A DNA stretch of 64,000 nt from Sediminibacterium sp. C3. GTDB taxonomy: Bacteria > Bacteroidota > Bacteroidia > Chitinophagales > Chitinophagaceae. The notes under the pieces were generated by a model. That model did not search any database and was not told the DNA's origin. It was given only the letters and a program-made list of their open reading frames with translations. Every line of letters starts with the position of its first letter. The stretch's first letter is position 1. The stretch covers positions 898,219-962,218 of the forward strand of contig NZ_KI669560.1 of NCBI RefSeq assembly GCF_000508085.1. Reading direction: 5' to 3'. The position numbers and the translations under genes are program-made. Shown piece by piece: positions 1 to 64,000 of this stretch.

Positions 1-909
1 ACGCTCAATCCTGCTTTGGATAAAAGTATATCAGTGCCTGAACTGGTACCTGAAAAAAAATTACGTGCACTCTCTTCAAAAGTTGAACCCGGGGGTGGAG
101 GTATTAATATTTCCAGGGGATTAAAAAAACTGGGAGTCGATTCTGAAGCCATTATTTTATCCGGTGGTTATACAGGAAAAACCCTGGAAGCATTACTAAA
201 AAAAGAAGGGGTAAAGTTTACTGCAATTGAGACAGAAAATGATACAAGAGAAAATTTTGTGGTATTTGATGAGGATAAAAAATTGCAGTATCGTTTTGGC
301 ATGCCGGGTGAAACTGTTTCAGAAAAAGAACTGGGCTTACTGATGCAGGCCATTGGCAATTGTCATCACGCAGATTATGTAGTAGTCAGCGGAAGCCTGC
401 CTTCCGGAACTTCAGTTGCCGTATTTCATGAGATTGCCATCATTGCATCACAGCTAAATGCCAAATTGATTATAGATACATCAGGAGATGGTTTAAAAGC
501 TGCTGTTAAGGAAGGATTGTTTTTGATTAAACCTAATTTAAGAGAGCTGGCTTCTCTGGTTGGTAAAGAATGGATAGATGTCGCAGATGTTGTGCCAACA
601 GCAAGACAGGTGATTGAGTCAGGAGGCTGTAAAGCAATGGCAGTGTCCATGGGATCAGATGGAGCTATGCTGATTACAGAGGATGAAGTTTACCGGGCCT
701 GTGCACCCAAGGCAGAAGTATTGAGCACAGTTGGAGCGGGAGATAGTATGGTAGCAGGCATGCTGGCAGCGTTAACCAAAGGCTGGGGATGGAAAGAAGT
801 ATTGCAGTATGGGGTAGCAGCCGGATCTGCTGCCACATTGCATAAAGGGACTGAGCTCTGTAAACTGGAAGATACTGAACGCATTTTTGAGCAGATGAAA
901 CAGAATTAA
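1..909 (+). CDS. PfkB-family sugar-phosphate kinase (1-phosphofructokinase-like), 5' end outside window
   Basis: This is an ATP-dependent kinase of the ribokinase/PfkB family, probably phosphorylating fructose-1-phosphate or fructose-6-phosphate (family knowledge; the substrate cannot be fixed from sequence). The reading frame is open from base 1, with the N-terminal hallmark TLNPALD visible before the first possible start codon, so only a few residues are missing upstream. A glycine-rich GGGGINISRGL segment lies near residue 35, and the C-terminal GAGDSMVAGM signature carries the catalytic aspartate. The gene ends at TAA 907-909, 30 bp before a tRNA gene. It looks like core genome and belongs to the left flank of the island. 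Confidence 0.88.
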   Translation, partial: TLNPALDKSISVPELVPEKKLRALSSKVEPGGGGINISRGLKKLGVDSEAIILSGGYTGKTLEALLKKEGVKFTAIETENDTRENFVVFDEDKKLQYRFGMPGETVSEKELGLLMQAIGNCHHADYVVVSGSLPSGTSVAVFHEIAIIASQLNAKLIIDTSGDGLKAAVKEGLFLIKPNLRELASLVGKEWIDVADVVPTARQVIESGGCKAMAVSMGSDGAMLITEDEVYRACAPKAEVLSTVGAGDSMVAGMLAALTKGWGWKEVLQYGVAAGSAATLHKGTELCKLEDTERIFEQMKQN

Positions 910-939
910 CAAGCATCCGTTACATTTGCACCCATGATT

Positions 940-1011
940 GGTCTCGTAGTACAATGGATAGTATAAGAGTTTCCGAAGCTCCAGATCCAGGTTCGATTCC
1001 TGGCGAGACCA
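940..1011 (+). tRNA. tRNA-Arg (anticodon CCG)
   Basis: Cloverleaf read by eye. The acceptor stem is GGTCTCG (940-946) with CGAGACC (1004-1010), and the discriminator is A1011. The T arm is CCAGG-TTCGATT-CCTGG. The anticodon loop TTCCGAA (971-977) gives anticodon CCG (973-975), with one A-C mismatch at the top of the anticodon stem. CCA is not encoded. The 72-nt length is normal. No copy of its 3' end was seen at the far end of the island, so it does not look like the integration target. Confidence 0.9.
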
Positions 1012-1015
1012 CAAA

Positions 1016-1045
1016 CCCTCGCAGCGAAAGCTGCGGGGGTTTTTT
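1016..1045 (+). terminator. Rho-independent terminator after tRNA-Arg
   Basis: A ten-base-pair stem (CCCTCGCAGC with GCTGCGGGGG, one T-G pair) closes a GAAA tetraloop and is followed by six T residues. It ends the tRNA transcript. Confidence 0.85.
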
Positions 1046-1632
1046 GCGAATGAGCGGCCCGAATTTATTCGGGCAAGCGAATAAGCAAAAAAACCGCAGG
1101 GCAACCGAAGGTTGACATGCGAAGGGTTTGAGTAAGTTCAATACGGGAGGAAGTCGGTCGCAGACCGACAATCTTGGCGAGTATTGCCGACAATCCTGTA
1201 ATATTTTGCCATGCATTTTCAGGTTATTTATTTAAGCTTTTGAAAATCTTTATGAATTTACTATATTCATATACCCAATTGTTACAATATAATCTCTCCC
1301 CCAATTAATAATACTGTTAGTAATCACTGACCTTGGATAGCTATGTCTGTGACTCAGGAGGCTTTGCAGTATTAGAATTAATGTAATATACATCAAAGAT
1401 TTACTAAGACATTTTGATATCACAACTACTGAACGGTATTTACACGTGAGCAAAAAATCAAATGGTAAATATTGCTTGACAATAAGAAGTGTATAACCAC
1501 ATTGTATTGCACCAACAATGAAAATTGTATAAGTGAATTGATGCTAGAACAATTTAAAAACCATAATGTTAAAACCTTAAATTACAACGCCTCCATTTTC
1601 TTAAGATCTGGAGGAGTAGCGTATATTTAGGT
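1046..1632. other. Gene-free left flank of the island
   Basis: No convincing gene is seen. Short reading frames on the minus strand lie over the tRNA and terminator and have no family resemblance. Visible structures are a perfect 8-bp hairpin (GCCCGAAT/ATTCGGGC, 1057-1074) and a GTCGGTC/GACCGAC hairpin near 1153-1170. There is also CCGACAATCCTG at 1187-1198, which recurs at the right flank (36274-36285). From 1585 to 1632 CGCCTCC pairs loosely with GGAGGAGTAGCG and could be a worn attC-like site just before the first cassette start. Confidence 0.55.
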
Positions 1633-2106
1633 GTTGAGGCGAAATTCGTCAGCTGATTAAAATTGTAACGAATAATAGTTGCTTTTTATTGGTTAATTTT
1701 TAAAGAATGATTTTAGAAGACCTATACTAGCAAGCCTTTAGGCGAAGGCGCCTCAAGCTTGCTTGTGAAACGCCGAAGGCAAAAGGCTTGCATGAAGCTA
1801 AAGAATAAATTTTCTCAAATCGCTGATGTTGGGTGTCGGAAACTACGTAACATAAATGTTTTATCACCCAATGCTATTCAATGTAACCTATCTACTAAAG
1901 CAACAACATAAATTTCTTTTATGTCATTGCTTTAGTAGTACTAGCAGATATAGAACAGTAATTCAGCTGACGAACTCCGGTCGTCAGTTTAGATGGATTA
2001 AATTCAAAGACCTGTTAGACCTTCGCCCAACATTGCATTGATACTATCGGCGAAGCCTACAGTAAACAATTAACTAACTTTAGCCGACAGGATCAATGCT
2101 TCAACG
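1633..2106 (+). repeat. ORF-less structured cassette, copy A
   Basis: The unit starts with GTTGAGGCG and ends in the attC-like site at 2022-2112. It holds two strong foldable segments. One is GCAAGCCTT...AAGGCTTGC (about 1730-1790), enclosing GGCGCC/GGCGTT-type arms. The other is TACTAAAGCAA...TTGCTTTAGTA (about 1890-1940). TTCGTCAGCTGA near the start is inverted as TCAGCTGACGAA near 1964. Bases 1780-2106 are identical by eye to 17885-18211 in copy C. A 61-codon frame (1856-2041) crosses the hairpins and is not credible as a protein. The function may be a structured RNA or a regulatory spacer. Confidence 0.7.
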
Positions 2107-2112
2107 TTACCA
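2022..2112 (+). other. attC-like site closing cassette A
   Basis: R'' is TTCGCCCAAC (2022-2031) and R' is GTTACCA (2106-2112). The arms GCATTGAT and ATCAATGC pair, as do TCGGCGAAGCC and the TTAGCCGA region. R'' is close to the reverse complement of the unit's own start (GTTGAGGCGAA), with one inserted base, so the match is looser than in the protein-coding units. The GTTACCAGC here is the start of the restriction cassette. Confidence 0.65.
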
Positions 2113-2305
2113 GCAAGCGTAAAACGACACGACACAACAGACAGACACGAACTTAAACGAGAAAAAAGTAAACCATTTTGACAGGTGAACATAGACATAA
2201 AAATGATACAACAAACGGACAGCGAGTAAGCCGACACTCATTGCCGACCCTTCTTTGTTTTAATTTTTTTCCCACCGCACAAAATATTTTGAATTGCCAC
2301 CGCAC

Positions 2306-2370
2306 AAATGGCACATTTGGTTTTGCCCCACCCACAAGCCGACCCTTCAGCAAAACCAAAAGAGCCATTT
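2306..2370 (+). ncRNA. Two-stem ACATTT/AAAAGA element, copy 1 (upstream of hsdM)
   Basis: The outer stem is AAATGGC (2306-2312) with GCCATTT (2364-2370). The internal loop is ACATTT (2313-2318) facing AAAAGA (2358-2363). The inner stem is GGTTTTGC (2319-2326) with GCAAAACC (2350-2357). Both stems are perfect, and both differ in sequence from the other five copies while the internal loop is kept. It lies directly upstream of the promoter for hsdM. Whether it acts as RNA or DNA is unknown. Confidence 0.7.
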
Positions 2371-2403
2371 TTTGCCAACGCACCACCGAGAATATTAACT
2401 TTG
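2371..2403 (+). promoter_or_regulatory. Bacteroidota-type promoter for the hsd operon
   Basis: TTTG (2371-2374), a 21-base spacer and TAACTTTG (2396-2403) match the -33 TTTG and -7 TAnnTTTG consensus. Transcription would begin near 2409, giving a leader of about 24 nt before the hsdM ATG. Confidence 0.6.
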
Positions 2404-2432
2404 AAACCTATAAATTGAGATAAAAAGACAAC

Positions 2433-3893
2433 ATGTTCGAACAAACCTTTAAAAACATAGATGATATACTTTACAAGGACGCAGGAGCAGACAGCGAACT
2501 GGACTACATTGAACAAACTTCTTGGGTTTTGTTCTTGCGTTACCTTGACCAATTGGAAAGTGAAAAAGCGGACGAAGCCGCTTTGGAAGGAAAAGAATAT
2601 CAATACATTTTGGACGAGCAATTCCGTTGGCCTAATTGGGCAATGCCTAAAACGGCAGACGGTAAACTTGACCACCACAAAGCCATGACTGGACCTGACT
2701 TGGTTCAGTTTGTAGATTATAAGCTATTCCCCTATTTGGCAGGTTTTAAAGCAAAATCAATTGACAACCCAAAATCCATTGAATATAAAATCGGTGAGAT
2801 TTTCAGTGAACTCAACAACAAAATAAAAAGTGGCTATAATCTTCGTGAGATTATTGAAATGACTGATGAACTGCCTTTCGGCAGTTCTAAAGACAAGCAC
2901 GAACTTAGCCACTTGTATGAAACGAAAATCAAAAACATGGGCAATGCTGGTCGCAATGGCGGACAGTATTACACGCCAAGACCTTTGATTCGTGCCATTA
3001 TTGAAGTGTTGAATCCACAAGTTGGAGAAAAAATTTATGACGCAGCTTGCGGAAGTGCGGGTTTCTTGTGCGAAGCATACGCTTACATGTATGACCGCAT
3101 GGAGAAAAACACTGCCAACCTGAAAACCTTACAGGAAAACACGCTTTACGGAAAAGAGAAAAAGAACTTGGCTTACATCATTGGTGTAATGAATATGATT
3201 TTGCACGGCATTGAAGCCCCAAATATCATTCACACAAATACGCTGACTGAAAACATCAGAGACATTCAGGAAAAAGACCGTTACAATGTTATTCTTGCCA
3301 ATCCACCATTTGGGGGTAAGGAAAGAAAAGAAGTGCAACAAAACTTCGACATCAAAACTGGTGAAACGGCTTCTTTATTCTTACAGCATTTTATAAAGAG
3401 TCTGAAAGCAGGTGGACGAGCAGGTATTGTAATCAAAAACACTTTTTTGAGTAATGCCGATAATGCTTCTGTATCGTTGCGAAAACATTTATTGGAGAGT
3501 TGCAACCTGCACACCATTTTGGATATGCCAGCAGGAACATTCTTGGGTGCAGGAGTTAAAACCGTTGTATTGATTTTTACCAAAGGCGAGCCGACCAAAA
3601 AGATTTGGTATTACCAATGTATTCCGGGCAGAAGTTTGGGCAAAACTTCACCATTGAATGATGATGACTTGAAAGAATTTAAGCAACTGCAAAAAACATT
3701 GGCTGATTCTGACAACTCATGGACAGTTGATATTTCAACCATCAACACCAGCAATTACGATTTGAGTGTGAAAAACCCGAATGGAAAAGTAGAGCAAACT
3801 TTCCGTTCTATGGATGAGATATTGGCAGAGATGGAAGCATTGGACGAAGAAACAAGCGAAATTTTGAACGGAATAAAAGAAATGTTTTCATGA
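2433..3893 (+). CDS. hsdM: Type I restriction-modification system, DNA methyltransferase subunit
   Basis: N6-adenine methyltransferase that partners with HsdS to modify the recognition site and is part of the R2M2S restriction complex. An N-terminal helical HsdM domain (about 1-130) is followed by the Rossmann methylase fold, with the SAM-binding DAACGSAGF motif near residue 203 and the catalytic NPPFGG motif near residue 290. At 486 residues it is of normal length and looks intact. It is the first gene of hsdM-hsdS-rloC-hsdR; its stop overlaps the hsdS start by four bases, indicating translational coupling. The promoter and an ACATTT/AAAAGA element lie just upstream. Confidence 0.95.
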   Translation: MFEQTFKNIDDILYKDAGADSELDYIEQTSWVLFLRYLDQLESEKADEAALEGKEYQYILDEQFRWPNWAMPKTADGKLDHHKAMTGPDLVQFVDYKLFPYLAGFKAKSIDNPKSIEYKIGEIFSELNNKIKSGYNLREIIEMTDELPFGSSKDKHELSHLYETKIKNMGNAGRNGGQYYTPRPLIRAIIEVLNPQVGEKIYDAACGSAGFLCEAYAYMYDRMEKNTANLKTLQENTLYGKEKKNLAYIIGVMNMILHGIEAPNIIHTNTLTENIRDIQEKDRYNVILANPPFGGKERKEVQQNFDIKTGETASLFLQHFIKSLKAGGRAGIVIKNTFLSNADNASVSLRKHLLESCNLHTILDMPAGTFLGAGVKTVVLIFTKGEPTKKIWYYQCIPGRSLGKTSPLNDDDLKEFKQLQKTLADSDNSWTVDISTINTSNYDLSVKNPNGKVEQTFRSMDEILAEMEALDEETSEILNGIKEMFS

Positions 3894-5053
3894 GTCAAGT
3901 TGAACTAACCACTTTAGGAAAATCGTGTGATTTTTTCAATGGGAAAGCCCATGAAAAGAGCATTGACGAAAATGGAAATTACATTGTAGTCAATTCTAAA
4001 TTTATATCATCCGAAGGCAAATCGTTTAAACGCACCAACGAGCAAATGTTTCCTTTATACAAAGGCGATATTGTAATGGTAATGAGTGATGTGCCAAACG
4101 GCAAAGCCTTAGCCAAGTGTTTTATCATTGACAAAGTCGATACCTATTCATTGAACCAGCGTATTTGCTGCATACGAAGCAAGGAATTTGACACCAAATA
4201 TTTGTATTACCAGCTCAACAGAAACGTACACTTTTTGGCTTTCAACAACGGTGAAAACCAAACCAACTTACGGAAAGATGATATTCTTGCTTGCCCATTG
4301 ATTAAGCCTTCAATGGAAGAACAAAAAAGAATGGTTGCCGAATTAGATAATGCATATTCAAAAATTGAATCCGCCATTATTAATGTCGAAGCCAATTTAA
4401 AAAATGCAAAATTTTTATTTGACAATTACTTGTCTTCATTATTCGAAAATAATGAATATCGCTGGGAGCAGAAAAAATTAAAAGATGTTGCAGAATATTT
4501 CAATGGCTTAACATATTCGCCTAAAGATGTCAGTCAGAATGGAACAATTGTCTTAAGGTCATCAAACATTCAAAATGACAAACTTGACTTTGATGATATC
4601 GTCAGAGTTAACACAAAAATTAAAGAAAAGATTTTTGTTCAAGAAGGTGACATCCTTATGTGCAGTCGAAATGGAAGCAAGCATTTAGTTGGAAAAACTG
4701 CACCTATAAACAATCTACATGAAAAAATGACTTTTGGAACTTTCATGATGATTATTAGAAGTGAGTATAATCCATTTTTATTATGGTTCTTTAAAACTGA
4801 CGACTTTAAAAGGCAAATTAGTCAAGGAGAATACAATATGATTAACCAAATCACAAGATATATGCTTGATGATGTTATTGTTTTATTGCCAGAAATTGAA
4901 AAGCAAAAAGAGATAGTAAAAAATTTGAATACTTTGAACGAGCAGGTTTTGAAATTGACATTATTGTATAATAGTAAGATTGAATTGTTAGCAGAACTAA
5001 AATCGGGCATTTTAAAGCGAGCCTTTGAAAACGAATTAATAGAAGCAGAATAA
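3890..5053 (+). CDS. hsdS: Type I restriction-modification system, specificity subunit
   Basis: HsdS sets the DNA target of both methylation and restriction. The 387-residue protein shows the usual two target-recognition domains. The first (about 1-150) is followed by a conserved helix around MEEQKRMVAELDNAYSK. The second (about 195-330) is followed by the parallel helix LPEIEKQKEIVKNLNTLNEQ, giving the pseudo-dimeric spacer architecture. The gene overlaps hsdM by four bases and the next gene by one. The recognition sequence cannot be predicted by eye. It appears complete. Confidence 0.93.
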   Translation: MSQVELTTLGKSCDFFNGKAHEKSIDENGNYIVVNSKFISSEGKSFKRTNEQMFPLYKGDIVMVMSDVPNGKALAKCFIIDKVDTYSLNQRICCIRSKEFDTKYLYYQLNRNVHFLAFNNGENQTNLRKDDILACPLIKPSMEEQKRMVAELDNAYSKIESAIINVEANLKNAKFLFDNYLSSLFENNEYRWEQKKLKDVAEYFNGLTYSPKDVSQNGTIVLRSSNIQNDKLDFDDIVRVNTKIKEKIFVQEGDILMCSRNGSKHLVGKTAPINNLHEKMTFGTFMMIIRSEYNPFLLWFFKTDDFKRQISQGEYNMINQITRYMLDDVIVLLPEIEKQKEIVKNLNTLNEQVLKLTLLYNSKIELLAELKSGILKRAFENELIEAE

Positions 5054-7254
5054 TGATTACCAAAGTTACATTGAATGGCGTTGCTAGTTACAAGAAACCT
5101 GCTGTCTTGGAAACAGACATGAAGGTAAATCTTGTTTATGGTTTAAATGGAACTGGTAAAAGCACTTTTTCTGATTTTCTATATAAACAAACTGAACAAG
5201 ACTTTAAAGCATGCTCTATTGAAGGTCATAATCCTGACGAAGAAATTTTAGTTTACAATCAAACATTCATTCAAGATAACTTTTATCAGCCCGAAACATT
5301 AAAGGGTATTTTTACTTTATCAAAAGAGAACAAGGAAGCAGAAACAAAAATTTTAAATGCAGAAAAGGAAATCAAAAGACTTGATGCTGAAAAAATCCAG
5401 AAAAATGCGGACTTAAAAAAAGAAACTGAAGCTATATCTACAAAGCATGAAAAAGCAAAAGACAAAGTATGGGAAATCAAAAAGAACTATACAGGTGGCG
5501 ACAGAGTATTAGAATTTTGTCTTGAAGGCTATAGAAATGATGGTAATAAGTTATTGAGCTACATTGAAAGCTTAAAAAAGTCCGATAATAAACCAACAAA
5601 AACAACTGACAATATAAAGGAAGAAGTTCAAGCTCTATCAGGGGAAAATGCTCAAAAGTATTTTACACTCGAACCAATTGCTTTTGATGTCGCTGAAATC
5701 GAAACGGAACAAATTTTTAAGAAGCAGATTGTTGGTAATGAAAATAGCACGGTTTCGGGTTTAATTAATAAACTTGAAAATTCTGATTGGGTAAAAGACG
5801 GATTAAAATACTTACCAACACAAATTGAAACTGAAAATGAAACCTGTCCTTTCTGTCAGGAACAAACAATTTCAAGTCAATTGCTTCAAAGCATCAAAGA
5901 ATATTTTGACGAATCGTATGAAGCAGACTTAACAGCTATTAAGGAATTTCGCAAACAATACGCAGAAGCCATTCAGTTAATTCCCGATAAATCAACTTTT
6001 GAAAGTAATCCGAAGTTTGAAAATCATAAAAAGGACTTTGAAATCAAATACAACGCATTTACCAAAGTTGTAACAGAAAACTTAAAGCTGATTGATGATA
6101 AAATAAAAACTCCAAGCGTTCAAATCACTTTGAAAAGTTCTGTTACTGCATTGACTGATATTAATGGAGTAATTGACAACATCAATAAGCAGGTAAAAGA
6201 ACACAACAAAAAAATTGACCAAAAGGAAACAGCCTTAAACGACCTGAAAACTGATTTTTGGAATATTATGCGTTGGGAGTATGACCAAACTATAAGTTCA
6301 TACATTTCCGATAAATCGCAATCACAAAAAATCGTTTCTGGATTAAAACAGGCAATTGAAAAACTGGATTCAGACATTCAGAAGCAAAGAGAAATAATTG
6401 TTGAACAGCAAAAGCAGACCGTAAATATTGAAGTAGCAATTGCAAACATCAATAACGGACTTTTAGACCTTGGGATTCACGATTTCAAAATAAAACAACA
6501 CGCTGATAATCTTTACAAAATTTTTCGTGAGCAAAATGACAATAGAGTTTTTCTTTCACTAAGTGAAGGAGAAAAAATGATTATTAGCTTTTTGTATTTC
6601 TTGGAACTATGCAGGGGAAAGAAAGATGCCACAGAAGCTGCAAAGAAGAAAATCATTGTAATTGACGACCCTATTTCCAGTCTTTCACATGTTTATGTTT
6701 TCAATGTTGGCAGATTGATTAAAAATGAGTTTTTCGGTAAAAAAGAAAAGAAGAATGGTTTTACAACTTGGAACTACAAGTATGAGCAAGTCTTTGTTTT
6801 AACACACAGTCTTTACTTTTTCTATGAAATAACCGAAACCAAACATGATGAAAGAAAAGAGACTCAAAAGCTTTTCAGGCTAATTAAAAATGATGAAGGC
6901 AGTTACTTTGAAAAACTGACTTATGAATCAATTAAAAATGACTATCAGGCTTATTGGTATGTGATAAAAGACCAAAATCAGCATCCTGCATTAATAGCCA
7001 ATTGCATGAGAAATATAATTGAGTATTTCTTCAATTTCATAGAGAACAAAGACCTAAATAATTTTTTCAATCAACCTACTATGCAGGAAATTCGCTTTCA
7101 GGCATTTTATAGATATATCAATAGGGAATCACATTCCTTAGGTCAGAATATTTTTGATTTTAAAGAGTTCAACTACCAAGACTTTAAAGATGCTTTTGCA
7201 GAACTTTTCAAAGTTGCAGGTTACGAAGAACATTATAAGAAAATGATTGCATGA
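5053..7254 (+). CDS. rloC: RloC/PrrC-like AAA ATPase, probable anticodon nuclease
   Basis: This is a 733-residue SMC-like ATPase. Walker A is GLNGTGKST (30-38). Long charged helices flank a CPFC zinc-hook-type motif (265-268). An ABC-signature-like SLSEGEK segment lies near residue 505, followed by Walker B VIDDPISSLSH. The C-terminus carries R-x3-E (RNIIE) and, about 37 residues later, a histidine (NRESH). These resemble the Arg-Glu-His triad of PrrC/RloC anticodon nucleases. The position between hsdS and hsdR is that of prrC in the E. coli prr locus, where the nuclease cuts tRNA when a phage disables restriction. The hook and length favour RloC over PrrC. The nuclease role is inferred and other AAA_13 proteins remain possible. 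Confidence 0.75.
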   Translation: MITKVTLNGVASYKKPAVLETDMKVNLVYGLNGTGKSTFSDFLYKQTEQDFKACSIEGHNPDEEILVYNQTFIQDNFYQPETLKGIFTLSKENKEAETKILNAEKEIKRLDAEKIQKNADLKKETEAISTKHEKAKDKVWEIKKNYTGGDRVLEFCLEGYRNDGNKLLSYIESLKKSDNKPTKTTDNIKEEVQALSGENAQKYFTLEPIAFDVAEIETEQIFKKQIVGNENSTVSGLINKLENSDWVKDGLKYLPTQIETENETCPFCQEQTISSQLLQSIKEYFDESYEADLTAIKEFRKQYAEAIQLIPDKSTFESNPKFENHKKDFEIKYNAFTKVVTENLKLIDDKIKTPSVQITLKSSVTALTDINGVIDNINKQVKEHNKKIDQKETALNDLKTDFWNIMRWEYDQTISSYISDKSQSQKIVSGLKQAIEKLDSDIQKQREIIVEQQKQTVNIEVAIANINNGLLDLGIHDFKIKQHADNLYKIFREQNDNRVFLSLSEGEKMIISFLYFLELCRGKKDATEAAKKKIIVIDDPISSLSHVYVFNVGRLIKNEFFGKKEKKNGFTTWNYKYEQVFVLTHSLYFFYEITETKHDERKETQKLFRLIKNDEGSYFEKLTYESIKNDYQAYWYVIKDQNQHPALIANCMRNIIEYFFNFIENKDLNNFFNQPTMQEIRFQAFYRYINRESHSLGQNIFDFKEFNYQDFKDAFAELFKVAGYEEHYKKMIA

Positions 7255-9635
7255 ACGAAACCGAAACAAGAGCAGAATATATTGACCCTGCATTAAAAGC
7301 AGCAGGTTGGGGCGTTGTGGAAGGCAGTCGCATTCGCATGGAGTTTCCCATCAACAAAGGTCGTTTAATCGGGCATGGACAGCGTAGTAAGCCCGACAAG
7401 GCAGATTATGTATTGCAATACAAAAACAGAAACCTTGCAGTAATTGAAGCCAAAGCAAGAGATAAATATTATACCGAAGGCGTTGGTCAAGCCAAAGACT
7501 ATGCAGGAAAATTGCAGGTTCGTTTTACATACAGCACCAACGGTTTACAGATTTACCGCATAGACATGCAAGAAGGACAGGAAGGTGACGTAACTTCCTA
7601 TCCTACTCCAGACGAATTGTGGGAAATGACTTTTGGAGAACAAAACAAACTCCAACCACTTTCAGCCGTTTGGCGAGACAAATTACTTTCTGTTCCGTTT
7701 GAAGACCGTGGCGGAACGTGGCAACCAAGATACTATCAGGAAAATGCCATAACCAAAGTTTTAGAAGCCGTTGCCAACGACCAACAACGCATTTTATTAA
7801 CCCTTGCCACAGGAACAGGAAAAACGGCAATTGCTTTTCAAATTGCATGGAAACTTTTTCAGGCAAAATGGAACATCAACAAAGACGGACAACGAAGCCC
7901 AAGAATTTTATTCTTAGCCGATAGAAATATTTTAGCAGACCAAGCATTCAACGCCTTTTCAGTTTTTGAAGAAGATGCTTTGGTTCGTATCAATCCAAGC
8001 GACATCAAGAAAAAAGGCAGAGTTCCGAAAAACGGAAGTGTGTTTTTTACCATTTTCCAAACCTTTATGAGTGGGCCAAATGATACGCCCTACTTTGGAG
8101 AATATCCTAAAGACTTTTTTGATTTCATTATTATTGACGAGTGCCACCGTGGTGGAGCCAATGACGAAAGCAGTTGGCGAGCTATTATGGAATATTTCAG
8201 TCCAGCCGTTCAGTTAGGTTTGACAGCTACACCAAAACGAACCATAAACGCAGACACTTACAATTATTTTGGTGAGCCGGTTTATGTGTATTCGCTGAAA
8301 GAAGGAATCAATGACGGTTTCTTAACGCCTTTCAAAGTCAAACAAATTGACACCACTATTGACGAGTATTTATTCACTTCGGATGACACTGTTTTAGAAG
8401 GAGAAATTGAAGAAGGTAAACGTTACACCGAAGCGGAAATGAACCGTATAATTGAGATTAAAGAACGTGAAGAATATCGGGTAAAGATTTTCATGAGCCT
8501 GATAAATCAAAGCGAAAAAACTTTGGTTTTCTGTGCCACTCAATTACATGCTTTGGCAATTCGTGATTTAATCAATCAATATGCAGAAACGAATAATCCG
8601 AACTATTGCCACCGAGTTACAGCACATGACGGAAAATTAGGCGAACAACATTTAAGAGATTTTCAGGACAATGAGAAAAGCATTCCAACCATACTGACCA
8701 CTTCGCAGAAGTTAAGCACAGGTGTTGATGCTCCCGAAGTGAGAAACATTGTTTTGCTTCGTCCTGTGAACTCCATGATTGAGTTTAAACAAATCATTGG
8801 ACGTGGAACACGTTTGTTTGATGGTAAAGACTATTTCACGATTTACGACTTTGTAAAAGCACATCATCATTTCAGCGACCCTGAATGGGACGGAGAACCC
8901 GAAGAACCTGAAACACCCACACCAAGACCACAGCCACAAACTTGTGATGTTTGCGGACATAGACCTTGTATTTGTGCCCAAGAACCACCACCAGAACCTT
9001 GTCCTGTTTGTGGTTACTCTTATTGCCGTTGCGACAATCCACCAAGGCGAATGGTAAAAGTGAAATTGGCAGACGGTAAAGTGCGACAGTTTCAGCACAT
9101 GGTCAGCACTTCGTTTTACAGTCCTGACGGCAGACCGATTTCAGCAGAAGAATTTTTGCAATCACTTTTCGGAACATTGCCCGAACTCTTCAAAAGTGAA
9201 GATGAATTAAGAACTATTTGGAGCAAACCCGACACAAGAAAAAAGCTGTTAGAAGAACTGACTGAAAAAGGTTTTGCCAAACAACAGTTGACAGAGTTTC
9301 AAAAAATATTGAACGCTGAAAATAGCGACCTTTATGATGTTTTGGCTTATATCGCTTTCCATTCCGACATTTTAGAACGAACAGACAGAGCAGACCGAGC
9401 AAAAATTCACTTGGACAACTACGACCCAAAACAGCAAGAGTTTTTAAACTTCGTTTTGAGCCAGTATGTAAAACAAGGCGTTGAAGAATTGGACGACACG
9501 AAAATTGGCGACTTGCTTGTTTTGAAATATCACGCAATTGCAGATGCTAAAAAAGTACTTGGCGACATTGCAACAATCAGAAACACGTTTATCGGTTTCC
9601 AGACTTATTTGTATGACAAAAGAGTAGCGATATGA
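7251..9635 (+). CDS. hsdR: Type I restriction-modification system, restriction/translocase subunit
   Basis: HsdR translocates DNA and cleaves unmodified targets. An N-terminal PD-(D/E)xK-like nuclease segment lies near residues 50-75 (AVIEAKA, then QAKDYA). A superfamily 2 helicase core follows, with ATGTGKT near 185, DECH near 296 and LTATPKR, and then a C-terminal HsdM-contact region of EcoEI type. Near residues 563-593 there are two tandem C-x2-C-x4-C-x-C clusters separated by a proline-rich linker, which would fit metal-binding knuckles. At 794 residues it is shorter than the EcoR124 subunit but usual for EcoEI-type proteins. The start overlaps the preceding gene by four bases. Confidence 0.93.
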   Translation: MNETETRAEYIDPALKAAGWGVVEGSRIRMEFPINKGRLIGHGQRSKPDKADYVLQYKNRNLAVIEAKARDKYYTEGVGQAKDYAGKLQVRFTYSTNGLQIYRIDMQEGQEGDVTSYPTPDELWEMTFGEQNKLQPLSAVWRDKLLSVPFEDRGGTWQPRYYQENAITKVLEAVANDQQRILLTLATGTGKTAIAFQIAWKLFQAKWNINKDGQRSPRILFLADRNILADQAFNAFSVFEEDALVRINPSDIKKKGRVPKNGSVFFTIFQTFMSGPNDTPYFGEYPKDFFDFIIIDECHRGGANDESSWRAIMEYFSPAVQLGLTATPKRTINADTYNYFGEPVYVYSLKEGINDGFLTPFKVKQIDTTIDEYLFTSDDTVLEGEIEEGKRYTEAEMNRIIEIKEREEYRVKIFMSLINQSEKTLVFCATQLHALAIRDLINQYAETNNPNYCHRVTAHDGKLGEQHLRDFQDNEKSIPTILTTSQKLSTGVDAPEVRNIVLLRPVNSMIEFKQIIGRGTRLFDGKDYFTIYDFVKAHHHFSDPEWDGEPEEPETPTPRPQPQTCDVCGHRPCICAQEPPPEPCPVCGYSYCRCDNPPRRMVKVKLADGKVRQFQHMVSTSFYSPDGRPISAEEFLQSLFGTLPELFKSEDELRTIWSKPDTRKKLLEELTEKGFAKQQLTEFQKILNAENSDLYDVLAYIAFHSDILERTDRADRAKIHLDNYDPKQQEFLNFVLSQYVKQGVEELDDTKIGDLLVLKYHAIADAKKVLGDIATIRNTFIGFQTYLYDKRVAI

Positions 9636-9666
9636 CAAAGACAACGAACATATCAGCCAACCCTTC

Positions 9667-9735
9667 GCAGCCATGCACATTTGCAAGCCGCACAAGCCAA
9701 CGCACAGACCAAAGCTTGCAAAAGAGCATGTCTGC
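9667..9735 (+). ncRNA. Two-stem ACATTT/AAAAGA element, copy 2 (downstream of hsdR)
   Basis: The outer stem is GCAGCCATGC (9667-9676) with GCATGTCTGC (9726-9735), with one C-T mismatch. The internal loop is ACATTT (9677-9682) and AAAAGA (9720-9725). The inner stem is GCAAGC/GCTTGC. It begins 32 bases after the hsdR stop, so copies 1 and 2 bracket the restriction operon. A T/A-rich CCCTTCT tract follows (about 9760-9790), as after copies 4 and 6. No gene is seen between here and 9875. Confidence 0.7.
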
Positions 9736-9874
9736 CCCAATGCAAGAGAAAATTCAAAATATTTTTTCCCACCCTTCTAAAAAAATTAAAACACCCGACA
9801 CGCAAACCAACCCGACAAAGACAGTGAAACTCAACAACGACAATGGTTTACAGACACAGTGGACAAGAACGCCA

Positions 9875-10011
9875 GCTGGTAACATGCGTTTGGCGTCATG
9901 CGGGGTAAAGTGCTTAAATTCAAGTTCAGTTTTTCAAATCAACTATAGTGCTGGGTTGACAGTTTGGTGCTCCGAAATCCCGCACGAACGCCAAGCGCAA
10001 AAACGTTATCT
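9875..10011 (+). other. attC-like site closing the restriction cassette
   Basis: R'' is GCTGGTAAC (9875-9883), the exact complement of the cassette start GTTACCAGC at 2106-2114. The arms TTTGGCGT/ACGCCAAG and TGCGGG/CCCGCA form the palindrome, and R' is GTTATCT (10005-10011). The same palindrome family occurs at 17612 and, more diverged, at 24621. The closed unit (2107-10005) is 7.9 kb. Confidence 0.75.
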
Positions 10012-10094
10012 GCTATGATATGAGCGACACTGCGAACACAAACAAAGAAACTAAAAACAGAATTTTGAGTAATTCATAATGACAAACAAATAAG

Positions 10095-10820
10095 ATGGAC
10101 AGAAAAGAATTTTTAACAAAAGGAGCTTTGGTTGGTGTAGCTTCAATCATTGGGACAAATAATGCTTTTGCCCAAAACTTGACGAGCAACAATATTGACA
10201 AATTGGTTGATGCCAACGGAAATTTCATTCATCAACCATTGCCGTATTCGGAGAGTTTTTTAGAGCCGTTTATGGACACGGAAACTTTGCATTTGCACTA
10301 CACTTTTCATCACGGTGGAGCAGTAAAAGGAGCAAACAAAGACCTTGCAATGATTAAAAAAGCCTTGGACGACAACAATCTTGAAACGGTGGACTTTTGG
10401 ACAAAGAAATTATCGTTTCATTCGTCATCACATATTTTACACTCTATTTTTTGGACAAACCTAACCAACAAACAGAACCTACCAACAGGCGAACTTCTGA
10501 AACGAATTGACAAAAACTTTGGCTCATTTGACAGACTAAAAGCACTTATCGGAGCAACAGCCAAAAATGTGGACGGTAACGGTTGGGGAATTTTAGCATA
10601 CCAACCTTACAGCGACAGTTTGACAATTTTGCAATGCGAAAACCACGAAAAACTAACACAATGGGGTTGTATTCCACTTTTGGTTATTGACGTTTGGGAA
10701 CATTCATACTACTTGAAGTATAAAAACAAACGAGCTGACTTTGTAGACGCAATATTTAACATCATCAATTGGGATAACGTGGCACAACGACTAAACGATG
10801 CAACAAAATTGACGAAATGA
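10095..10820 (+). CDS. Exported iron/manganese superoxide dismutase
   Basis: Converts superoxide to oxygen and hydrogen peroxide. The 241-residue protein has an N-terminal export signal (MDRKEFLTKGALVGVASI, cleavage probably after AFA near residue 26), so it should act outside the cytoplasm, unlike typical SodB. The metal ligands are recognisable: LHLHYTFHHGG in the N-terminal helices, SHILHSIFW, and the C-terminal DVWEHSYYLKY supplying Asp and His. It is the only gene in its cassette (10006-10959). The stop lies 9 bases before the R'' box of its attC-like site. Metal preference cannot be decided by eye. Confidence 0.92.
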   Translation: MDRKEFLTKGALVGVASIIGTNNAFAQNLTSNNIDKLVDANGNFIHQPLPYSESFLEPFMDTETLHLHYTFHHGGAVKGANKDLAMIKKALDDNNLETVDFWTKKLSFHSSSHILHSIFWTNLTNKQNLPTGELLKRIDKNFGSFDRLKALIGATAKNVDGNGWGILAYQPYSDSLTILQCENHEKLTQWGCIPLLVIDVWEHSYYLKYKNKRADFVDAIFNIINWDNVAQRLNDATKLTK

Positions 10821-10830
10821 AGAAAGCACA

Positions 10831-10965
10831 GCAGATAACAAGGTATTGGCAAAAAAGGGGCAGAAGTGTAAGCCTCAACATTTGTAATTCTATTGGTCTT
10901 TGGTGCATTAACCAAGCTGACGTTTTTCAAATGCCCCTTCTTCGCCAATACCCAACCCGTTGGGC
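10831..10965 (+). other. attC-like site closing the superoxide dismutase cassette
   Basis: R'' AGCAGATAAC (10830-10839) is the exact complement of the cassette start GTTATCTGCT (10005-10014). The arms GGTATTGGC/GCCAATACC and AAGGGGCA/TGCCCCTT are perfect. R' is GTTGGGC (10959-10965), which fits the classical GTTRRRY consensus. The same palindrome family recurs at 19100-19235. Confidence 0.78.
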
Positions 10966-11002
10966 GTCACTTTTGTGAGTATCTTTTATTTGAAAAATTA
11001 GG

Positions 11003-11033
11003 TTTCTAAATTTGGAAACTATCCTTATCTTTG
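11003..11033 (+). promoter_or_regulatory. Candidate promoter of the toxin-antitoxin pair
   Basis: TTTC (11003-11006), a 19-base spacer and TATCTTTG (11026-11033) fit the Bacteroidota promoter pattern. An imperfect inverted repeat, GTTTC...GAAAC (about 11002-11019), overlaps it and could be an autoregulatory operator. The -7 box argues against a translation start at 11031. Confidence 0.5.
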
Positions 11034-11048
11034 CTTAAAATATTTCAT

Positions 11049-11390
11049 TTGCAATATTTCCAAACTCGATTTTTAGAAGAAGCTGAAAAATTCATTGCAG
11101 GTCTTGATTCCAAGACATCCAGAAAAGTCATTTACAATATCGACCTTGCTGAACAAACCAATGATCCAAAGCTTTTCAAAAAGTTACAAAACGACATTTG
11201 GGAGTTTCGCACAAGATATAATGGATTACAAATTAGGCTGCTAGCTTTTTGGGATAAAACCGATGGGGTAGAAACACTAGTTATAGCAACTCATGGATTT
11301 ATTAAAAAGGTTGACAAAGTACCATCAAATGAAATTGATAGGGCAGTAAAAATTAGGACTAAATATTTTGAAAGTAAACTAAAAAAGTAG
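11049..11390 (+). CDS. HigB/Gp49-family toxin (RelE superfamily)
   Basis: Probable ribosome-dependent mRNA interferase of the RelE/HigB superfamily. The conserved core reads DLAEQTNDPKLFKKL, then WEFRTRYNGLQIRLLAFW, then THGFIKKVDKVP, as in phage Gp49-like (HigB2-type) toxins. The frame is open further upstream, but a TATCTTTG promoter box covers 11026-11033, so TTG 11049 is the more likely start, giving about 113 residues. No ATG is available near the N-terminus. The antitoxin follows three bases after the stop. It sits alone with its antitoxin in a cassette (10960-11895), where such pairs are thought to stabilise arrays. Confidence 0.8.
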   Translation: MQYFQTRFLEEAEKFIAGLDSKTSRKVIYNIDLAEQTNDPKLFKKLQNDIWEFRTRYNGLQIRLLAFWDKTDGVETLVIATHGFIKKVDKVPSNEIDRAVKIRTKYFESKLKK

Positions 11391-11393
11391 GTT

Positions 11394-11720
11394 ATGGCAA
11401 AGACAACAATGAAAACATATTCACTCGCCGAAATGAAAGAAAAATATATCGGCAAAGTTGGCACTAAGGAAAGAGATAATTATGAATATGAATTGAATAT
11501 GGATGTATTAAGCCATATGATCAAAAAAGCAAGACAAGAACGCAATTTGACACAAGAGCAACTCGGGAAACTTATCGGGGTTCAGAAAGCTCAGATTTCA
11601 AAATTAGAGAGTAGTGCAAATAGTGCGACAATTGATACTGTTCTTAAAGTATTCAAAGCATTAAAAGCTGACATTCATTTTAACGTAACCATTGAAAAGA
11701 AACAACTCCAACTTTCATAG
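11394..11720 (+). CDS. HigA-like antitoxin, XRE-family HTH
   Basis: A 108-residue DNA-binding antitoxin expected to neutralise the toxin encoded just upstream and to repress the pair. The helix-turn-helix spans about residues 45-85 (ARQERNLTQEQLGKLIGV followed by KAQISKLE). The N-terminal extension (about 1-40) is the likely toxin-binding part. Toxin-first order is typical of HigBA. The stop is 14 bases before the R'' box of the attC-like site, so the cassette contains nothing else. Confidence 0.85.
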   Translation: MAKTTMKTYSLAEMKEKYIGKVGTKERDNYEYELNMDVLSHMIKKARQERNLTQEQLGKLIGVQKAQISKLESSANSATIDTVLKVFKALKADIHFNVTIEKKQLQLS

Positions 11721-11733
11721 TTACTAATTGCGA

Positions 11734-11896
11734 ACGCCCAACAATAGGCTTTACGCAAGTTGGGCTTTCAGCAATGGCCCATCAGCTTTGTTAGTGCTAA
11801 TGAACTTCAGTAATTTGGCTTTAGCTAATCGTGGTTTTTAGTGGCCAAGCCAGCTGCAGGAACAACTAATCCCAACCTGCGTAAAGCCTCGAACGT
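11734..11896 (+). other. attC-like site closing the toxin-antitoxin cassette, split by a group II intron
   Basis: R'' ACGCCCAAC (11734-11742) is the exact complement of the cassette start GTTGGGCGT (10959-10967). AGGCTTTACGCA and TGCGTAAAGCCT pair over 12 bases. The site ends AACGT at 11896, where a group II intron begins. The missing T and the next cassette's start (TGCGGCG) resume at 13779. Without the intron the junction reads AACGTTGCGGCG. The palindrome family recurs at 19800. Confidence 0.75.
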
Positions 11897-12331
11897 GTGT
11901 GACTTGAATTAAACATTATTGAGATTAATGTTTAAATGCTGTAAAACAGATGGAAGAATTTCTCTGATAATAGTGAGAAATGATGGTCTTCCGAAGACGA
12001 CTTTCTGGAGTAGTTTTCAAACCACTTTATGCTGCAATAATTGGAAACGATTTTGTGGTGAGCGATAAAGAAAAACAGAAACGATGATTTCTGTAGGTGC
12101 GTAGTACAAGAGCTGAACGCAAGTGAACCAATGATGAAGCCTCGTAAGGGCAATAGCGATGTCGAAAGTAAGCAGTTACGTTTGTGTTTACGAATAGAGT
12201 GTAATGAATACCAGATAATCGGTTACACGGCATCCGGGGTTAAGTTGGCAGGACTGTATTATAGGCTGTTTTATGGAACAAGTGAAGTCATTGTTGTTTT
12301 GTAAAATCGAAAGAGGAACAAACGCTTTTGG

Positions 12332-13672
12332 ATGAGGCGAAGCAATGGCGGCAGACTTAATCATAGTAGTGAGGAAGCTTATGAAAATAAGTGGAGCGAA
12401 GGATTAAGCTTGTTTAGTTATCAAAACCAATTTACAACCAGTAATGGGATGACAGATTATTTTGAGACAAAATCACAACCAATTACCAAGTTAATGGTGT
12501 GGCAGGCTTACAAGAAAGTAAGAGCCAATCAAGGGAGTGCTGGCATAGATGGTATGACATGGGAATATGTAGACAAAAATGCATATAGATTATTGTACAA
12601 GCTATGGAACAGACTTTCTTCAGGATCATATTTTCCAGCACCTGTTCGCCAAGTTGCTATTGCAAAGAAAGATGGTGGAATAAGAAGTTTAGGCATTCCG
12701 ACTATCATGGACCGCATAGCACAACAAGTTGTCAAGCAACATTTAGAAATGCAGGTGGAACCCGTTTTTCATGAGGGGTCATTCGGATATCGACCCAATC
12801 GAAGCTGTCACGATGCTGTTGCAAAAGCCAACAGTAATTGTTTTAATCACGATTTTGTGATAGACATCGACATACAAGGCTTCTTCGATACCATTAATCA
12901 TGAACTATTAATGACTGCGGTTGCACATTACTGCAAAGACAAATGGGTACAATTGTATGTAGAGCGATGGTTAAAAGCGGGGATAATAGAGCAGGATGGC
13001 AAAGCCACAAGAACTGTGTTGGGTACACCACAAGGTGGAGTAATTAGTCCGTTATTAGCAAATATTTTTCTACATGTAGTATTTGATGGGTGGATGACAA
13101 AGGAACATCCAGAAAAGCCATTTGAACGATATGCAGACGATATAGTAGTTCATTGCAAGACGGAGAAACAAGCAATATATGTGCTTAACAAAATCAAGCA
13201 GAGAATGGAGAAGTGTAAACTAACCTTACACCCTACCAAAACAAGAATAGTCAATCTGAGAGGGTATTCAGAAAAGAAATACCCCAAAAGCTTTGACTTT
13301 TTAGGATTCACTATACGCCCCAATTGTGTAAAGTTTAAAGAAAAGGTTTTGATTGTTCCAAGCATCTTCATAAGTACTAAATCCAGGACTAGTTTACTGG
13401 AAAAGTTTAAAGATTGGAATATACACAAGCGGCGAAAACCACTTGTAACTTTAGCCCAATATTTAACACCACAAATACGGGGAATCATGAATTACTTTCA
13501 TAAGTTCTCAAGTGGTCATATGAACTATGTCTGGAAACAATTAAATGCGAGACTATTAAAATGGGTTAAATGGGAAAAGGGTTTGGGGGTAAGAGCAGCA
13601 ATTAAATGGTTGCAAATACAATACAAACTCAACCCTTATTTATTCCCACACTGGCAAGTGGCACATCCGTAA
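12332..13672 (+). CDS. ltrA: Group II intron-encoded reverse transcriptase/maturase, copy 1
   Basis: This intron-encoded protein supports splicing and retrohoming. It carries reverse transcriptase blocks 1-7, including RSLGIPTIMDRIAQQ (block 2), GYRPNRSCHDA (block 2a), VIDIDIQGFFDTI (block 3), GTPQGGVISPLLANI (block 4) and the catalytic RYADD (block 5). A maturase/thumb region with the LGFTIRP motif follows. There is no HNH endonuclease domain after it, as usual for class C. It is 446 residues if started at 12332; an internal ATG at 12449 (MTDYFETK) is a more usual beginning for the family. Confidence 0.93.
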   Translation: MRRSNGGRLNHSSEEAYENKWSEGLSLFSYQNQFTTSNGMTDYFETKSQPITKLMVWQAYKKVRANQGSAGIDGMTWEYVDKNAYRLLYKLWNRLSSGSYFPAPVRQVAIAKKDGGIRSLGIPTIMDRIAQQVVKQHLEMQVEPVFHEGSFGYRPNRSCHDAVAKANSNCFNHDFVIDIDIQGFFDTINHELLMTAVAHYCKDKWVQLYVERWLKAGIIEQDGKATRTVLGTPQGGVISPLLANIFLHVVFDGWMTKEHPEKPFERYADDIVVHCKTEKQAIYVLNKIKQRMEKCKLTLHPTKTRIVNLRGYSEKKYPKSFDFLGFTIRPNCVKFKEKVLIVPSIFISTKSRTSLLEKFKDWNIHKRRKPLVTLAQYLTPQIRGIMNYFHKFSSGHMNYVWKQLNARLLKWVKWEKGLGVRAAIKWLQIQYKLNPYLFPHWQVAHP

Positions 13673-13704
13673 GTTATAATTAACTTGTGATTTATAAACA
13701 AGAA

Positions 13705-13778
13705 GAGCCGTGTGATGGGAGACTATCAAGCACGGTTCCGTGAGAACGTAAGGGTGAAAATCCCTTGCGTGACTCGAT
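13705..13778 (+). ncRNA. Group II intron domains V and VI, copy 1
   Basis: Domain V is the 34-nt hairpin 13705-13738. GAGCCGTG pairs with CACGGTTC at the base, TGATGG pairs with CTATCA above the bulge, and the tetraloop is GAGA. Domain VI follows as GTAAGGG/CCCTTGC and runs to the intron end. These are the most conserved RNA parts of a group II intron. Confidence 0.88.
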
Positions 13779-14244
13779 TGCGGCGAAATTCGTCAGCTGA
13801 TTTAAATTTTGTCGATAGGTATTTAAATTTTTGTGTTGAAAAGAGTAGAGTTAAAAGCCTTAATACTGCAAGCCTTAAGACGAAGGCGCCGCAAGCTTGC
13901 TAGTGAAGCGCCGTAGGCAAAAGGCTTGCATGAAGCTACACTAATTCAATTCAACTATCTGAATTTTTAGAATGGGTTTATACTTAACATGAGTGTTTTA
14001 TCACCCAATAATATTCAAAGTAACATCTCTACTAAAGCAACAACATAAATTTCTTTTATGTCATTGCTTTAGTAGTACTATCAAATACAGAATAGTAATT
14101 CAGCTGACGAACTCCGGTCGTCAGTTAAGACAACTGAAAGGATATGACCCATACGACCTTCGCCCAACATTGGTATTGACACTATCGGCGAAGCCTAAAG
14201 TAATTAATTAACTAATTTTAGCCGACAGCATCAATACCTTAACG
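13779..14244 (+). repeat. ORF-less structured cassette, copy B
   Basis: The unit starts GTTGCGGCG (GT before the intron, the rest from 13779) and ends in the attC-like site at 14159-14250. Its first 160 bases (13779 to about 13938) match copy C (17746-17905), while its second half differs from A and C at scattered positions. The hairpins GCAAGCCTT/AAGGCTTGC and TACTAAAGCAA/TTGCTTTAGTA are conserved. A 72-codon frame at 13993 spans the hairpin and attC stem and is not credible. Confidence 0.7.
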
Positions 14245-14250
14245 TTAGCA
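14159..14250 (+). other. attC-like site closing cassette B
   Basis: R'' is TTCGCCCAAC (14159-14168) and R' is GTTAGCA (14244-14250). TTGGTATTGA and TCAATACC pair, and TATCGGCG faces TTAGCCGA. The paired positions differ from copies A and C (GGTATT/AATACC instead of GCATTGAT/ATCAATGC) while pairing is kept, so the stem covaries. Confidence 0.68.
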
Positions 14251-14331
14251 GTAAGCCTACCAAAACCCGTACTTTATAGTTTTATGCCTAAATTTGAATC
14301 CTATTTACATTATTATGTCTAAAAACTAGTA

Positions 14332-14358
14332 TTTGATTGTTTTTTATTCTTATTTTTG
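14332..14358 (+). promoter_or_regulatory. Candidate promoter of rloA-rloB
   Basis: TATTTTTG (14351-14358) matches the -7 consensus. The best -33 candidate, TTTG at 14332-14335, is closer than usual (15-base spacer). The start codon follows 28 bases after the box. Confidence 0.42.
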
Positions 14359-14386
14359 CAGGACAATTACAAATTGACAAGAAAAA

Positions 14387-15685
14387 ATGATAATCAACTT
14401 TAGTATACGGAACTTTGGCTCGGTTAAAGACAAACAAACATTAACCTTTGAAGCTGACAAATCTGACCACTTAGAAAACAGTTATGTCATTCACACAAAT
14501 GGACTAAGATTACTGAAAATTGCTTTAATCTATGGAGCTAATGCCTCAGGAAAGACAACCATTCTTAAAGCTCTTGAATTTCTTAGGGATATAGTTTTAG
14601 AGCCTGTAACTAAAAAGACAGATGAGTTAGACTTTCAGCCATTTTTGTTTGATTCTGAAACCCCTAATCAAAACTCTGTAATTAGTATTGAGTTCATAGC
14701 AAATGATACAAAATACTTTTATGAAGTAGAGTTTTTTAGAAAAGCGGTGGTTAATGAGACCCTTAACTTTTATAATCCAAATAAAGCTAACGTATATAGG
14801 CGAACAACAGATATTAACAATCAATTCACCGAAATTAAATTTGGTAGCAAAATTAAAATCGACAAAACCATTGAAAAAAATCTTGAAGCAAATACGCTTT
14901 GGAACAACACGGTTTTAGGCGGATTTCTAAAAACAAACGTTGATGTAAATGAATTAAAAGAAGCTGTAGAATGGTTTAAAAACTACTTGCGACCTTTAAT
15001 TTTCACAAAAACACAATTGGAAGGATTTGTTACATCAAAAATTGATAAGGGAGAATTATCAAAACTTGACGTAATAAATATCCTTAAAAAAGCTGATTTT
15101 CATATTTCTGACATTGTAATTCAGGAAGAAGAAAAGGAAATACCAGATGGCTTCATTGAATTTGTAAAAAAACAACTAAAAGCACCAGACAATGAAGTTA
15201 AAAAATTGGAGGAAAAAGGGAAAATAACATCCGTAAATATTGAGTTTGAGCATACAGTAAATCAAACAAAATATACACTCCCTATTGAAATGGAATCACA
15301 AGGAACAAGAAGATTCTATGGTTTCGCAGGATTGCTAGCATTATTAATTAAAAATTCAACAGCATTTCCAATTGACGAATTAGAATCATCCCTTCATCCT
15401 GACTTGTATACGCATTTCATTCTTTCTTTTTTACTTAATACCGATAAATCTCAAATAATAGCAACAACACACAATAGAGAAATTCTCGACAATAAAGACG
15501 TTTTTAGAAACGATGCTATTTGGTTCACAGATAAAAATGAAAAATGCTCTACTGAGTTGTTTTCGTTAGCTGATTTTGATAGTTCAATAGTAAGAAACAC
15601 AACAAATATTTACAACGCCTATAAAAGCGGGAAGTTAAAAGCGACACCAAATTTGGGCGACAACTTCATTGATTTGAGTATATGA
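14387..15685 (+). CDS. RloA/AbiLi-like AAA ATPase, phage defence
   Basis: A 432-residue ABC/SMC-like ATPase of the AAA_15 type. Walker A is GANASGKT (50-57). A signature-like ESQGTRRF lies near residue 303, and PIDELESSLHP (Walker B plus D-loop) near 327, followed by an ATTHN switch histidine. The N-terminus (MIINFSIRNFGSVKD) is typical of this family. It overlaps rloB by four bases. RloA-RloB pairs correspond to the abortive infection system AbiL (AbiLi/AbiLii). Like OLD and PARIS systems, the ATPase probably controls a TOPRIM effector; that mechanism is inferred. The pair fills one cassette. Confidence 0.83.
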   Translation: MIINFSIRNFGSVKDKQTLTFEADKSDHLENSYVIHTNGLRLLKIALIYGANASGKTTILKALEFLRDIVLEPVTKKTDELDFQPFLFDSETPNQNSVISIEFIANDTKYFYEVEFFRKAVVNETLNFYNPNKANVYRRTTDINNQFTEIKFGSKIKIDKTIEKNLEANTLWNNTVLGGFLKTNVDVNELKEAVEWFKNYLRPLIFTKTQLEGFVTSKIDKGELSKLDVINILKKADFHISDIVIQEEEKEIPDGFIEFVKKQLKAPDNEVKKLEEKGKITSVNIEFEHTVNQTKYTLPIEMESQGTRRFYGFAGLLALLIKNSTAFPIDELESSLHPDLYTHFILSFLLNTDKSQIIATTHNREILDNKDVFRNDAIWFTDKNEKCSTELFSLADFDSSIVRNTTNIYNAYKSGKLKATPNLGDNFIDLSI

Positions 15686-16326
15686 GACAGTCAAGGAAGA
15701 TAAGAAATCAGGTTGTTCCAACATATTCATTTGTTGTGGACGGGGAAACTGAAATTTGGTATTTGCAAATGTTGAAACGTAATGAACGACAATTGAAAAT
15801 AAATATTGAGCCAAAACTTCCTCAAAGAAAAAGCATTGACGAGCAGTTTAAACTAGTAACAGATCTTTCAGAACGTGAGTATTCAAAAGTTTTTTGGATA
15901 GTTGACTTAGACACAATAATTAAAGAATCAAGAGAAACTCCGAAAGGCAAGAAAACACCTTTGCAGACCTTAATTGAACTAAGAAGTAAACTTCAAAAAG
16001 ATTATAAAAATGTTACTGTAATCATTAATAATCCTTGTTTAGAATTTTGGTTATTACTTCATTTTGAGAAGACCTCAAAACTTTTTGATACCTGTGCCAA
16101 AGCTGAAACTGAATTGAAAAAAAATCTAAAAGATTACGAGAAAACTCAGAAATATTTCACTAAACAAGACAATGATATTTACTTAAAACTTAGACCACTT
16201 TTGAAAATAGCTATATCAAACTCATCCAATCTAGGAGAATTCGATTTAGACGAGCAGACAAAAGCAATTTGTGAAATGTTCCTGCTATTTGAAGACGATG
16301 AATTAAAAAAATACTATGAAAAGTGA
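15682..16326 (+). CDS. RloB/AbiLii-like TOPRIM protein
   Basis: A 214-residue RloB-family protein, the expected effector of the ATPase encoded upstream. A TOPRIM-like fold is suggested by the acidic FVVDGETEIWYL segment near residue 17 and the VFWIVDLDT (DxD) segment near residue 74. The PCLEFWLLLHFE motif near 120 is strongly characteristic of RloB. The stop is 10 bases before the R'' box TACTGCTAAC. No sign of truncation is seen. The effector activity (nuclease) is inferred from TOPRIM relatives, not visible directly. Confidence 0.85.
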   Translation: MRQSRKIRNQVVPTYSFVVDGETEIWYLQMLKRNERQLKINIEPKLPQRKSIDEQFKLVTDLSEREYSKVFWIVDLDTIIKESRETPKGKKTPLQTLIELRSKLQKDYKNVTVIINNPCLEFWLLLHFEKTSKLFDTCAKAETELKKNLKDYEKTQKYFTKQDNDIYLKLRPLLKIAISNSSNLGEFDLDEQTKAICEMFLLFEDDELKKYYEK

Positions 16327-16335
16327 CAGAAAGCC

Positions 16336-16375
16336 TACTGCTAACATGAACTGTGCATAAAAACAAATAAAAAAT
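16336..16375 (+). other. attC-like site closing the rloAB cassette, interrupted by an IS110 element
   Basis: R'' TACTGCTAAC (16336-16345) is the exact complement of the cassette start GTTAGCAGTA (14244-14253). AACATGAACTGTGC continues and is shared with the last attC-like site of the array (36192-36205). The rest of the palindrome is missing where the insertion sequence begins, so the site is probably inactive. Confidence 0.62.
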
Positions 16376-17479
16376 TACCTTTTTAATGTAAAGTTGAACA
16401 GTAGTTAGGTTGGTAAAGTGAATTGTTTTTAACTACAGCAAATACTTGTTTTAATAGTTTGTTCATAACGGCGATTAGTGCTTGTTTCCCAGTTTTTCCC
16501 TTAGCTTTAAGTCTGTCAAAAAGTTGTTTACAAGCCTCATTTGTTTGTTTGGCATTCATGGCACACATATATAAAACATCTCGAATTGGTTTGCCACCTT
16601 TTTTATAAATTCGGTTACTTCCTTTTATACTGGTTCCACTAGAATATTCTGTTGGACTTAAACCGGCAAAGCTGATTAATTGACGATGATTGGTTGTGTG
16701 CTTAAAACCCTGAGTGAAGATGATTAATAAAGCAGTGGCACGTTTACCTAGACCTTTGATGCTATTGATGCTTTTATATTGCTCAGGCTGCCATTTCTTA
16801 AGAAGTACTTGAAGCTTAACTTCTAAATGATCTATCTCTTTTTCCAAGTAAGACTTCATTTTTTCAATAGATTTTACGGTTTCTTTACTTGGGAATGGAA
16901 GCAATTTTAAACTGTGCAACTGGTTGTTAAATCGCTTTACTTGTTCAGCATATTCTCTGATAGTATTATAAATCTGTTTACACTCAAAATAAGCGCTATC
17001 GGGCATTTGCCAGAATGGAGGGCGCTGATCAATAGCATAGTGACAGATCCATCGGCTATCTTTTTTATCAGTTTTATTTCGTTCTAAATGCATTTGAATA
17101 TACCGTTTAATACTCATTGCATTTACAACACTCAACTTACAACCCAAACTGTCCAAGAAAAAGGCAAGCCTGATATAATAAACACCAGTGGCTTCCATAA
17201 CGAAGTGACAGTTTTGACCAGTATGTTCAAGCAGTTTTTTAAACCCGGCATTGTTATTTCCAACCTGGAGATAAAAAAGCTCACCGAGGTTATTTTGGTA
17301 GGTAACATCTAATGTTAAGTGAGACACATCAATGCCACAACAAGATAATTTGTCTGTCATAATTTGTTTTTTAACCATTTAAAAATTAGATTAGAAGTAA
17401 GGAAAAAACAAAGGGAAGAACAATCTTACACTGTGCTATCTATCCTAATTCAAGCATTTTAAATTGCTTAATGAACTGT
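16346..17479 (-). mobile_element. IS110-family insertion sequence in an attC-like site (ends approximate)
   Basis: A transposase gene is flanked by a 9-base direct repeat, ATGAACTGT, at 16346-16354 (in the attC-like R'' side) and 17471-17479. IS110 elements recombine at a short core present at both ends, so these repeats may mark the junctions. The upstream edge could reach further, to about 17610, if the structured segment at 17487-17565 is the element's guide RNA. There are no terminal inverted repeats, as usual for this family. Insertion in attC is known for IS1111-attC elements. Confidence 0.55.
16383..17378 (-). CDS. IS110-family transposase (DEDD)
   Basis: A 331-residue recombinase with an N-terminal RuvC-like DEDD domain: D17 (GIDVSH), E62 (VMEATGVYY), and D104 and D107 (NKTDKKDSRW). 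A coiled linker (about 120-190) follows, then the C-terminal Tnp_20 domain with IKGLGKRATALLI and the conserved serine region LISFAGLSPTEYSSGTS. It appears complete. The family uses a bridge (seek) RNA from the element's own non-coding end to choose target and donor sites. It is the only clear transposase in the window. Confidence 0.93.
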   Translation of the reverse strand: MVKKQIMTDKLSCCGIDVSHLTLDVTYQNNLGELFYLQVGNNNAGFKKLLEHTGQNCHFVMEATGVYYIRLAFFLDSLGCKLSVVNAMSIKRYIQMHLERNKTDKKDSRWICHYAIDQRPPFWQMPDSAYFECKQIYNTIREYAEQVKRFNNQLHSLKLLPFPSKETVKSIEKMKSYLEKEIDHLEVKLQVLLKKWQPEQYKSINSIKGLGKRATALLIIFTQGFKHTTNHRQLISFAGLSPTEYSSGTSIKGSNRIYKKGGKPIRDVLYMCAMNAKQTNEACKQLFDRLKAKGKTGKQALIAVMNKLLKQVFAVVKNNSLYQPNYCSTLH

Positions 17480-17486
17480 TCAGCAT

Positions 17487-17565
17487 CTGGTAAGAGAAAG
17501 GGCGGTGACTGTCATGTTAGAATGGCTCAAGGCCAACGCGGTTTTACGGTCTTATTCCGCCCCTT
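17487..17565 (-). ncRNA. Possible bridge (guide) RNA of the IS110 element
   Basis: Immediately upstream of the transposase start (minus strand) lies a foldable segment: AAGGGCGG near 17498 pairs with CCGCCCCTT near 17558, enclosing GGCTCAAGGCC-like and ACCGTAAAACCG-like arms. IS110-group elements encode the bridge RNA upstream of the transposase. On the minus strand ACAGTTCAT (17479-17471) is complementary to the ATGAACTGT found at the insertion site. Position and structure fit; identity is inferred. Confidence 0.4.
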
Positions 17566-17611
17566 GTTCTTTCTGAATTTGTATAAATCCTTTAGTATAA
17601 ATTTATTGAAT

Positions 17612-17750
17612 TGTAAACATAGGATGGGTTTGGCGTCATGCGGGATGCAGTACATAAATTCAAGTGCAGTTTTTCAAATCAACTTTAGTGCTGGGTTGAC
17701 AATTTTGTACCCTGAAATCCCGCACGAACGCCAAGCCCCGGCCGTTGCGG
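17612..17750 (+). other. attC-like site of a cassette whose start is lost
   Basis: The palindrome TTTGGCGT/ACGCCAAG with TGCGGG/CCCGCA is nearly identical to the site at 9875-10011. R'' is TGTAAAC (17612-17618) and R' is GTTGCGG (17744-17750). No GTTTACA start was found upstream outside the transposase gene, so the unit that owned this site has been deleted or replaced at the IS110 insertion. The 17566-17611 stretch before it is A/T-rich without a gene. Confidence 0.68.
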
Positions 17751-18211
17751 CGAAATTCGTCAGCTGATTTAAATTTTGTCGATAGGTATTTAAATTTTTG
17801 TGTTGAAAAGAGTAGAGTTAAAAGCCTTAATACTGCAAGCCTTAAGACGAAGGCGCCGCAAGCTTGCTAGTGAAGCGCCGTAGGCAAAAGGCTTGCATGA
17901 AGCTAAAGAATAAATTTTCTCAAATCGCTGATGTTGGGTGTCGGAAACTACGTAACATAAATGTTTTATCACCCAATGCTATTCAATGTAACCTATCTAC
18001 TAAAGCAACAACATAAATTTCTTTTATGTCATTGCTTTAGTAGTACTAGCAGATATAGAACAGTAATTCAGCTGACGAACTCCGGTCGTCAGTTTAGATG
18101 GATTAAATTCAAAGACCTGTTAGACCTTCGCCCAACATTGCATTGATACTATCGGCGAAGCCTACAGTAAACAATTAACTAACTTTAGCCGACAGGATCA
18201 ATGCTTCAACG
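17744..18211 (+). repeat. ORF-less structured cassette, copy C (mosaic of A and B)
   Basis: The unit starts GTTGCGGCG (17744-17752). Bases 17746-17905 match copy B (13779-13938), and bases 17885-18211 match copy A (1780-2106) without visible difference. The switch falls in the shared GCAAAAGGCTTGCATGAAGCTA hairpin region (described here by position 17884-17905). The same two hairpins are present. A 61-codon frame at 17961 is judged spurious. Confidence 0.75.
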
Positions 18212-18217
18212 TTGGTG
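18127..18217 (+). other. attC-like site closing cassette C
   Basis: R'' is TTCGCCCAAC (18127-18136) and R' is GTTGGTG (18211-18217). The stem is identical to that of copy A (GCATTGAT/ATCAATGC), but the base run after GTT differs because it belongs to the next cassette (GTTGGTGGC). Confidence 0.66.
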
Positions 18218-18271
18218 GCAAGCGTAAATCAGCGTAAGTAAAAGTAATAAAACCAATAATTTAAGACGACG

Positions 18272-19054
18272 ATGACATCACAACATACAACCCAAATTGA
18301 CAGCCAATATAGCTTGACAAAGATTTTGATTATTTGGGCTTTATCGGCAATACCAATGGGCATCTTAGCATTTGTTATTACTCCCATTATCGTGACTTCT
18401 ACAAACTGGTCTCCGTTAATTGTATATTGGATAGCAGTTATCATTGGATTGGTGTGGCAATTTATCCTTTCCTTGATTGTTTTAAAAAGAGACGGGCACC
18501 AATTGAATTGGCAGACGGTGACAATAAGAATGAAATATCAAAAACCCATACATCCTAAAACTGGCAAGTCAAATTATTGGTTACTCTTGTGGACTATCCC
18601 TTTCATTTTAATAAGCACCTTGCTACAGTCAGGTGTAATCAGATTGCCAAATGTGGATGACTGGATGACACCTCTAATTCAGAATTTACCGAAATATGAT
18701 TTATCCAGTTTGGCTACAAGCGAGCACAAAGGGGCTTGGTGGATTTTAGTACTATTTATACTGACAAGCATATTCAATTACTTTCTTGGCGAGGAGTTTA
18801 TTTATCGTGGCATACTGCTACCGAGAATGAAGGGAGTTTTTGGGAAATGGGACTGGTTTTTTAACGGTATATTATTTGGGTTTTATCATCTCCATAAACC
18901 TCAAGTAATACTGTCGACTGCTCTTTATTTCGGGTTGGTATTTGCTTTGCCGTCAAAGATATTTCAATCAAGTTGGATGGCAGTCATAATTCATGGACTA
19001 GAAGGGGTGTTGGGCATTATTGTGATACTGGGAATAATTCTGGGCTTATCATAG
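18272..19054 (+). CDS. CPBP-family intramembrane glutamic endopeptidase
   Basis: A 260-residue integral membrane protein with about seven hydrophobic segments and the CAAX-protease/bacteriocin-processing (CPBP, Abi) motifs: GEEFIYRGILLPRM near residue 173 (EExxxR) and FGFYHLHKP near residue 204 (FxxxH). Related proteins cleave membrane or peptide substrates, and some confer bacteriocin self-immunity; the substrate here is unknown. It is the only gene in the cassette 18212-19229. The stop lies 46 bases before the R'' box. Confidence 0.85.
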   Translation: MTSQHTTQIDSQYSLTKILIIWALSAIPMGILAFVITPIIVTSTNWSPLIVYWIAVIIGLVWQFILSLIVLKRDGHQLNWQTVTIRMKYQKPIHPKTGKSNYWLLLWTIPFILISTLLQSGVIRLPNVDDWMTPLIQNLPKYDLSSLATSEHKGAWWILVLFILTSIFNYFLGEEFIYRGILLPRMKGVFGKWDWFFNGILFGFYHLHKPQVILSTALYFGLVFALPSKIFQSSWMAVIIHGLEGVLGIIVILGIILGLS

Positions 19055-19099
19055 ATAATCGCAAAGAAAAATTTGGACATTTTGAGCGTGAAAACGCCA

Positions 19100-19235
19100 G
19101 CCACCAACATCGTATTGGCAATAGTGGGGCTGAAAGTGGTAAACTCAACATTTGTAATTCTATTGGACATTTGTGCAAATATTGGACTGACGTTTTTCAA
19201 GTACCCCACCATCGCCAATACTTAAAACGTTGTGC
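19100..19235 (+). other. attC-like site closing the CPBP cassette
   Basis: R'' GCCACCAAC (19100-19108) is the exact complement of the cassette start GTTGGTGGC (18211-18219). Arms GTATTGGC/GCCAATAC and GTGGGGC/ACCCCAC pair; the internal ACTCAACATTTGTAATTCTATTGG-like part (19141-19163) matches the site at 10831. R' is GTTGTGC (19229-19235). Confidence 0.76.
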
Positions 19236-19334
19236 ACCATAAATATTTAATGAAACTAGAATCTGCACTATTAACAAAGCTGTTGAAAGTTTAGAGAATA
19301 AATTGATTAAATTTAAATAATTAAAATTTTAGTT

Positions 19335-19703
19335 ATGCGACTAATACTTTTAGCTATATTTCTATTCCTCGCCTCTAGCAATAGCTTTTCTCAATTATCT
19401 GTTTCAAAAGTTCCTAATGATTTTCAGAAGTTTAATAAGGGAACATTTTCTGATACTTTAATTAGAATTAAGCCTAATAATAATTCACTGAAGAAGCCAT
19501 TTGGTGCTAAACATAAGATGCCTACTTTGATTATAGATAATAGTGGGTTATATGATCGAAATCTTGGCAATGGTTTAGATCTATATTCTATGAATTTGGA
19601 TAAAATGCCCTGTGTTTCACCAGACTCTACTTTTCAATCAAAAATGGCGATAACTGAATTTTTAAAAAGTAAAGCGAAAAGTTATCAGCCTCCGAAAAAT
19701 TGA
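19335..19703 (+). CDS. Small secreted protein of unknown function
   Basis: A 122-residue protein with a clear signal peptide (MRLILLAIFLFLASSNSFSQ, cleavage near residue 20) and a basic, asparagine-rich mature part. No cysteine lipobox, repeats or known motif is recognised. It is the sole gene of the cassette 19230-19962, whose ends GTTGTGCACC and GGTGCACAAC match perfectly. Periplasmic or surface location is inferred. I do not recognise the family. Confidence 0.6.
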   Translation: MRLILLAIFLFLASSNSFSQLSVSKVPNDFQKFNKGTFSDTLIRIKPNNNSLKKPFGAKHKMPTLIIDNSGLYDRNLGNGLDLYSMNLDKMPCVSPDSTFQSKMAITEFLKSKAKSYQPPKN

Positions 19704-19799
19704 TTGTAAGAGATAATTGCAATTAGTCTTTGTAGATCAAGTAATTATACCCTCTCGTTTAGTGAAAATATTATAATTGATATAAGCGAAGAAATAGAC

Positions 19800-19968
19800 G
19801 GTGCACAACAAAAGGCTTTACGCGAGTTGGACTTTCAACAATGGCCCACCAGCTTTGGTATTTCAAATGAGCTTCAGTAATTTGGCTTTAACTAATCGCG
19901 TCAGTAGTGGCCAAGCCAGCAGTAGGAACACGGATTATCCAACCAGCGTAAAGCCACGTACGTTAGCG
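19800..19968 (+). other. attC-like site closing the small secreted protein cassette
   Basis: R'' GGTGCACAAC (19800-19809) is the exact complement of the cassette start GTTGTGCACC (19229-19238). GGCTTTACGC/GCGTAAAGCC forms the outer arm, and the inner part (TTCAGTAATTTGGCTTTA, GTGGCCAAGCCAGC) matches the site at 11734. R' is GTTAGCG (19962-19968). Confidence 0.76.
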
Positions 19969-20071
19969 GCAATGGTAGGACGAAACCGCAATACCCAACC
20001 GACCGACCTCTGACAGACAAATACACGACCTGCCGACACAGTAAAAAATTTAAAAAAAGTCCACCACTTTG

Positions 20072-20461
20072 TTAAACTCTGACAGTTTCAGCAACCTTCT
20101 CCTTTTTTCCGATTACCATTTTGCGGTGTTGCAAGCCCCATCCTATCATAGCATCCAAAACCGTATTGAGCGAATTTCCCGATTTCGTCAATTCATACTC
20201 TATAGTAACAGGAGTGGTATTATAAACAGTGCGGGTTACTATGCTATTAACTTCCAGGTCTTTCAGCTCTTTGGAAAGCATACGGGGCGTGATTTTAGGA
20301 ATTTCCCTTTCCAATTCCTTGAAGCGTTTTTTACCATAGAGCAAAGAACCTATAATGGGCAGTTTCCATTTGCCATTTAAAACGTTCATCGTGTCGTTTA
20401 CGGCTAAAACAAACTCTCCCGAACATTTCTTTACCTTAACTAATTCTGATATTCTGCTCAT
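20072..20461 (-). CDS. HxlR-family redox-responsive repressor
   Basis: A 129-residue winged-helix regulator: the N-terminal KKCSGEFVLAV segment carries a single cysteine (C13) at the position used for quinone or electrophile sensing in YodB/HypR/QorR relatives. The HTH core NGKWKLPIIGSLLYGKKRF and TPRMLSKELKDLE follow. It is divergent from the qorB-like oxidoreductase gene, the same arrangement as ytfH-ytfG in E. coli, so it probably represses that gene until oxidised. It is the only cargo gene on the minus strand of the array apart from the transposase. Sensing chemistry is inferred. Confidence 0.85.
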   Translation of the reverse strand: MSRISELVKVKKCSGEFVLAVNDTMNVLNGKWKLPIIGSLLYGKKRFKELEREIPKITPRMLSKELKDLEVNSIVTRTVYNTTPVTIEYELTKSGNSLNTVLDAMIGWGLQHRKMVIGKKEKVAETVRV

Positions 20462-20480
20462 TTTATTTTTATTTACTTAT

Positions 20481-20549
20481 GCTATACCAAAGTATAGCGA
20501 TATATTATGGTATAGTAGTTACTAAAGTATAGCAAAAGTAGTATCTTTG
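20481..20549. promoter_or_regulatory. HxlR operator cluster and promoter of the redox module
   Basis: Between the divergent genes lies a perfect inverted repeat GCTATAC-caaa-GTATAGC (20481-20498), plus two further GTATAG half-sites (about 20510-20515 and 20527-20533) at 17-18-base spacing. TATCTTTG (20542-20549) is the -7 box of the rightward promoter. The arrangement fits a dimeric HxlR repressor covering both promoters. Confidence 0.6.
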
Positions 20550-20589
20550 TCCGGTTAAAAAAATGTTTCACTAAAAAAATAAAAAAATT

Positions 20590-21471
20590 ATGAGCAAAGT
20601 ATTCATCACAGGAGCAACAGGACAATTAGGAAAATCAACTATTAACTTTTTGCTTCAAAAAGGAATTGCAGCAAAACAAATTTCAGCATTGGCAAGAGAT
20701 GAAGCGAAGGCAGCAGAATTAAAATCTAAAGGTATAGATGTCAAAATAGGCAACTATGATGATTTTGATTCCTTACGCACTGCAATGCAAGGCGTAGAAA
20801 CTATGCTTCTGATTTCTTCCAGCGAAATGACCAAAAGCAGAGCGTTGCAGCACATCAATGCAATCAAAGCTGCTAAAGAAAATGGTGTGAAGCATATCAT
20901 CTACACAGGTTTTATGAGAACCCATGAAGACCCAACATCTCCGCTGTGGTTTATAGCCGAAGATCATGTGAAAACAGAAAAATACCTTAAAGAATCCGAA
21001 ATTACCTATACCATTTTTGCAAACGGTTTTTATATGGATATGTTGATGGATTATGTGGGGGAACAGATATTGGAAACCAAAACCATTTTTGTTCCGGCAG
21101 GTGAGGGAAAAATAAATTTTGTATTGCGAAACGAAATTGCAGAAGCGCTTGCTAATGTTTTAACTACAGGCGGACACGAAAATAAAACTTACAACATCGG
21201 TATCGAACAACCTGTATCGTTTGGGGAAATTGCGAAGCACATTTCTGAAGTTACCGGAGTTGCGATCAACTATGTTTCTCCCGAACCAGAAGTTTATCAG
21301 CAAACCTTAATGCAACATGGGGTTCCGGAGGATTACGCACGTATGTTTACAGCATTTGCAGTTGCTTTTGCAGCCGATACTATGAATATTTCTACCACTG
21401 ATTTAACACAATTGCTTAGTCGTAAACCAACCACTGTCCAAGAATATCTTTTATCTAAATTCAAAAAGTAA
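20590..21471 (+). CDS. NmrA-like NAD(P)H:quinone oxidoreductase (QorB-type)
   Basis: A 293-residue atypical short-chain dehydrogenase. GATGQLG (residues 8-14) is the dinucleotide-binding loop. The rest follows NmrA/QorB proteins (SSSEMTKSRALQHINAIKAA; IIYTGFMRTHEDP). It lacks the classical YxxxK pair, as expected in this group. It likely reduces quinones or related electrophiles in the cytoplasm. The gene is divergent from an HxlR regulator and followed by DoxX and dioxygenase genes, suggesting a quinone/catechol detoxification unit within the 4.8-kb cassette 19963-24749. Confidence 0.85.
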   Translation: MSKVFITGATGQLGKSTINFLLQKGIAAKQISALARDEAKAAELKSKGIDVKIGNYDDFDSLRTAMQGVETMLLISSSEMTKSRALQHINAIKAAKENGVKHIIYTGFMRTHEDPTSPLWFIAEDHVKTEKYLKESEITYTIFANGFYMDMLMDYVGEQILETKTIFVPAGEGKINFVLRNEIAEALANVLTTGGHENKTYNIGIEQPVSFGEIAKHISEVTGVAINYVSPEPEVYQQTLMQHGVPEDYARMFTAFAVAFAADTMNISTTDLTQLLSRKPTTVQEYLLSKFKK

Positions 21472-21475
21472 ATAA

Positions 21476-21883
21476 ATAGAAAAGAAGAACAATAAAACCC
21501 TGAATATTGCCTTGTGGGTGGCACAGGTATTACTGGCAGCCATGTTTTTAATGGCAGGAATCATGAAAGCAACACAACCCATTGAAGAGCTTAGTCAATC
21601 AATGACTTGGGTAAATGACTTTTCTGCAGGCATGGTCAGGTTCATTGGTATTTCTGAATTGCTTGGCGGTATCGGGCTTTTACTGCCTGCCTTGTTGCGC
21701 ATTAAACCAATTTTTACGCCATTGGCAGCTTTGGGTCTTTTTATTATTATGGTATTGGCTTTTATATATCATATATCCAATGCCGAATATCAAGCATTAG
21801 GTATTAATTTGATTTTAGGAGCAATCGCAGTTTTCATAGCATGGGGTAGATATAAAAAAGCGCCTATTCAACCCAAAGCATAA
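21476..21883 (+). CDS. DoxX-family membrane protein with an unusual start
   Basis: A small DoxX-like protein with four transmembrane helices (ALWVAQVLLAAMFLMAG; FIGISELLGGIGLLLP; LAALGLFIIMVLAFIYHI; LGINLILGAIAVFIAW). The family supports membrane redox and thiol metabolism; the exact role is unknown. The homologous-looking N-terminus (xEKKNNKTLNIALW) begins at 21476 with ATA instead of ATG, only four bases after the upstream stop. The first usable start is TTG 21512, inside the first helix. The gene may use a rare start or may have lost its own. Confidence 0.72.
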   Translation: MEKKNNKTLNIALWVAQVLLAAMFLMAGIMKATQPIEELSQSMTWVNDFSAGMVRFIGISELLGGIGLLLPALLRIKPIFTPLAALGLFIIMVLAFIYHISNAEYQALGINLILGAIAVFIAWGRYKKAPIQPKA

Positions 21884-21889
21884 ATCACT

Positions 21890-22774
21890 ATGGAACGCAA
21901 AGAATTTCTTCAATCAATTTTAGCTTTAACCGCAATGGGAACATTAAGCAGTTTTAAAAATTTTACTGACGCACTTCCTTCACAAGGTAAAAAAATGCCT
22001 GTGCTGTTTACCTCTCATGGAAACCCAATGGATATTCCAGTTTCAAGAAGTGAACGAGCATTTTGGCAAAAGCTTTATGATTTAGGAATTACCCTGCAAA
22101 AGAGTCATGAAGTAAAAGCTGCGTTGGTTGTATCAGCCCATTGGTGCACAAAAGGCACGTTCGTAAACATATCGCCCGAACAAAAACAGATTTACGATTA
22201 TTATGGTTTTCCCGAAGAATACTACAAGGTATATTACAAAGCCAAAGGCTCGCCTGATATTGCCCGCGAAGTAAAGAAAATCGTTCCTTCCGTTTCGGAA
22301 ACAACCGATTGGGGATTAGACCACGGTGCATGGCCAATGCTTAAACACATGTTCCCAAAAGCCGATGTGCCTGTGTTTGAAATGAGCATTGATTACTACC
22401 AATCTGCACAATACCATTTTGATTTAGCAAAACAACTCAAGCCACTTAGGGATAAAGGAGTTTTAGTAATCGGAAGCGGAGCAGTAGTGCATAATATAAA
22501 AGAAGCAGGTAAGCGTTTTTTTAATGGTAATATGACACCCTATGGATGGGATATAGAATTTGACAAATGGATAAAACAACAGTTGGACAAACGGGACGTT
22601 CAAAGCATAGTGAATTACGAAAAGCAAAAATTAGGATTAATGGCAGCACCCACCCCCGACCATTATGTGCCTTTGATATACAGTTTAGCCCTGATGGATG
22701 AAAACGAAAACATTGAACACACATTTGAAGAACTATTACCCGCATTTAGCAACAGGGGATTTCGTATAGGATAA
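21890..22774 (+). CDS. LigB/DODA-type extradiol dioxygenase (YgiD-like)
   Basis: A 294-residue class III ring-cleaving dioxygenase. FTSHGNPMDI near residue 42, VSAHW near 87 and the DHGAWPML motif near 145 supply the iron/zinc histidines typical of the 4,5-DOPA dioxygenase YgiD family. A twin-arginine-like or simple export segment (MERKEFLQSILALTAMGTLSS) precedes the domain, unlike the cytoplasmic E. coli protein. Probable role is oxidation of catechol-type compounds; the substrate is unknown. It lies six bases after the DoxX gene and 17 before the next gene, so it is in the same operon. Confidence 0.87.
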   Translation: MERKEFLQSILALTAMGTLSSFKNFTDALPSQGKKMPVLFTSHGNPMDIPVSRSERAFWQKLYDLGITLQKSHEVKAALVVSAHWCTKGTFVNISPEQKQIYDYYGFPEEYYKVYYKAKGSPDIAREVKKIVPSVSETTDWGLDHGAWPMLKHMFPKADVPVFEMSIDYYQSAQYHFDLAKQLKPLRDKGVLVIGSGAVVHNIKEAGKRFFNGNMTPYGWDIEFDKWIKQQLDKRDVQSIVNYEKQKLGLMAAPTPDHYVPLIYSLALMDENENIEHTFEELLPAFSNRGFRIG

Positions 22775-22791
22775 ATATTTTCTTACAACTT

Positions 22792-23352
22792 ATGAAAGTC
22801 TTTTGTGTGCTTTTAATAACACTAATTATAACAATGAGTCAAACCTCTAAACAATCTGATAAAATGCCTTTAAACTTAGAATTTGAGCTTCCTTTAAGAA
22901 TCGGAATCAAACCAATTACGACACCGAGCAACCCACATATGCAATTAGACCAACAACCGACTGATAGAAAACTTGTGAACGAGCTTATGAATTGGGCATT
23001 TTCTCTACCGGACATAGCACAAGCAAATAGCAAGATATCGGTACCTGGTGCACAGGCGATGTGTCTGTCAGAAGATAAAATGTGTAACCATTGTAATGCT
23101 TTTATGATTGAAAATGAATTTGCTCATTTTCATCCAGTGCCTGATGGCAGTATACATCTTGGTTTACCGTTAAATGATGCAAAATATGTGATTGAAAAAG
23201 GTTGGGGAGAGTTGCATCCAATTGCTAAAAGGGGTTATTTGCCATTAAATTTTATCATGGTTTATGCACCAAGAAATGAAGAAGAGGTATTAGTAATAAA
23301 AAAAATAATTTTCCGATCATATCAATTTGCTAGAGGTCACTTTAAGGATTAA
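22792..23352 (+). CDS. DUF5519 (luciferase-domain) family protein with signal peptide
   Basis: A 186-residue protein. A hydrophobic N-terminus (MKVFCVLLITLIITMSQT) is followed by the DUF5519 pattern: FHPVPDGSIHLGLP, then EKGWGELHPIA and VMVYAPR-like IMVYAPRNEEE. The family is found in bacteria and fungi and was named for sequence near a luciferase; no biochemical role is established to my knowledge. The mature domain has a CLSEDKMCNHCN cysteine cluster that could bind metal or form disulfides. It is last in the run starting at the quinone oxidoreductase gene. Confidence 0.7.
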   Translation: MKVFCVLLITLIITMSQTSKQSDKMPLNLEFELPLRIGIKPITTPSNPHMQLDQQPTDRKLVNELMNWAFSLPDIAQANSKISVPGAQAMCLSEDKMCNHCNAFMIENEFAHFHPVPDGSIHLGLPLNDAKYVIEKGWGELHPIAKRGYLPLNFIMVYAPRNEEEVLVIKKIIFRSYQFARGHFKD

Positions 23353-23519
23353 GAATCTTCCCCCACTCGCTCGGCTGTACCGAGTGAGTAATATGACTAA
23401 AGTTTCGGACTTGATAAATATCCACCTCCTTTGCAAGCAGGAAATGAGATAGGGGTTCATTAGCTTCTGGAGACAACCTACTGCACACCCGACAGACCCT
23501 GCTATTAATGCCAACCCAG
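23353..23519. other. Intergenic segment with hairpin before dsbA
   Basis: ACTCGCTCGG (23365-23374) and CCGAGTGAGT (23380-23389) form a ten-pair stem with one G-T pair and a 5-base loop, possibly a transcription terminator. The remainder translates on the minus strand into a protein-like but short frame that I do not recognise; it could be a gene remnant. No other feature is seen until the ACATTT/AAAAGA element. Confidence 0.4.
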
Positions 23520-23587
23520 TTGCACTCACATTTGCTTTTGCTCATTTTTATTTTTTGATGGAAGAGCAAAAGCAAAAGAGAGTGCAA
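23520..23587 (+). ncRNA. Two-stem ACATTT/AAAAGA element, copy 3 (upstream of dsbA)
   Basis: The outer stem is TTGCACTC (23520-23527) with GAGTGCAA (23580-23587). The internal loop is ACATTT (23528-23533) and AAAAGA (23574-23579). The inner stem is GCTTTTGCTC (23534-23543) with GAGCAAAAGC (23564-23573). All 18 base pairs are perfect, the longest of the six copies. It lies 104 bases before the dsbA start. Confidence 0.72.
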
Positions 23588-23690
23588 GCCACCGCACACA
23601 CGACAGACCAATCCTTAATGACACGACACAGAAAAAAGAAGGGCAGCCACTAACAGCAAAACAAAAATACTAACAATAACAAGTGCTAAA

Positions 23691-24398
23691 ATGAAAGTAG
23701 AAATATGGAGTGATGTAATGTGTCCGTTTTGTTACATCGGCAAACGAAAATTTGAAACGGCATTGGCTCAATTTTCGCATAAGGACAAAGTAGAATTGGT
23801 TTGGAAAAGTTTCCAGCTTGCACCTGAAATGAAAACACAACCCGATAAAAACACACATCAGTTTTTGGCAGACCATAAAGGAATGAGCTTAGAGCAAGCC
23901 AAAGGAATGAATGACCAAGTAACACAGCTTGCAAAACAAGTGGGGCTGACTTATAATTTTGACAAATCTATTGTTGCTAATTCGTTTAATGCACATCGTT
24001 TCACGCATTTTGCAAAACAATACGACAAACAAAATGAAGCGGAAGAAATACTTTTCCGTTCTTATTTTACTGATGGAAAGAACATAGATGATTATCCAAC
24101 GCTTATTCAGTTAGGTGCAGAAATTGGCTTAGACACAACTGCCCTGAAAACCGCATTGGAAAAAGGAAGTTATGCAGACGAAGTTCGTGCCGATATTTAC
24201 GAAGCCCAACAAGTTGGCGTTCGTGGTGTTCCGTTTTTTGTGTTTAACAGAAAATACGCTGTATCAGGAGCACAGGAAAGCAAGACATTTCTGGAAACGC
24301 TTGAAAAGGCTTTCGATGAATGGAGAAAAAGTAATCCCGAAAATGCGATTGAAGTTATTGAAGGAAAAATATGCACACCCGAAGGAGAGTGTAAATAG
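23691..24398 (+). CDS. DsbA-family (FrnE-like) thiol oxidoreductase
   Basis: A 235-residue thioredoxin-fold protein with the catalytic CPFC at residues 11-14 and the cis-proline loop RGVPFFVFN near residue 182. The helical insertion is typical of the 2-hydroxychromene isomerase/FrnE branch. There is no signal peptide, so it acts in the cytoplasm, unlike DsbA proper; FrnE relatives serve oxidative and polyketide chemistry. A second cysteine pair near the C-terminus (CTPEGEC) matches some FrnE proteins. It is bracketed by ACATTT/AAAAGA elements at 23520 and 24432. Confidence 0.9.
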   Translation: MKVEIWSDVMCPFCYIGKRKFETALAQFSHKDKVELVWKSFQLAPEMKTQPDKNTHQFLADHKGMSLEQAKGMNDQVTQLAKQVGLTYNFDKSIVANSFNAHRFTHFAKQYDKQNEAEEILFRSYFTDGKNIDDYPTLIQLGAEIGLDTTALKTALEKGSYADEVRADIYEAQQVGVRGVPFFVFNRKYAVSGAQESKTFLETLEKAFDEWRKSNPENAIEVIEGKICTPEGECK

Positions 24399-24431
24399 TA
24401 AAAACACATAAACAAAGACAGCTACTACACA

Positions 24432-24500
24432 GGGACAAGCACTTATGCAAGTCCCGCAAAAGCCAACCCACAGACCAAAACTTGCAAAAGAGCTTGCCCC
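24432..24500 (+). ncRNA. Two-stem ACATTT/AAAAGA element, copy 4 (downstream of dsbA)
   Basis: The outer stem is GGGACAAGC (24432-24440) with GCTTGCCCC (24492-24500), with one A-C mismatch. The left loop is ACTTAT, the only variant of ACATTT, facing AAAAGA (24486-24491). The inner stem is GCAAGT/ACTTGC. The apical loop (GCAAAAGCCAACCCACAGACC) resembles those of copies 2 and 6. It starts 33 bases after the dsbA stop. A T-rich CCCTTCT tract follows to about 24560. Confidence 0.66.
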
Positions 24501-24620
24501 TTTTAAACCCGATTAAAAAATTTCCCTTCCCTTCTTTTTTAATTTTTTTCCCCGACCCGCAAGCCGACACAGACAACCATAACCTGACAACGGCTGACCA
24601 CGAACTACAAAGAACCACAT

Positions 24621-24750
24621 GCCGCTAACAAGGACTTGCCGCAATGCGGGGTGAAGTGCTAAATTGAACAGTAGTGCTTTTTATTTACATTTGTGCTAAG
24701 GCGAAAGTTTGTGCTTCTAATCCCCGCACTGACGCCAAGCCCCGAAACGT
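24621..24750 (+). other. attC-like site closing the redox cassette, split by a group II intron
   Basis: R'' GCCGCTAAC (24621-24629) is the exact complement of the cassette start GTTAGCGGC (19962-19970). TGCGGGG/CCCCGCA forms the inner arm and CTTG/CAAG the outer. The site ends AAACGT at 24750, where the second intron begins. Removing the intron gives GTTATAAGC, the exact complement of the R'' at 36186-36194. Confidence 0.76.
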
Positions 24751-25185
24751 GTGTGACTTGAATTAAACATTATTGAGATTAATGTTTAAATGCTGTAAAA
24801 CAGATGGAAGAATTTCTCTGATAATAGTGAGAAATGATGGTCTTCCGAAGACGACTTTCTGGAGTAGTTTTCAAACCACTTTATGCTGCAATAATTGGAA
24901 ACGATTTTGTGGTGAGCGATAAAGAAAAACAGAAACGATGATTTCTGTAGGTGCGTAGTACAAGAGCTGAACGCAAGTGAACCAATGATGAAGCCTCGTA
25001 AGGGCAATAGCGATGTCGAAAGTAAGCAGTTACGTTTGTGTTTACGAATAGAGTGTAATGAATACCAGATAATCGGTTACACGGCATCCGGGGTTAAGTT
25101 GGCAGGACTGTATTATAGGCTGTTTTATGGAACAAGTGAAGTCATTGTTGTTTTGTAAAATCGAAAGAGGAACAAACGCTTTTGG

Positions 25186-26526
25186 ATGAGGCGAAGCAAT
25201 GGCGGCAGACTTAATCATAGTAGTGAGGAAGCTTATGAAAATAAGTGGAGCGAAGGATTAAGCTTGTTTAGTTATCAAAACCAATTTACAACCAGTAATG
25301 GGATGACAGATTATTTTGAGACAAAATCACAACCAATTACCAAGTTAATGGTGTGGCAGGCTTACAAGAAAGTAAGAGCCAATCAAGGGAGTGCTGGCAT
25401 AGATGGTATGACATGGGAATATGTAGACAAAAATGCATATAGATTATTGTACAAGCTATGGAACAGACTTTCTTCAGGATCATATTTTCCAGCACCTGTT
25501 CGCCAAGTTGCTATTGCAAAGAAAGATGGTGGAATAAGAAGTTTAGGCATTCCGACTGTCATGGACCGCATAGCACAACAAGTTGTTAAGCAACATTTAG
25601 AAATGCAGGTGGAACCCGTTTTTCATGAGGGGTCATACGGATATCGACCAAATCGAAGCTGTCACGATGCTGTTGCAAAAGCCAACAGTAATTGTTTTAA
25701 TCACGATTTTGTGATAGACATTGACATACAAGGCTTCTTCGATACCATTAACCATGAACTATTAATGAATGCGGTTGCGCATTACTGCAAAGACAAATGG
25801 GTACAATTGTATGTAGAGAGATGGTTAAAAGCGGGGATAATAGAGCAGGATGGCAAAGCCACAAGAACTGTGTTAGGTACACCACAAGGTGGAGTAATTA
25901 GTCCGTTGTTAGCAAATATTTTTCTACATGTAGTATTTGATGGGTGGATGGCAAAGGAACATCCAGAGAAGCCATTTGAACGATATGCAGACGATATAGT
26001 AGTTCATTGCAAGACGGAGAAACAAGCAATATATGTGCTTAACAAAATCAAGCAGAGAATGCAGGAGTGTAAACTAAGATTGCACCCCACAAAAACTAAA
26101 ATTGTGAATCTGAGAGGGTATTCAGAAAAGAAATACCCCAAAAGCTTTGACTTTTTAGGATTCACTATACGCCCCAATTGTGTAAAGTTTAAAGAAAAGG
26201 TTTTGATTGTTCCAAGCATCTTCATAAGTACTAAATCCAGGACTAGTTTACTGGAAAAGTTTAAAGATTGGAATATACACAAGCGGCGAAAACCACTTGC
26301 AGTAATAGCCCAATATTTAACACCACAAATACGGGGAATCATGAATTACTTTCATAAGTTCTCAAGTGGTCATATGAACTATGTCTGGAAACAATTAAAT
26401 GCGAGACTATTAAAATGGGTTAAATGGGAAAAGGGTTTGGGGGTAAGAGCAGCAATTAAATGGTTGCAAATACAATACAAACTCAATCCTCATTTATTCC
26501 CACACTGGCAAGTGGCACATCCGTAA
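25186..26526 (+). CDS. ltrA: Group II intron-encoded reverse transcriptase/maturase, copy 2
   Basis: 446 residues, with the same architecture as the copy at 12332: reverse transcriptase blocks with RYADD, the thumb/maturase region and no endonuclease. Differences from copy 1 include I/V in GIPTVMDRI, F/Y in GSYGYRPNR, T/N near LLMNAVAH and changes around RMQECKLRLHP and KPLAVIAQ. All catalytic motifs are intact, so both copies may be active. The alternative start is the MTDYFETK methionine at 25303. Confidence 0.93.
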   Translation: MRRSNGGRLNHSSEEAYENKWSEGLSLFSYQNQFTTSNGMTDYFETKSQPITKLMVWQAYKKVRANQGSAGIDGMTWEYVDKNAYRLLYKLWNRLSSGSYFPAPVRQVAIAKKDGGIRSLGIPTVMDRIAQQVVKQHLEMQVEPVFHEGSYGYRPNRSCHDAVAKANSNCFNHDFVIDIDIQGFFDTINHELLMNAVAHYCKDKWVQLYVERWLKAGIIEQDGKATRTVLGTPQGGVISPLLANIFLHVVFDGWMAKEHPEKPFERYADDIVVHCKTEKQAIYVLNKIKQRMQECKLRLHPTKTKIVNLRGYSEKKYPKSFDFLGFTIRPNCVKFKEKVLIVPSIFISTKSRTSLLEKFKDWNIHKRRKPLAVIAQYLTPQIRGIMNYFHKFSSGHMNYVWKQLNARLLKWVKWEKGLGVRAAIKWLQIQYKLNPHLFPHWQVAHP

Positions 26527-26558
26527 GTTATAATTAACTTGTGATTAATGAACAAGAA

Positions 26559-26632
26559 GAGCCGTGTGATGGGAGACTATCAAGCACGGTTCTGTGAGAA
26601 CGTAAGGGTGAAAATCCCTTGCGTGACTCGAT
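26559..26632 (+). ncRNA. Group II intron domains V and VI, copy 2
   Basis: The domain V hairpin 26559-26592 is identical to copy 1 apart from a C/T change after it. Domain VI runs to the intron end at 26632. After it the cassette sequence TATAAGC resumes. Confidence 0.88.
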
Positions 26633-26847
26633 TATAAGCAAGCATAAAAGACGACCATGCAACAATCAAACGGACACCAAAACGACCAGACTTTTGACTA
26701 CCAAATAAATTCTCTGGCGACAAAAACTCGTTGACAATTTCGCTGTAACTCGACACCGACCAGGCCATTTTGCCGACACTCACCCCACGCAAGGTTTTAA
26801 AAAATTTTCCCACCGCACATTTTAAAAAATAATTTTAGCCAGCCCGC

Positions 26848-26911
26848 ATTGGCACATTTGGGGTTTGCCCCCTCACACAACCCGACACAAGCAAACCCCA
26901 AAAGAGCCAAT
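26848..26911 (+). ncRNA. Two-stem ACATTT/AAAAGA element, copy 5 (upstream of the efflux operon)
   Basis: The outer stem is ATTGGC (26848-26853) with GCCAAT (26906-26911). The internal loop is ACATTT (26854-26859) and AAAAGA (26900-26905). The inner stem is GGGGTTTGC (26860-26868) with GCAAACCCC (26891-26899). It is 53 bases upstream of the promoter. Between the intron end and this copy (26633-26847) no gene is seen, only a T/A-rich TTTTCCCACCGCACATTTT tract (about 26801-26825) also found before copy 1. Confidence 0.7.
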
Positions 26912-26963
26912 TACCCACCGCACCAATATGATTTTTGTCACATTTTAAAGTTTTCTCAAAAAA

Positions 26964-27012
26964 CTTGCAGGTATAAATAAAATAGAATTATCTTTGTGAG
27001 TGAATATTCACT
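26964..27012 (+). promoter_or_regulatory. Promoter and palindromic TetR-type operator of the efflux operon
   Basis: CTTG (26964-26967), a 21-base spacer and TATCTTTG (26989-26996) form a promoter with the same spacing as that of hsdM. A perfect 14-base palindrome AGTGAATATTCACT (26999-27012) covers the expected transcription start. Its position and symmetry fit binding by the TetR-family protein encoded at 28682. Confidence 0.65.
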
Positions 27013-27031
27013 TACTTAAAACATAAACAAG

Positions 27032-27439
27032 ATGAACGGCAAAAACAATATCGCAATTGGGTTCCTGACAATGGGGCTTTTTATGGCTTACGGCTTTCTA
27101 TTAATTTATCTGCGTGACTTCGCTCCGGGTAAAGAAGAATGGGTAAACTCATACAGTATCGGCAAGCATTTTGAAAGTAGACTGGCTCACGTTCACGGGA
27201 ACTTGTTCGCCTTTCTAAACATCCTAATTGGTTATTTGCTTCTACATTTCAGAGACAAATTACAAAACGTGAAGGCTATTTCTTGGTTGGCACTTACAGG
27301 TTTATTAATGCCAATAGGAATATTAACAGAAGTGTATTTTGGCTTACCTCCTGCTTTAGTATTGATTGGTGCAATTGCAATGACCGCATCTGTAATTTGG
27401 TTAGGAGTTGCTTTTTGGCAATTAAAAATAAAAAAATAA
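27032..27439 (+). CDS. Small integral membrane protein, unknown function
   Basis: A 135-residue protein with four predicted transmembrane helices (about 8-27, 55-73, 84-103, 108-129). A polar loop, RDFAPGKEEW, lies between helices 1 and 2, and HVHGNLFAFLNI could place two histidines at the membrane surface. No family is recognised. It is the first gene after the operator-bearing promoter and sits nine bases before dps, so it is probably co-induced with the efflux system. Confidence 0.65.
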   Translation: MNGKNNIAIGFLTMGLFMAYGFLLIYLRDFAPGKEEWVNSYSIGKHFESRLAHVHGNLFAFLNILIGYLLLHFRDKLQNVKAISWLALTGLLMPIGILTEVYFGLPPALVLIGAIAMTASVIWLGVAFWQLKIKK

Positions 27440-27448
27440 AAAATAAAT

Positions 27449-27931
27449 ATGAAAACAATTAATGCAATTGGTTTAGACCACGACAAAGCCGAAGAATTGG
27501 CAATTAAATTAAACGAGTTACTCGCAAACTATTCAATTTTTTATCAAAACACAAGAGGCTTTCACTGGAACATTAAAGGTGAAAAGTTTTTTGAACTGCA
27601 TTTGAAATTTGAAGAACTCTACAATGATTTGTTGCTAAAAATTGATGAAGTAGCAGAACGCATATTAACATTGGGGCATACACCCGAGCATAGCTATTCT
27701 CAATACACTAAAACATCAACCATAAAAGAAAGCCAGAAAATTTCTGATGGTTTGATTGCAGTTGAACAAATTCTTGAAGCATTTGAAACAGTAATCGTTA
27801 TGCAAAGAGAAATTCTGGCATTAGCTTCTGATGCAAATGATGAAGGAACAAATGCTTTAATGAGCGATTACATTCGCTTTCAGGAAAAACAAGTATGGAT
27901 GTATTCATCTTTTTTAACACATAGTAAATAA
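27449..27931 (+). CDS. dps: Dps-family ferritin-like DNA protection protein
   Basis: A 160-residue Dps-type protein that stores iron using peroxide and can shield DNA. The ferroxidase ligands are in NTRGFHWNIKGEKFFELHLKFEE and the paired helix KIDEVAERIL (about residues 34-72), typical for dodecameric Dps. It lacks an obvious DNA-binding N-terminal tail. Its presence in a drug-efflux operon links efflux with oxidative stress, as does the superoxide dismutase cassette of the same array. Confidence 0.92.
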   Translation: MKTINAIGLDHDKAEELAIKLNELLANYSIFYQNTRGFHWNIKGEKFFELHLKFEELYNDLLLKIDEVAERILTLGHTPEHSYSQYTKTSTIKESQKISDGLIAVEQILEAFETVIVMQREILALASDANDEGTNALMSDYIRFQEKQVWMYSSFLTHSK

Positions 27932-27938
27932 TAAGGCA

Positions 27939-28061
27939 ATGGAAACAAATAACAAAAACTTAGAAACCTTAATTAAGTTGAGACATTTATCAGAAGGTTT
28001 AAATTCCAATTGGGAAGCGTTGAACACGGCAAAAGTTAAAGTAGCTCATTTGCTTGATTAG
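27939..28061 (+). CDS. Very small ORF (40 aa) between dps and a hypothetical gene
   Basis: ATG 27939 to TAG 28061 encodes 40 residues (begins METNNKNLETLIKLRHLSEG). It starts seven bases after the dps stop on the operon strand, is helical and polar, and resembles the N-terminus of a longer protein cut short. It may be a real small protein or a fragment; no function is recognised. Confidence 0.4.
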   Translation: METNNKNLETLIKLRHLSEGLNSNWEALNTAKVKVAHLLD

Positions 28062-28079
28062 GCAAACAACATTGTAAAA

Positions 28080-28670
28080 ATGTTTGGAAGTGATTTAGGT
28101 AAAAGCAAATTTCAGGAAAATGTAAATTTAATTGCTTCTTTGAAAGATAAAATTGAATCTCAATTAGCCTATTTTAAAAATAAGATTGAAAGCCAATCTA
28201 GTAATGATAGTTCGGAGATTTATAAAGATTTTCTGTCGAATACGGAATCCGTTTCTTCTATATTTACAAAAATTGGGAAATATCCTGATGACTACTTTTC
28301 AGGGATGAACAGTGCGGATTGGTTTGGAGTTTGGGCTGTTATTCAGTCTAATATCTATACTGTTCAGGGCATCGGTCATTCTGCATTTGTTCAACTACAG
28401 ATGTTTGAAAATTTTAGTAAACAAGAGATTGACGACCTTACAAAAGAGATTATAAAATACATTCCAAAATCTTACCATATTGAAGATGCTATTCAATACA
28501 AACAAGAGTATATGACAACTTTAGCTCAAATGGAAGAAGAAGCGAATAAAAAAGATAATCTTTGGGATCGTTTTTTAAATTTATTAGCGGGAAATATCCC
28601 ATTCAAGCAGACTCCGCAGGAACGTGTAATGATGATGCGATGGGTAAATGGTGAGAAAGGCGAACTTTAA
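28080..28670 (+). CDS. Hypothetical soluble protein
   Basis: A 196-residue cytoplasmic protein without signal peptide or transmembrane segment. It has a helical, lysine/glutamate-rich N-terminus (about 10-60), then an aromatic central segment (DWFGVWAVIQSNIY near 80-93) and a helical C-terminus. I do not recognise the family. It lies in the efflux operon, 11 bases before the TetR gene. Confidence 0.6.
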   Translation: MFGSDLGKSKFQENVNLIASLKDKIESQLAYFKNKIESQSSNDSSEIYKDFLSNTESVSSIFTKIGKYPDDYFSGMNSADWFGVWAVIQSNIYTVQGIGHSAFVQLQMFENFSKQEIDDLTKEIIKYIPKSYHIEDAIQYKQEYMTTLAQMEEEANKKDNLWDRFLNLLAGNIPFKQTPQERVMMMRWVNGEKGEL

Positions 28671-28681
28671 AAAGAGAAAAA

Positions 28682-29275
28682 ATGACAACAGAAACAATTT
28701 CTGACAGACAACTTGAAATTATAGAAGCAGCAGGAAAAATATTGACTGCTTCGGGAATAAGCGGTTTAACAATAAAGAACCTTGCTAAGGAAATGAAATT
28801 TTCTGAGAGTGCCATTTACAGGCATTTTACAAGCAAGGAAGAAATCATTATTGCCTTACTTGAATATCTTGCTCAAAGTATGGATGAACGCTATACCAAT
28901 GCAATTTCAAGCGAACATTCACCCGAAGAAAAATTTACAACGCTATTTCAAGATCAATTTTCATTTTTTAATAAGCATCCGCATTTTGTAGTGGCAGTTT
29001 TTTCTGACGGATTAATGGAAGAAAGCCAACGCATCAACGAAACCATACTGAAAATAATGGCTGTAAAAATGAAACATTTGATGCCAATTATTTTGGAAGG
29101 ACAACAAAAGAAGGTATTCACAAATTCAATAACATCCGATGAATTGATACATTTCGTGATGGGAACTTTTCGATTGCAAATGTTTAAATGGCGGGTTGCC
29201 AATTTTCAATTTGACATAAACAGAAACGGAGATAATATGATTCAAGCATTATTAACACTTATAAAATCCAAATGA
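28682..29275 (+). CDS. TetR/AcrR-family regulator
   Basis: A 197-residue repressor. The N-terminal helix-turn-helix (about 8-55; LTIKNLAKEMKFSESAIYRHF) is classical TetR and the C-terminal domain should bind an inducing ligand. As it is encoded in the efflux operon it probably autoregulates through the AGTGAATATTCACT palindrome at 26999. It overlaps the next gene by four bases; three ATGA-type overlaps (29272, 29670, 30128) show tight coupling. Confidence 0.9.
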   Translation: MTTETISDRQLEIIEAAGKILTASGISGLTIKNLAKEMKFSESAIYRHFTSKEEIIIALLEYLAQSMDERYTNAISSEHSPEEKFTTLFQDQFSFFNKHPHFVVAVFSDGLMEESQRINETILKIMAVKMKHLMPIILEGQQKKVFTNSITSDELIHFVMGTFRLQMFKWRVANFQFDINRNGDNMIQALLTLIKSK

Positions 29276-29673
29276 AAAAGTATGTCCTCTCTACATCAGC
29301 AGTAATTCTGACTGCCTTTGGCTTGATTACTCTTTTCCTAAGCACATCAGTGATATTTGATTTGTTTGGCATCAGAGCCAAAGAAGGCAATTATGTTCTG
29401 TTTGTGGTTTGGTCAAATTTCATAAGTAGCATTCTTTATCTGCTTGCTGCTTATGGGTTTACTAAAAGCAAAAAATGGACGAGTACACTCTTAGGAATTT
29501 CAACAATTATACTAATCGCTGCATTTATCGGACTCAAAATACACGCTAATTCGGGTGGTATTTATGAAACGAAAACAATCGGTGCAATGATTTTCAGAAT
29601 TCCGGTAACGCTTGTATTTGCAATCATTGCATTTTTCACTATCAATAAACAATTAAATAAAACAAGGGAATGA
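29272..29673 (+). CDS. Small membrane protein in the efflux operon
   Basis: A 133-residue protein with four hydrophobic helices (about 5-28, 40-62, 70-88, 104-126). No motif is recognised. It overlaps both neighbours by four bases. Possible roles are an accessory of the efflux pump or of a membrane stress response; this is only inferred from context. Confidence 0.65.
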   Translation: MKKYVLSTSAVILTAFGLITLFLSTSVIFDLFGIRAKEGNYVLFVVWSNFISSILYLLAAYGFTKSKKWTSTLLGISTIILIAAFIGLKIHANSGGIYETKTIGAMIFRIPVTLVFAIIAFFTINKQLNKTRE

Positions 29674-30131
29674 ATAAATTAATCCTATCACTGGCTGCTT
29701 TTAGCATTATGTTATCTAGCTGTAGCAATTCCACAAACGAGAAATCAAATAATCAAACAGAAATTGCCGAACAAAATAATCATCATCTCGATGATGAAAG
29801 CGAAGCGATTGAACTCAACAATGGAGAAAAATGGAAAGTTGATGCCAATATGATAACACATATTCGCAATATGGAAAATGATATTAATCACTTCGCTAAT
29901 GTTGAGCAAAAAGACTTCAAATCATTAGCTGAAAAACTACAAACCAATATTGATTTACTTACATCTAATTGCACAATGAAAGGCAAAGCACACGATGAAC
30001 TTCATAAGTGGCTTTTGCCATACATTGATATGGTAAAGGAACTTTCAGAAGCTAAAAACGAAACCGAAGCATCAGAGCAGTTTAAAAACATACAAACTTC
30101 ATTTTCAACATTTAACCAATATTTCCAATGA
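29670..30131 (+). CDS. Lipoprotein in the efflux operon
   Basis: A 153-residue lipoprotein: signal peptide with lipobox MLSSC near residue 18, an Asn/Glu/His-rich linker (EQNNHHLDDESE) and a helical domain with HIRNMENDINHF and CTMKGKAHDELHKWL. The histidines and one cysteine could bind metal. No named family is recognised. It overlaps both neighbours by four bases. Confidence 0.7.
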   Translation: MNKLILSLAAFSIMLSSCSNSTNEKSNNQTEIAEQNNHHLDDESEAIELNNGEKWKVDANMITHIRNMENDINHFANVEQKDFKSLAEKLQTNIDLLTSNCTMKGKAHDELHKWLLPYIDMVKELSEAKNETEASEQFKNIQTSFSTFNQYFQ

Positions 30132-30415
30132 AAATAAAAGAATTACATACACAAGAAAAACCAGTTTCAGCAACTTCTCTTTTCAAAAGTGACCTGGGCA
30201 ATGCAACAGCTATCCAAATTTTGAAAGGCGAGAAATTAAAAGAGCATATCACCAAAACACCAGCACTTTTGATTTGCGTGGAAGGAGAAGTGATTTTTGA
30301 AAATGAAAAAGGGATAATGGAAACACTATTGTCAGGTGACTTTATAAATATTGAACCAATGGTAAAACATTGGGTTGTAGGAACAATTGAAAGTCAATTA
30401 ATACTCATTAAGTAA
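30128..30415 (+). CDS. Small cupin-fold protein
   Basis: A 95-residue single-domain protein with the cupin pattern: KGEKLKEHITKTPALLICVEGEVIFE, then LLSGDFINIEPMVKHWV. The usual first metal motif (GxxxxxHxH) is reduced to one histidine (LKEHIT), so metal binding is uncertain. It may bind a small ligand. It is translationally coupled to the lipoprotein gene and lies 13 bases before tolC. Confidence 0.75.
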   Translation: MKIKELHTQEKPVSATSLFKSDLGNATAIQILKGEKLKEHITKTPALLICVEGEVIFENEKGIMETLLSGDFINIEPMVKHWVVGTIESQLILIK

Positions 30416-30428
30416 AAAAATTTGACCA

Positions 30429-31763
30429 ATGAAGTTAGCGAATATTCACAAACATTATTATGTTCTATTATTGATAATAGGAGGCTTTCAATCCGCACAA
30501 GCACAAACTTGGACTTTGCAACAATGTATTGATACAGCACAGGTTCACAATAAAAACCTGCAAATGAGCAGAAACAATATGGCCATTGGTGAACAAAGAG
30601 AGAAAGAAGCCAAAGCCAATTTAATTCCTAAAGTTACAGCAAATGCAGACTACAGATATTACTATAATTTACCCTATCAACTGCTTCCAATAAATGCTTT
30701 TAATCCAGCAGTTCCAGAAGGTCAATATAGAGCAATTCAGTTTGGAGTTCCGCATAACATCAACGCCAATTTGCAACTATCAATGCCTTTGTATAATCCA
30801 CAAGTTTATGGAGCCATACAAACTACTAAAATTGCTTCGGAATTGACAGACTTGCAGTATCAAAAAACGGAGGAGCAAATCTATTTTGAAATCTCCAATT
30901 TGTATTACAATGCCCAAATCTTGCACCACCAATTGGCATTTATTGACAGTAATTTGATTAACGCAGAAAGGCTTCTGAAAAATATGCAATTGCTCAATGA
31001 ACAATTGCTTGTCAAAGGAACAGATGTAAGCAAGGTAAAATTACAAGTATCACAATTAACCACCCAAAAGGAAACCATCAAAAGCAAATACGAGCAGGTT
31101 CTAAATGCCTTGAAATTTGCTATGGGTATTTCTATTGAACAAAATCTGCAAATTGAAGCAAACATTCAATATCAAAACACAAATGAATACACATCTTCAT
31201 CAACCTTAGATATTCGAATAATAAAAACTCAAAACCGCTTATTGTCGAGTGAACTCAACACACTCAATAAATCAAGGTATTTGCCTTCACTAAATCTTGT
31301 TAGTATGTATGGAACAACGGGCTTTGGTTATAACGGACAACCTGCTTCTTTCCTTGATTTTTATCCAATTGGTTTTGCAGGTGTTCAATTATCTTATCCA
31401 TTATTTAATGGAACAGTTACACTGCGAAAAATAAATCAGAAAACGCTTGAACTTCGAAACAATGAACTTCAATTTGGAATGCTTACTGAGCAAAACAATA
31501 TGCAGGTTGAAAATGCCAAACTTCAAAGAGAAGTCGCTAAAAGAACGGTAGAAACCACAACAGAACAAATCCAATTGGCACAAACAATCTACGAGCAAAC
31601 CGTTCTTCAACAGAAACAAGGAACGGCAAGTTTAACAGATGTTTTGCTTGCAGATAATGCTTTGCGTGAAGCACAACAAACTTATTTATCTGCTGTAATT
31701 GATTACCTAAAAGCAGATTTGGAACTAAAAAAACTCACAGGAAATATTTCAATAATCAAATAA
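30429..31763 (+). CDS. TolC-family outer membrane efflux channel
   Basis: A 444-residue outer membrane factor with a signal peptide (cleavage after AQA near residue 26) and two copies of the OEP repeat, each with long coiled helices (AIGEQREKEAKANLIPKV; then TVETTTEQIQLAQTIYEQ). It supplies the outer membrane exit duct for the RND pump encoded next. The C-terminus is intact. The gene is eight bases from the fusion-protein gene. Confidence 0.92.
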   Translation: MKLANIHKHYYVLLLIIGGFQSAQAQTWTLQQCIDTAQVHNKNLQMSRNNMAIGEQREKEAKANLIPKVTANADYRYYYNLPYQLLPINAFNPAVPEGQYRAIQFGVPHNINANLQLSMPLYNPQVYGAIQTTKIASELTDLQYQKTEEQIYFEISNLYYNAQILHHQLAFIDSNLINAERLLKNMQLLNEQLLVKGTDVSKVKLQVSQLTTQKETIKSKYEQVLNALKFAMGISIEQNLQIEANIQYQNTNEYTSSSTLDIRIIKTQNRLLSSELNTLNKSRYLPSLNLVSMYGTTGFGYNGQPASFLDFYPIGFAGVQLSYPLFNGTVTLRKINQKTLELRNNELQFGMLTEQNNMQVENAKLQREVAKRTVETTTEQIQLAQTIYEQTVLQQKQGTASLTDVLLADNALREAQQTYLSAVIDYLKADLELKKLTGNISIIK

Positions 31764-31771
31764 TTATCACA

Positions 31772-32842
31772 ATGAATACAAAATCATCAGTCCTAAAAAA
31801 AGCACTCTACGTCATCATACCATTGGCGATAATTGCAATTGTGGTAATTAAGTTGAAAACAAACAAGGAAATTACGCAGAGTAAAGTTTTTCAATACGAT
31901 AAAGAACAAGCTATAAATGTTCAAGTAGATACATTGCAACTTGAAAATGTGAATGCAGATTTTTCTTATTCAGGCACATTTGAGCCCAACAAGGAAACCA
32001 AAATAAGTGCCGAATTACAAGGGAAAATCAACACCATTTTAGTTGATGCTGGAAGCGTTGTAAGTAAAGGTCAAACTTTAATTCAGCTGGACAATTCATT
32101 GCTGAAATTGCAACTGCAAACTATTGAAGTGCAAATAGAAGGATTGGAAGCAGATGTAAACCGCTATACCATTTTAGCTAAAGCAGATGCCATTCAAGGA
32201 GTTCAATTAGAAAAGGCGGAGTTAGGTTTGAAATCTGCAAAAGTTCAGAAAACAACTTTGTTGGAGCAGATAAACAAAACCACAATCAAAGCACCATTTA
32301 ACGGAGTTGTTACTGCAAAATTAAGTGAAGAAGGAGCTTTTGCTGCACCGGGCGTTCCATTGCTCCAAATAACGGACATTACAACTTTAAAATTCACCGT
32401 AAATGTTCCCGAAAAAGATTTAAGCCAGTTCAAATTAAATCAAAGCTATTCTCTTTCGGCAGATGCTTATTCTGAAATTCTATTGACTGGAAAAACTACT
32501 ATGATTGGTAGTAAAGCCAATATGGGCAGTAGTTTTCCTGTTCAGTTTACGGTAAATAACACATCGGACTTGAAAATAAAATCAGGAATGTTTGGTAAAG
32601 TGTTACTCAAAAGCAAATTGCCTGAAAAGGGAATTATCATACCATCATCAGCTATACAAGGAACTGAAAACCAACCGCAAGTTTACGTAGTGAAAAATGG
32701 CAAAGCCCTTTTGCAAAACATCACTATTTCAAATAAGCTACAAAACAAAGCGATTGTTGCAAGTGGATTAAATGAAGGTGATGTGATTGTAACGAATGGC
32801 TTCATCAATCTTTTTGATGGGGCAAATGTAACTGTTAAATAA
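31772..32842 (+). CDS. RND efflux periplasmic adaptor (membrane fusion protein)
   Basis: A 356-residue HlyD/AcrA-type adaptor. An N-terminal membrane anchor (about 10-28) is followed by a beta-barrel/lipoyl half-motif (ISAELQGKINTILVDAGSVVSKGQTL). Then come a short helical hairpin, the second lipoyl half (TIKAPFNGVVTAKLSEEGAFAAPG) and the membrane-proximal domain. It links the pump to TolC. The helical hairpin is short, as in MexC/CusB-like adaptors. Part of a tolC-MFP-RND operon. Confidence 0.93.
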   Translation: MNTKSSVLKKALYVIIPLAIIAIVVIKLKTNKEITQSKVFQYDKEQAINVQVDTLQLENVNADFSYSGTFEPNKETKISAELQGKINTILVDAGSVVSKGQTLIQLDNSLLKLQLQTIEVQIEGLEADVNRYTILAKADAIQGVQLEKAELGLKSAKVQKTTLLEQINKTTIKAPFNGVVTAKLSEEGAFAAPGVPLLQITDITTLKFTVNVPEKDLSQFKLNQSYSLSADAYSEILLTGKTTMIGSKANMGSSFPVQFTVNNTSDLKIKSGMFGKVLLKSKLPEKGIIIPSSAIQGTENQPQVYVVKNGKALLQNITISNKLQNKAIVASGLNEGDVIVTNGFINLFDGANVTVK

Positions 32843-32854
32843 AATCAGCGAAAA

Positions 32855-35800
32855 ATGAACATTACAGAAATTTCAATCAAACGACCTTCGCTGATAATAG
32901 TGCTGTTCAGCGTATTTACTTTATTAGGTTTTATAGGGTATAAAAATTTGAGTTATGAATTAATGCCCGACTTTAATCAGCCAGTAGTTGTAATTAAAAC
33001 TGTTTACCCTGGTGCCGAACCAAACGAAGTAGAAACTTCCGTTTCACGAAAAATCGAAGATGCTTTATCGAATTTAGAAGGTGTAGATTACTTGGTTACA
33101 AAGTCATTACCCAATGCTTCTATCATCATCGCCAATCTGAACTATGGAACAGATTTGGACAAATCAATGCAAGACGCACAACGCTATCTTGATAATATTC
33201 GACAAGATTTACCGGACGAGATCTTGAGTCCTGTAATGAGCAAAGTTTCGCCCAATGATTTACCGATAATGTCTATTAGTGCAACAAGCGATTTGTCAGC
33301 CACCGAGTTTTATCAAAAAATGAAGGATGATTATTTGCCACAAATTCAACAAATAAAAGGTGTTGCAGAGATTACTGTTTTAGGTGGAGAGGTAAGAGAA
33401 ATACATGTAAAAATAAATCAAGACAAACTGAAATTGTATAAAATTTCAATGGTTCAGGTTGTTGAAGCAATTAATCGTTCTGGCTTAGACTTACCTGCCG
33501 GAAAGGTGCAAACCGATAAGGAAAGTAATTCAGTTCGTTTAACGGGAAAATTTGCATCTATTGAGGATATTAAAAATGTCCAAGTTGCTATGCCTGTTTT
33601 AGGAAGTCCAGTTTATGTAAAAGACATAGCAGATGTTATAGATGGCGTAAAGGAAACAACTTCTATCAGTCGCTACAATGGTAAAAACGGCATTGGTTTA
33701 ATGCTGAAAAAACAAGGAGATGCAAATGCAGTAGATGTTTCAAAAGCCGTTCGAGAAAAATTTCAATCCATCGAACAACAAAATGCCAGTTCGGGTGTAA
33801 AAATTATAATTGCAGACGATAGCACCGATAACACGATTGCAGCCGTAAACTCCGTTGTTTTCGATTTAATCTTAGCGGTGTTATTGGTTTCGTTGGTAAT
33901 GCTTTTATTTCTAAGAGGTTTTAGAAATTCCTTAATCGTATTGGTAGCTATTCCAACTTCTTTAGTTACTGCCTTTGCTGTAATGTGGCTTTTGGGTTAC
34001 ACCTTAAACTTAATGACCTTGCTTGCAATGTCTTTAATCATAGGTATTTTGGTAGATGACGCTACCGTAGTTTTAGAAAACATTCAAAAGCATTTAGACA
34101 GAGGAAAAGACAAACAAACGGCTGCAATGGATGGCAGAATGGAAATTGGCTTTGCTGCTTTATCCATCACCTTAGTTGACGTTGTAGTTTTCTTGCCCAT
34201 TCTTTTTCTTCAAGTGTTTGTTGCTGATATGCTCAAGCAATTTTCGGTTGTTGTAGTAACTTCTACTCTCACCAGTTTATTGGTTGGTTTTACTTTAACG
34301 CCATGGATGGCTTCTCGTATTGGCAAAAAAGAAGACTTACAACCTACCAATTTTTTCAATCGCTTTTTACTATGGTTCGAAATTCAATTAGAAAACTTTA
34401 ATGAATGGTATGGTCGCAGATTAGAATGGGTATTGAGCCATAAATTAGCTTTTACAGGTATCGTTATTGTGCTTTTTGTAATGACTTTAGGCATTATGAA
34501 ACAAGGTATTATTGGTAAAGAATTAATTTCAACAGGCGACCAAGGAAAATTTAGAATGGCATTAGAATTTGATAAATCTACCTCCATTCAACAAAACAAC
34601 TTAATTGCTCAAAAAATTGAAAAATACATTATTCAACAACCCGAAGTTGCAACGGTATTCAGTAACATTGGCGGACCAAGCACAGGCATTGGAAGTTTGG
34701 GTGTTGGTTCTGCAAACAAAACAGAATTTACCATTCAATTAAAATCTAAAAAGGAACTTAAAAATGTGCCGACCGAAACATTTATGAAAAAACTTAGAGA
34801 AGACCTAAAGTTAAAATTTCCAAGTATAAATTATTCAATGGCAGCTTTAGGTTTAATACCTCGTTCGGCTCCTATTGAAATTACATTGAGCGGAAGCAAT
34901 TTAGATTTGGTGATGAAAACGGGTGATGAATTGAAATCGGTAATTGAAAAAATTCCCGGAGCAGATAATGTTCGCTTGTCCGTTGAAGCAGGTAGTCCCG
35001 AATACAAAATAATTCCAGACAAAGATAAAATGCAACGATTAGGTTTAACAACCGCTTATGTTGGATTGAACCTAAGAACTGCATTTACAGGTAATGAAGA
35101 TGCAACGCTTACTGAGAACGGAACAGAATATCCTGTAAGAATTTGGTTAGACGAATTTAACCGACAAAACTTTGAAGATGTTCAACAACTTTCGATCATT
35201 AACCCAATGGGAATACCAGTTGAAGTTTCACAGTTTGCAAGCGTAGAGCAAGACAATTCTCCGTCATTGTTAGAACGAAAAGACCGACAACCAGCAGTTA
35301 CTTTAACAGCAGACGCATTAGGCAGACCATCAGGAACTGTAGCAGACGATGTTGTTGCTTATCTAAAAGAAAATCCATTGCCAAACGGCATACAAATGAC
35401 TTGGGGTAGCGACATCAAAAGACAGAATGATAGTTTTGGAGCATTGGGTTCCGTTTTACTCATTTCATTTTTGCTGATTTACTTGATTATGGTAGCACTG
35501 TATGACAGCTTTGTTTATCCATTTGTGGTATTGTTTTCTATACCAGTTGCAGCAATTGGTGCGTTTTTCGCTTTGAATTTGTCATTAAGTAATTTGAGTT
35601 TATTTGCCTTATTGGGTTTAATTATGCTAATGGGTTTAGTGGTAAAAAACGCTATTCTAATTGTGGATTTTACTAATCAATTAAAAGCAGAAGGTAAACA
35701 TTTCAAAGAAGCCTTAATCATAGCAGGAAAAGGACGTATGCGACCAATCCTAATGACAACTCTTTCAATGGTAGTTGGTATGCTTCCTATTGCAATGGCA

Positions 35801-35947
35801 ACAGGAACAGCAGCAGAATGGAAAAACGGACTTGCTTGGGTTATAATTGGCGGACTTCTTTCATCTTTAATTTTGACTGTGTTTTTAGTGCCTATGGTCT
35901 ATTATTTAGTTGACACAGCGAAAGAAAAAATAAACAGAAGAAAATAG
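32855..35947 (+). CDS. RND-family efflux permease (AcrB/HAE1-like)
   Basis: A 1,030-residue proton-driven inner membrane pump with 12 transmembrane helices and two large periplasmic loops. Helix 4 has the proton-relay GILVDDATVVLEN, and helix 10 region reads GLVVKNAILIVDF. The sequence is full length. The class (multidrug HAE1 rather than metal HME) is suggested by GLVVKNAIL and the absence of metal-pump motifs; the substrate is unknown. It is the last gene of the roughly 9.6-kb cassette; an ACATTT/AAAAGA element begins 11 bases after the stop. Confidence 0.94.
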   Translation: MNITEISIKRPSLIIVLFSVFTLLGFIGYKNLSYELMPDFNQPVVVIKTVYPGAEPNEVETSVSRKIEDALSNLEGVDYLVTKSLPNASIIIANLNYGTDLDKSMQDAQRYLDNIRQDLPDEILSPVMSKVSPNDLPIMSISATSDLSATEFYQKMKDDYLPQIQQIKGVAEITVLGGEVREIHVKINQDKLKLYKISMVQVVEAINRSGLDLPAGKVQTDKESNSVRLTGKFASIEDIKNVQVAMPVLGSPVYVKDIADVIDGVKETTSISRYNGKNGIGLMLKKQGDANAVDVSKAVREKFQSIEQQNASSGVKIIIADDSTDNTIAAVNSVVFDLILAVLLVSLVMLLFLRGFRNSLIVLVAIPTSLVTAFAVMWLLGYTLNLMTLLAMSLIIGILVDDATVVLENIQKHLDRGKDKQTAAMDGRMEIGFAALSITLVDVVVFLPILFLQVFVADMLKQFSVVVVTSTLTSLLVGFTLTPWMASRIGKKEDLQPTNFFNRFLLWFEIQLENFNEWYGRRLEWVLSHKLAFTGIVIVLFVMTLGIMKQGIIGKELISTGDQGKFRMALEFDKSTSIQQNNLIAQKIEKYIIQQPEVATVFSNIGGPSTGIGSLGVGSANKTEFTIQLKSKKELKNVPTETFMKKLREDLKLKFPSINYSMAALGLIPRSAPIEITLSGSNLDLVMKTGDELKSVIEKIPGADNVRLSVEAGSPEYKIIPDKDKMQRLGLTTAYVGLNLRTAFTGNEDATLTENGTEYPVRIWLDEFNRQNFEDVQQLSIINPMGIPVEVSQFASVEQDNSPSLLERKDRQPAVTLTADALGRPSGTVADDVVAYLKENPLPNGIQMTWGSDIKRQNDSFGALGSVLLISFLLIYLIMVALYDSFVYPFVVLFSIPVAAIGAFFALNLSLSNLSLFALLGLIMLMGLVVKNAILIVDFTNQLKAEGKHFKEALIIAGKGRMRPILMTTLSMVVGMLPIAMATGTAAEWKNGLAWVIIGGLLSSLILTVFLVPMVYYLVDTAKEKINRRK

Positions 35948-35957
35948 CCATCGCACA

Positions 35958-36024
35958 GGTGTAAGCACATTTGCAATTCGCACAAGCCAACGCACAGTCC
36001 AAAAATTGCAAAAGAGCTTACACC
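35958..36024 (+). ncRNA. Two-stem ACATTT/AAAAGA element, copy 6 (downstream of the efflux operon)
   Basis: The outer stem is GGTGTAAGC (35958-35966) with GCTTACACC (36016-36024). The internal loop is ACATTT (35967-35972) and AAAAGA (36010-36015). The inner stem is GCAATT/AATTGC. The apical loop CGCACAAGCCAACGCACAG matches copy 2. The T/A-rich CCCTTCT tract follows (36045-36085). Together with copy 5 it brackets the efflux operon. Confidence 0.72.
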
Positions 36025-36185
36025 TTTACCACCCAAAGAAAAATTATTTTTTAAAATTTCCTTCCCTTCTAAAATTTTTAAAACCGCTACCCACAGCCGA
36101 CACAAACAGACCCATTCGCAACTCGACAATGACAGCGAAACTCACAGCGGACAAGGACTTTACAACCTCGACAGACAGAAGGCCA

Positions 36186-36245
36186 GCTTATAACATGAAC
36201 TGTGCAGTACATAAAAATGCACCTATTTTTTGTAACTTGAACATG
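36186..36245 (+). other. Terminal attC-like site, right end of the array
   Basis: R'' GCTTATAAC (36186-36194) is the exact complement of the intron-split cassette start GTTATAAGC (24749-24750 plus 26633-26639). It continues ATGAACTGTGC as in the site at 16336. No clear R' GTT box or second arm is seen, so the site is probably truncated here, which fits the end of the array. Confidence 0.62.
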
Positions 36246-36417
36246 ATTTAACCTACAATCCTGTATATACAGTCCGACAATCCTGGCTTGCTAAGCGAGT
36301 CCGACAATCCCGACCCACCCACCCCCCACAATTGAGAAAAAAATCTCTCCCCATCCACACAAACACATTTGATTATTGTATAGCTTAGGTACACCTAAAC
36401 GATAATAACCAAGCTGT
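36246..36417 (+). promoter_or_regulatory. Right flank with short repeats and a palindrome upstream of the symporter
   Basis: CCGACAATCCTG (36274-36285) repeats a left-flank motif and CCGACAATCC recurs at 36301. TTAGGT-AC-ACCTAA (36385-36398) is a near-perfect inverted repeat 20 bases before the symporter start and may be a regulator site. No gene is seen. Confidence 0.45.
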
Positions 36418-38088
36418 ATGAATGCATTGCAAACAACCGATTACCTGGTATTCTTATTTTATTTTATCCTAGTAGCAGGATATGGTATCTGGGTATACCG
36501 CAGAAAGAAGGCAAAAGAAGCCAGTTCCAAAGATTATTTTTTAGCAGAAGGGTCTTTAACCTGGTGGGCAATCGGGGCCTCATTAATTGCATCCAATATA
36601 TCAACAGAGCAATTTATAGGAATGAGTGGTAGCGGTTTTAAAATGGGATTGGCCATTGCTAGTTACGAATGGATGGCGGCAGTAACCTTAATTGTTGTAG
36701 CTATTTTCTTTATGCCGGTATATCTGAAAAACAAAATTTTCACGATGCCGCAATTTTTGCAGGTACGATACAACGATACCGTAGCCATGATCATGGCAGT
36801 ATTCTGGTTATTGCTTTATGTATTTGTAAACCTCACTTCTATTTTATTTTTAGGTGCATTGGCTATCAGCAGTATCTCGGGTATTTCTTTTACAGTATGT
36901 ATGATTGCACTGGGTTTTTTTGCAGTCCTAATCACGCTGGGAGGGATGAAAGTAATTGGATACACAGATGTCATTCAAGTATTCTTTTTAATCCTTGGTG
37001 GATTAGCAGCAACTTATATAGCCTTAAACTTAGTAGCAGAACAAAATGGAACTACTGGATTAATCAACGGTTTTAAAGTATTAACAGATAAGGCAGACGA
37101 TCATTTTCACATGATTTTAAAACCTGATAACCCAAGCTTCTCAGATCTACCAGGGTTAACGGTTTTAATTGGGGGATTATGGATTGCCAATTTAAATTAT
37201 TGGGGTTGTAACCAGTACATTACTCAACGGGCACTGGGAGCGGATTTGCCAACTGCCAGAAATGGGTTGCTATTTGCTGGTTTCTTAAAATTAATCATGC
37301 CAGTTATTGTAGTGTTGCCAGGTATTGCAGCTTATGTAATGCATCAACAGGGGTATTTTCAAACTGAATTATTGCAAGATGGCGAAGTGAATCCAGACCG
37401 TGCTTATCCCGTATTGTTGAATTTATTACCGGTGGGATTAAAAGGGCTCTCTTTTGCAGCCCTCACTGCAGCGGTAGTAGCTTCTCTTGCAGGGAAGGCC
37501 AATAGTATTGCAACTATTTTTACTTTAGATATCTACAAAAAGAAAATAAACACTGCTGCAGGTGAGCAACAAATGGTGAACATTGGCAGAATTTCAATTG
37601 TTCTTGCCATGCTATTAGCCATGGCGGTTGCACCGTTTATGGGCATTGACAAAAAAGGAGGCTTCCAATACATTCAGGAATATACAGGCTTTGTTTCGCC
37701 CGGTGTATTTGCCATGTTCTTCCTTGGCTTCTTCTGGAAAAAAACAACTTCCAATGCAGCACTGTTTGCAACCATCGGTGGATTTGTTTTGTCTATTTTA
37801 TTCAAGTTCATGCCCGCATATATAGATCTTTCCTGGCTGGCTTCATCTGGTTATGCAGTAGCCAATGCAGAAGGGGTTTTTGAAATTCCTTTCTTAGACA
37901 GAATGGGCATTGTATTCCTAATCTGTATTGTTTGTATGTATTTTATTAGCATGTGGGATGCCAAACGGGGTATTCAAACCAATGGCCTGGAGGTAGATCG
38001 CAGCATGTTTAAACTGCATCCTTCCTTTGTGGTAGGAGTATTGGTTTTATTCGGAATTATTACCGCTTTGTATACAGTGCTTTGGTAA
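36418..38088 (+). CDS. Sodium:solute symporter (SSS family, sugar-type)
   Basis: A 556-residue sodium-coupled transporter with about 14 membrane helices. The SSS signature regions are visible (ASLIASNISTEQFIGMSGSGF near residue 58; TAAVVASLAGKANSIATIFTLDIY near 360), close to vSGLT-type sugar transporters. The solute is probably a sugar or sugar acid but not certain. It is the first core gene right of the island. It converges on marC with a shared terminator. Confidence 0.9.
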   Translation: MNALQTTDYLVFLFYFILVAGYGIWVYRRKKAKEASSKDYFLAEGSLTWWAIGASLIASNISTEQFIGMSGSGFKMGLAIASYEWMAAVTLIVVAIFFMPVYLKNKIFTMPQFLQVRYNDTVAMIMAVFWLLLYVFVNLTSILFLGALAISSISGISFTVCMIALGFFAVLITLGGMKVIGYTDVIQVFFLILGGLAATYIALNLVAEQNGTTGLINGFKVLTDKADDHFHMILKPDNPSFSDLPGLTVLIGGLWIANLNYWGCNQYITQRALGADLPTARNGLLFAGFLKLIMPVIVVLPGIAAYVMHQQGYFQTELLQDGEVNPDRAYPVLLNLLPVGLKGLSFAALTAAVVASLAGKANSIATIFTLDIYKKKINTAAGEQQMVNIGRISIVLAMLLAMAVAPFMGIDKKGGFQYIQEYTGFVSPGVFAMFFLGFFWKKTTSNAALFATIGGFVLSILFKFMPAYIDLSWLASSGYAVANAEGVFEIPFLDRMGIVFLICIVCMYFISMWDAKRGIQTNGLEVDRSMFKLHPSFVVGVLVLFGIITALYTVLW

Positions 38089-38102
38089 GCTTACTTACCA
38101 AA
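38081..38102. terminator. Bidirectional hairpin over two stop codons
   Basis: TTTGGTAAG (38081-38089) and CTTACCAAA (38094-38102) form a nine-pair stem with a CTTA loop. The stops of the convergent symporter (38086-38088) and marC (38091-38093) genes lie inside it. Confidence 0.55.
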
Positions 38103-38669
38103 AGCGGCAATGTTGGTACTAAAGATTTTAACGGCAATAGCAATCAGGATTACACCAAAGAATTTTCTAACGGCTAGTAATCCTGATTCGCCTAAGGCCC
38201 TTTCAATTACTTTGAGTAATCGTAAAGTGATATAGACTACCAGAAGGTTTATTAAAATACCAAGTAAAATATAGAGTTCTTCAAAATTCGCTTTCAAAGA
38301 CATGATGGTGGTAAGGGTTCCGGAGCCTGCAATGATAGGAAAAGCAATGGGTACAACGCTACTACTTTTGGCATTGTTGTCTCCTTTAAAAATTTCATGG
38401 CCCAATACCATTTCAAGACCGAGTAAAAAAATCACGATAGAGCCACCCACTGCAAAGGATCGAATATCCAGTCCCAGTATTTTTAAGAAGGGCTTCCCGG
38501 CAAATAAAAACAAAATCATCAATGCTCCTGAAATCAGGGTCACCTGAATGGAGCGAATGCCCCCCATTTTTTCTTTTAATGAAATTAATAAAGGGATCGA
38601 ACCTACAATATCAATTACCGCAAACAATGTAAAAGTTACAGTTAGCAGTTGATCAACCTGAAATTCCAT
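38091..38669 (-). CDS. MarC-family integral membrane protein
   Basis: A 192-residue protein with six hydrophobic segments and the MarC pattern (FTLFAVIDIVGSIPLLISL near the N-terminus; IPIAFPIIAGSGTLTTIMSL-like core near residue 105). The family was once linked to multiple antibiotic resistance but its function is unknown. It faces the symporter gene tail to tail and has its own upstream gap of 25 bases from cobC. Confidence 0.88.
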   Translation of the reverse strand: MEFQVDQLLTVTFTLFAVIDIVGSIPLLISLKEKMGGIRSIQVTLISGALMILFLFAGKPFLKILGLDIRSFAVGGSIVIFLLGLEMVLGHEIFKGDNNAKSSSVVPIAFPIIAGSGTLTTIMSLKANFEELYILLGILINLLVVYITLRLLKVIERALGESGLLAVRKFFGVILIAIAVKIFSTNIAAFGK

Positions 38670-38694
38670 AGACTTGTTTTTTTAAAGATACAAT

Positions 38695-39300
38695 TTATGA
38701 AACAGTTGGACGATGCCATTCTTTACCTTGACGTGAATGATTGTATAAAAGCTCATGTTTCAGCCCGTTATCCGTTAAACTGATTTTTACTACACAACCA
38801 TAATGGAGTGTGAATACATCAAAGGATTCCTTTAAAGGTGTATTCGTGATATGCGAGAGAATACTTCTTAAAACTCCCCCGTGCGCAACAATTACCGCAG
38901 GTTCTTTGCGCAATGCTATTTCATTAAAACGATTCACTACTCTTTCATGTAAATCAACATAGCTCTCACCATTGGGTACCCGAATATTTACAAAGTCGTC
39001 CATCCAGGGTTGAATCTCTTCTTTTGGAATATCGTCCCAGCGTTGCAATTCCCAGTTTCCACAATTGAGTTCCATCAGGTCTTCGTGCACATCTATTTCC
39101 ATTCCATCAAAAAGGGCATCAGCCAGTTTTTTACAGCGTTGTAAAGGACTACTATACACTTTTAAGTCCTTCTGCGGCAAGTGGGGTTTAATGGCTTCTA
39201 CTTCTTCTAAAAATGTTTCCGTTATATCCAGGTCTGCCTGGCCATAGCAAATCCCCTTCTCAATATTGGGAGTAGTATGTCTAATCAAATAAATTTCCAT
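38695..39300 (-). CDS. cobC: Alpha-ribazole phosphatase (histidine phosphatase)
   Basis: Removes the 5' phosphate of alpha-ribazole-5'-phosphate in cobalamin lower-loop assembly. The catalytic LIRHTTPN is at residues 4-11 from the chosen start, with the second histidine in VAHGGVLRS near residue 145. ATG 39300 was chosen because MEIYLIRH is the standard N-terminus; a further ATG lies at 39312. The gene overlaps cobS by 16 bases and belongs to the riboswitch-controlled cobalamin cluster. Confidence 0.88.
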   Translation of the reverse strand: MEIYLIRHTTPNIEKGICYGQADLDITETFLEEVEAIKPHLPQKDLKVYSSPLQRCKKLADALFDGMEIDVHEDLMELNCGNWELQRWDDIPKEEIQPWMDDFVNIRVPNGESYVDLHERVVNRFNEIALRKEPAVIVAHGGVLRSILSHITNTPLKESFDVFTLHYGCVVKISLTDNGLKHELLYNHSRQGKEWHRPTVS

Positions 39301-40127
39301 AAGCATAAACATCCTAAATAAAATGCAATTTCACAAACTTGTTGGGTTGCTCCTAAGCAATCTCCTGTATACCCCCCAATCCATTTTTTAAAATACCGAA
39401 CAGCAAAAAGCTGAACAATAAAGGGGGGCACTTGTACCCAGAATAAAAAAGATAAAAACCAGGAAATAAATGTTATATCAAGGTGAAAATGATTCAACTC
39501 GCTAACAGGCGTGTAAAGAATAGTAAAGAATAGGGCAAGGGGAGCAAAACTGCCTAAAGCCAGAACGGCTGTTTCTTTGCTGGTCAGTTTTCTGTCGGCA
39601 AGCGGTTTTGATTTACTGGCATCAATATCTTGCACGTATATTAACTTCTGCATCAGGGTAGTTGCCCAGAACCGGCTATTGGCATGCGCTGCAATTATTC
39701 CGAATAATATAATGCCAGCAGGAAAATTTTCTGTTAACTCCAGTAACAATAAATACTTGGCAAACAATATTCCAATCAGACCAATTACTCCATAAGTTCC
39801 CAGTCTGCTGTCTTTCATGATGGTCAGGATTTTTTCTACTGTCCATCCGCCGCCAAAAGCATCACAACAATCGGCAAAACCATCTTCATGAAAAGCCCCG
39901 GTTAATAAGATAGTTGTCAGCATTGAAAACAAAACAGATAAAGCGGGAGAAAATACAAAACTGCTTGCCCATAATACCAATCCACCTGTTAATCCAACGA
40001 TGATACCTACCCAGCTGAAATATCGTGCAGAGCCCTGTAAATTTTCCTTGCTATAGGGAAGATTACCCACATTAATGCGGGTAAAAAACATAATGGCTGT
40101 TTTGAATAAAATCCACTGCTGGCCCAT
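39285..40127 (-). CDS. cobS: Adenosylcobinamide-GDP ribazoletransferase
   Basis: Membrane enzyme joining adenosylcobinamide-GDP and alpha-ribazole to make adenosylcobalamin. 280 residues, about six membrane segments. The conserved acidic cytosolic loop HEDGFADCCDAFGGGW near residue 80 and DSRLGTYG follow the family. It overlaps cobC and starts 23 bases after cobT. cobU (cobinamide kinase) is not in the window. Confidence 0.93.
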   Translation of the reverse strand: MGQQWILFKTAIMFFTRINVGNLPYSKENLQGSARYFSWVGIIVGLTGGLVLWASSFVFSPALSVLFSMLTTILLTGAFHEDGFADCCDAFGGGWTVEKILTIMKDSRLGTYGVIGLIGILFAKYLLLLELTENFPAGIILFGIIAAHANSRFWATTLMQKLIYVQDIDASKSKPLADRKLTSKETAVLALGSFAPLALFFTILYTPVSELNHFHLDITFISWFLSFLFWVQVPPFIVQLFAVRYFKKWIGGYTGDCLGATQQVCEIAFYLGCLCLWKFI

Positions 40128-40150
40128 TCCTGAAATTTTGTGGAAGATAA

Positions 40151-41176
40151 TTATTCTGTAGCAGTACTTACACCTGCTTGTTCAAAGGATGCCATCTGGT
40201 TGATGAATGCCACTGCGGATTGAATAATGGGGATGGCCAGGGAAGCCCCGGTTCCTTCACCCAATCTTAATCCTAATTGCAGTAATGGTTTTGCCTTCAG
40301 GTACTCCAGCATTTTTGTATGCCCCTGTTCCAGGCTATTATGTGCAAAGAGGCAATTCGATAGAATCTCCGGCGATATTTTCGCTGCAATCAATAAAGCA
40401 GCTGTTGCAATAAAGCCATCCACCACAATAACCATCTTATTTTCGGCCGCAGATAAATAGGCGCCCACCATCATGGCAATTTCAAAACCACCCACGGCAG
40501 CTAATAACTTCAATGGGTCATTGCCTATTTGTGTAACCTGATGCAATGCAGCTACTTTTTCTAAAGTGGCTAATTTAGTTTTGTATTGGTCCTCATTGGT
40601 TCCCGTTCCAATACCTACACAGGCACTGAGGGGTAAGTGGGTAATGCCATGCATAATTAAAGCTGCGGCAGAACTATTGCCAATGCCCATTTCTCCAAAG
40701 CCAATGCAATTGCACCCTTCAGTAGCAATCTTTACCACCAGTTGTTTGCCAACTGAAATACTTTGCTCAACCTCATTTTGAGTTAGGGCTTCGCCATCTA
40801 AATAACTCCGGCTCCCCATACCCTGTTTGGCATGAATAAAATTGTCTTGTTGCAAGTGTCCCAGGTCTGCATTTACGCCAGCATCCACTACAATCAAATC
40901 CTGATGATGCAATTGGGTAAAAACATTTATAGCTGCACCACCCTTTAAAAAATTCAAAACCATTTGTGCAGTAACTGCTTGCGGATAAGGGTTTACTAGC
41001 CCTGTAGCAGCTATGCCATGATCCCCTGCAAAAACAAGAATCGTTGGTTTTTTTATTGCAGGAGAAGTAGTGGATTGAATTAATCCTACCTGTAATGCAA
41101 TCTCTTCCAATGTCCCCAAAGCTCCGATAGGTTTGGTTTTACCATTGATTTTATTTTGCAGTTGATCATTTAGCAT
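40151..41176 (-). CDS. cobT: Nicotinate-nucleotide--dimethylbenzimidazole phosphoribosyltransferase
   Basis: Makes alpha-ribazole-5'-phosphate from the lower ligand base. 341 residues. Family motifs: KPIGALGTLEEIA at the N-terminus, FAGDHGIA near residue 50, GFGEMGIGNSSAAA near 160, and the C-terminal LRLGEGTGASLA with the catalytic glutamate. It is the first biosynthetic gene after btuB (82-base gap). Confidence 0.94.
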   Translation of the reverse strand: MLNDQLQNKINGKTKPIGALGTLEEIALQVGLIQSTTSPAIKKPTILVFAGDHGIAATGLVNPYPQAVTAQMVLNFLKGGAAINVFTQLHHQDLIVVDAGVNADLGHLQQDNFIHAKQGMGSRSYLDGEALTQNEVEQSISVGKQLVVKIATEGCNCIGFGEMGIGNSSAAALIMHGITHLPLSACVGIGTGTNEDQYKTKLATLEKVAALHQVTQIGNDPLKLLAAVGGFEIAMMVGAYLSAAENKMVIVVDGFIATAALLIAAKISPEILSNCLFAHNSLEQGHTKMLEYLKAKPLLQLGLRLGEGTGASLAIPIIQSAVAFINQMASFEQAGVSTATE

Positions 41177-41258
41177 AGCGTAGTATTTAGATATTTAGTG
41201 GGTAATATGCAAGTTGGTATAATGACACGACCTTTAACAAAAACAACCAATTGATTGT

Positions 41259-43202
41259 CTAAAGTTGAAGTGAAATGCCGCTGTTCACTATAAACGGAAT
41301 TCCGTTAAAGCCTCTCAAATCGGTAAATCGGTTGTTCGTTATATTTTGTGTATCAATAAAAATTTTCAACTTTTCATTGTGCCTATATTCCGCGTATGCA
41401 CCCAGCAAAAAATAGGCAGGCAATAATACATCTGCTCTTCTGAAGCCACCAATATCAGATCTGCTTCCTACGTATTTACCGCTGATTGAAACAGACCATT
41501 TGGGTTGATTGTATTGTAGCACTACATTGCTCTGGAATCCAGGCCTTCTAAGACCGTATACATAGCCTGTATCTTTAAAGTTAACACGGCTCTGTGTAGA
41601 ATCGGTCATGCTTAGATAGGTGAAATTCATTTTCAATTGCATGGATTTGCTAAGCTGTACATTGGTTTCATATTCTACCCCCAATGCAACCTGCTTTATA
41701 AAGTTGTAGTATTTGTTGCGTACATAATCGTAATCAATGCCATTATTGGTATTTCTGTAAAACCCTACCAAACGACTGCTGAATCCGTTATACTGATGAG
41801 ACATTCCAATTTCTATACCCGTACTGGTCTCAGCTTTTAGGTCTCTTCTGCCACTGAAAGTATCAAATAGTTGAAACAAAGAGGGAGTTTTAAAAGCGGT
41901 TGCCACACTTCCAAAAATGCGCAATTGCTCATTTATTGCATAGGAGGGATTAAAAGTAAATGTGGTGCTGTTGCCGTAAATAGAATGTTTGTTCAATCTA
42001 AATCCTGCATCTGCAAAAAATCCCTTTAAGCTACTATACTGAAGAGAACTGTATACTGAAGTTTGATGAGTACTGGTGTCTGCAAAACCGGAATTGAAAG
42101 GGCCAAAACTGCTCACCGATCTGAATTGATTATTCATGCTTGCGTAACGGTATTCAACTCCTTGCAGCAAAGACAATTGCTGGTTAATTTTAATATTGGC
42201 ATAGATTTCTGCAAACTGTGTTTTACCGAAGTATTGATTTCGTTGAAAATAACTGAAGACACGCTTATCTAAACTATCCCTTTCGTATCCTCTGTTGGTT
42301 TCGCTGTACTGGTAATTGGCAGTTAACTGTAAGCCCTTCGTTTTATAAACAGCTCCCCATCCGGTATTTAGCAGATTGTTTTTTAACTGATAATGTTTGT
42401 CGTCACTGAATACGCCGGCATCAATACCTGCTCGATACTGGCTGTACATGCCATATCCTTTTAGCAATAGTTTTTCTGAAACTGCATACTGAATGGCTGC
42501 GGTTGTTGTATTCCCATGGTACCCATCACCATCATAATCACGGTTGCCCGAGGTATCCGTAGCTGTGCTGAATCCATTGGTATTTATGGATGCATTGCGC
42601 AAAGTATAGCTGAGTTTTTTCCATTTCCCGTATACCTGCAGATTGCTTTTAAAACTATTCAAATTGCCTCCGGTCAGTGTAGCTTTTACATTGACTGGTT
42701 TGTTTACATTCTGCTTGACCGTAATAATATTGATGACGCCGGCAACTGCATCACTTCCGTAAACAGTGCTCTGTGCGCCACGGCACACTTCTATTCTTTC
42801 CACATCGTTGATGGAAAATAAATTCAGATCAAATTCATTGCCAATTTGTGACGGGTCGTAAACAGGGATGCCATCCATTAGTATCAGGGTTCGGCCACTA
42901 TTGGCACCCCGCATGAATACGGTCTGGTTGGTACCTGCATTGTTCAATGCCCCATTGATGGTTAAGCCTACCGTTTCATTTAATACCTGTCCCAATGATT
43001 TACCGGCACTTCTAGAGAGCTCAGCAGGTCCAATTACAGTAATTACTTTACCGGTAGTGCTTTGTTTTTGTTCCTGCTTATTGGCAGTTACTACCACTTC
43101 GTCCAGCACATTGGTGCGCAGACTGTCTTTTTGTGCATACAGGTTAGCACCTGACAGCAAGGTTAGGAAGAGCGTTAATTTTTTGCTCATTGTCCATTTC
43201 AT
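41259..43202 (-). CDS. btuB: TonB-dependent vitamin B12 receptor (BtuB-like)
   Basis: A 647-residue outer membrane receptor importing cobalamins or cobinamide. It has a signal peptide (LFLTLLSGANLYAQ), a TonB box-like DEVVVTA, a plug domain (GKSLGQVLNETVGLTI through YGSDAVAGVINIITVK) and a 22-strand-type barrel. The substrate is assigned from the cobalamin riboswitch directly upstream and the cobTSC genes downstream. The length is usual for BtuB. It is the first gene of the cluster btuB-cobT-cobS-cobC. Confidence 0.92.
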   Translation of the reverse strand: MKWTMSKKLTLFLTLLSGANLYAQKDSLRTNVLDEVVVTANKQEQKQSTTGKVITVIGPAELSRSAGKSLGQVLNETVGLTINGALNNAGTNQTVFMRGANSGRTLILMDGIPVYDPSQIGNEFDLNLFSINDVERIEVCRGAQSTVYGSDAVAGVINIITVKQNVNKPVNVKATLTGGNLNSFKSNLQVYGKWKKLSYTLRNASINTNGFSTATDTSGNRDYDGDGYHGNTTTAAIQYAVSEKLLLKGYGMYSQYRAGIDAGVFSDDKHYQLKNNLLNTGWGAVYKTKGLQLTANYQYSETNRGYERDSLDKRVFSYFQRNQYFGKTQFAEIYANIKINQQLSLLQGVEYRYASMNNQFRSVSSFGPFNSGFADTSTHQTSVYSSLQYSSLKGFFADAGFRLNKHSIYGNSTTFTFNPSYAINEQLRIFGSVATAFKTPSLFQLFDTFSGRRDLKAETSTGIEIGMSHQYNGFSSRLVGFYRNTNNGIDYDYVRNKYYNFIKQVALGVEYETNVQLSKSMQLKMNFTYLSMTDSTQSRVNFKDTGYVYGLRRPGFQSNVVLQYNQPKWSVSISGKYVGSRSDIGGFRRADVLLPAYFLLGAYAEYRHNEKLKIFIDTQNITNNRFTDLRGFNGIPFIVNSGISLQL

Positions 43203-43321
43203 TTAAGGTTAACAATGAACTTCCAGGAAAATAAAAAAACGGCGAAAAATAAACTACTGCTGCAGCAGCACTTTAGATTCCATGCTTTTCACCCGAAAGC
43301 CGTGAATACTTGTTTGCTATT

Positions 43322-43492
43322 GGCAGGTCTTCTGGCTCCCCACCTTTTGAATATCCTTCCCATCCCTATTTTTTGGGACAGTGGTTGCAGTGATTCAAAA
43401 GTTAGCCCTGAGGCATGGGTTACAGCTACGGGGATAGCGCCGGATTCGCACCGGACTTCCCTTTTAATCATCTGACTGAGGCAGATGAACCA
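43322..43492 (-). ncRNA. Cobalamin riboswitch
   Basis: Read on the minus strand, it starts GGTTCATCTGCC. It contains the conserved B12-box core around AAGGGAAGTCCGGTGCGAAT and the CTATCCCCGTAGCTGTAA segment (43415-43470), an ACCACTGTCCC motif, and ends GCCAGAAGACCTGCC (43322-43336). All match the cobalamin class. It lies about 120 bases upstream of btuB and should reduce expression of btuB-cobTSC when B12 is abundant. Confidence 0.92.
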
Positions 43493-43522
43493 GTAACGCA
43501 GCAAATGTATATATTTATCCTT

Positions 43523-44863
43523 ATGAAAGGGAATCAACAACTAAATGTTTTTAGTTTCACCATGATTGTAGTGGGTCTGGTGATTGGTATGGGAATTTTC
43601 AGATCGGCTGCAACCAGTGCACAGCATGCCATTGAGCCTTCCGTTTATTTTGCGGCCTGGCTAATGGGCGGATTTGTGGCTTTATGCGGTGCACTTACTT
43701 ATGCTGAGATTGGTAGCAGGTTTCCGGCAACTGGAGGCTACTACAAAGTATTTTCTTATGCTTATCATCCCAGCATTGCCTTTGCCATCAACTGTATTAT
43801 TTTAATCAGCAATGCAGCAAGTTTAAGTGTGGTAGCGATTATTGGAAGCGGATACATCGCCAAACTTTTTCCGGGTACACCATGGACCGATGTAGACAAA
43901 GCATTGTTAAGTGCAGGCGCCATCATTTTATTTTATCTGATTAATCTGCGTGGACTAAAAATGAGTTCTCGTGCCCAGAATATTCTGATGATTATTAAAA
44001 TTGGAATGATTCTGGTTTTGATTGCGGCCTTGTTGTTCCCTTACGATGCTAGTTCGGCCGCAGCCATTGCTGAGTCTGCTACAGTTTCAATCCCCCCAAC
44101 CCCTGAGATGAGCTGGATACAAAGTCTGGGGTATAGTTTAATTGCTGTGTCTTTTACTTATGGCGGCTATCAGCAAACCATCAATTTTGGTTCTGAAGTT
44201 AAAAACCCTGCACGTAATATACCCAGAGGTATTTTCTTTGGAATCACCATTATTATTGTGCTGTATCTGTTGGTGAATTTCAGCTATTACCAGATTGTAG
44301 GTTTTGAGCAAATGAAAGGAGAAAGGGAAATTGCCTATGCAGTAATCAATAAAGTTTTCGGACCCAAGGGTGCTGCTGTTTTTTCCTTCTTTTTATTCTT
44401 TGGGGTACTGGCTTATGTAAATGCCTTACTAATGAGCAACCCAAGGGTGATGTTTGCCATGAGTGATGAAGGCTCAATCCCTAAAATATTTTCAAAACAA
44501 AATGAAAAGAACGGGGTGCTGGTGGTTTCTTTAACCGTTTTTGCAGCCACCTGTCTGATCATTTTATTTTTTGCGCAAACATTTGATGCGATTCTGAATT
44601 TTACCATTTTCCTGGACTGCTTTGGAATGGTAGCTTCCAGTGCTACTATTTTCAAATTAAGGAAGCAAACCAAACACCTGGATGGCACGGGGATTTATAA
44701 AATGAAATTATTCCCCTTATTGCCGCTGATTTTTATGGCCACTTATTGTTTTGTTGGAGTAAGCATTGCCATTCAGACACCCCAGACAGCACTGGTGGGT
44801 ACGGGGGTACTAGCTGTTTTTATGGCCATCTACTTCATCAGTCAGCGATTAAAAAAGGGATAA
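43523..44863 (+). CDS. APC-family amino acid permease
   Basis: A 446-residue transporter with 12 membrane helices. It has the APC/LAT-like first helix MIVVGLVIGMGIFRSAA (glycine-rich GxGxF binding motif) and the sixth-helix region SFTYGGYQQTINFGSEVKNPARNIPRG. It likely exchanges or imports neutral or basic amino acids. ATG 43523 was chosen since an open upstream stretch (from 43415) lies in the riboswitch on the other strand; ATG 43505 is an alternative. It is divergent from the btuB riboswitch leader. Confidence 0.88.
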   Translation: MKGNQQLNVFSFTMIVVGLVIGMGIFRSAATSAQHAIEPSVYFAAWLMGGFVALCGALTYAEIGSRFPATGGYYKVFSYAYHPSIAFAINCIILISNAASLSVVAIIGSGYIAKLFPGTPWTDVDKALLSAGAIILFYLINLRGLKMSSRAQNILMIIKIGMILVLIAALLFPYDASSAAAIAESATVSIPPTPEMSWIQSLGYSLIAVSFTYGGYQQTINFGSEVKNPARNIPRGIFFGITIIIVLYLLVNFSYYQIVGFEQMKGEREIAYAVINKVFGPKGAAVFSFFLFFGVLAYVNALLMSNPRVMFAMSDEGSIPKIFSKQNEKNGVLVVSLTVFAATCLIILFFAQTFDAILNFTIFLDCFGMVASSATIFKLRKQTKHLDGTGIYKMKLFPLLPLIFMATYCFVGVSIAIQTPQTALVGTGVLAVFMAIYFISQRLKKG

Positions 44864-44970
44864 AAAGGGTTTAAACTGCCTTTCATACGAGTTTAAACAC
44901 AAAACCATCCCTTTCCTTTCCGTCTGTCTAAATTCTGTAAAAGCCTCGCTGAATAACTTATTTTTGTTCT

Positions 44971-46431
44971 ATGAGGAATTTACTTTTAACCGTGTTCGGT
45001 TGTTTTACGTTGGGAGGGCAATTAATGGCCCAGCCTTCAACAGACAAATGGAACCTGCAGCGCTGTGTTGAATACGCTGCCAAAAACAATATTTCTGTTA
45101 AGCAGGCGGATGTTCAGGCACGTTTGGCAGCATTGGAGGTAGAGCGTACTAAACTGGCCCAATATCCTTCGGCCAGTGCCAATACGAATGTGGGTACTCA
45201 ATTTGGTAGATCCATTGACCCTACTACCAACTTATTTACCACTACGCAACTATTATTCCAGCAGCTGAACCTGAATGTAAACGCCACCGTTTTTAACTGG
45301 GGCGCTTTAAAAGCAGACAAGCAAATTGCCGGATTCAACGCACAGGCGGCTTTAACAGATATCGAGAGAATTACTAACGATGTTTCTTTAAGTATAGCAA
45401 CGTTTTACTTGCAGGTAGTAGCTGCTAAACAGCAGATTGCGATTGCGGAAGTGCAGGTTGGACAAACAGCTTCTCAGCTGGGCTTTACCCGTAAGCGGGT
45501 AGCAGCGGGAACCCTTCCGGAATTAAGTGCAGCAGAAATTGAGGCACAATTAGCGCGCGACAGCAGTACATTGGTGAGTGCAAAAGCTACTTATCAACAG
45601 GCGGTGATTCAGCTGAAAGCTGCGATTAATCTGGATATGGCAGTTCCCTTTGACGTGGAAATTCCTGCCGTTAATGCCATACCCCTGCAGCCAATTGGAG
45701 AATTGGATCCTGCTATTTTGTATCAGCTGGCATTGAATAATCAGCCCGCACAAAAAGTAAGTGACCTTAGAATTAAGTCGGCCGAAGCTTCTATTAAAAG
45801 AGCTAAGTCTGCTTTTTATCCTACTATTTCTGCCTTTGGTGGTATGGGTTCCAACTTTGCCAATGCGGCAACTACCGTAACAGGCGCCAATATCATCGGC
45901 GTAAAACCAACTACCAATTTTGTAACCGTGAACAACCAGAACTATCAGGTATTTCAACCGGATATTCAGTTAACATCGAGCAAGCGAAATTTCTTTCAGA
46001 TGTGGAATGGTTGGGGTGGTCAGATTGAGCAGAACTTCAGACAAAACTTTGGATTTAATATTCAGGTTCCCATTTTTAATGCGGGTTCTGCACGCTTAGG
46101 CTATGAACGTTCTAAACTGAATTTACGAACTGCTCAGATCAGCAGACAACAGGCAGATCTTACTTTGCAGCAAAATATTTATCAGGCGCATACCAATGCC
46201 ACTGCAGCCATGCAACGTTTTCTGGCCAGTGAAAAATCGGTAGAAGCTTCTCAGAAAGCATATGACTATGCAAGTAAACGTTTTGAAGAAGGTTTGTCTA
46301 CAACGCTTGACTTAATTACCAGTCAAAACAATTTATTGAGAGCAAAGCTTGATCGTTTGAACAACCAGTTCGATTATATTTTTAGAATCAAACTTTTAGA
46401 ATTTTACAAAGGCCAAGGAATCAAATTATAA
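44971..46431 (+). CDS. TolC-family outer membrane protein
   Basis: A 486-residue outer membrane channel. Signal peptide (MRNLLLTVFGCFTLGGQLMAQ), then WNLQRCVEYAAKNNISVKQA, the usual Bacteroidota N-terminus, and two OEP repeats with long coiled-coil helices. Its partner adaptor is encoded ten bases downstream. A TAnnTTTG box (TATTTTTG, 44959-44966) ends only four bases before the ATG, hinting at a leaderless transcript. The inner membrane pump of this system is not in the window. Confidence 0.9.
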   Translation: MRNLLLTVFGCFTLGGQLMAQPSTDKWNLQRCVEYAAKNNISVKQADVQARLAALEVERTKLAQYPSASANTNVGTQFGRSIDPTTNLFTTTQLLFQQLNLNVNATVFNWGALKADKQIAGFNAQAALTDIERITNDVSLSIATFYLQVVAAKQQIAIAEVQVGQTASQLGFTRKRVAAGTLPELSAAEIEAQLARDSSTLVSAKATYQQAVIQLKAAINLDMAVPFDVEIPAVNAIPLQPIGELDPAILYQLALNNQPAQKVSDLRIKSAEASIKRAKSAFYPTISAFGGMGSNFANAATTVTGANIIGVKPTTNFVTVNNQNYQVFQPDIQLTSSKRNFFQMWNGWGGQIEQNFRQNFGFNIQVPIFNAGSARLGYERSKLNLRTAQISRQQADLTLQQNIYQAHTNATAAMQRFLASEKSVEASQKAYDYASKRFEEGLSTTLDLITSQNNLLRAKLDRLNNQFDYIFRIKLLEFYKGQGIKL

Positions 46432-46441
46432 AAAGCAATTT

Positions 46442-47821
46442 ATGAGTAAGAAGTTAATCTGGATTATTGTAGGACTGGTGGTAACGATTGGCGTTATCAT
46501 TGGGCTGAAAAAAGCAGGCGTGATAGGAAAGGAAGAAGGCATCAAAGTAACTGCAGAAGCGGTTCAGCGCAGAACCATTATAGAAACCGTGAATGCCAGC
46601 GGAAAAGTATATCCTGAAATTGAAGTAAAAATAAGTCCCGACGTGAGTGGGGAAATTGTGGAATTAGCTGTTGCGGAAGGAGATACGGTAAAACGCGGTC
46701 AGGTATTGGCCAGAATTTATGCAGATATCCTGAATTCACAAAGAGACCAGGTAGCTGCGGGTGTAAGTCAGCAAATGGCACAAGTGTCTAATACAACCGC
46801 ACAGTCTGCCGCTATTAAAGCCACATTGGATCAGGCAGAAATTCAGTACAATCGCCAAAAGAAATTATTGGAAGAAAAAGTAATCAGCCGTCTGGAATTT
46901 GAACAGGCTGAGCAGGCTGTAAAATCGGCACGTGCCAATTACAATGCTGCTATGGAAGGCATTAAAAGTGCTAAGGCAGGGGTTCAGAGTGTTCAGGCAC
47001 AATTGAACAGAGCCAATAAAGATATCGGCAGAACTTTAATTACTTCTCCTATGGATGGAGTCATCAGTTTGCTGGCCATCAAAAAAGGAGAACGCGTTGC
47101 AGGTAATAGTTTTAATGTAGGTACTGAAATGATGCGTGTAGCCGATATGCGCAGCTTTGAAGTAAGAGTAGATGTTGGTGAGAACGATATTCCAAAAGTG
47201 AAAATCGGGGACACTGCCATTGTTGAAGTAGATGCGTATACATCCAGAAAATTCAAAGGTATTGTTTACAAAATTGCCAATCCAAGTACCGGTAATACTT
47301 TAGCAGCGAATGCAACAGCAGAAGTGACCAACTATAAAGTGCATATTCGTTTATTACCAGAAAGCTACAATGACCTGGTAGTTCCGGGTAAATCTTTTCC
47401 TTTCCGTCCGGGTATGACAGCCAGTGCAGATATTCAGACCAGAAGCAAATATAATGTATTGTCTGTTCCTTTGAATGCGGTAACAACCAGAGACAGCAAG
47501 GAAGATCAGAAAGAAAAGAAAGACGAGAAGAAAACCGACAACAAAGTGGCACAGGTAGAAAAAACAGAACAAAAGTCTGTTTCTTCAGATGATACCATTG
47601 AAGAAGTGGTTTTTGTTTTGCAGACGGATAATAAAGTGAAAAAAGTGAAAGTGAAAACAGCTATTCAGGATCTGAATAATATTGAAGTAACAGAGGGATT
47701 GAAAGAGGGGGATAAAGTAATTACAGGTCCTTACTCCATTGTGAGTAAAATGCTGAAAGATGGTAATTTGGTAACAATTGTGGAGAAGGATAAACTATTT
47801 GAGGAAAAGAAAAAAGACTAA
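46442..47821 (+). CDS. HlyD/MacA-like periplasmic adaptor
   Basis: A 459-residue adaptor with an N-terminal anchor (IWIIVGLVVTIGVIIGL). The first lipoyl half is KISPDVSGEIVELAVAEGDTVKRGQ, then a helical hairpin (about 100-180) and the second lipoyl half (LITSPMDGVISLLAIKKGERV). A charged Lys/Glu-rich insertion (about residues 352-385) is unusual. It resembles MacA-type partners of ABC exporters, but no ABC permease follows; gpsA begins 92 bases later. It is translationally close to the TolC gene. Confidence 0.88.
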   Translation: MSKKLIWIIVGLVVTIGVIIGLKKAGVIGKEEGIKVTAEAVQRRTIIETVNASGKVYPEIEVKISPDVSGEIVELAVAEGDTVKRGQVLARIYADILNSQRDQVAAGVSQQMAQVSNTTAQSAAIKATLDQAEIQYNRQKKLLEEKVISRLEFEQAEQAVKSARANYNAAMEGIKSAKAGVQSVQAQLNRANKDIGRTLITSPMDGVISLLAIKKGERVAGNSFNVGTEMMRVADMRSFEVRVDVGENDIPKVKIGDTAIVEVDAYTSRKFKGIVYKIANPSTGNTLAANATAEVTNYKVHIRLLPESYNDLVVPGKSFPFRPGMTASADIQTRSKYNVLSVPLNAVTTRDSKEDQKEKKDEKKTDNKVAQVEKTEQKSVSSDDTIEEVVFVLQTDNKVKKVKVKTAIQDLNNIEVTEGLKEGDKVITGPYSIVSKMLKDGNLVTIVEKDKLFEEKKKD

Positions 47822-47912
47822 CTTCTTTTAATATAGGTATGCAAATGGACGGCTCCTGCCGTCCATTTGTTTTTCTGTATGTTTGCTGAATTAATAGCGA
47901 TAAATCAGCCAT

Positions 47913-48908
47913 ATGCAGTTTGGAATCATAGGAGGGGGTAGCTGGGCAACCGCATTAGCCAAAATCCTCACAGATAACGGTAACACCATTCACTGGTATA
48001 TCAGAAACGAAGAGAGTATTCAGTCTTTCAAGAAACGAAGACACAATCCTCATTATTTAAGTTCAGCCTATTTTAATCCGGCACAATTACACCTGGATGC
48101 AGATATTAACGCTGTGATTGAAGCATCTGAAGTAGTTGTAGTTGCTGTTCCTTCTGCTTATGTAGAAGAAGCTTTGTTGCAGGTATCACCCGAAAAATGG
48201 ACAGGTAAAAAAATTGTTTCGGCTGTTAAAGGAATAACACCAACAAATAATCAGCTCCTGCATGAGTTTCTAGCAGCGCATTTTCAAATACCCTTAGAGC
48301 AGTATTTTACTTTATTAGGTCCCTGTCATGCCGAAGAAGTAGCTGCTGAAAAGCTTTCGTATCTTACTTTTTCCGGGGTTGACGCAGGTCAGACAGAATC
48401 AATTGCCAAATACTTTACTACGGATTACATTAATACAGTGGTTAATACTGATGTTGTTGGGGTACAGTATGCTGCCGTAATGAAAAATATTTACGCGTTG
48501 GGTGCTGGAATTGCCCATGGCTTGGAATACGGGGATAATTTTCTGAGTGTTTATATAGCCAACTGTGCCAGCGAAATGAGTGGATTTTTAGAAAAAATTG
48601 CCCCGGGATCCTGCCAGGAGAAAAACTATACAGCATCCGTGTACTTAGGCGATTTACTGGTAACCTGTTACTCACTTTATAGCAGAAACCGCACTTTCGG
48701 GAATATGTTGGGGAAAGGCTATTCGGTTAAGTCTGCTCAGCTGGAACTTAATATGTTACCTGAGGGATATTTTGCCAGTAAATGTATAAATAAGACCAAC
48801 CAAACGGTTCAAGCAGCCCTTCCAATTGCAGCTGCCATCCATGATATTTTGTGGGAAAATCTGCCTGCCGAAGAGGGTTTTAAACAAATTGAGGGTTTTT
48901 TGCAATAA
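47913..48908 (+). CDS. gpsA: NAD(P)-dependent glycerol-3-phosphate dehydrogenase
   Basis: Makes sn-glycerol-3-phosphate for phospholipids. 331 residues. GGGSWATALAKIL at residues 7-19 is the dinucleotide-binding motif, LLGPCHAEEVA near 132 and the catalytic lysine in VMKNIYALGAGIAHGL near 194 follow the family. A core gene; its position after the efflux pair is probably not functional linkage. Confidence 0.95.
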   Translation: MQFGIIGGGSWATALAKILTDNGNTIHWYIRNEESIQSFKKRRHNPHYLSSAYFNPAQLHLDADINAVIEASEVVVVAVPSAYVEEALLQVSPEKWTGKKIVSAVKGITPTNNQLLHEFLAAHFQIPLEQYFTLLGPCHAEEVAAEKLSYLTFSGVDAGQTESIAKYFTTDYINTVVNTDVVGVQYAAVMKNIYALGAGIAHGLEYGDNFLSVYIANCASEMSGFLEKIAPGSCQEKNYTASVYLGDLLVTCYSLYSRNRTFGNMLGKGYSVKSAQLELNMLPEGYFASKCINKTNQTVQAALPIAAAIHDILWENLPAEEGFKQIEGFLQ

Positions 48909-48961
48909 TTTTTAAACAAATTGCGGCTTAAATATGTATTAAAAGCCTAAACTGTTTAAAA

Positions 48962-49333
48962 GTGCCAGAAACCATTATTCGCAAAGTAAGAGAACAAAGA
49001 AACTACACACAGGAATTTGTTGCCAAGCAAATGGGAATTTCTCAAAATGCCTATAGCAAAATTGAGAATGGATATACCCAGTTAACCGTAAGGCATATAA
49101 AAGATCTTTCCAAAATTCTGGAAGTTTCCATTATGGAGTTATTAAGGGATGATTTTGAAATACACCGCCCGAATCATATTCAGAAAGAAAGCGTGTGTAA
49201 AGAAAATCTGTTAATGTCATTAGATAAGATTGCTGGAAAGATCAATACCAAGCACCCTCAGAAACACGATTTTTATCCGATTGTGATGAGTTTGTTGCAG
49301 ACTATTGATAACACGGTAGACAATATTCACTAA
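48962..49333 (+). CDS. XRE-family transcriptional regulator
   Basis: A 123-residue protein starting at GTG 48962, with an N-terminal helix-turn-helix (residues 4-60; NYTQEFVAKQMGISQNAYSKIENG). The C-terminal helical part (about 70-123) has no known ligand motif. No toxin gene adjoins it. It overlaps the convergent hemW end by four bases. Confidence 0.82.
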   Translation: MPETIIRKVREQRNYTQEFVAKQMGISQNAYSKIENGYTQLTVRHIKDLSKILEVSIMELLRDDFEIHRPNHIQKESVCKENLLMSLDKIAGKINTKHPQKHDFYPIVMSLLQTIDNTVDNIH

Positions 49334-50454
49334 TCACGAAATAGTTCAGCGGCAATGCCATCAGCCATGAATTTTCCTGCCGGGGTAATCCGGAGGTGTT
49401 CATTGCTGCATTCCATTAAGCCTTGTTGAATAAATTTCTGAGCTTCAGCAACCAGCGGAACGAAAATTTCTTTCTGACCAATAATATTCAACCTCTCAGC
49501 AGAAATACCTTCAACTGTTCTTAAAGCAGTCATGATATATTCATTGATTTGCTGAGCAGTGGATAATTCTTCAATTTCAAATGGAATTTCCCCTTTTTTG
49601 ATGGATTGAATATACAGTGAATTGTTGCTGATATTCCATTGTCTGCTCTTTCCATTGTAGGAATGTGCAGAAGGGCCGAGACCCAGGTAATGGGCGCCGG
49701 ACCAATAACTTGAATTATGTTTGCTTCTTTTTCCGGGCAAGGCAAAATTAGAAATTTCATATTGTTCATACCCAGCTTCCCCCGTGATAGATTGCAGCAT
49801 TTCAAACTGTTCTGCCTGATGTTGCGTATCTATTTCAGGCAATTCCCGGCGATTAATTTTCAGCGCCAGAGCTGTCTTCGGCTCAACAGTAAGGGCATAG
49901 CAGGACAAATGAGGTACACCCAAATCAATAGCTGTTTTTAGATTCAATTTCCAATTTTCATGAGGTAATGTAGGACCCCCATAAATCAAATCAATGGACA
50001 GGTTAGTGATGCCAGCTTCCTGGGCCTGCTGTATGCAATCCCTTGCCTGCAGGGCATTGTGGGCTCTTCCCATCCATTGTAAATCGCTTTCCTGAAAAGA
50101 CTGAATTCCGACACTGAGCCGGTTAATTCCCAGGTTTTTCCACTCTCTTACTATGTGCGGGTCTATATCATCCGGATTGGCTTCTAGTGTTATTTCAGCA
50201 TCATTGCTAACTTTAAAATATTGGTGAATAGTGTTGAGCAATAAGCTTATATCGGCAGACTTAAGCAAGGAGGGAGTACCACCGCCAAAGTAAATGGTTT
50301 CAACCGTATCGGAAAGGTAATGCTGCTGCAGCTTTATTTCCATTGTCAATGCATACACCAGGTCTTCCATTTTCTGTTGGTTGGTAGAAAAATGAAAGTT
50401 GCAGTAATTGCATGCTTTTTTGCAAAAAGGGATATGTAGATATATGCCGGACAT
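49330..50454 (-). CDS. hemW: HemW-like radical SAM protein
   Basis: A 374-residue radical SAM heme chaperone, often mis-called coproporphyrinogen dehydrogenase. The iron-sulfur motif is FCKKACNYCNF (C-x3-C-x2-C) at residues 10-20; GGGTPSLL near 55 and a C-terminal HemN domain follow. The CNF ending, instead of CSF with HemN's extra cysteine, supports HemW. It lies near hemD. Confidence 0.9.
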   Translation of the reverse strand: MSGIYLHIPFCKKACNYCNFHFSTNQQKMEDLVYALTMEIKLQQHYLSDTVETIYFGGGTPSLLKSADISLLLNTIHQYFKVSNDAEITLEANPDDIDPHIVREWKNLGINRLSVGIQSFQESDLQWMGRAHNALQARDCIQQAQEAGITNLSIDLIYGGPTLPHENWKLNLKTAIDLGVPHLSCYALTVEPKTALALKINRRELPEIDTQHQAEQFEMLQSITGEAGYEQYEISNFALPGKRSKHNSSYWSGAHYLGLGPSAHSYNGKSRQWNISNNSLYIQSIKKGEIPFEIEELSTAQQINEYIMTALRTVEGISAERLNIIGQKEIFVPLVAEAQKFIQQGLMECSNEHLRITPAGKFMADGIAAELFRD

Positions 50455-50531
50455 GATAAATTAAAAATTAAAATTAGCATTGTTCTGTTAACCTGAACGT
50501 TTAATAAACTGCAATCAATATTTTTGTGTGG

Positions 50532-51389
50532 ATGCGCAATCGTTTATTTCTAGTAATGGTCTGTTTTTTAAGCATGCAGTGGAATGCTGCACAGCAGGAT
50601 TCAAACCGCCGGATTCAGCAGCCCGCTGAAATAATGCAGGACACATTCCGGATTCCCGCGGATAGCGCATCTGTAGCAGATAGTCTGGCGGCCGACAGTA
50701 TTAACCGGGAGCAGATGGCATTTGAGAAACCAGTTCAATGGATTGATACCAGCACTTACAAAAGAATTGCATATCATCCGTATCTGCCTTTGAATCAAGC
50801 TCCGGTTTTTATGATTGTGGATTATAAGGAGAAGCAGTCTAAGGATGCATTGTTCTACACGGTACTTTTTTTAGTATTCATGTTGGGTTTTATAAAAAAC
50901 GTTTTTCCAAAATATTTTCAGAATCTTTTCCGTTTGTTTTTTCAGACATCTTTAAGACAGAAACAAACCAAGGATCAATTGGAACAGGATGGACAGGCTT
51001 CTCTTTTGATTAACCTGTTTTTTCTTTTGTCTGCGGGTTTGTTTATTACTTTAATGATTCAGCACTACCGATGGCTGGATATGCCCTATTGGATACTGTA
51101 TGCTTATTCAACGGCAGTACTGGCAATTATTTATTTTGGAAAATACCTGTTTGTTTCCTTTGCTGGCTGGGTCTTTAATAATAGTCAGTCGGCATCTTCC
51201 TACTTATTTCTTGTGGCTGTGGTCAACCGTATCATGGGGGTGGTCTTGCTCCCCCTTATTGTGGTAATGGCTTTTGCAGAAGCACCCATTGCCGTTATTG
51301 CCCTCACCATTTCTTTCGGTGTTGTAACATTGTTATTTTTTACCGTTATATTGTCTCATTTGGTTTGCTTAGGTCTGAGTTACAGGTGA
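50532..51389 (+). CDS. DUF4271 membrane protein
   Basis: A 285-residue Bacteroidota-specific protein with a signal-like N-terminus, a periplasmic stretch (about 25-110) and seven to eight membrane helices in the C-terminal half (NLFFLLSAGLFITLMI; LVAVVNRIMGVVLLPLIVVM). The function is unknown. Start ATG 50532 was preferred to GTG 50526 because TATTTTTG (50519-50526) looks like the -7 promoter box. It precedes hemD, a common order in the phylum. Confidence 0.82.
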   Translation: MRNRLFLVMVCFLSMQWNAAQQDSNRRIQQPAEIMQDTFRIPADSASVADSLAADSINREQMAFEKPVQWIDTSTYKRIAYHPYLPLNQAPVFMIVDYKEKQSKDALFYTVLFLVFMLGFIKNVFPKYFQNLFRLFFQTSLRQKQTKDQLEQDGQASLLINLFFLLSAGLFITLMIQHYRWLDMPYWILYAYSTAVLAIIYFGKYLFVSFAGWVFNNSQSASSYLFLVAVVNRIMGVVLLPLIVVMAFAEAPIAVIALTISFGVVTLLFFTVILSHLVCLGLSYR

Positions 51390-51508
51390 ATCCTTTTCAT
51401 TTTTTCCTTTACCTTTGCGCTGTAGAAATTTTACCAATGGCCTTGATTTATAAGCTGTTGGTTGAAAATTTAGGCTGATATTTTACAATTGCAAAACACA
51501 GAGCAAGC

Positions 51509-52450
51509 ATGAGCAAAAACGGGGCTAAGCAAGGCGTAAATGCAAGACCAGCCAGGAAGATTCTGATTTCACAGCCCAAACCTGAGAGTGAGCGTTCGCC
51601 TTACTTCGATTTGGAGCGGAAATACAATGTTGAACTGGTATTCCACCCTTTTATTGTACTGGAAGGCATTCCTGCCAGAGAATTCAGGAAACAGAAAATA
51701 GACGTGCAGCAATACACGGCCATCATTTTTACCAGTCGAAATGCGATTGACCATTTTTTCAGGATGTCAGAAGAATTAAAGCTAAGTATTGCTCAGGATA
51801 CCAAATATTTCTGCATTACTGAAGCGGTTGCCTTGTATTTGCAAAAATTCATTTTGTATAGAAAACGCAAGGTTTTCTACGGAGCAGATGGGACTAATAA
51901 AAGTATGCTTGATGTAATCAATAAGCATAAGGAAGCTGAAAAATTCCTTTATGTATGCAGTGAGAACCAACAGGATAATGAAATCTGCGGCTGGTTAAAA
52001 AACAATCACTGTGATTTTCAGCTGGCTTATATGTACAGAAGCATCAGTAACGATATCAAGCCCGTATTGCAGAAGAACGACTACGATATGATTTGCCTTT
52101 TTACACCAAGCGGAGTAAAAAGCCTTTTGGATAATTTCCCTGATTTTAAACAGAATGGAACTGTATTTACAGCATTTGGTAACAACACTTCCAAAGCGGT
52201 AGTGGATGCTGGTTTTGAACTTCAGATTCAGGTTCCTAGTCCTCAAAGGCCCAGTATGGTTGCTGCCCTGGACTTATTTTTAGCGAATCCACCTGCAGAA
52301 AAAACAGCCCAGAAAGTGCCTGGAATATCATCCGTTAAGTCTTCTTCCAGACCAGCAGGCAAGGCTATAGATAAGCCAGCTGTTAAATCAGCCAAACCCG
52401 CTGCCAAAAAGAGTGCAGTGAAAACGCCCCTTAAATCTGTTAAAAAATAA
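51509..52450 (+). CDS. hemD: Uroporphyrinogen-III synthase
   Basis: Cyclises hydroxymethylbilane in heme and corrin synthesis. The HemD fold occupies residues 15-250 (KILISQPKPES; IIFTSRNAIDHFF; CLFTPSGVKSLL; FTAFGNNTSKAV). An extra Lys/Ala/Pro/Ser-rich tail of about 55 residues follows, which is basic and probably disordered. The sequence diverges from enterobacterial HemD, as expected. A terminator lies directly after the stop. Confidence 0.88.
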   Translation: MSKNGAKQGVNARPARKILISQPKPESERSPYFDLERKYNVELVFHPFIVLEGIPAREFRKQKIDVQQYTAIIFTSRNAIDHFFRMSEELKLSIAQDTKYFCITEAVALYLQKFILYRKRKVFYGADGTNKSMLDVINKHKEAEKFLYVCSENQQDNEICGWLKNNHCDFQLAYMYRSISNDIKPVLQKNDYDMICLFTPSGVKSLLDNFPDFKQNGTVFTAFGNNTSKAVVDAGFELQIQVPSPQRPSMVAALDLFLANPPAEKTAQKVPGISSVKSSSRPAGKAIDKPAVKSAKPAAKKSAVKTPLKSVKK

Positions 52451-52456
52451 ATATAT

Positions 52457-52482
52457 AAAACCCCTCAAATGAGGGGTTTTTT
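52457..52482 (+). terminator. Rho-independent terminator after hemD
   Basis: AAAACCCCTC and GAGGGGTTTT pair around AAAT, followed by a T run. It separates hemD from the gld operon. Bases 52483-52689 contain no gene. Confidence 0.85.
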
Positions 52483-52689
52483 GTTGGTTGTTCAGGCAAC
52501 ATTTCGTCTTTTTTTTCGTTCTAATTTATCTTTAGCAATTATGTAACAACTTTATAAGTAATTTGCCTTTGACAGGCCCTATGAACAAAACCTATTTAGT
52601 TGAACTTAATTAGTTATTATTGATTGTAAAATTTACTTAAAAACCATTTGATACAGTACATTTTAATCGTGCTCAGTCATTTGAAACAA

Positions 52690-52697
52690 TATATTTG
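52690..52697 (+). promoter_or_regulatory. -7 box of the gldKLMN promoter
   Basis: TATATTTG matches TAnnTTTG 25 bases before the chosen gldK ATG. No strong -33 TTTG is seen at the usual distance. The box overlaps an alternative TTG start at 52695 and so argues against it. Confidence 0.5.
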
Positions 52698-52721
52698 CTC
52701 CTGTCAAAATCAATTGTGGTC

Positions 52722-54005
52722 ATGAATAGACATTTTTATTGGGTTGTAACGGCAATTTGTGCGTTAACGGTCACTTCCTGTAACTTGTTTAAAAGCAAGG
52801 GAGGAAAGGGTTTGCCAGACGATGGCCAGCTTCATGGTGTGGCTCCTGCTGCCAAACAAAACATGAATGCACCAAGAAATATGGTGTATATCCAGCCGGG
52901 TACTTTTCATATGGGACCCAGCGATGAGGATATCAGCTACCAATATACTACCCGTAACAGACAGGTTTCTATACCTGGATTCTGGATGGATGCCACAGAA
53001 ATCACGAATGACCAATACCGTCAGTTTGTGAACTGGGTCAGAGATTCACTTTCTTTCAAAATATTATTTGGACAAGGAATCAATAAGGAAGATGATACCA
53101 TGGCGGTTGATTGGGCAAAAGTTAAAACCATCAAGTGGGACAGAAAAACAGTTGAACAGCTAAATGAACTGAATCTGGCACCAGACAACAGATTATATGG
53201 TAAGCCTGAAATTGATCCTGATAAATTGGTTTACCGTGTTGAATATTTTGATTTGGCTGAAGCTGCTAAAAGAGAGAACGCCGGGCAGCCCAGAAAGAAC
53301 TTTATTGTAAAGAGAAACCAGAAAGTATATCCTGATACCCTGGTTTGGATGAGAGATTTCTCTTATTCATACAATGAACCAATGACCAAGCGTTATTTTT
53401 CTCACCCTTCATTTGGGAATTATCCAGTGGTTGGGGTAACCTGGAAACAGGCAATGGCTTTTTGTAGCTGGAGAACGCATTATCAGAATGCTTACCTCGC
53501 CAAAAGGAATTTGGCATACGATGGAGACTACCGTTTGCCTTCAGAAGCAGAATGGGAATACGCTGCAAGAGGTGGACGAACCAACTCAATGTTTCCATGG
53601 GGTAACTATTATACACGTAATAAGAAAGGCTGTTTGTTAGCCAACTTTAAGCCCGGAAGAGGAAATTATGCAGAAGACGGCGGATTCTACACAGTTAAAG
53701 CAGATGCTTACTGGCCCAATGATTATGGCTTATATAATATGAGCGGAAATGTTGCGGAATGGACGGGCTCTTATTTTTATGAAGGGTCTTATAATTTCTT
53801 GTCTGATATGAGTCCGGATGTTCGTTATGATGCTAAAGACTCTGATCGCCCCCGTGAAAAGCGTAAGGTTATCAGAGGTGGTTCCTGGAAAGATACACAG
53901 TATCAGATTCAGGTTAGCACACGTAACTACGAGTATCAGGATACAGCAAAATCTTATATCGGTTTCCGTTGCGTAATCGATTTGGCTCCTAAAATGAAAA
54001 AATAA
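52722..54005 (+). CDS. gldK: Gliding motility/type IX secretion lipoprotein GldK
   Basis: Outer membrane lipoprotein of the T9SS trans-envelope ring (GldK/PorK with GldN/PorN). 427 residues from ATG 52722. A type II signal peptide (LTVTSC, cysteine near residue 20) precedes the formylglycine-generating-enzyme-like sulfatase-modifying domain (MVYIQPGTFHMGPSDED ... RLPSEAEWEYAARGG ... GFRCV). The proposed start is supported by the upstream promoter box. It opens the gldK-L-M-N operon. Confidence 0.95.
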   Translation: MNRHFYWVVTAICALTVTSCNLFKSKGGKGLPDDGQLHGVAPAAKQNMNAPRNMVYIQPGTFHMGPSDEDISYQYTTRNRQVSIPGFWMDATEITNDQYRQFVNWVRDSLSFKILFGQGINKEDDTMAVDWAKVKTIKWDRKTVEQLNELNLAPDNRLYGKPEIDPDKLVYRVEYFDLAEAAKRENAGQPRKNFIVKRNQKVYPDTLVWMRDFSYSYNEPMTKRYFSHPSFGNYPVVGVTWKQAMAFCSWRTHYQNAYLAKRNLAYDGDYRLPSEAEWEYAARGGRTNSMFPWGNYYTRNKKGCLLANFKPGRGNYAEDGGFYTVKADAYWPNDYGLYNMSGNVAEWTGSYFYEGSYNFLSDMSPDVRYDAKDSDRPREKRKVIRGGSWKDTQYQIQVSTRNYEYQDTAKSYIGFRCVIDLAPKMKK

Positions 54006-54028
54006 AATAAACTACAAAAAATACAATT

Positions 54029-54772
54029 ATGGCTTCAGGTGTTTCTCCTACAGTTAATCGCGCGGTAAACGTTGTTGTATCTCTTGGTGCTGCCGTGGTG
54101 ATTTTTGGTGCAATGGCAAAAATCCTTCACCTTTCTTGGGCCGACTGGGCACTAAAAATTGGTTTAACAACTGAGGCATTGATTTTCATTATCTATGCCA
54201 TTTTACCTCCTCCGGATATGGGTGCACCAGTAGTAGTTTCAGATTCTGGTAACCCTGCATTAAAAAGCATGGAGAAAATGCTGGCAGAAGCGGATATCAC
54301 TCCTGCAAATCTTGGAAAATTAAGTGAAGGCTTTAAGAAGCTGGGAACTACCGTAGAGAAAATGGGCGAAATCAGTGATGTAGTAAAGTCTACCGGCGAT
54401 TTCAGTGCCAATTCAAAAGCAGCCGCAACTGCATTGGGTTCTGTAGCTACCGCTGTAAACGGTGCAGTACATTCCTTGTCTAGTTTTGAAGCTGCTGCAG
54501 AAAGCAATAAGCAGTTCCATTTACAGGTTCAGGGATTAACCAAAAATCTTTCTTCCTTAAATACCATTTACGAGTTGGAATTACAGGAAAGCAATAATCA
54601 TTTAAAGGCGTTGAATCAGTTCTATGGTAAATTATCAGCTGCTTCTGAAGCGATGAACAGCACAGCGGAAGATGCACAGAGAGCCAAGGAACAAATTGCA
54701 GCATTGGCTACCAATCTTAGCAAATTAAATCAGGTGTATGGCAATATGCTTACTGCAATGCAAGGCAGATAA
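54029..54772 (+). CDS. gldL: Gliding motility/T9SS motor protein GldL
   Basis: A 247-residue inner membrane protein forming the proton-driven T9SS motor with GldM. Two transmembrane helices (VVVSLGAAVVIFGAMAKIL and LTTEALIFIIYAIL, residues about 16-60) are followed by a cytoplasmic coiled region. A conserved charged residue (E49 in the second helix) is placed as in the motor's proton site. 23 bases after gldK. Confidence 0.94.
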   Translation: MASGVSPTVNRAVNVVVSLGAAVVIFGAMAKILHLSWADWALKIGLTTEALIFIIYAILPPPDMGAPVVVSDSGNPALKSMEKMLAEADITPANLGKLSEGFKKLGTTVEKMGEISDVVKSTGDFSANSKAAATALGSVATAVNGAVHSLSSFEAAAESNKQFHLQVQGLTKNLSSLNTIYELELQESNNHLKALNQFYGKLSAASEAMNSTAEDAQRAKEQIAALATNLSKLNQVYGNMLTAMQGR

Positions 54773-54820
54773 TTGTTTTGGAATAAAATTGAACAACGCA
54801 TTTAGATAAATAAAAATAGT

Positions 54821-56362
54821 ATGGCATTACCTAAGGAACCGCGGCAGAAGATGATTAACATGATGTATCTCGTGTTAACAGCTTTGCTTGCACTAAACGT
54901 TTCTTCAGAAATATTGAATGCTTTTAAAACCGTAGACAAGAGTCTGATGACGGCGACCGGAGTAGCGGAAAAAAAGAATTCTGAAATTTTTAAATCATTC
55001 CAGAAAAAAGTTGAAGATCCTACTACAAGAGAGAAAGCTGAAATCTGGTTACCCAAGGCACAGAAAGCAAAAGCACTATCTGATGAAGTATACAATTACA
55101 TCGAGGCATTGAAAGCTGAGTTAAAAAAAGAAGCCGGTCTTAAAATGGTAGATGGTAAGGAAGATTTTAAGGAAGATGATCTGGATGCAGCAACCCGTTT
55201 GTTTATTTCCGCACCTCCAACCGGAAAGGCAAAAGGAAAAGAATTGTACGACAAGTTGAAGAATTTTAAAGACCAGTTATTGGCTATTGACCCGGAAATG
55301 AAAGCAGATATTGCCGCCAATCTTCCCTTGGATTTGCCAGAGGTAAAATCTGAAAAAGATAAGGAAGAATGGGCTTATACCTTCTTTCATATGACACCAA
55401 CTGTTGCAGCCATTACTATACTAAGTAAGTTTCAGAACGATATTAAAAACAGTGAATCAGAAGCGGTTGAATATTGTCACAAAGAAATCGGAGAAGTTGA
55501 ATTGGTGTATGACCAGTTTCAGGCGATTGCCAATGCAAATGCCAGTTACATCATGCCGGGAGAAGAAATTATCATTAACGCTGGTGTGGGTGCTTTCAAT
55601 AGCGCTTCTCAACCCAAGGTTTCTGTAGACGGTGCATCTGCTACTCCTACAGCAGACGGTTCTTTTGAATATAAGTTCAGACCCAATGCTAGTGGCTCAA
55701 AGAATGTAACAATTTCCTTTGTGAAGCCAGACGGTACAACCGCATCAGTTACCAAGGAAATTAAATACACCGTAGGTGTTCCTTCGGGATTAGTTGTATC
55801 TACTGACAAAACCAGGGTATTCTATCAGGGCTTAGAAAATCCATTGAGTGTTACAGGTGGAAGCGGTGACGAGAAAGTGAGTGTAAATGTGGAAGGAGCC
55901 GGCATTAGCTATCGTAAAGCCGGTCCTGGTCAATATATTGTTACTGCCTCAAATTTAGGTTCTGCTACAGTTATTGCTACCGATGGCAAAAACAGCCAGC
56001 GCATTGTGATACCTGTTAAGCGTGTTCCGAATCCAATGGCATCCGTTGGTGGTAAATCTGGTGGTCCCATTGCAGCCAATGCATTTAGAGTACAACGTGG
56101 GGTAGTTGCTGAATTAAAAGACTTTGTATTTGAAGGAGTAAAATATGAAGTTGTTTCTTTTACCCTTATTTGTACTGGAAGAGGATTTGAAGAAAGCGGA
56201 TTTGGTATTGCGGAGGTTTCAGGTGCTTATTTTAATGCAGAAGCCAAAGCCTTACTAAACAGATGTCAAGCTGGTTCAACAGTAGTGATTGACGAAATTA
56301 AAGTAAGCGGACCCGGTGGTACCCGCTTATTGGATCAAAATATTTCATTTACCTTACAATAA
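54821..56362 (+). CDS. gldM: Gliding motility/T9SS motor protein GldM
   Basis: A 513-residue protein. One N-terminal transmembrane helix (MINMMYLVLTALLALNVSSEILNAF region, residues 11-30) pairs with GldL. A long periplasmic shaft of helical and immunoglobulin-like domains (D1-D4) follows. It transmits motor torque to the GldKN ring. The full domain set appears present. 48 bases after gldL. Confidence 0.94.
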   Translation: MALPKEPRQKMINMMYLVLTALLALNVSSEILNAFKTVDKSLMTATGVAEKKNSEIFKSFQKKVEDPTTREKAEIWLPKAQKAKALSDEVYNYIEALKAELKKEAGLKMVDGKEDFKEDDLDAATRLFISAPPTGKAKGKELYDKLKNFKDQLLAIDPEMKADIAANLPLDLPEVKSEKDKEEWAYTFFHMTPTVAAITILSKFQNDIKNSESEAVEYCHKEIGEVELVYDQFQAIANANASYIMPGEEIIINAGVGAFNSASQPKVSVDGASATPTADGSFEYKFRPNASGSKNVTISFVKPDGTTASVTKEIKYTVGVPSGLVVSTDKTRVFYQGLENPLSVTGGSGDEKVSVNVEGAGISYRKAGPGQYIVTASNLGSATVIATDGKNSQRIVIPVKRVPNPMASVGGKSGGPIAANAFRVQRGVVAELKDFVFEGVKYEVVSFTLICTGRGFEESGFGIAEVSGAYFNAEAKALLNRCQAGSTVVIDEIKVSGPGGTRLLDQNISFTLQ

Positions 56363-56370
56363 GTGTGTGT

Positions 56371-57486
56371 ATGAAAAAGATGGTATATGCAGGATGGTTA
56401 ATGGGTTTGGCATTGGTTGTTTCAACTGGTTTAATGGCTCAGTCTAAGTACAAGAAACCTGCCCCTAAAAAACCAGCAACAACAAATAAAACGGCAGCAG
56501 CTAAAAATGCGGTTAACCAGGTTAATCCGGCTGCTGATACCACAATAACACCCAATAATAATATTAGTGGTACATCCCGATACAGAAACAGCAACAATAC
56601 AGCTCTTGGCACAAACAATACAACCGTAACAACCAATAATCCATCTGCACCTGTTACATACAGTTATGACACTACTGTACAGGGTGGGTTTGGTGCTAAA
56701 CCGGAAGTTTCTTTAAGAAACAACTATGCTATGCTGAGAACACAGGTTAGAGATCGTAAACCATTGGAATACGAAGATCTTCGTGAAGACGATGCTGTAT
56801 TTAGTCATTTTATCTGGAGAGAGATTGACGCAAGAGAAAAAATGAACCAGTCATTTATGTATCCTGCACAGGATGACAATGGCGACCAGCGATTCTTTTC
56901 TTTGTTATTGAGCGCAATTAAGAATGACAGCGTGGTTGCTTTCTCTTCCGATAACGATCGTTTTACCAAGCCATTGACTACCGCACAGGTATTGGCCATG
57001 GTGGAAGGAGGGTTGGATACAGTTGATGTAACAGATCCTGCTACCGGTGCAGTTGAAAAAGTAATTACCAAGAAACCCAAATTTAGTCCTGATAGTGTGT
57101 ACACTTTCAGAATTAAGGAGCAGGTAATCTTCGATAAGGAAGCGAGTCGTATGTTTACTAGAATTCTGGGTATTGCACCAATTGCAAAACAAGTGGTAGC
57201 TGGCAAGTCAATGCCAAGGGTTTTATTCTGGGTTTATTATCCGGATATCAGAGCCTCTTTAACCAAATTTGATGTATACAATCCTAAAAATATTGCAGCC
57301 AGAATGACTTGGGAGGAACTGTTCGAAAGCCGCTTTTTTAGTAGCTATATCATAAAAAGCACTATTAATAATCCTGGCGACAAGTCTTTAAGTGCATTTA
57401 TAAAAGATCCATTGTTCAGATTACTGGAGGGTGAGAATATCAAATCAAAAATCATGAATTATGAACAGGACCTTTGGGCTTATTAA
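56371..57486 (+). CDS. gldN: Gliding motility/T9SS protein GldN
   Basis: A 371-residue periplasmic protein that binds GldK in the T9SS ring. Signal peptide (MVYAGWLMGLALVVSTGLMAQ), then a Lys/Pro/Ala- and Asn/Thr-rich linker (about 25-100), then the GldN core (YEDLREDDAVFSHFIWREID; FWVYYPDIRASL; WEELFESRFFSSYI). ATG 56371 is preferred to GTG 56365. Last gene of the operon. Confidence 0.93.
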   Translation: MKKMVYAGWLMGLALVVSTGLMAQSKYKKPAPKKPATTNKTAAAKNAVNQVNPAADTTITPNNNISGTSRYRNSNNTALGTNNTTVTTNNPSAPVTYSYDTTVQGGFGAKPEVSLRNNYAMLRTQVRDRKPLEYEDLREDDAVFSHFIWREIDAREKMNQSFMYPAQDDNGDQRFFSLLLSAIKNDSVVAFSSDNDRFTKPLTTAQVLAMVEGGLDTVDVTDPATGAVEKVITKKPKFSPDSVYTFRIKEQVIFDKEASRMFTRILGIAPIAKQVVAGKSMPRVLFWVYYPDIRASLTKFDVYNPKNIAARMTWEELFESRFFSSYIIKSTINNPGDKSLSAFIKDPLFRLLEGENIKSKIMNYEQDLWAY

Positions 57487-57527
57487 GAAAGCAAAAGGCT
57501 GATAGTAAAGTAACCGATCTTATATAT

Positions 57528-57551
57528 TGGGGGCCTCAAGCCCCCATTTTT
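57528..57551 (+). terminator. Terminator of the gld operon
   Basis: TGGGGGC and GCCCCCA pair around CTCAA and are followed by a T run. Bases 57552-57698 hold no gene; a second weak GGG/CCC element lies near 57670. Confidence 0.8.
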
Positions 57552-57698
57552 ATGCCCTTAACTTTGTGATTTTCTTTATTCACATCTGTAGGATAAAGTT
57601 TTTTTTATATTTTCTGAGGGATACTGTAATTTCACTCTGGTTTTTCATAGGATATTGGATTTTAAAAACGGGGCTGGATTTCTATCCTGGCCCTTTTT

Positions 57699-59507
57699 TT
57701 ATGCCTTACCTTGAAAATACTTTATCAGTAAAGCTGCCCTGCTTGCACCAATAATAGCTGTTAAAGACTGCTCCGATTGCAACTTAATGTTTTTTACTGA
57801 TTTAAATGTTCTTAGCAATTCTTCAATCGTTGCCTTGCCTATACCAGGAATTTGCTCCAGTTCATTTTTAAATGTTCCTTTAGATCGCTGATTTCTATGA
57901 AAGGTAATTCCAAAACGATGCACTTCGTCCCGAATTCTGCGAACCAGTTTCAATGAATCACTATCCCAGGGAAGTTTAATAGAAGCTTTGTCGCCAGGAA
58001 AAAAGATTTCTTCTTCATTTTTAGCCAATCCAACAACTGTTGTAGAACCTATTAAATCCAAAGAACGAAATGCGTCCAATGCAGCACCCAGCTGCCCTTT
58101 ACCGCCATCAATAATTACCAGCTGAGGAAAGGGATCTTCCGCTTCTTTCAGTCTTTTATATCTTCTGTAAACCACTTCCTTCATGGTGGCAAAATCGTTG
58201 ATGCCTTCCACTGTTTTTACATTGAAACGACGATAATCATTTTTAGACGGTACTCCGTTCTTAAAACATACCATGGCGCTTACCGGGTAAGCTCCCTGAA
58301 AGTTTGAGTTATCAAAACATTCAATATGTAAGGGGGCTTCACTTAATTGTAAATACTGCTGTAATTCGTATAATACTTTTTTCTGTTCCTGCTCTGTCTT
58401 TCCCTCTAGGTGTAATAATTTCTTTTTTCTTAGTTCGGCCTGATAATAAGCAATGTTTTTTAAAGAGAGGTCCAAGAGCTTTCTTTTATCACCAGCTTTA
58501 GGTACAGTGATAATAAGGGAAGAATCCGGATACTCAATAGGGAAAGGCACAATCACTTCCTTGGCCATGCTGTTGAATGTATTCCTTAACTCACCAATCA
58601 CCCATACCAGCACTTCTTCTTCCGTTTCCTCCAGTTTTGTTTCAATTGGTACAGAGTGGGTTTGTACAATGGTTCCGTTCTGCACCATCAGATAATTCAC
58701 ATAAGCTTTATTGTCTTCCTTGGCAATACTGAATACATCCAGGTTGGTCAGGTGTTTGCTCACTACAACAGATGAAGCCTGGTAATTTTCAAGATGTTCA
58801 ATCTTTTTCCGGATCATTTCAGCTTTCTCAAATTCCAGATTCAATGCATGCTGCTGCATTTCCTCTTTGAATTGAGTAATTACTGATCCTAAATTGCCTT
58901 TTAAGATATTTCTCATCTGCAAAATTCCATTCTGATAATCTTCCAGACTTTGTAAGCCTTCGCAAGGTCCTTTGCAGTTGCCAAGATGGTATTCCAGACA
59001 AACTTTAAATTTTCCAGTAGCAATATTTTCTTTGCTCAGATTAAGCTTGCAGGATCTTAATGGAATATATTGTTTTACAAACTCAATGAGTTCTCTCACT
59101 TTTCCTGCAGAAGTAAAAGGGCCAATGTATTCGGAGCCATCATTGATTTTTCTTCTGGTTAAAAAAATCCGGGGGAAGGGTTCCTTTTTTACAATAATAT
59201 ATGGATAGGTTTTGTCATCCTTCAGTTCAATATTGTACTTGGGTTTGTACTCTTTTATCAATGCATTTTCCAATAAAAATGCGTCTTGCTCCGAACCGAC
59301 AATGGTGAATTCAATATTATGGATTCTTTTTACCAATTCATGTGTTTTATATCCAACAAAGGACTTGCTGAAATAAGAGCTGACTCTTTTTCTCAGGCTT
59401 TTTGCTTTACCCACATAAATTAATTCGTGATCCTTGTCAAAATATTTATATACACCAGGGTCCTGCGGTATGGTATGAGCTATTTTCTGAAACGCTTCCT
59501 GGGTCAT
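57699..59507 (-). CDS. uvrC: Excinuclease ABC subunit C
   Basis: Makes the dual incision in nucleotide excision repair with UvrAB. 602 residues. The GIY-YIG domain (DPGVYKYFDKDHELIYVGKAKSL-type start near residue 17), the UVR motif region near 205, the RNase H-like C-terminal nuclease (ECFDNSNFQGAYPV; VIDGGKGQL) and the final helix-hairpin-helix (LEQIPGIGKATIEELL) are all present. Next to it lies a small lipoprotein gene. Confidence 0.96.
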   Translation of the reverse strand: MTQEAFQKIAHTIPQDPGVYKYFDKDHELIYVGKAKSLRKRVSSYFSKSFVGYKTHELVKRIHNIEFTIVGSEQDAFLLENALIKEYKPKYNIELKDDKTYPYIIVKKEPFPRIFLTRRKINDGSEYIGPFTSAGKVRELIEFVKQYIPLRSCKLNLSKENIATGKFKVCLEYHLGNCKGPCEGLQSLEDYQNGILQMRNILKGNLGSVITQFKEEMQQHALNLEFEKAEMIRKKIEHLENYQASSVVVSKHLTNLDVFSIAKEDNKAYVNYLMVQNGTIVQTHSVPIETKLEETEEEVLVWVIGELRNTFNSMAKEVIVPFPIEYPDSSLIITVPKAGDKRKLLDLSLKNIAYYQAELRKKKLLHLEGKTEQEQKKVLYELQQYLQLSEAPLHIECFDNSNFQGAYPVSAMVCFKNGVPSKNDYRRFNVKTVEGINDFATMKEVVYRRYKRLKEAEDPFPQLVIIDGGKGQLGAALDAFRSLDLIGSTTVVGLAKNEEEIFFPGDKASIKLPWDSDSLKLVRRIRDEVHRFGITFHRNQRSKGTFKNELEQIPGIGKATIEELLRTFKSVKNIKLQSEQSLTAIIGASRAALLIKYFQGKA

Positions 59508-59508
59508 T

Positions 59509-60123
59509 TTATGGCCTTTTTTTCCATTGAATAGTATGACTGCTTTGCCAAATTAATGTCTTTCCTTTATTGATAGACTTGGCTATGGTTAACTGCTTTC
59601 CCGCTGTCCAACTATATTGAACTGTTATGATATTTTCTTCTTCTTTGGATATAACCCTTATGAACAATCTTTTGGGTAGATTGGTTTGTTCATGCAAAAG
59701 CAAATTAATGTTTTTAATGTCTGCTTTTTCAGAATGATAGTTGATGGTATAACTTTCTGTACCCAAATCCTGGAAAACAGTCTCTTTGTATAAGTGCTTG
59801 TTTTTTGAAAACCAAACAGCTGAATTGTTTATTTCAGTGGCAGCCGATATAAACTCATCTTTTGTTAGCTGTTTAGTACTATTGATATTTTTTGCAAGTA
59901 CAGTATCTCCGCTTTCTTGCAATTTCGTCTCTGTAATAATAAAATCTCTGAGGTCTACATATTGAATTTCATCTTGAATAAACTTTTCAATTGGATAGAA
60001 CTTTGCTGTATCTGACAATGCAGTTTTCTTCTCTCTTAAACTGTTGGTCTTGCTTTTACAGGACACTAAACCGATAAACGTAAGTATCACAACCCATCCA
60101 TAAAATGAAGACAGCAATTTCAT
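59509..60123 (-). CDS. Lipoprotein of unknown function
   Basis: A 204-residue protein with a lipoprotein signal (VILTFIGLVSC, cysteine at 22). The mature domain has polar/aromatic alternation (YIEFTITETKLQESGD-like parts) and no recognised motif. Located between uvrC and the beta-barrel gene on the same strand; probable operon with the latter (28-base gap). Envelope role inferred. Confidence 0.65.
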   Translation of the reverse strand: MKLLSSFYGWVVILTFIGLVSCKSKTNSLREKKTALSDTAKFYPIEKFIQDEIQYVDLRDFIITETKLQESGDTVLAKNINSTKQLTKDEFISAATEINNSAVWFSKNKHLYKETVFQDLGTESYTINYHSEKADIKNINLLLHEQTNLPKRLFIRVISKEEENIITVQYSWTAGKQLTIAKSINKGKTLIWQSSHTIQWKKRP

Positions 60124-60151
60124 GCTGCAAAGCTATCCAAAATCAACTATA

Positions 60152-61576
60152 CTAACGTTGTTTCGTATAAGCCAGGCGAATGCCATAATCCATTAAATAT
60201 TCTTTAATAGGATAGCGGTTGGTATAGGTAGGTAAGTGCTGATACCTGATTTGTGGACCCAGTTGCCATTGATTAGAGCCCGATTTAAAGTTGATATGAA
60301 TACCGGCACTGGTATTTACATTCCACCTTCTTACGAAGTCATTTCCGTCTGCGTAGTTTTTATAGTCTGTGGAAAGTAAAAATACGCTGGAGTTAAATGA
60401 ATAAGTTGGCTGAACAGTTGCTTCTGCGCTGATGCCAAATTGTTTTCCTTTTAGAATATCCCATTGAATACCCAATGGAACTGCTACCTGGTAACTCTTA
60501 TTATTCAATTGTTCCTGCCTGTAACCGGAGGTATTGTTATAGCTGGAGAACATATTTCTGTTTTCAATGCTACCATTATTCAGCAAGGAAATAGTTGCTA
60601 TGCCATTGGGACTTCTGAAAGTTTCAATATGGTATTGACGAATATTTAATTGTAATCCTGCTTTGAATTTAAGACGGGAGTTGATATTGTACAAGGCTGC
60701 CAGTCCAACTTCAAGCCCCATGGCAGGTCTGTGTCTAACTACTTCATTTACGCCTGCTGTATAACTCAAAGCCAATGGTACATTCTGAGCCGGAGCAATG
60801 GCATTGTTATTGGGCTGAACTATTTCTTTTACTTCTGCATCAGATAAAGAACGATAGCTGGTAGACGGTGTGATGTAAAATTGGAACCCAATTCTCCTGT
60901 TAGCAATAGGAAACTGTATAGAACGATTAACGGCGGGAGTTAACTTTTCATCTGAAAGGTTTATGTTCAGAGGTGTTTTTTCGGGTACTGATGCCAGCGC
61001 AATCTTGGTAATATTACCCGACCATGCTTTTTCTGTCACAGATTCCGGCTCAGATTTCTCAGCAACAATTACTGGTTCCGCTTCTTCCCTGATTGCGGGT
61101 TTTAATTGCGATGCTATAATAGTATTTTTCATCGTTACCCCTGCCATCTGCCACTCGTTTTTAATTCCTGTTTCAACCGTAGGAATTGTAGCAGTATTCA
61201 CAGAAAGACTGGCTTCAGCAACCATGGGCTGTTTAATGGCACGCTGGGTTAAATGCTGTGGCTCAATAGCATGGTAATAAGCTTCCCTTGGACTGGGTGC
61301 ATGCATCCTTTGCTCTACCATTGATTTCTCAGCTTTTTGGATATTGCTGGTATCAAAATTAAATTGATGAGCAGATGGTGCAATCAGTAAAGTGGAAACC
61401 GTTAAACCAACAATGATAAGTAAAGAGATAACCGTTAATGCAGGCCAGGCAGGATTCCCGTGAATTTGGGTACGGATTTTCTTCCATACACTGTCCGCAG
61501 GATACATGCGATGGTCCTTCAGCTCCTCCCGCAGGAATTGCTCAAATGAGTTGTCTTGGTTATACTTACGATCCAT
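60152..61576 (-). CDS. Membrane-anchored protein with C-terminal beta-barrel-like domain
   Basis: A 474-residue protein. A short N-terminal cytoplasmic part (about 1-43; NSFEQFLREELKDHRMYPADSVWKKI) precedes one hydrophobic helix (LTVISLLIIVGLTVSTLLIA) and a low-complexity linker (about 65-220). The C-terminal 250 residues resemble an outer-membrane-beta-barrel/PorT-like fold with aromatic ends. The gene follows an ECF sigma gene by ten bases, and its N-terminus sits where an anti-sigma domain would be. An anti-sigma or signal-sensing role is inferred. Confidence 0.6.
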   Translation of the reverse strand: MDRKYNQDNSFEQFLREELKDHRMYPADSVWKKIRTQIHGNPAWPALTVISLLIIVGLTVSTLLIAPSAHQFNFDTSNIQKAEKSMVEQRMHAPSPREAYYHAIEPQHLTQRAIKQPMVAEASLSVNTATIPTVETGIKNEWQMAGVTMKNTIIASQLKPAIREEAEPVIVAEKSEPESVTEKAWSGNITKIALASVPEKTPLNINLSDEKLTPAVNRSIQFPIANRRIGFQFYITPSTSYRSLSDAEVKEIVQPNNNAIAPAQNVPLALSYTAGVNEVVRHRPAMGLEVGLAALYNINSRLKFKAGLQLNIRQYHIETFRSPNGIATISLLNNGSIENRNMFSSYNNTSGYRQEQLNNKSYQVAVPLGIQWDILKGKQFGISAEATVQPTYSFNSSVFLLSTDYKNYADGNDFVRRWNVNTSAGIHINFKSGSNQWQLGPQIRYQHLPTYTNRYPIKEYLMDYGIRLAYTKQR

Positions 61577-61586
61577 ATCCTATTTG

Positions 61587-62165
61587 CTACTGCTTAAAAG
61601 CAGCTGCCCATGAGAATTTTTCTCTGGGTTGCTCAATAATTCTTTTCTTAACCAAAATAGCTTCCAGCATAGACTTTGCTCTTGTGTACTGACTTCTGCT
61701 TGTACTTTCTTCAATGTCTAGCATATCAGCTATTTCTTTGTGACTATACCCTTCCATGGCATATAAATTCAGAACCGTTCTGTAGCCAAGGGGTAAAAGC
61801 CTGATGCATTCAATAATTTGTCTGGCCTGCATTACGGAAGGCATTGTTTCTTCCTTCACTTCCAGATAATCGGCCTGTTCCAGGTCAATGCTATTGCTGA
61901 ACTTTTTATTTTTCTTTAAAAAGTTAATACAGGTATGAACAATGATTCTTCGGATCCATCCTTCAAAAGCTCCTTTGTTCTGGAACGTATGCATTTGTGT
62001 AAAGACCTTTATAAATCCTTCCTGCAACATATCTTCTGCATCTTCCCTGCTATTGGCAAAACGATAACACACACTCAGCATCTTGGGACTGTAGCGATTG
62101 TACAGTTCCCTTTGTGATGAGGGGTCATTATTTAAACAGCCTGCAAGTATCGATTGCTCTGTCAT
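61587..62165 (-). CDS. ECF-type RNA polymerase sigma factor
   Basis: A 192-residue sigma-70 family factor. Region 2 (CYRFANSREDAEDMLQEGFIKVF) and region 4 (GYSHKEIADMLDIEESTSRSQ) are complete. It is first of a likely operon with the membrane/beta-barrel gene. ECF factors of Bacteroidota often pair with membrane anti-sigma proteins encoded next to them. Target promoters unknown. Confidence 0.92.
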   Translation of the reverse strand: MTEQSILAGCLNNDPSSQRELYNRYSPKMLSVCYRFANSREDAEDMLQEGFIKVFTQMHTFQNKGAFEGWIRRIIVHTCINFLKKNKKFSNSIDLEQADYLEVKEETMPSVMQARQIIECIRLLPLGYRTVLNLYAMEGYSHKEIADMLDIEESTSRSQYTRAKSMLEAILVKKRIIEQPREKFSWAAAFKQ

Positions 62166-62201
62166 TAAGGGATTTATTTCCCTAAATATAAGACATTTTT
62201 A

Positions 62202-63878
62202 ATGTTAAAAGGCTGCATAATTACCTTACTTAGCGTCATATTAGTACCAATCCTGCACATGGACAACTTTTACAATCCACCGCCATTAACCGGACTTAAC
62301 CCCTATACCGGGTCTTTTACACAGACTGAATTACAGCATTTATTAAAACGAACTTTGTTTGGAGCAAGCAGGGCAGATCTGAATTATTTTGCGGGCCGAA
62401 CCCTCCCGGATGTACTTAGTGAGCTACTGAACCCGGCAACTGTAATCCCCCCGCCACCCGTAAAAGAGTATACTACTTCTACCACGGCTACTATCCCGGA
62501 CACGGGTATTGCTTCTGGCTCAACCTGGGTAGGAGATTTAAACAATGATGGTACGGTACAAAGCCAACGAAGGGCTTCCTTTAAAAAATGGTGGATGGGT
62601 TTAATGATTAACCAGGATCGTTCTGTTCTGGAAAAAATGACCTTGTTCTGGCATAATCATTTTGCAACAGAAACCAATGATGTGGGCAATGCACAATATA
62701 TCTACCGCCATCATCAGTTGTTACGAACACATGCTTTGGGGAACTTTAAAATACTTACCAGAGCGGTTACGATTGATTCGGCTATGTTGGTATATCTCAA
62801 TGGACAATTGAATACAAGAACAGCACCAGATGAAAACTATGGAAGAGAGTTACAGGAATTATTCTGTTGTGGCAAGGGGCCGGATTCCTTATATACGGAA
62901 GCAGATGTAAAAGCTGCAGCAAGAGTATTAACCGGGTGGAGAAATAATAATACCACCATGACTTCTTACTTTGATTCAACCAGACACGATACCAATCCCA
63001 AAGTGTTTTCTTCATTCTATAACAATACTGTGATTGCAGGCAGGACGGGTGTTACAGCGGGTGATATTGAATTGGATGAAATGCTTACCATGATTTTTAA
63101 TGTACAGGAAGTAGCTAAATATATCTGCCGGAGAATCTATCGCTGGTTTGTTTATTATGATATAGATGCAAGCGTAGAATCCAATATTATTACGCCATTG
63201 GCCAATATTTTCAGAAGCAATAATTATGAAATAAAACCTGTGTTACAAGCGCTCTTGCAAAGCGAACATTTTTTTGATGTGTTATCAAGAGGATGTCAAA
63301 TTAAGAGCCCCGTTGATTTGGTAGTGGGCATGTGCAGAGAATTTCCCATGGCGTTTCAGCCCTCCAGTGACTTTATCACCAACTATGCACACTGGAACTA
63401 TATGGTAACATGGGTAAGCAATATGCAACAAAATATAGGTGATCCGCCGGATGTGAGTGGTTGGAAAGCCTATTACCAGGAGCCGCAGTTTTATCAGATC
63501 TGGATTAACAGCGATACTTTACCCAAACGCAATCAGTTTACCGATACCATGATAGTAACGGGGTATAGTGTAAGTGGCAAAAGAATTCAGGTTGATGGAT
63601 TAGGACTGGTTCAACAGCTCAACACACCTGCTGATCCCAATGCGGTTATTAATCAACTGACCAATTATTTGTACCGGATCGATTTATCGGATGCATCAAA
63701 GACACAGCTTAAAAGAGATATTTTATTAAGTGGACAAACCAGTGATCATTACTGGACAGATGCCTGGAACTTATACATCAGTAATCCGGGCAATACAGCC
63801 AACACAACCACGGTAAGAAATAAAATCAGGGACCTGCTGAAATATTTACTGAACCTGGCAGAGTACCAACTCGCTTAA
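62202..63878 (+). CDS. DUF1800 family protein
   Basis: A 558-residue protein of the DUF1800 family, commonly encoded next to a DUF1501 gene. A hydrophobic N-terminus may be a signal peptide. Family landmarks: LKRTLFGASRADLNYF near residue 47, EKMTLFWHNHFATE near 145 and ENYGRELQELFCCG near 205. The function is not established. Divergent from the sigma gene with a 36-base gap. Confidence 0.9.
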   Translation: MLKGCIITLLSVILVPILHMDNFYNPPPLTGLNPYTGSFTQTELQHLLKRTLFGASRADLNYFAGRTLPDVLSELLNPATVIPPPPVKEYTTSTTATIPDTGIASGSTWVGDLNNDGTVQSQRRASFKKWWMGLMINQDRSVLEKMTLFWHNHFATETNDVGNAQYIYRHHQLLRTHALGNFKILTRAVTIDSAMLVYLNGQLNTRTAPDENYGRELQELFCCGKGPDSLYTEADVKAAARVLTGWRNNNTTMTSYFDSTRHDTNPKVFSSFYNNTVIAGRTGVTAGDIELDEMLTMIFNVQEVAKYICRRIYRWFVYYDIDASVESNIITPLANIFRSNNYEIKPVLQALLQSEHFFDVLSRGCQIKSPVDLVVGMCREFPMAFQPSSDFITNYAHWNYMVTWVSNMQQNIGDPPDVSGWKAYYQEPQFYQIWINSDTLPKRNQFTDTMIVTGYSVSGKRIQVDGLGLVQQLNTPADPNAVINQLTNYLYRIDLSDASKTQLKRDILLSGQTSDHYWTDAWNLYISNPGNTANTTTVRNKIRDLLKYLLNLAEYQLA

Positions 63879-63888
63879 AACCCAATCT

Positions 63889-64000
63889 ATGAAAAGAAGA
63901 GACTTCTTAAAAAACACAGTGCCAGCAGGTATATTGCTGCCATCATTGGTGAGTGGGTTTTCTTTTAAAGTATTTGGTGCTTCTTCTGTTTTTGCAGCAG
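63889..64000 (+). CDS. DUF1501 family protein, N-terminal fragment (runs off window)
   Basis: ATG 63889 opens a frame that continues to the window edge: a twin-arginine-like signal (MKRRDFLKNTVPAGILLPSL) typical of DUF1501 proteins. It is ten bases after the DUF1800 stop, the usual DUF1800-DUF1501 pair. Only about 37 residues are visible. Confidence 0.75.
   Translation, partial: MKRRDFLKNTVPAGILLPSLVSGFSFKVFGASSVFAA

Follow-up and report, generated by a model that had tools for sequence, protein, structure and literature searches.

An integron-like cassette array in Sediminibacterium and a putative Xer-like integrase without the IntI additional domain

In this study, we report a cassette array that extends from position 1633 to about 36200 of a 64,000-nucleotide stretch of Sediminibacterium-like chromosome (the window). 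From sequence comparison, the island is very probably an integron-like array whose cassettes an Xer-like integrase lacking I2, the additional domain of IntI, captured and excised in the form of folded single strands. An excised circle would bring both boxes of a cassette together into a stem of 9–10 bp, the integrase would bind the folded bottom strand, and crossing over with attI would take place at GTT. The bottom strand would be favored because the conserved A-C mismatch of the top strand becomes a G-T wobble below. In place of I2 another read-out would be needed, since the IntI helix is reported, in the passages of PMC7790495 drawn on here, as necessary for cassette capture. The system appears to work like an integron, but the accepted definition excludes it, because I2 is lacking and the integrase stays below the integron cut-off.

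The start of the island adjoins a tRNA gene (940–1011, plus strand, Rfam RF00005). The array includes an attI-like site, the decayed C-terminus of an integrase and, on the plus strand, ten hairpins detected by a covariance model. The integrase fragment was found at 1383–1494 (plus strand, frame +3), where the translation, IKDLLRHFDITTTERYLHVSKK, matches the C-termini of the intact integrases L016 and L017; a previous sequence-only reading, which had seen no integrase in view, is corrected in this respect. Its proposal that the recombinase acted in trans or has since been lost agrees with the sequences, in that the local gene is decayed and two intact members of its family are present elsewhere in the genome (L016 and L017), each upstream of another array and on the same strand as it. 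Given the decay of the local gene, any present mobility in the window would depend on these two copies acting in trans. The attI-like site (1615–1635, plus strand), consisting of GTAGCGTATATTTAGGT followed by GTT, marks the start of the first cassette, and its core was recognized by eye, by alignment and by a weight-matrix check.

All the units lie on the plus strand. Unit 1 (1633–2105) is a non-coding cassette of 473 bp with a hairpin at 2029–2108, recognized from its copies elsewhere and from an R1 match. This cassette is present three times in the window, starting at 1633, at 13779 (unit 5, 13779–14243; diverged, 79%; hairpin 14166–14246) and at 17744 (unit 8, 17744–18210; 91%; hairpin 18134–18213), the last two also with R1 matches, and its own ends match imperfectly. 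Unit 2 (2106–10004; attC-like site 9875–10007), supported by reciprocity and annotation, is a type I restriction cassette with genes for HsdM, HsdS, an AAA_13/PDC-S06-like protein and HsdR. It is followed by a Fe/Mn superoxide dismutase cassette (unit 3, 10005–10958; attC-like site 10830–10961) and by a toxin-antitoxin-like Gp49-like/HTH pair (unit 4, 10959–11896), whose attC-like site (11734–11896) is split by an intron. Unit 6 (14244–16360) carries an AbiLi/AbiLii-like pair (AAA ATPase and RloB); its left box ends at 16345, and the hairpin after it is interrupted by an IS110-family element with its transposase at 16383–17378 (minus strand; Pfam PF01548 and PF02371). Unit 7 is a remnant with a hairpin at 17621–17746 (R1 match, 74.5 bits). 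Units 9 (18211–19228; attC-like site 19100–19231) and 10 (19229–19961; attC-like site 19800–19964) are a CAAX/Rce1-like protease cassette and a small-protein cassette, respectively, and unit 11 (19962–24750; attC-like site 24621–24750) contains NmrA, DoxX, LigB and DsbA genes. The last one, unit 12 (26633–36245), contains ferritin, TetR and RND efflux (OEP, HlyD, AcrB) genes; its left box is present (36186–36194) and the right half of its hairpin is not recognisable. The cargo of the window thus comprises restriction, abortive-infection-like, efflux and stress genes. The divided unit start that had been read as 24749+26633 corresponds to a group II intron of 1,882 bp inside GTT (24751–26632), and the other copy of this intron (11897–13778) splits the site at 11895. 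Both are on the plus strand and interrupt the core site as CGT^T.

The cassettes have a single orientation, a folded 3′ site and reciprocal ends. The eight start/end pairs with an R′/R″ match listed in the sequence-only reading were all present (8/8), with match lengths, including GTT/AAC, of 9, 10, 9, 10, 9, 10, 10, and 9 bases, compared with a maximum of 6 and a mean of 3.6 in the 56 mismatched start/end pairings of the window. The end coordinates of the pairs were amended, with AAC ending at 9883, 10839, 11742, 16345, 19108, 19809, 24629, and 36194.

A first stem scan limited to the outermost AAC/GTT arms missed the real sites. When reciprocity was scanned in the window with a weak stem, GTT gave 31 rows and twelve other trinucleotides between 6 and 55. 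Given this poor discrimination, the scan was then tightened to stronger stems and to GTT preceded by C, which yielded 6 rows in the real window vs. 3 matches in total in 20 shuffled windows; the C at position −1 is therefore present by construction, and the first cassettes after attI are outside the unit set. The strict scan, for which a 9-base match and a strong stem were needed, kept 4/8 window units, and the four that failed are those affected by introns, the IS or a truncated end. With filters off, the covariance model gave ten plus-strand matches in the window, all between 2029 and 24751, and four weak minus-strand matches that are mirror images of array hairpins; there was none in the 36–64 kb part. 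Palindromes scattered away from units, which would have spoken against the previous reading, were thus not seen with this model, all of its matches being within the array. With Rfam, no attC-type match reached the gathering thresholds.

The search for similar units in other arrays gave 115 candidates, of which 110 distinct units from 24 array sources were kept after five drops. Three were dropped for having no purine after GTT (G208:523, G399:9541, and L087 minus 19942), one was a duplicate, and G208:11966, with a match of 11, was removed by hand as a chance pairing. The candidate L087 minus 19942 lies on the strand opposite its integrase. It must be noted that the purine at position 4 is due to the filter and that the absence of matches longer than 10 applies to the 110 retained units. 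The box consensus in these was GTTRNNNGYMA and not GTTRRRY, the latter fitting 7/110 units, in line with the partial fit reported previously, and GTTRNNNRY fitting 98/110. Unit lengths of 3–8.3 kb were found in 8/110. In 99 units the longest ORF shared the strand of the array, in 2 it was on the opposite one, and 9 had none, while 67/70 R1 hairpin matches were on the array strand.

The unit ends are paired, then show a conserved A-C mismatch and then pair again. Among the 73 units with a 10-base match, the A-C mismatch was at position 11 in 61, and positions 12–14 were paired in 82% of cells vs. 40% with shuffled partners (maximum of 50% in 1000 partner shuffles). In addition, compensatory change was found in 13/17 stem pairs of two hairpin classes. 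When the junctions of the rejoined circles were folded (n = 110), the bottom strand was better in 87, the top one in 11, and in 12 they were within 0.5 kcal/mol. The fold energy of these junctions was −36.0 kcal/mol with own ends and −27.2 kcal/mol with swapped ends. Without rejoined ends (n = 31) the strand asymmetry was weak, the bottom strand being better in 19 and the top in 10. Fold energy modeling therefore predicts a bottom-strand bias of the folded site.

With respect to the integrase, the suspicion that the recombinase could be a divergent one was borne out. It reached 183 bits against the integron integrase model (cut-off, 265), and its best curated match was the XerA model with 206 bits (cut-off, 220); it is below all three XerC/XerD/XerA cut-offs. 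The catalytic R, K, H-R, H, and Y are all present, and the IntI additional domain was absent in the five new-family rows compared (5/5), the insertion being visible in the IntI rows. The advised genome search for an IntI-like recombinase gave no protein of this genome over the IntI cut-off. In the tree, the new integrases form one group (99/90) apart from IntI (100/99); the outgroup consisted of two Xer proteins of this genome with long branches, and for this reason no conclusion is drawn on the sister relations of the new integrases and IntI. The AlphaFold model of the integrase (mean pLDDT, 70; pTM, 0.37) was too poor for use.

In several genomes of the Chitinophagales, an integrase is likewise followed by an attI-like site and then by an array. 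The attI core was seen by eye in 19/26 loci listed, with variable sequence after GTT; these 19 sites were chosen before the alignment and, therefore, their conserved GTT is by choice. Since they had been picked by eye, a weight-matrix check was run, which located the core further downstream, with at least 19 bits, in four other loci and in the integrase-less array Z. Two of the 19 training sites and L079 did not exceed the highest score among ten background blocks (16.2), and among 14 further regions 5 reached 20, the core being weak or absent in 9. As a sequence feature, an attI site beside the integrase and at the start of the first cassette appears to be present. In integrase-bearing regions, all candidate units were on the integrase strand (107/107, a count that precedes the hand removal and that of the duplicate). 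The downstream position of all units relative to the integrase is partly an effect of how the regions were fetched, and in the less biased part, the loci with about 10 kb upstream included, 14/14 units had this position.

Hairpins were found in 128/198 sampled genomes of Chitinophagales, and an integrase at E ≤ 1e-60 in 61, of which 13 had no hairpin match. In this regard, the 80 genomes with hairpins and no integrase at that threshold would fit a scenario in which the XerC/XerD dimer-resolution enzymes of the host recombine the cassettes, with the array-linked integrase as a passenger. The genome does have Xer-like genes of its own (L001 and L003), and Xer enzymes are described in passages of PMC7790495 as borrowed by phages. 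We consider this very unlikely, as the arrays headed by the linked integrase start with a conserved attI-like site, the units share the strand of this integrase, as indicated above, and hairpins were present in 31/32 genomes with a close integrase, a strict set chosen after the E-values had been seen (the looser set being the 61 genomes). It is highly improbable, in turn, that a true IntI built the arrays, in an ancestor or through transfer, and was then replaced or lost. True IntI is frequent in other parts of the phylum (70/247 sampled genomes), but none over the cut-off was found here, the boxes depart from GTTRRRY, and among the 61 sampled members of the class of the host only G053 has one and shows no R1 hairpin.

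The inverted-repeat ends and the multicopy 473-bp unit might recall transposons or MITE-like elements, whose terminal inverted repeats would account for the matching ends. However, the terminal repeats of a transposon family are common to its members, whereas here the inner bases differ among units and match within a unit only. The units are also arranged head to tail in one orientation, with one site common to neighbors, and those of the window contain no transposase apart from the inserted IS110-family element, which leaves this explanation with hardly any credit. Least credible of all is a role of the hairpins as transcription terminators separating ordinary operons, with which their location at the 3′ end of the gene units would agree and which would make the end match a by-product. 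The match partner of each hairpin is the distant start of its own unit, as much as 7.9 kb away, and whole cassettes recur at other places bounded exactly at GTT, which already contradicts this role. Copies of the 473-bp cassette, with 79–91% identity in the window, are found at 95–100% in three other arrays of the same genome and end at GTT, and the unit 10 cassette is found at L089 with 95.7% over the whole unit, being there the first after the attI-like site. The rearranged junctions that the sequence-only reading had looked to as a possible refutation by their absence do, therefore, exist. Its interpretation of an integron-type recombinase is supported at the level of sequence.

Beyond the integron-like array of the window, it is probable, with less certainty, that these systems form a second, unrecognised integron class in the Bacteroidota order Chitinophagales, which probably reaches plasmids of Flavobacteriaceae. 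It would combine an Xer-like integrase without I2, sometimes with its own adjoining single-strand-binding protein gene, and folded single-stranded sites with an A-C/G-T mismatch code, folded-site capture having arisen without I2, independently or before it. If true, cassette capture at folded sites exists without I2, a second form of gene capture is missed by current integron searches, and the hairpins of the order would represent a wide additional reservoir of cassette arrays. According to the passages of PMC7790495 considered, I2 confers single-strand recombination and has not been encountered in any other protein, and, since deleting it kills IntI1, its causal role has not been directly proven; a natural I2-less cassette system would make this role testable. 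As far as the consulted parts of PMC2426708, PMC9024848, and PMC9668308 indicate, surveys of integrons either use the additional domain for selection or lay weight on it, and by design would likely overlook a system without it.

Like integrons, including sedentary chromosomal ones, the system has a tyrosine recombinase with an adjacent site, head-to-tail cassettes in one orientation, a folded 3′ site, end reciprocity, a predicted bottom-strand fold bias and parasitic group II introns at the core. It differs from them in the integrase, which lacks the IntI domain, is below the family cut-off and reads in the array direction, as well as in the box, in the strand asymmetry derived from A-C/G-T mismatches and in the length of 3–8.3 kb reached by 8/110 units. 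As in CALIN (attC clusters without integrase), no working integrase lies beside the window array, although this one retains an attI-like site together with the remnant of an integrase, and its sites differ from standard attC. The integrase shares its domain plan with XerC/XerD/XerA but is tied to cassette arrays and below their cut-offs. As for the "Integron-like" tyrosine recombinase subgroup, the part of PMC8138268 consulted calls the insertion essential for integron function and describes no cassette arrays for I2-less members. Finally, the introns resemble group IIC-attC introns in that they target a folded cassette site at its core (TTGT/T in the portion of PMC7923331 consulted, CGT/T here), but those of the window, assigned to group II level, run in the cassette direction and occupy the right-hand box.

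The array in the window begins behind a tRNA gene (940-1011) and a fragment of an integrase gene (1383-1494, frame +3). The product of this fragment, IKDLLRHFDITTTERYLHVSKK, matches two intact integrases from other loci of the same genome at their C-terminal end. An attI-like site (1615-1635), where the first cassette starts, lies 138 bp past this remnant and is followed by head-to-tail units up to about 36200. The sequence-only reading, which had no integrase in view, was thus right as to an intact one at the array head but had missed the C-terminal fragment. Its eight start/end pairs were all present, with matches of 9, 10, 9, 10, 9, 10, 10 and 9 bases including GTT/AAC, whereas the longest match in the 56 mismatched pairings was 6 bases. 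The inner bases are unit-specific, as it had claimed; since they vary across units and match within their own unit only, they argue against reading the unit ends as shared terminal repeats.

The site was defined from 110 distinct units of 24 array sources, selected for C before GTT and a purine at position 4, as G T T R [CGT] N N G Y M A, with G at position 8 in 105 units and A at position 11 in 108. The merely partial fit to GTTRRRY noticed earlier was borne out, as this core fits 7 of the 110 units and GTTRNNNRY fits 98. Pairing between the ends of a unit halts at 9 bases in 37 units and at 10 in 73, in 61 of the latter at an A-C mismatch. In these 73 units it resumes past the mismatch, positions 12-14 being paired in 82% vs 40% with shuffled partners; resumption is weaker in the nine-base units (50-54% vs 25-26%). 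Such a pairing pattern is best understood if both ends of a unit are brought together, which excision as a circle would do. Compensatory changes were found at 13 of 17 inner stem pairs, in both the 118-nt and the 182-nt hairpin classes. The proposed check of bottom-strand folding gave a favorable result: of the 110 units, 87 fold better as bottom strand and 11 as top strand once their ends are rejoined (mean difference 2.9 kcal/mol); joining a unit's own ends gives -36.0 kcal/mol, and joining swapped ends gives -27.2.

R1, a covariance model trained on 14 cassette hairpins of the 118-nt class, also recovered the 152-, 182- and 80-nt classes. Its matches in 22 loci lay on the array strand in 67 of 70 cases, the exceptions being two mirror images and one match upstream of the integrase in L072. 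The structure-model search suggested for the window (filters off) found 10 plus-strand matches, all within 2029-24751, and 4 weak minus-strand ones, all mirror images; none was found in 36-64 kb. The longest ORF runs along the array strand in 99 of the 110 units and opposite in 2, nine having none, and eight units reach at least 3 kb.

The cassettes of the window carry a type I restriction operon, a superoxide dismutase, a Gp49/HTH pair, an AbiL-like pair, a CAAX-type protease, an NmrA/DoxX/LigB/DsbA group and an RND efflux group. Two group II introns (11897-13778 and 24751-26632) lie within GTT. They belong to an intron present in seven copies (two in the window, others in the own-genome arrays L017 and L016 and on C4 near 3.18 and 3.217 Mb), and all six copies with a visible 5' exon sit in CGT^T in the direction of the cassettes. 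An IS110-family element inside a cassette hairpin (16383-17378) may be a second kind of element targeting cassette sites. Beyond the island, a cobalamin riboswitch was observed on the minus strand (43305-43509).

Recurrence of whole units bears on the rearranged cassettes whose search had been proposed. The non-coding, inverted-repeat-rich 473-bp unit (1633-2105) is the most-copied cassette. Each of the genome's other arrays holds it at 95-100%, L016 and L044 once and L017 twice in tandem (the second with a short gap), which makes four copies in these three. Within the window, copies lie at 13779-14243 (79%) and 17744-18210 (91%). The copies end at GTT and most flanks differ, being attI-like in the window and L016 and other hairpins elsewhere; the unit comes first after the attI-like site in the window, L016 and L044, and may carry a promoter or a structured RNA. 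Most of the 330 non-self BLAST matches of units share only the hairpin, and at least 14, reciprocal matches counted, among the matches listed are whole units stopping at both ends, so that units do recur elsewhere with both boundaries kept. The unit at 19229-19961 recurs at 95.7% in L089, where it comes first behind the attI-like site, the unit L064:12785 recurs at 95.3% in array X of the own genome, a 471-bp unit occurs four times in genome G399, and one of 761-772 bp three times in L087.

Outside the window, two reciprocal-end arrays, one near C4:1-9 kb and another near C4:2.878-2.912 Mb, each lie just downstream of a same-strand integrase; these two integrases have 341 and 315 aa and are 94% alike. 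A third array with the same reciprocity (C4:2.366-2.372 Mb) has none of the own-genome PF00589 matches nearby, which number 11, nine of them over cut-off. Three of the four arrays start close after a tRNA gene (L017 14205-14279, L044 945-1029 and the window), these being Met, Leu and the window one at 940. A transposase (IS91 family according to the L177 annotation) and a small tyrosine recombinase were also observed among the arrays (L017 7093-9064, L016 6239-8212), and the same pair next to one lone hairpin carried by a Myroides plasmid (L177 1904-3759). About three direct repeats resembling ACAATACAAAATGTATAA, possibly integrase arm sites, occur in the leader that separates integrase from attI (L016 8801-8984 and L017 12402-12604, both minus strand, and relatives). 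In L016 this leader also contains TTTG-N19-TATATTTA, which we take to resemble the Bacteroidota promoter consensus; this putative promoter would fire into the first cassette.

The integrase has R, K, H-R, H and Y, and the insertion that reads LHEKDL...WRWQWVFP in the first rows of IntI is absent from all five aligned rows of this Xer-like family. It scored below the cut-offs of the integron integrase (183 vs 265), XerC (173 vs 335), XerD (165 vs 330) and archaeal XerA (206 vs 220) models, its nearest solved relatives by sequence being a XerC-like protein, XerA and IntI4. Within the phylum, 70 of 247 genomes have a true IntI above its cut-off, and by our count only one of the 61 sampled class members does (G053); the whole-genome search recommended earlier gave no own-genome match over the integron-integrase cut-off. 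Among the matches listed, 92 of 120 homologues have at least 370 aa with an N-terminal extension (cf. L079 9668-10879), which the own copies lack and which gave a weak, under-cut-off DUF5710-like match in two homologues. A Pfam SSB gene lies directly 3' of the integrase in L066 (937-1302) and L079 (10911-11261), and L070 has the same frame near 6352-6745; this fits a single-stranded substrate.

The integrase is encoded at 28 loci from named genomes, including Sediminibacterium and other Chitinophagaceae. Visual inspection of 26 loci showed a core resembling TAGCGTATATTTAAGT/GTT, with variable sequence 3' of GTT, in 19 of them, 102-237 bp past the integrase stop. A weight matrix trained on these 19 sites found the core further downstream in L066, L073, L075 and L087 (19-29 bits) and scored 21 bits at the integrase-less array Z. 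Of ten background blocks the highest scored 16.2 bits, which neither L079 (14.8) nor two of the training sites exceed; the L070 contig stops before the site could appear. In 14 additional regions, whose integrases are more distant, the matrix reached at least 20 bits in 5, one being the L080 locus. In regions with an integrase, all 107 candidate units were on its strand and all downstream, though most regions were sampled in that direction; where about 10 kb upstream was also covered, 14 of 14 units were downstream by hand count. Among 198 genomes of the order, the integrase (E<=1e-60) occurs in 61 and R1 hairpins in 128: both in 48, integrase alone in 13, hairpins alone in 80 and neither in 57 (Fisher p 0.006). 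Hairpins are present in 31 of the 32 genomes with the closest integrases vs 97 of 166 others (p 5e-6). The range of the hairpin exceeds that of the close integrase, and the hairpin-only genomes might be accounted for by integrases of greater divergence or by arrays that lack one. Contigs L068, L069, L070, L078, L081 and L085 end at most about 600 bp past the integrase match, as if repeated hairpins broke the assemblies, and arrays may be undercounted. Single hairpins of the family on Myroides and Flavobacterium plasmids (four records, e.g., L177 4001-4116 and L178 2995-3124) are a possible route between hosts.

Bacteroidota are among the phyla having integrons according to PMC8618304; PMC8352920 names 11 taxon attC models, and those examined include none for this phylum. 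Two integron studies (PMC2426708; PMC9668308) select on or stress the IntI additional domain, which is described as incompletely conserved in an "integron-like" subgroup yet essential to integron function (PMC8138268) and whose helix contacts the extrahelical base G20'' (PMC3053210). We found no cassette system lacking this domain in the open literature; preprints and most subscription journals lay outside that scope, and a prior description is possible. The earlier proposal of an integron-type system with a divergent recombinase holds insofar as the system, judged from its sequences, works like an integron and the integrase is divergent, with intact copies elsewhere; under the accepted definition it does not count as an integron, since its integrase lacks the additional domain and most of its units depart from the core GTTRRRY, both of them defining features. 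Recombination of a folded strand by an integrase without the additional domain is the likely mechanism. In attC, extrahelical bases mark the strand, whereas in the cassette sites described here the mismatches may take that role, since the top-strand A-C mismatch is a G-T wobble on the bottom strand.
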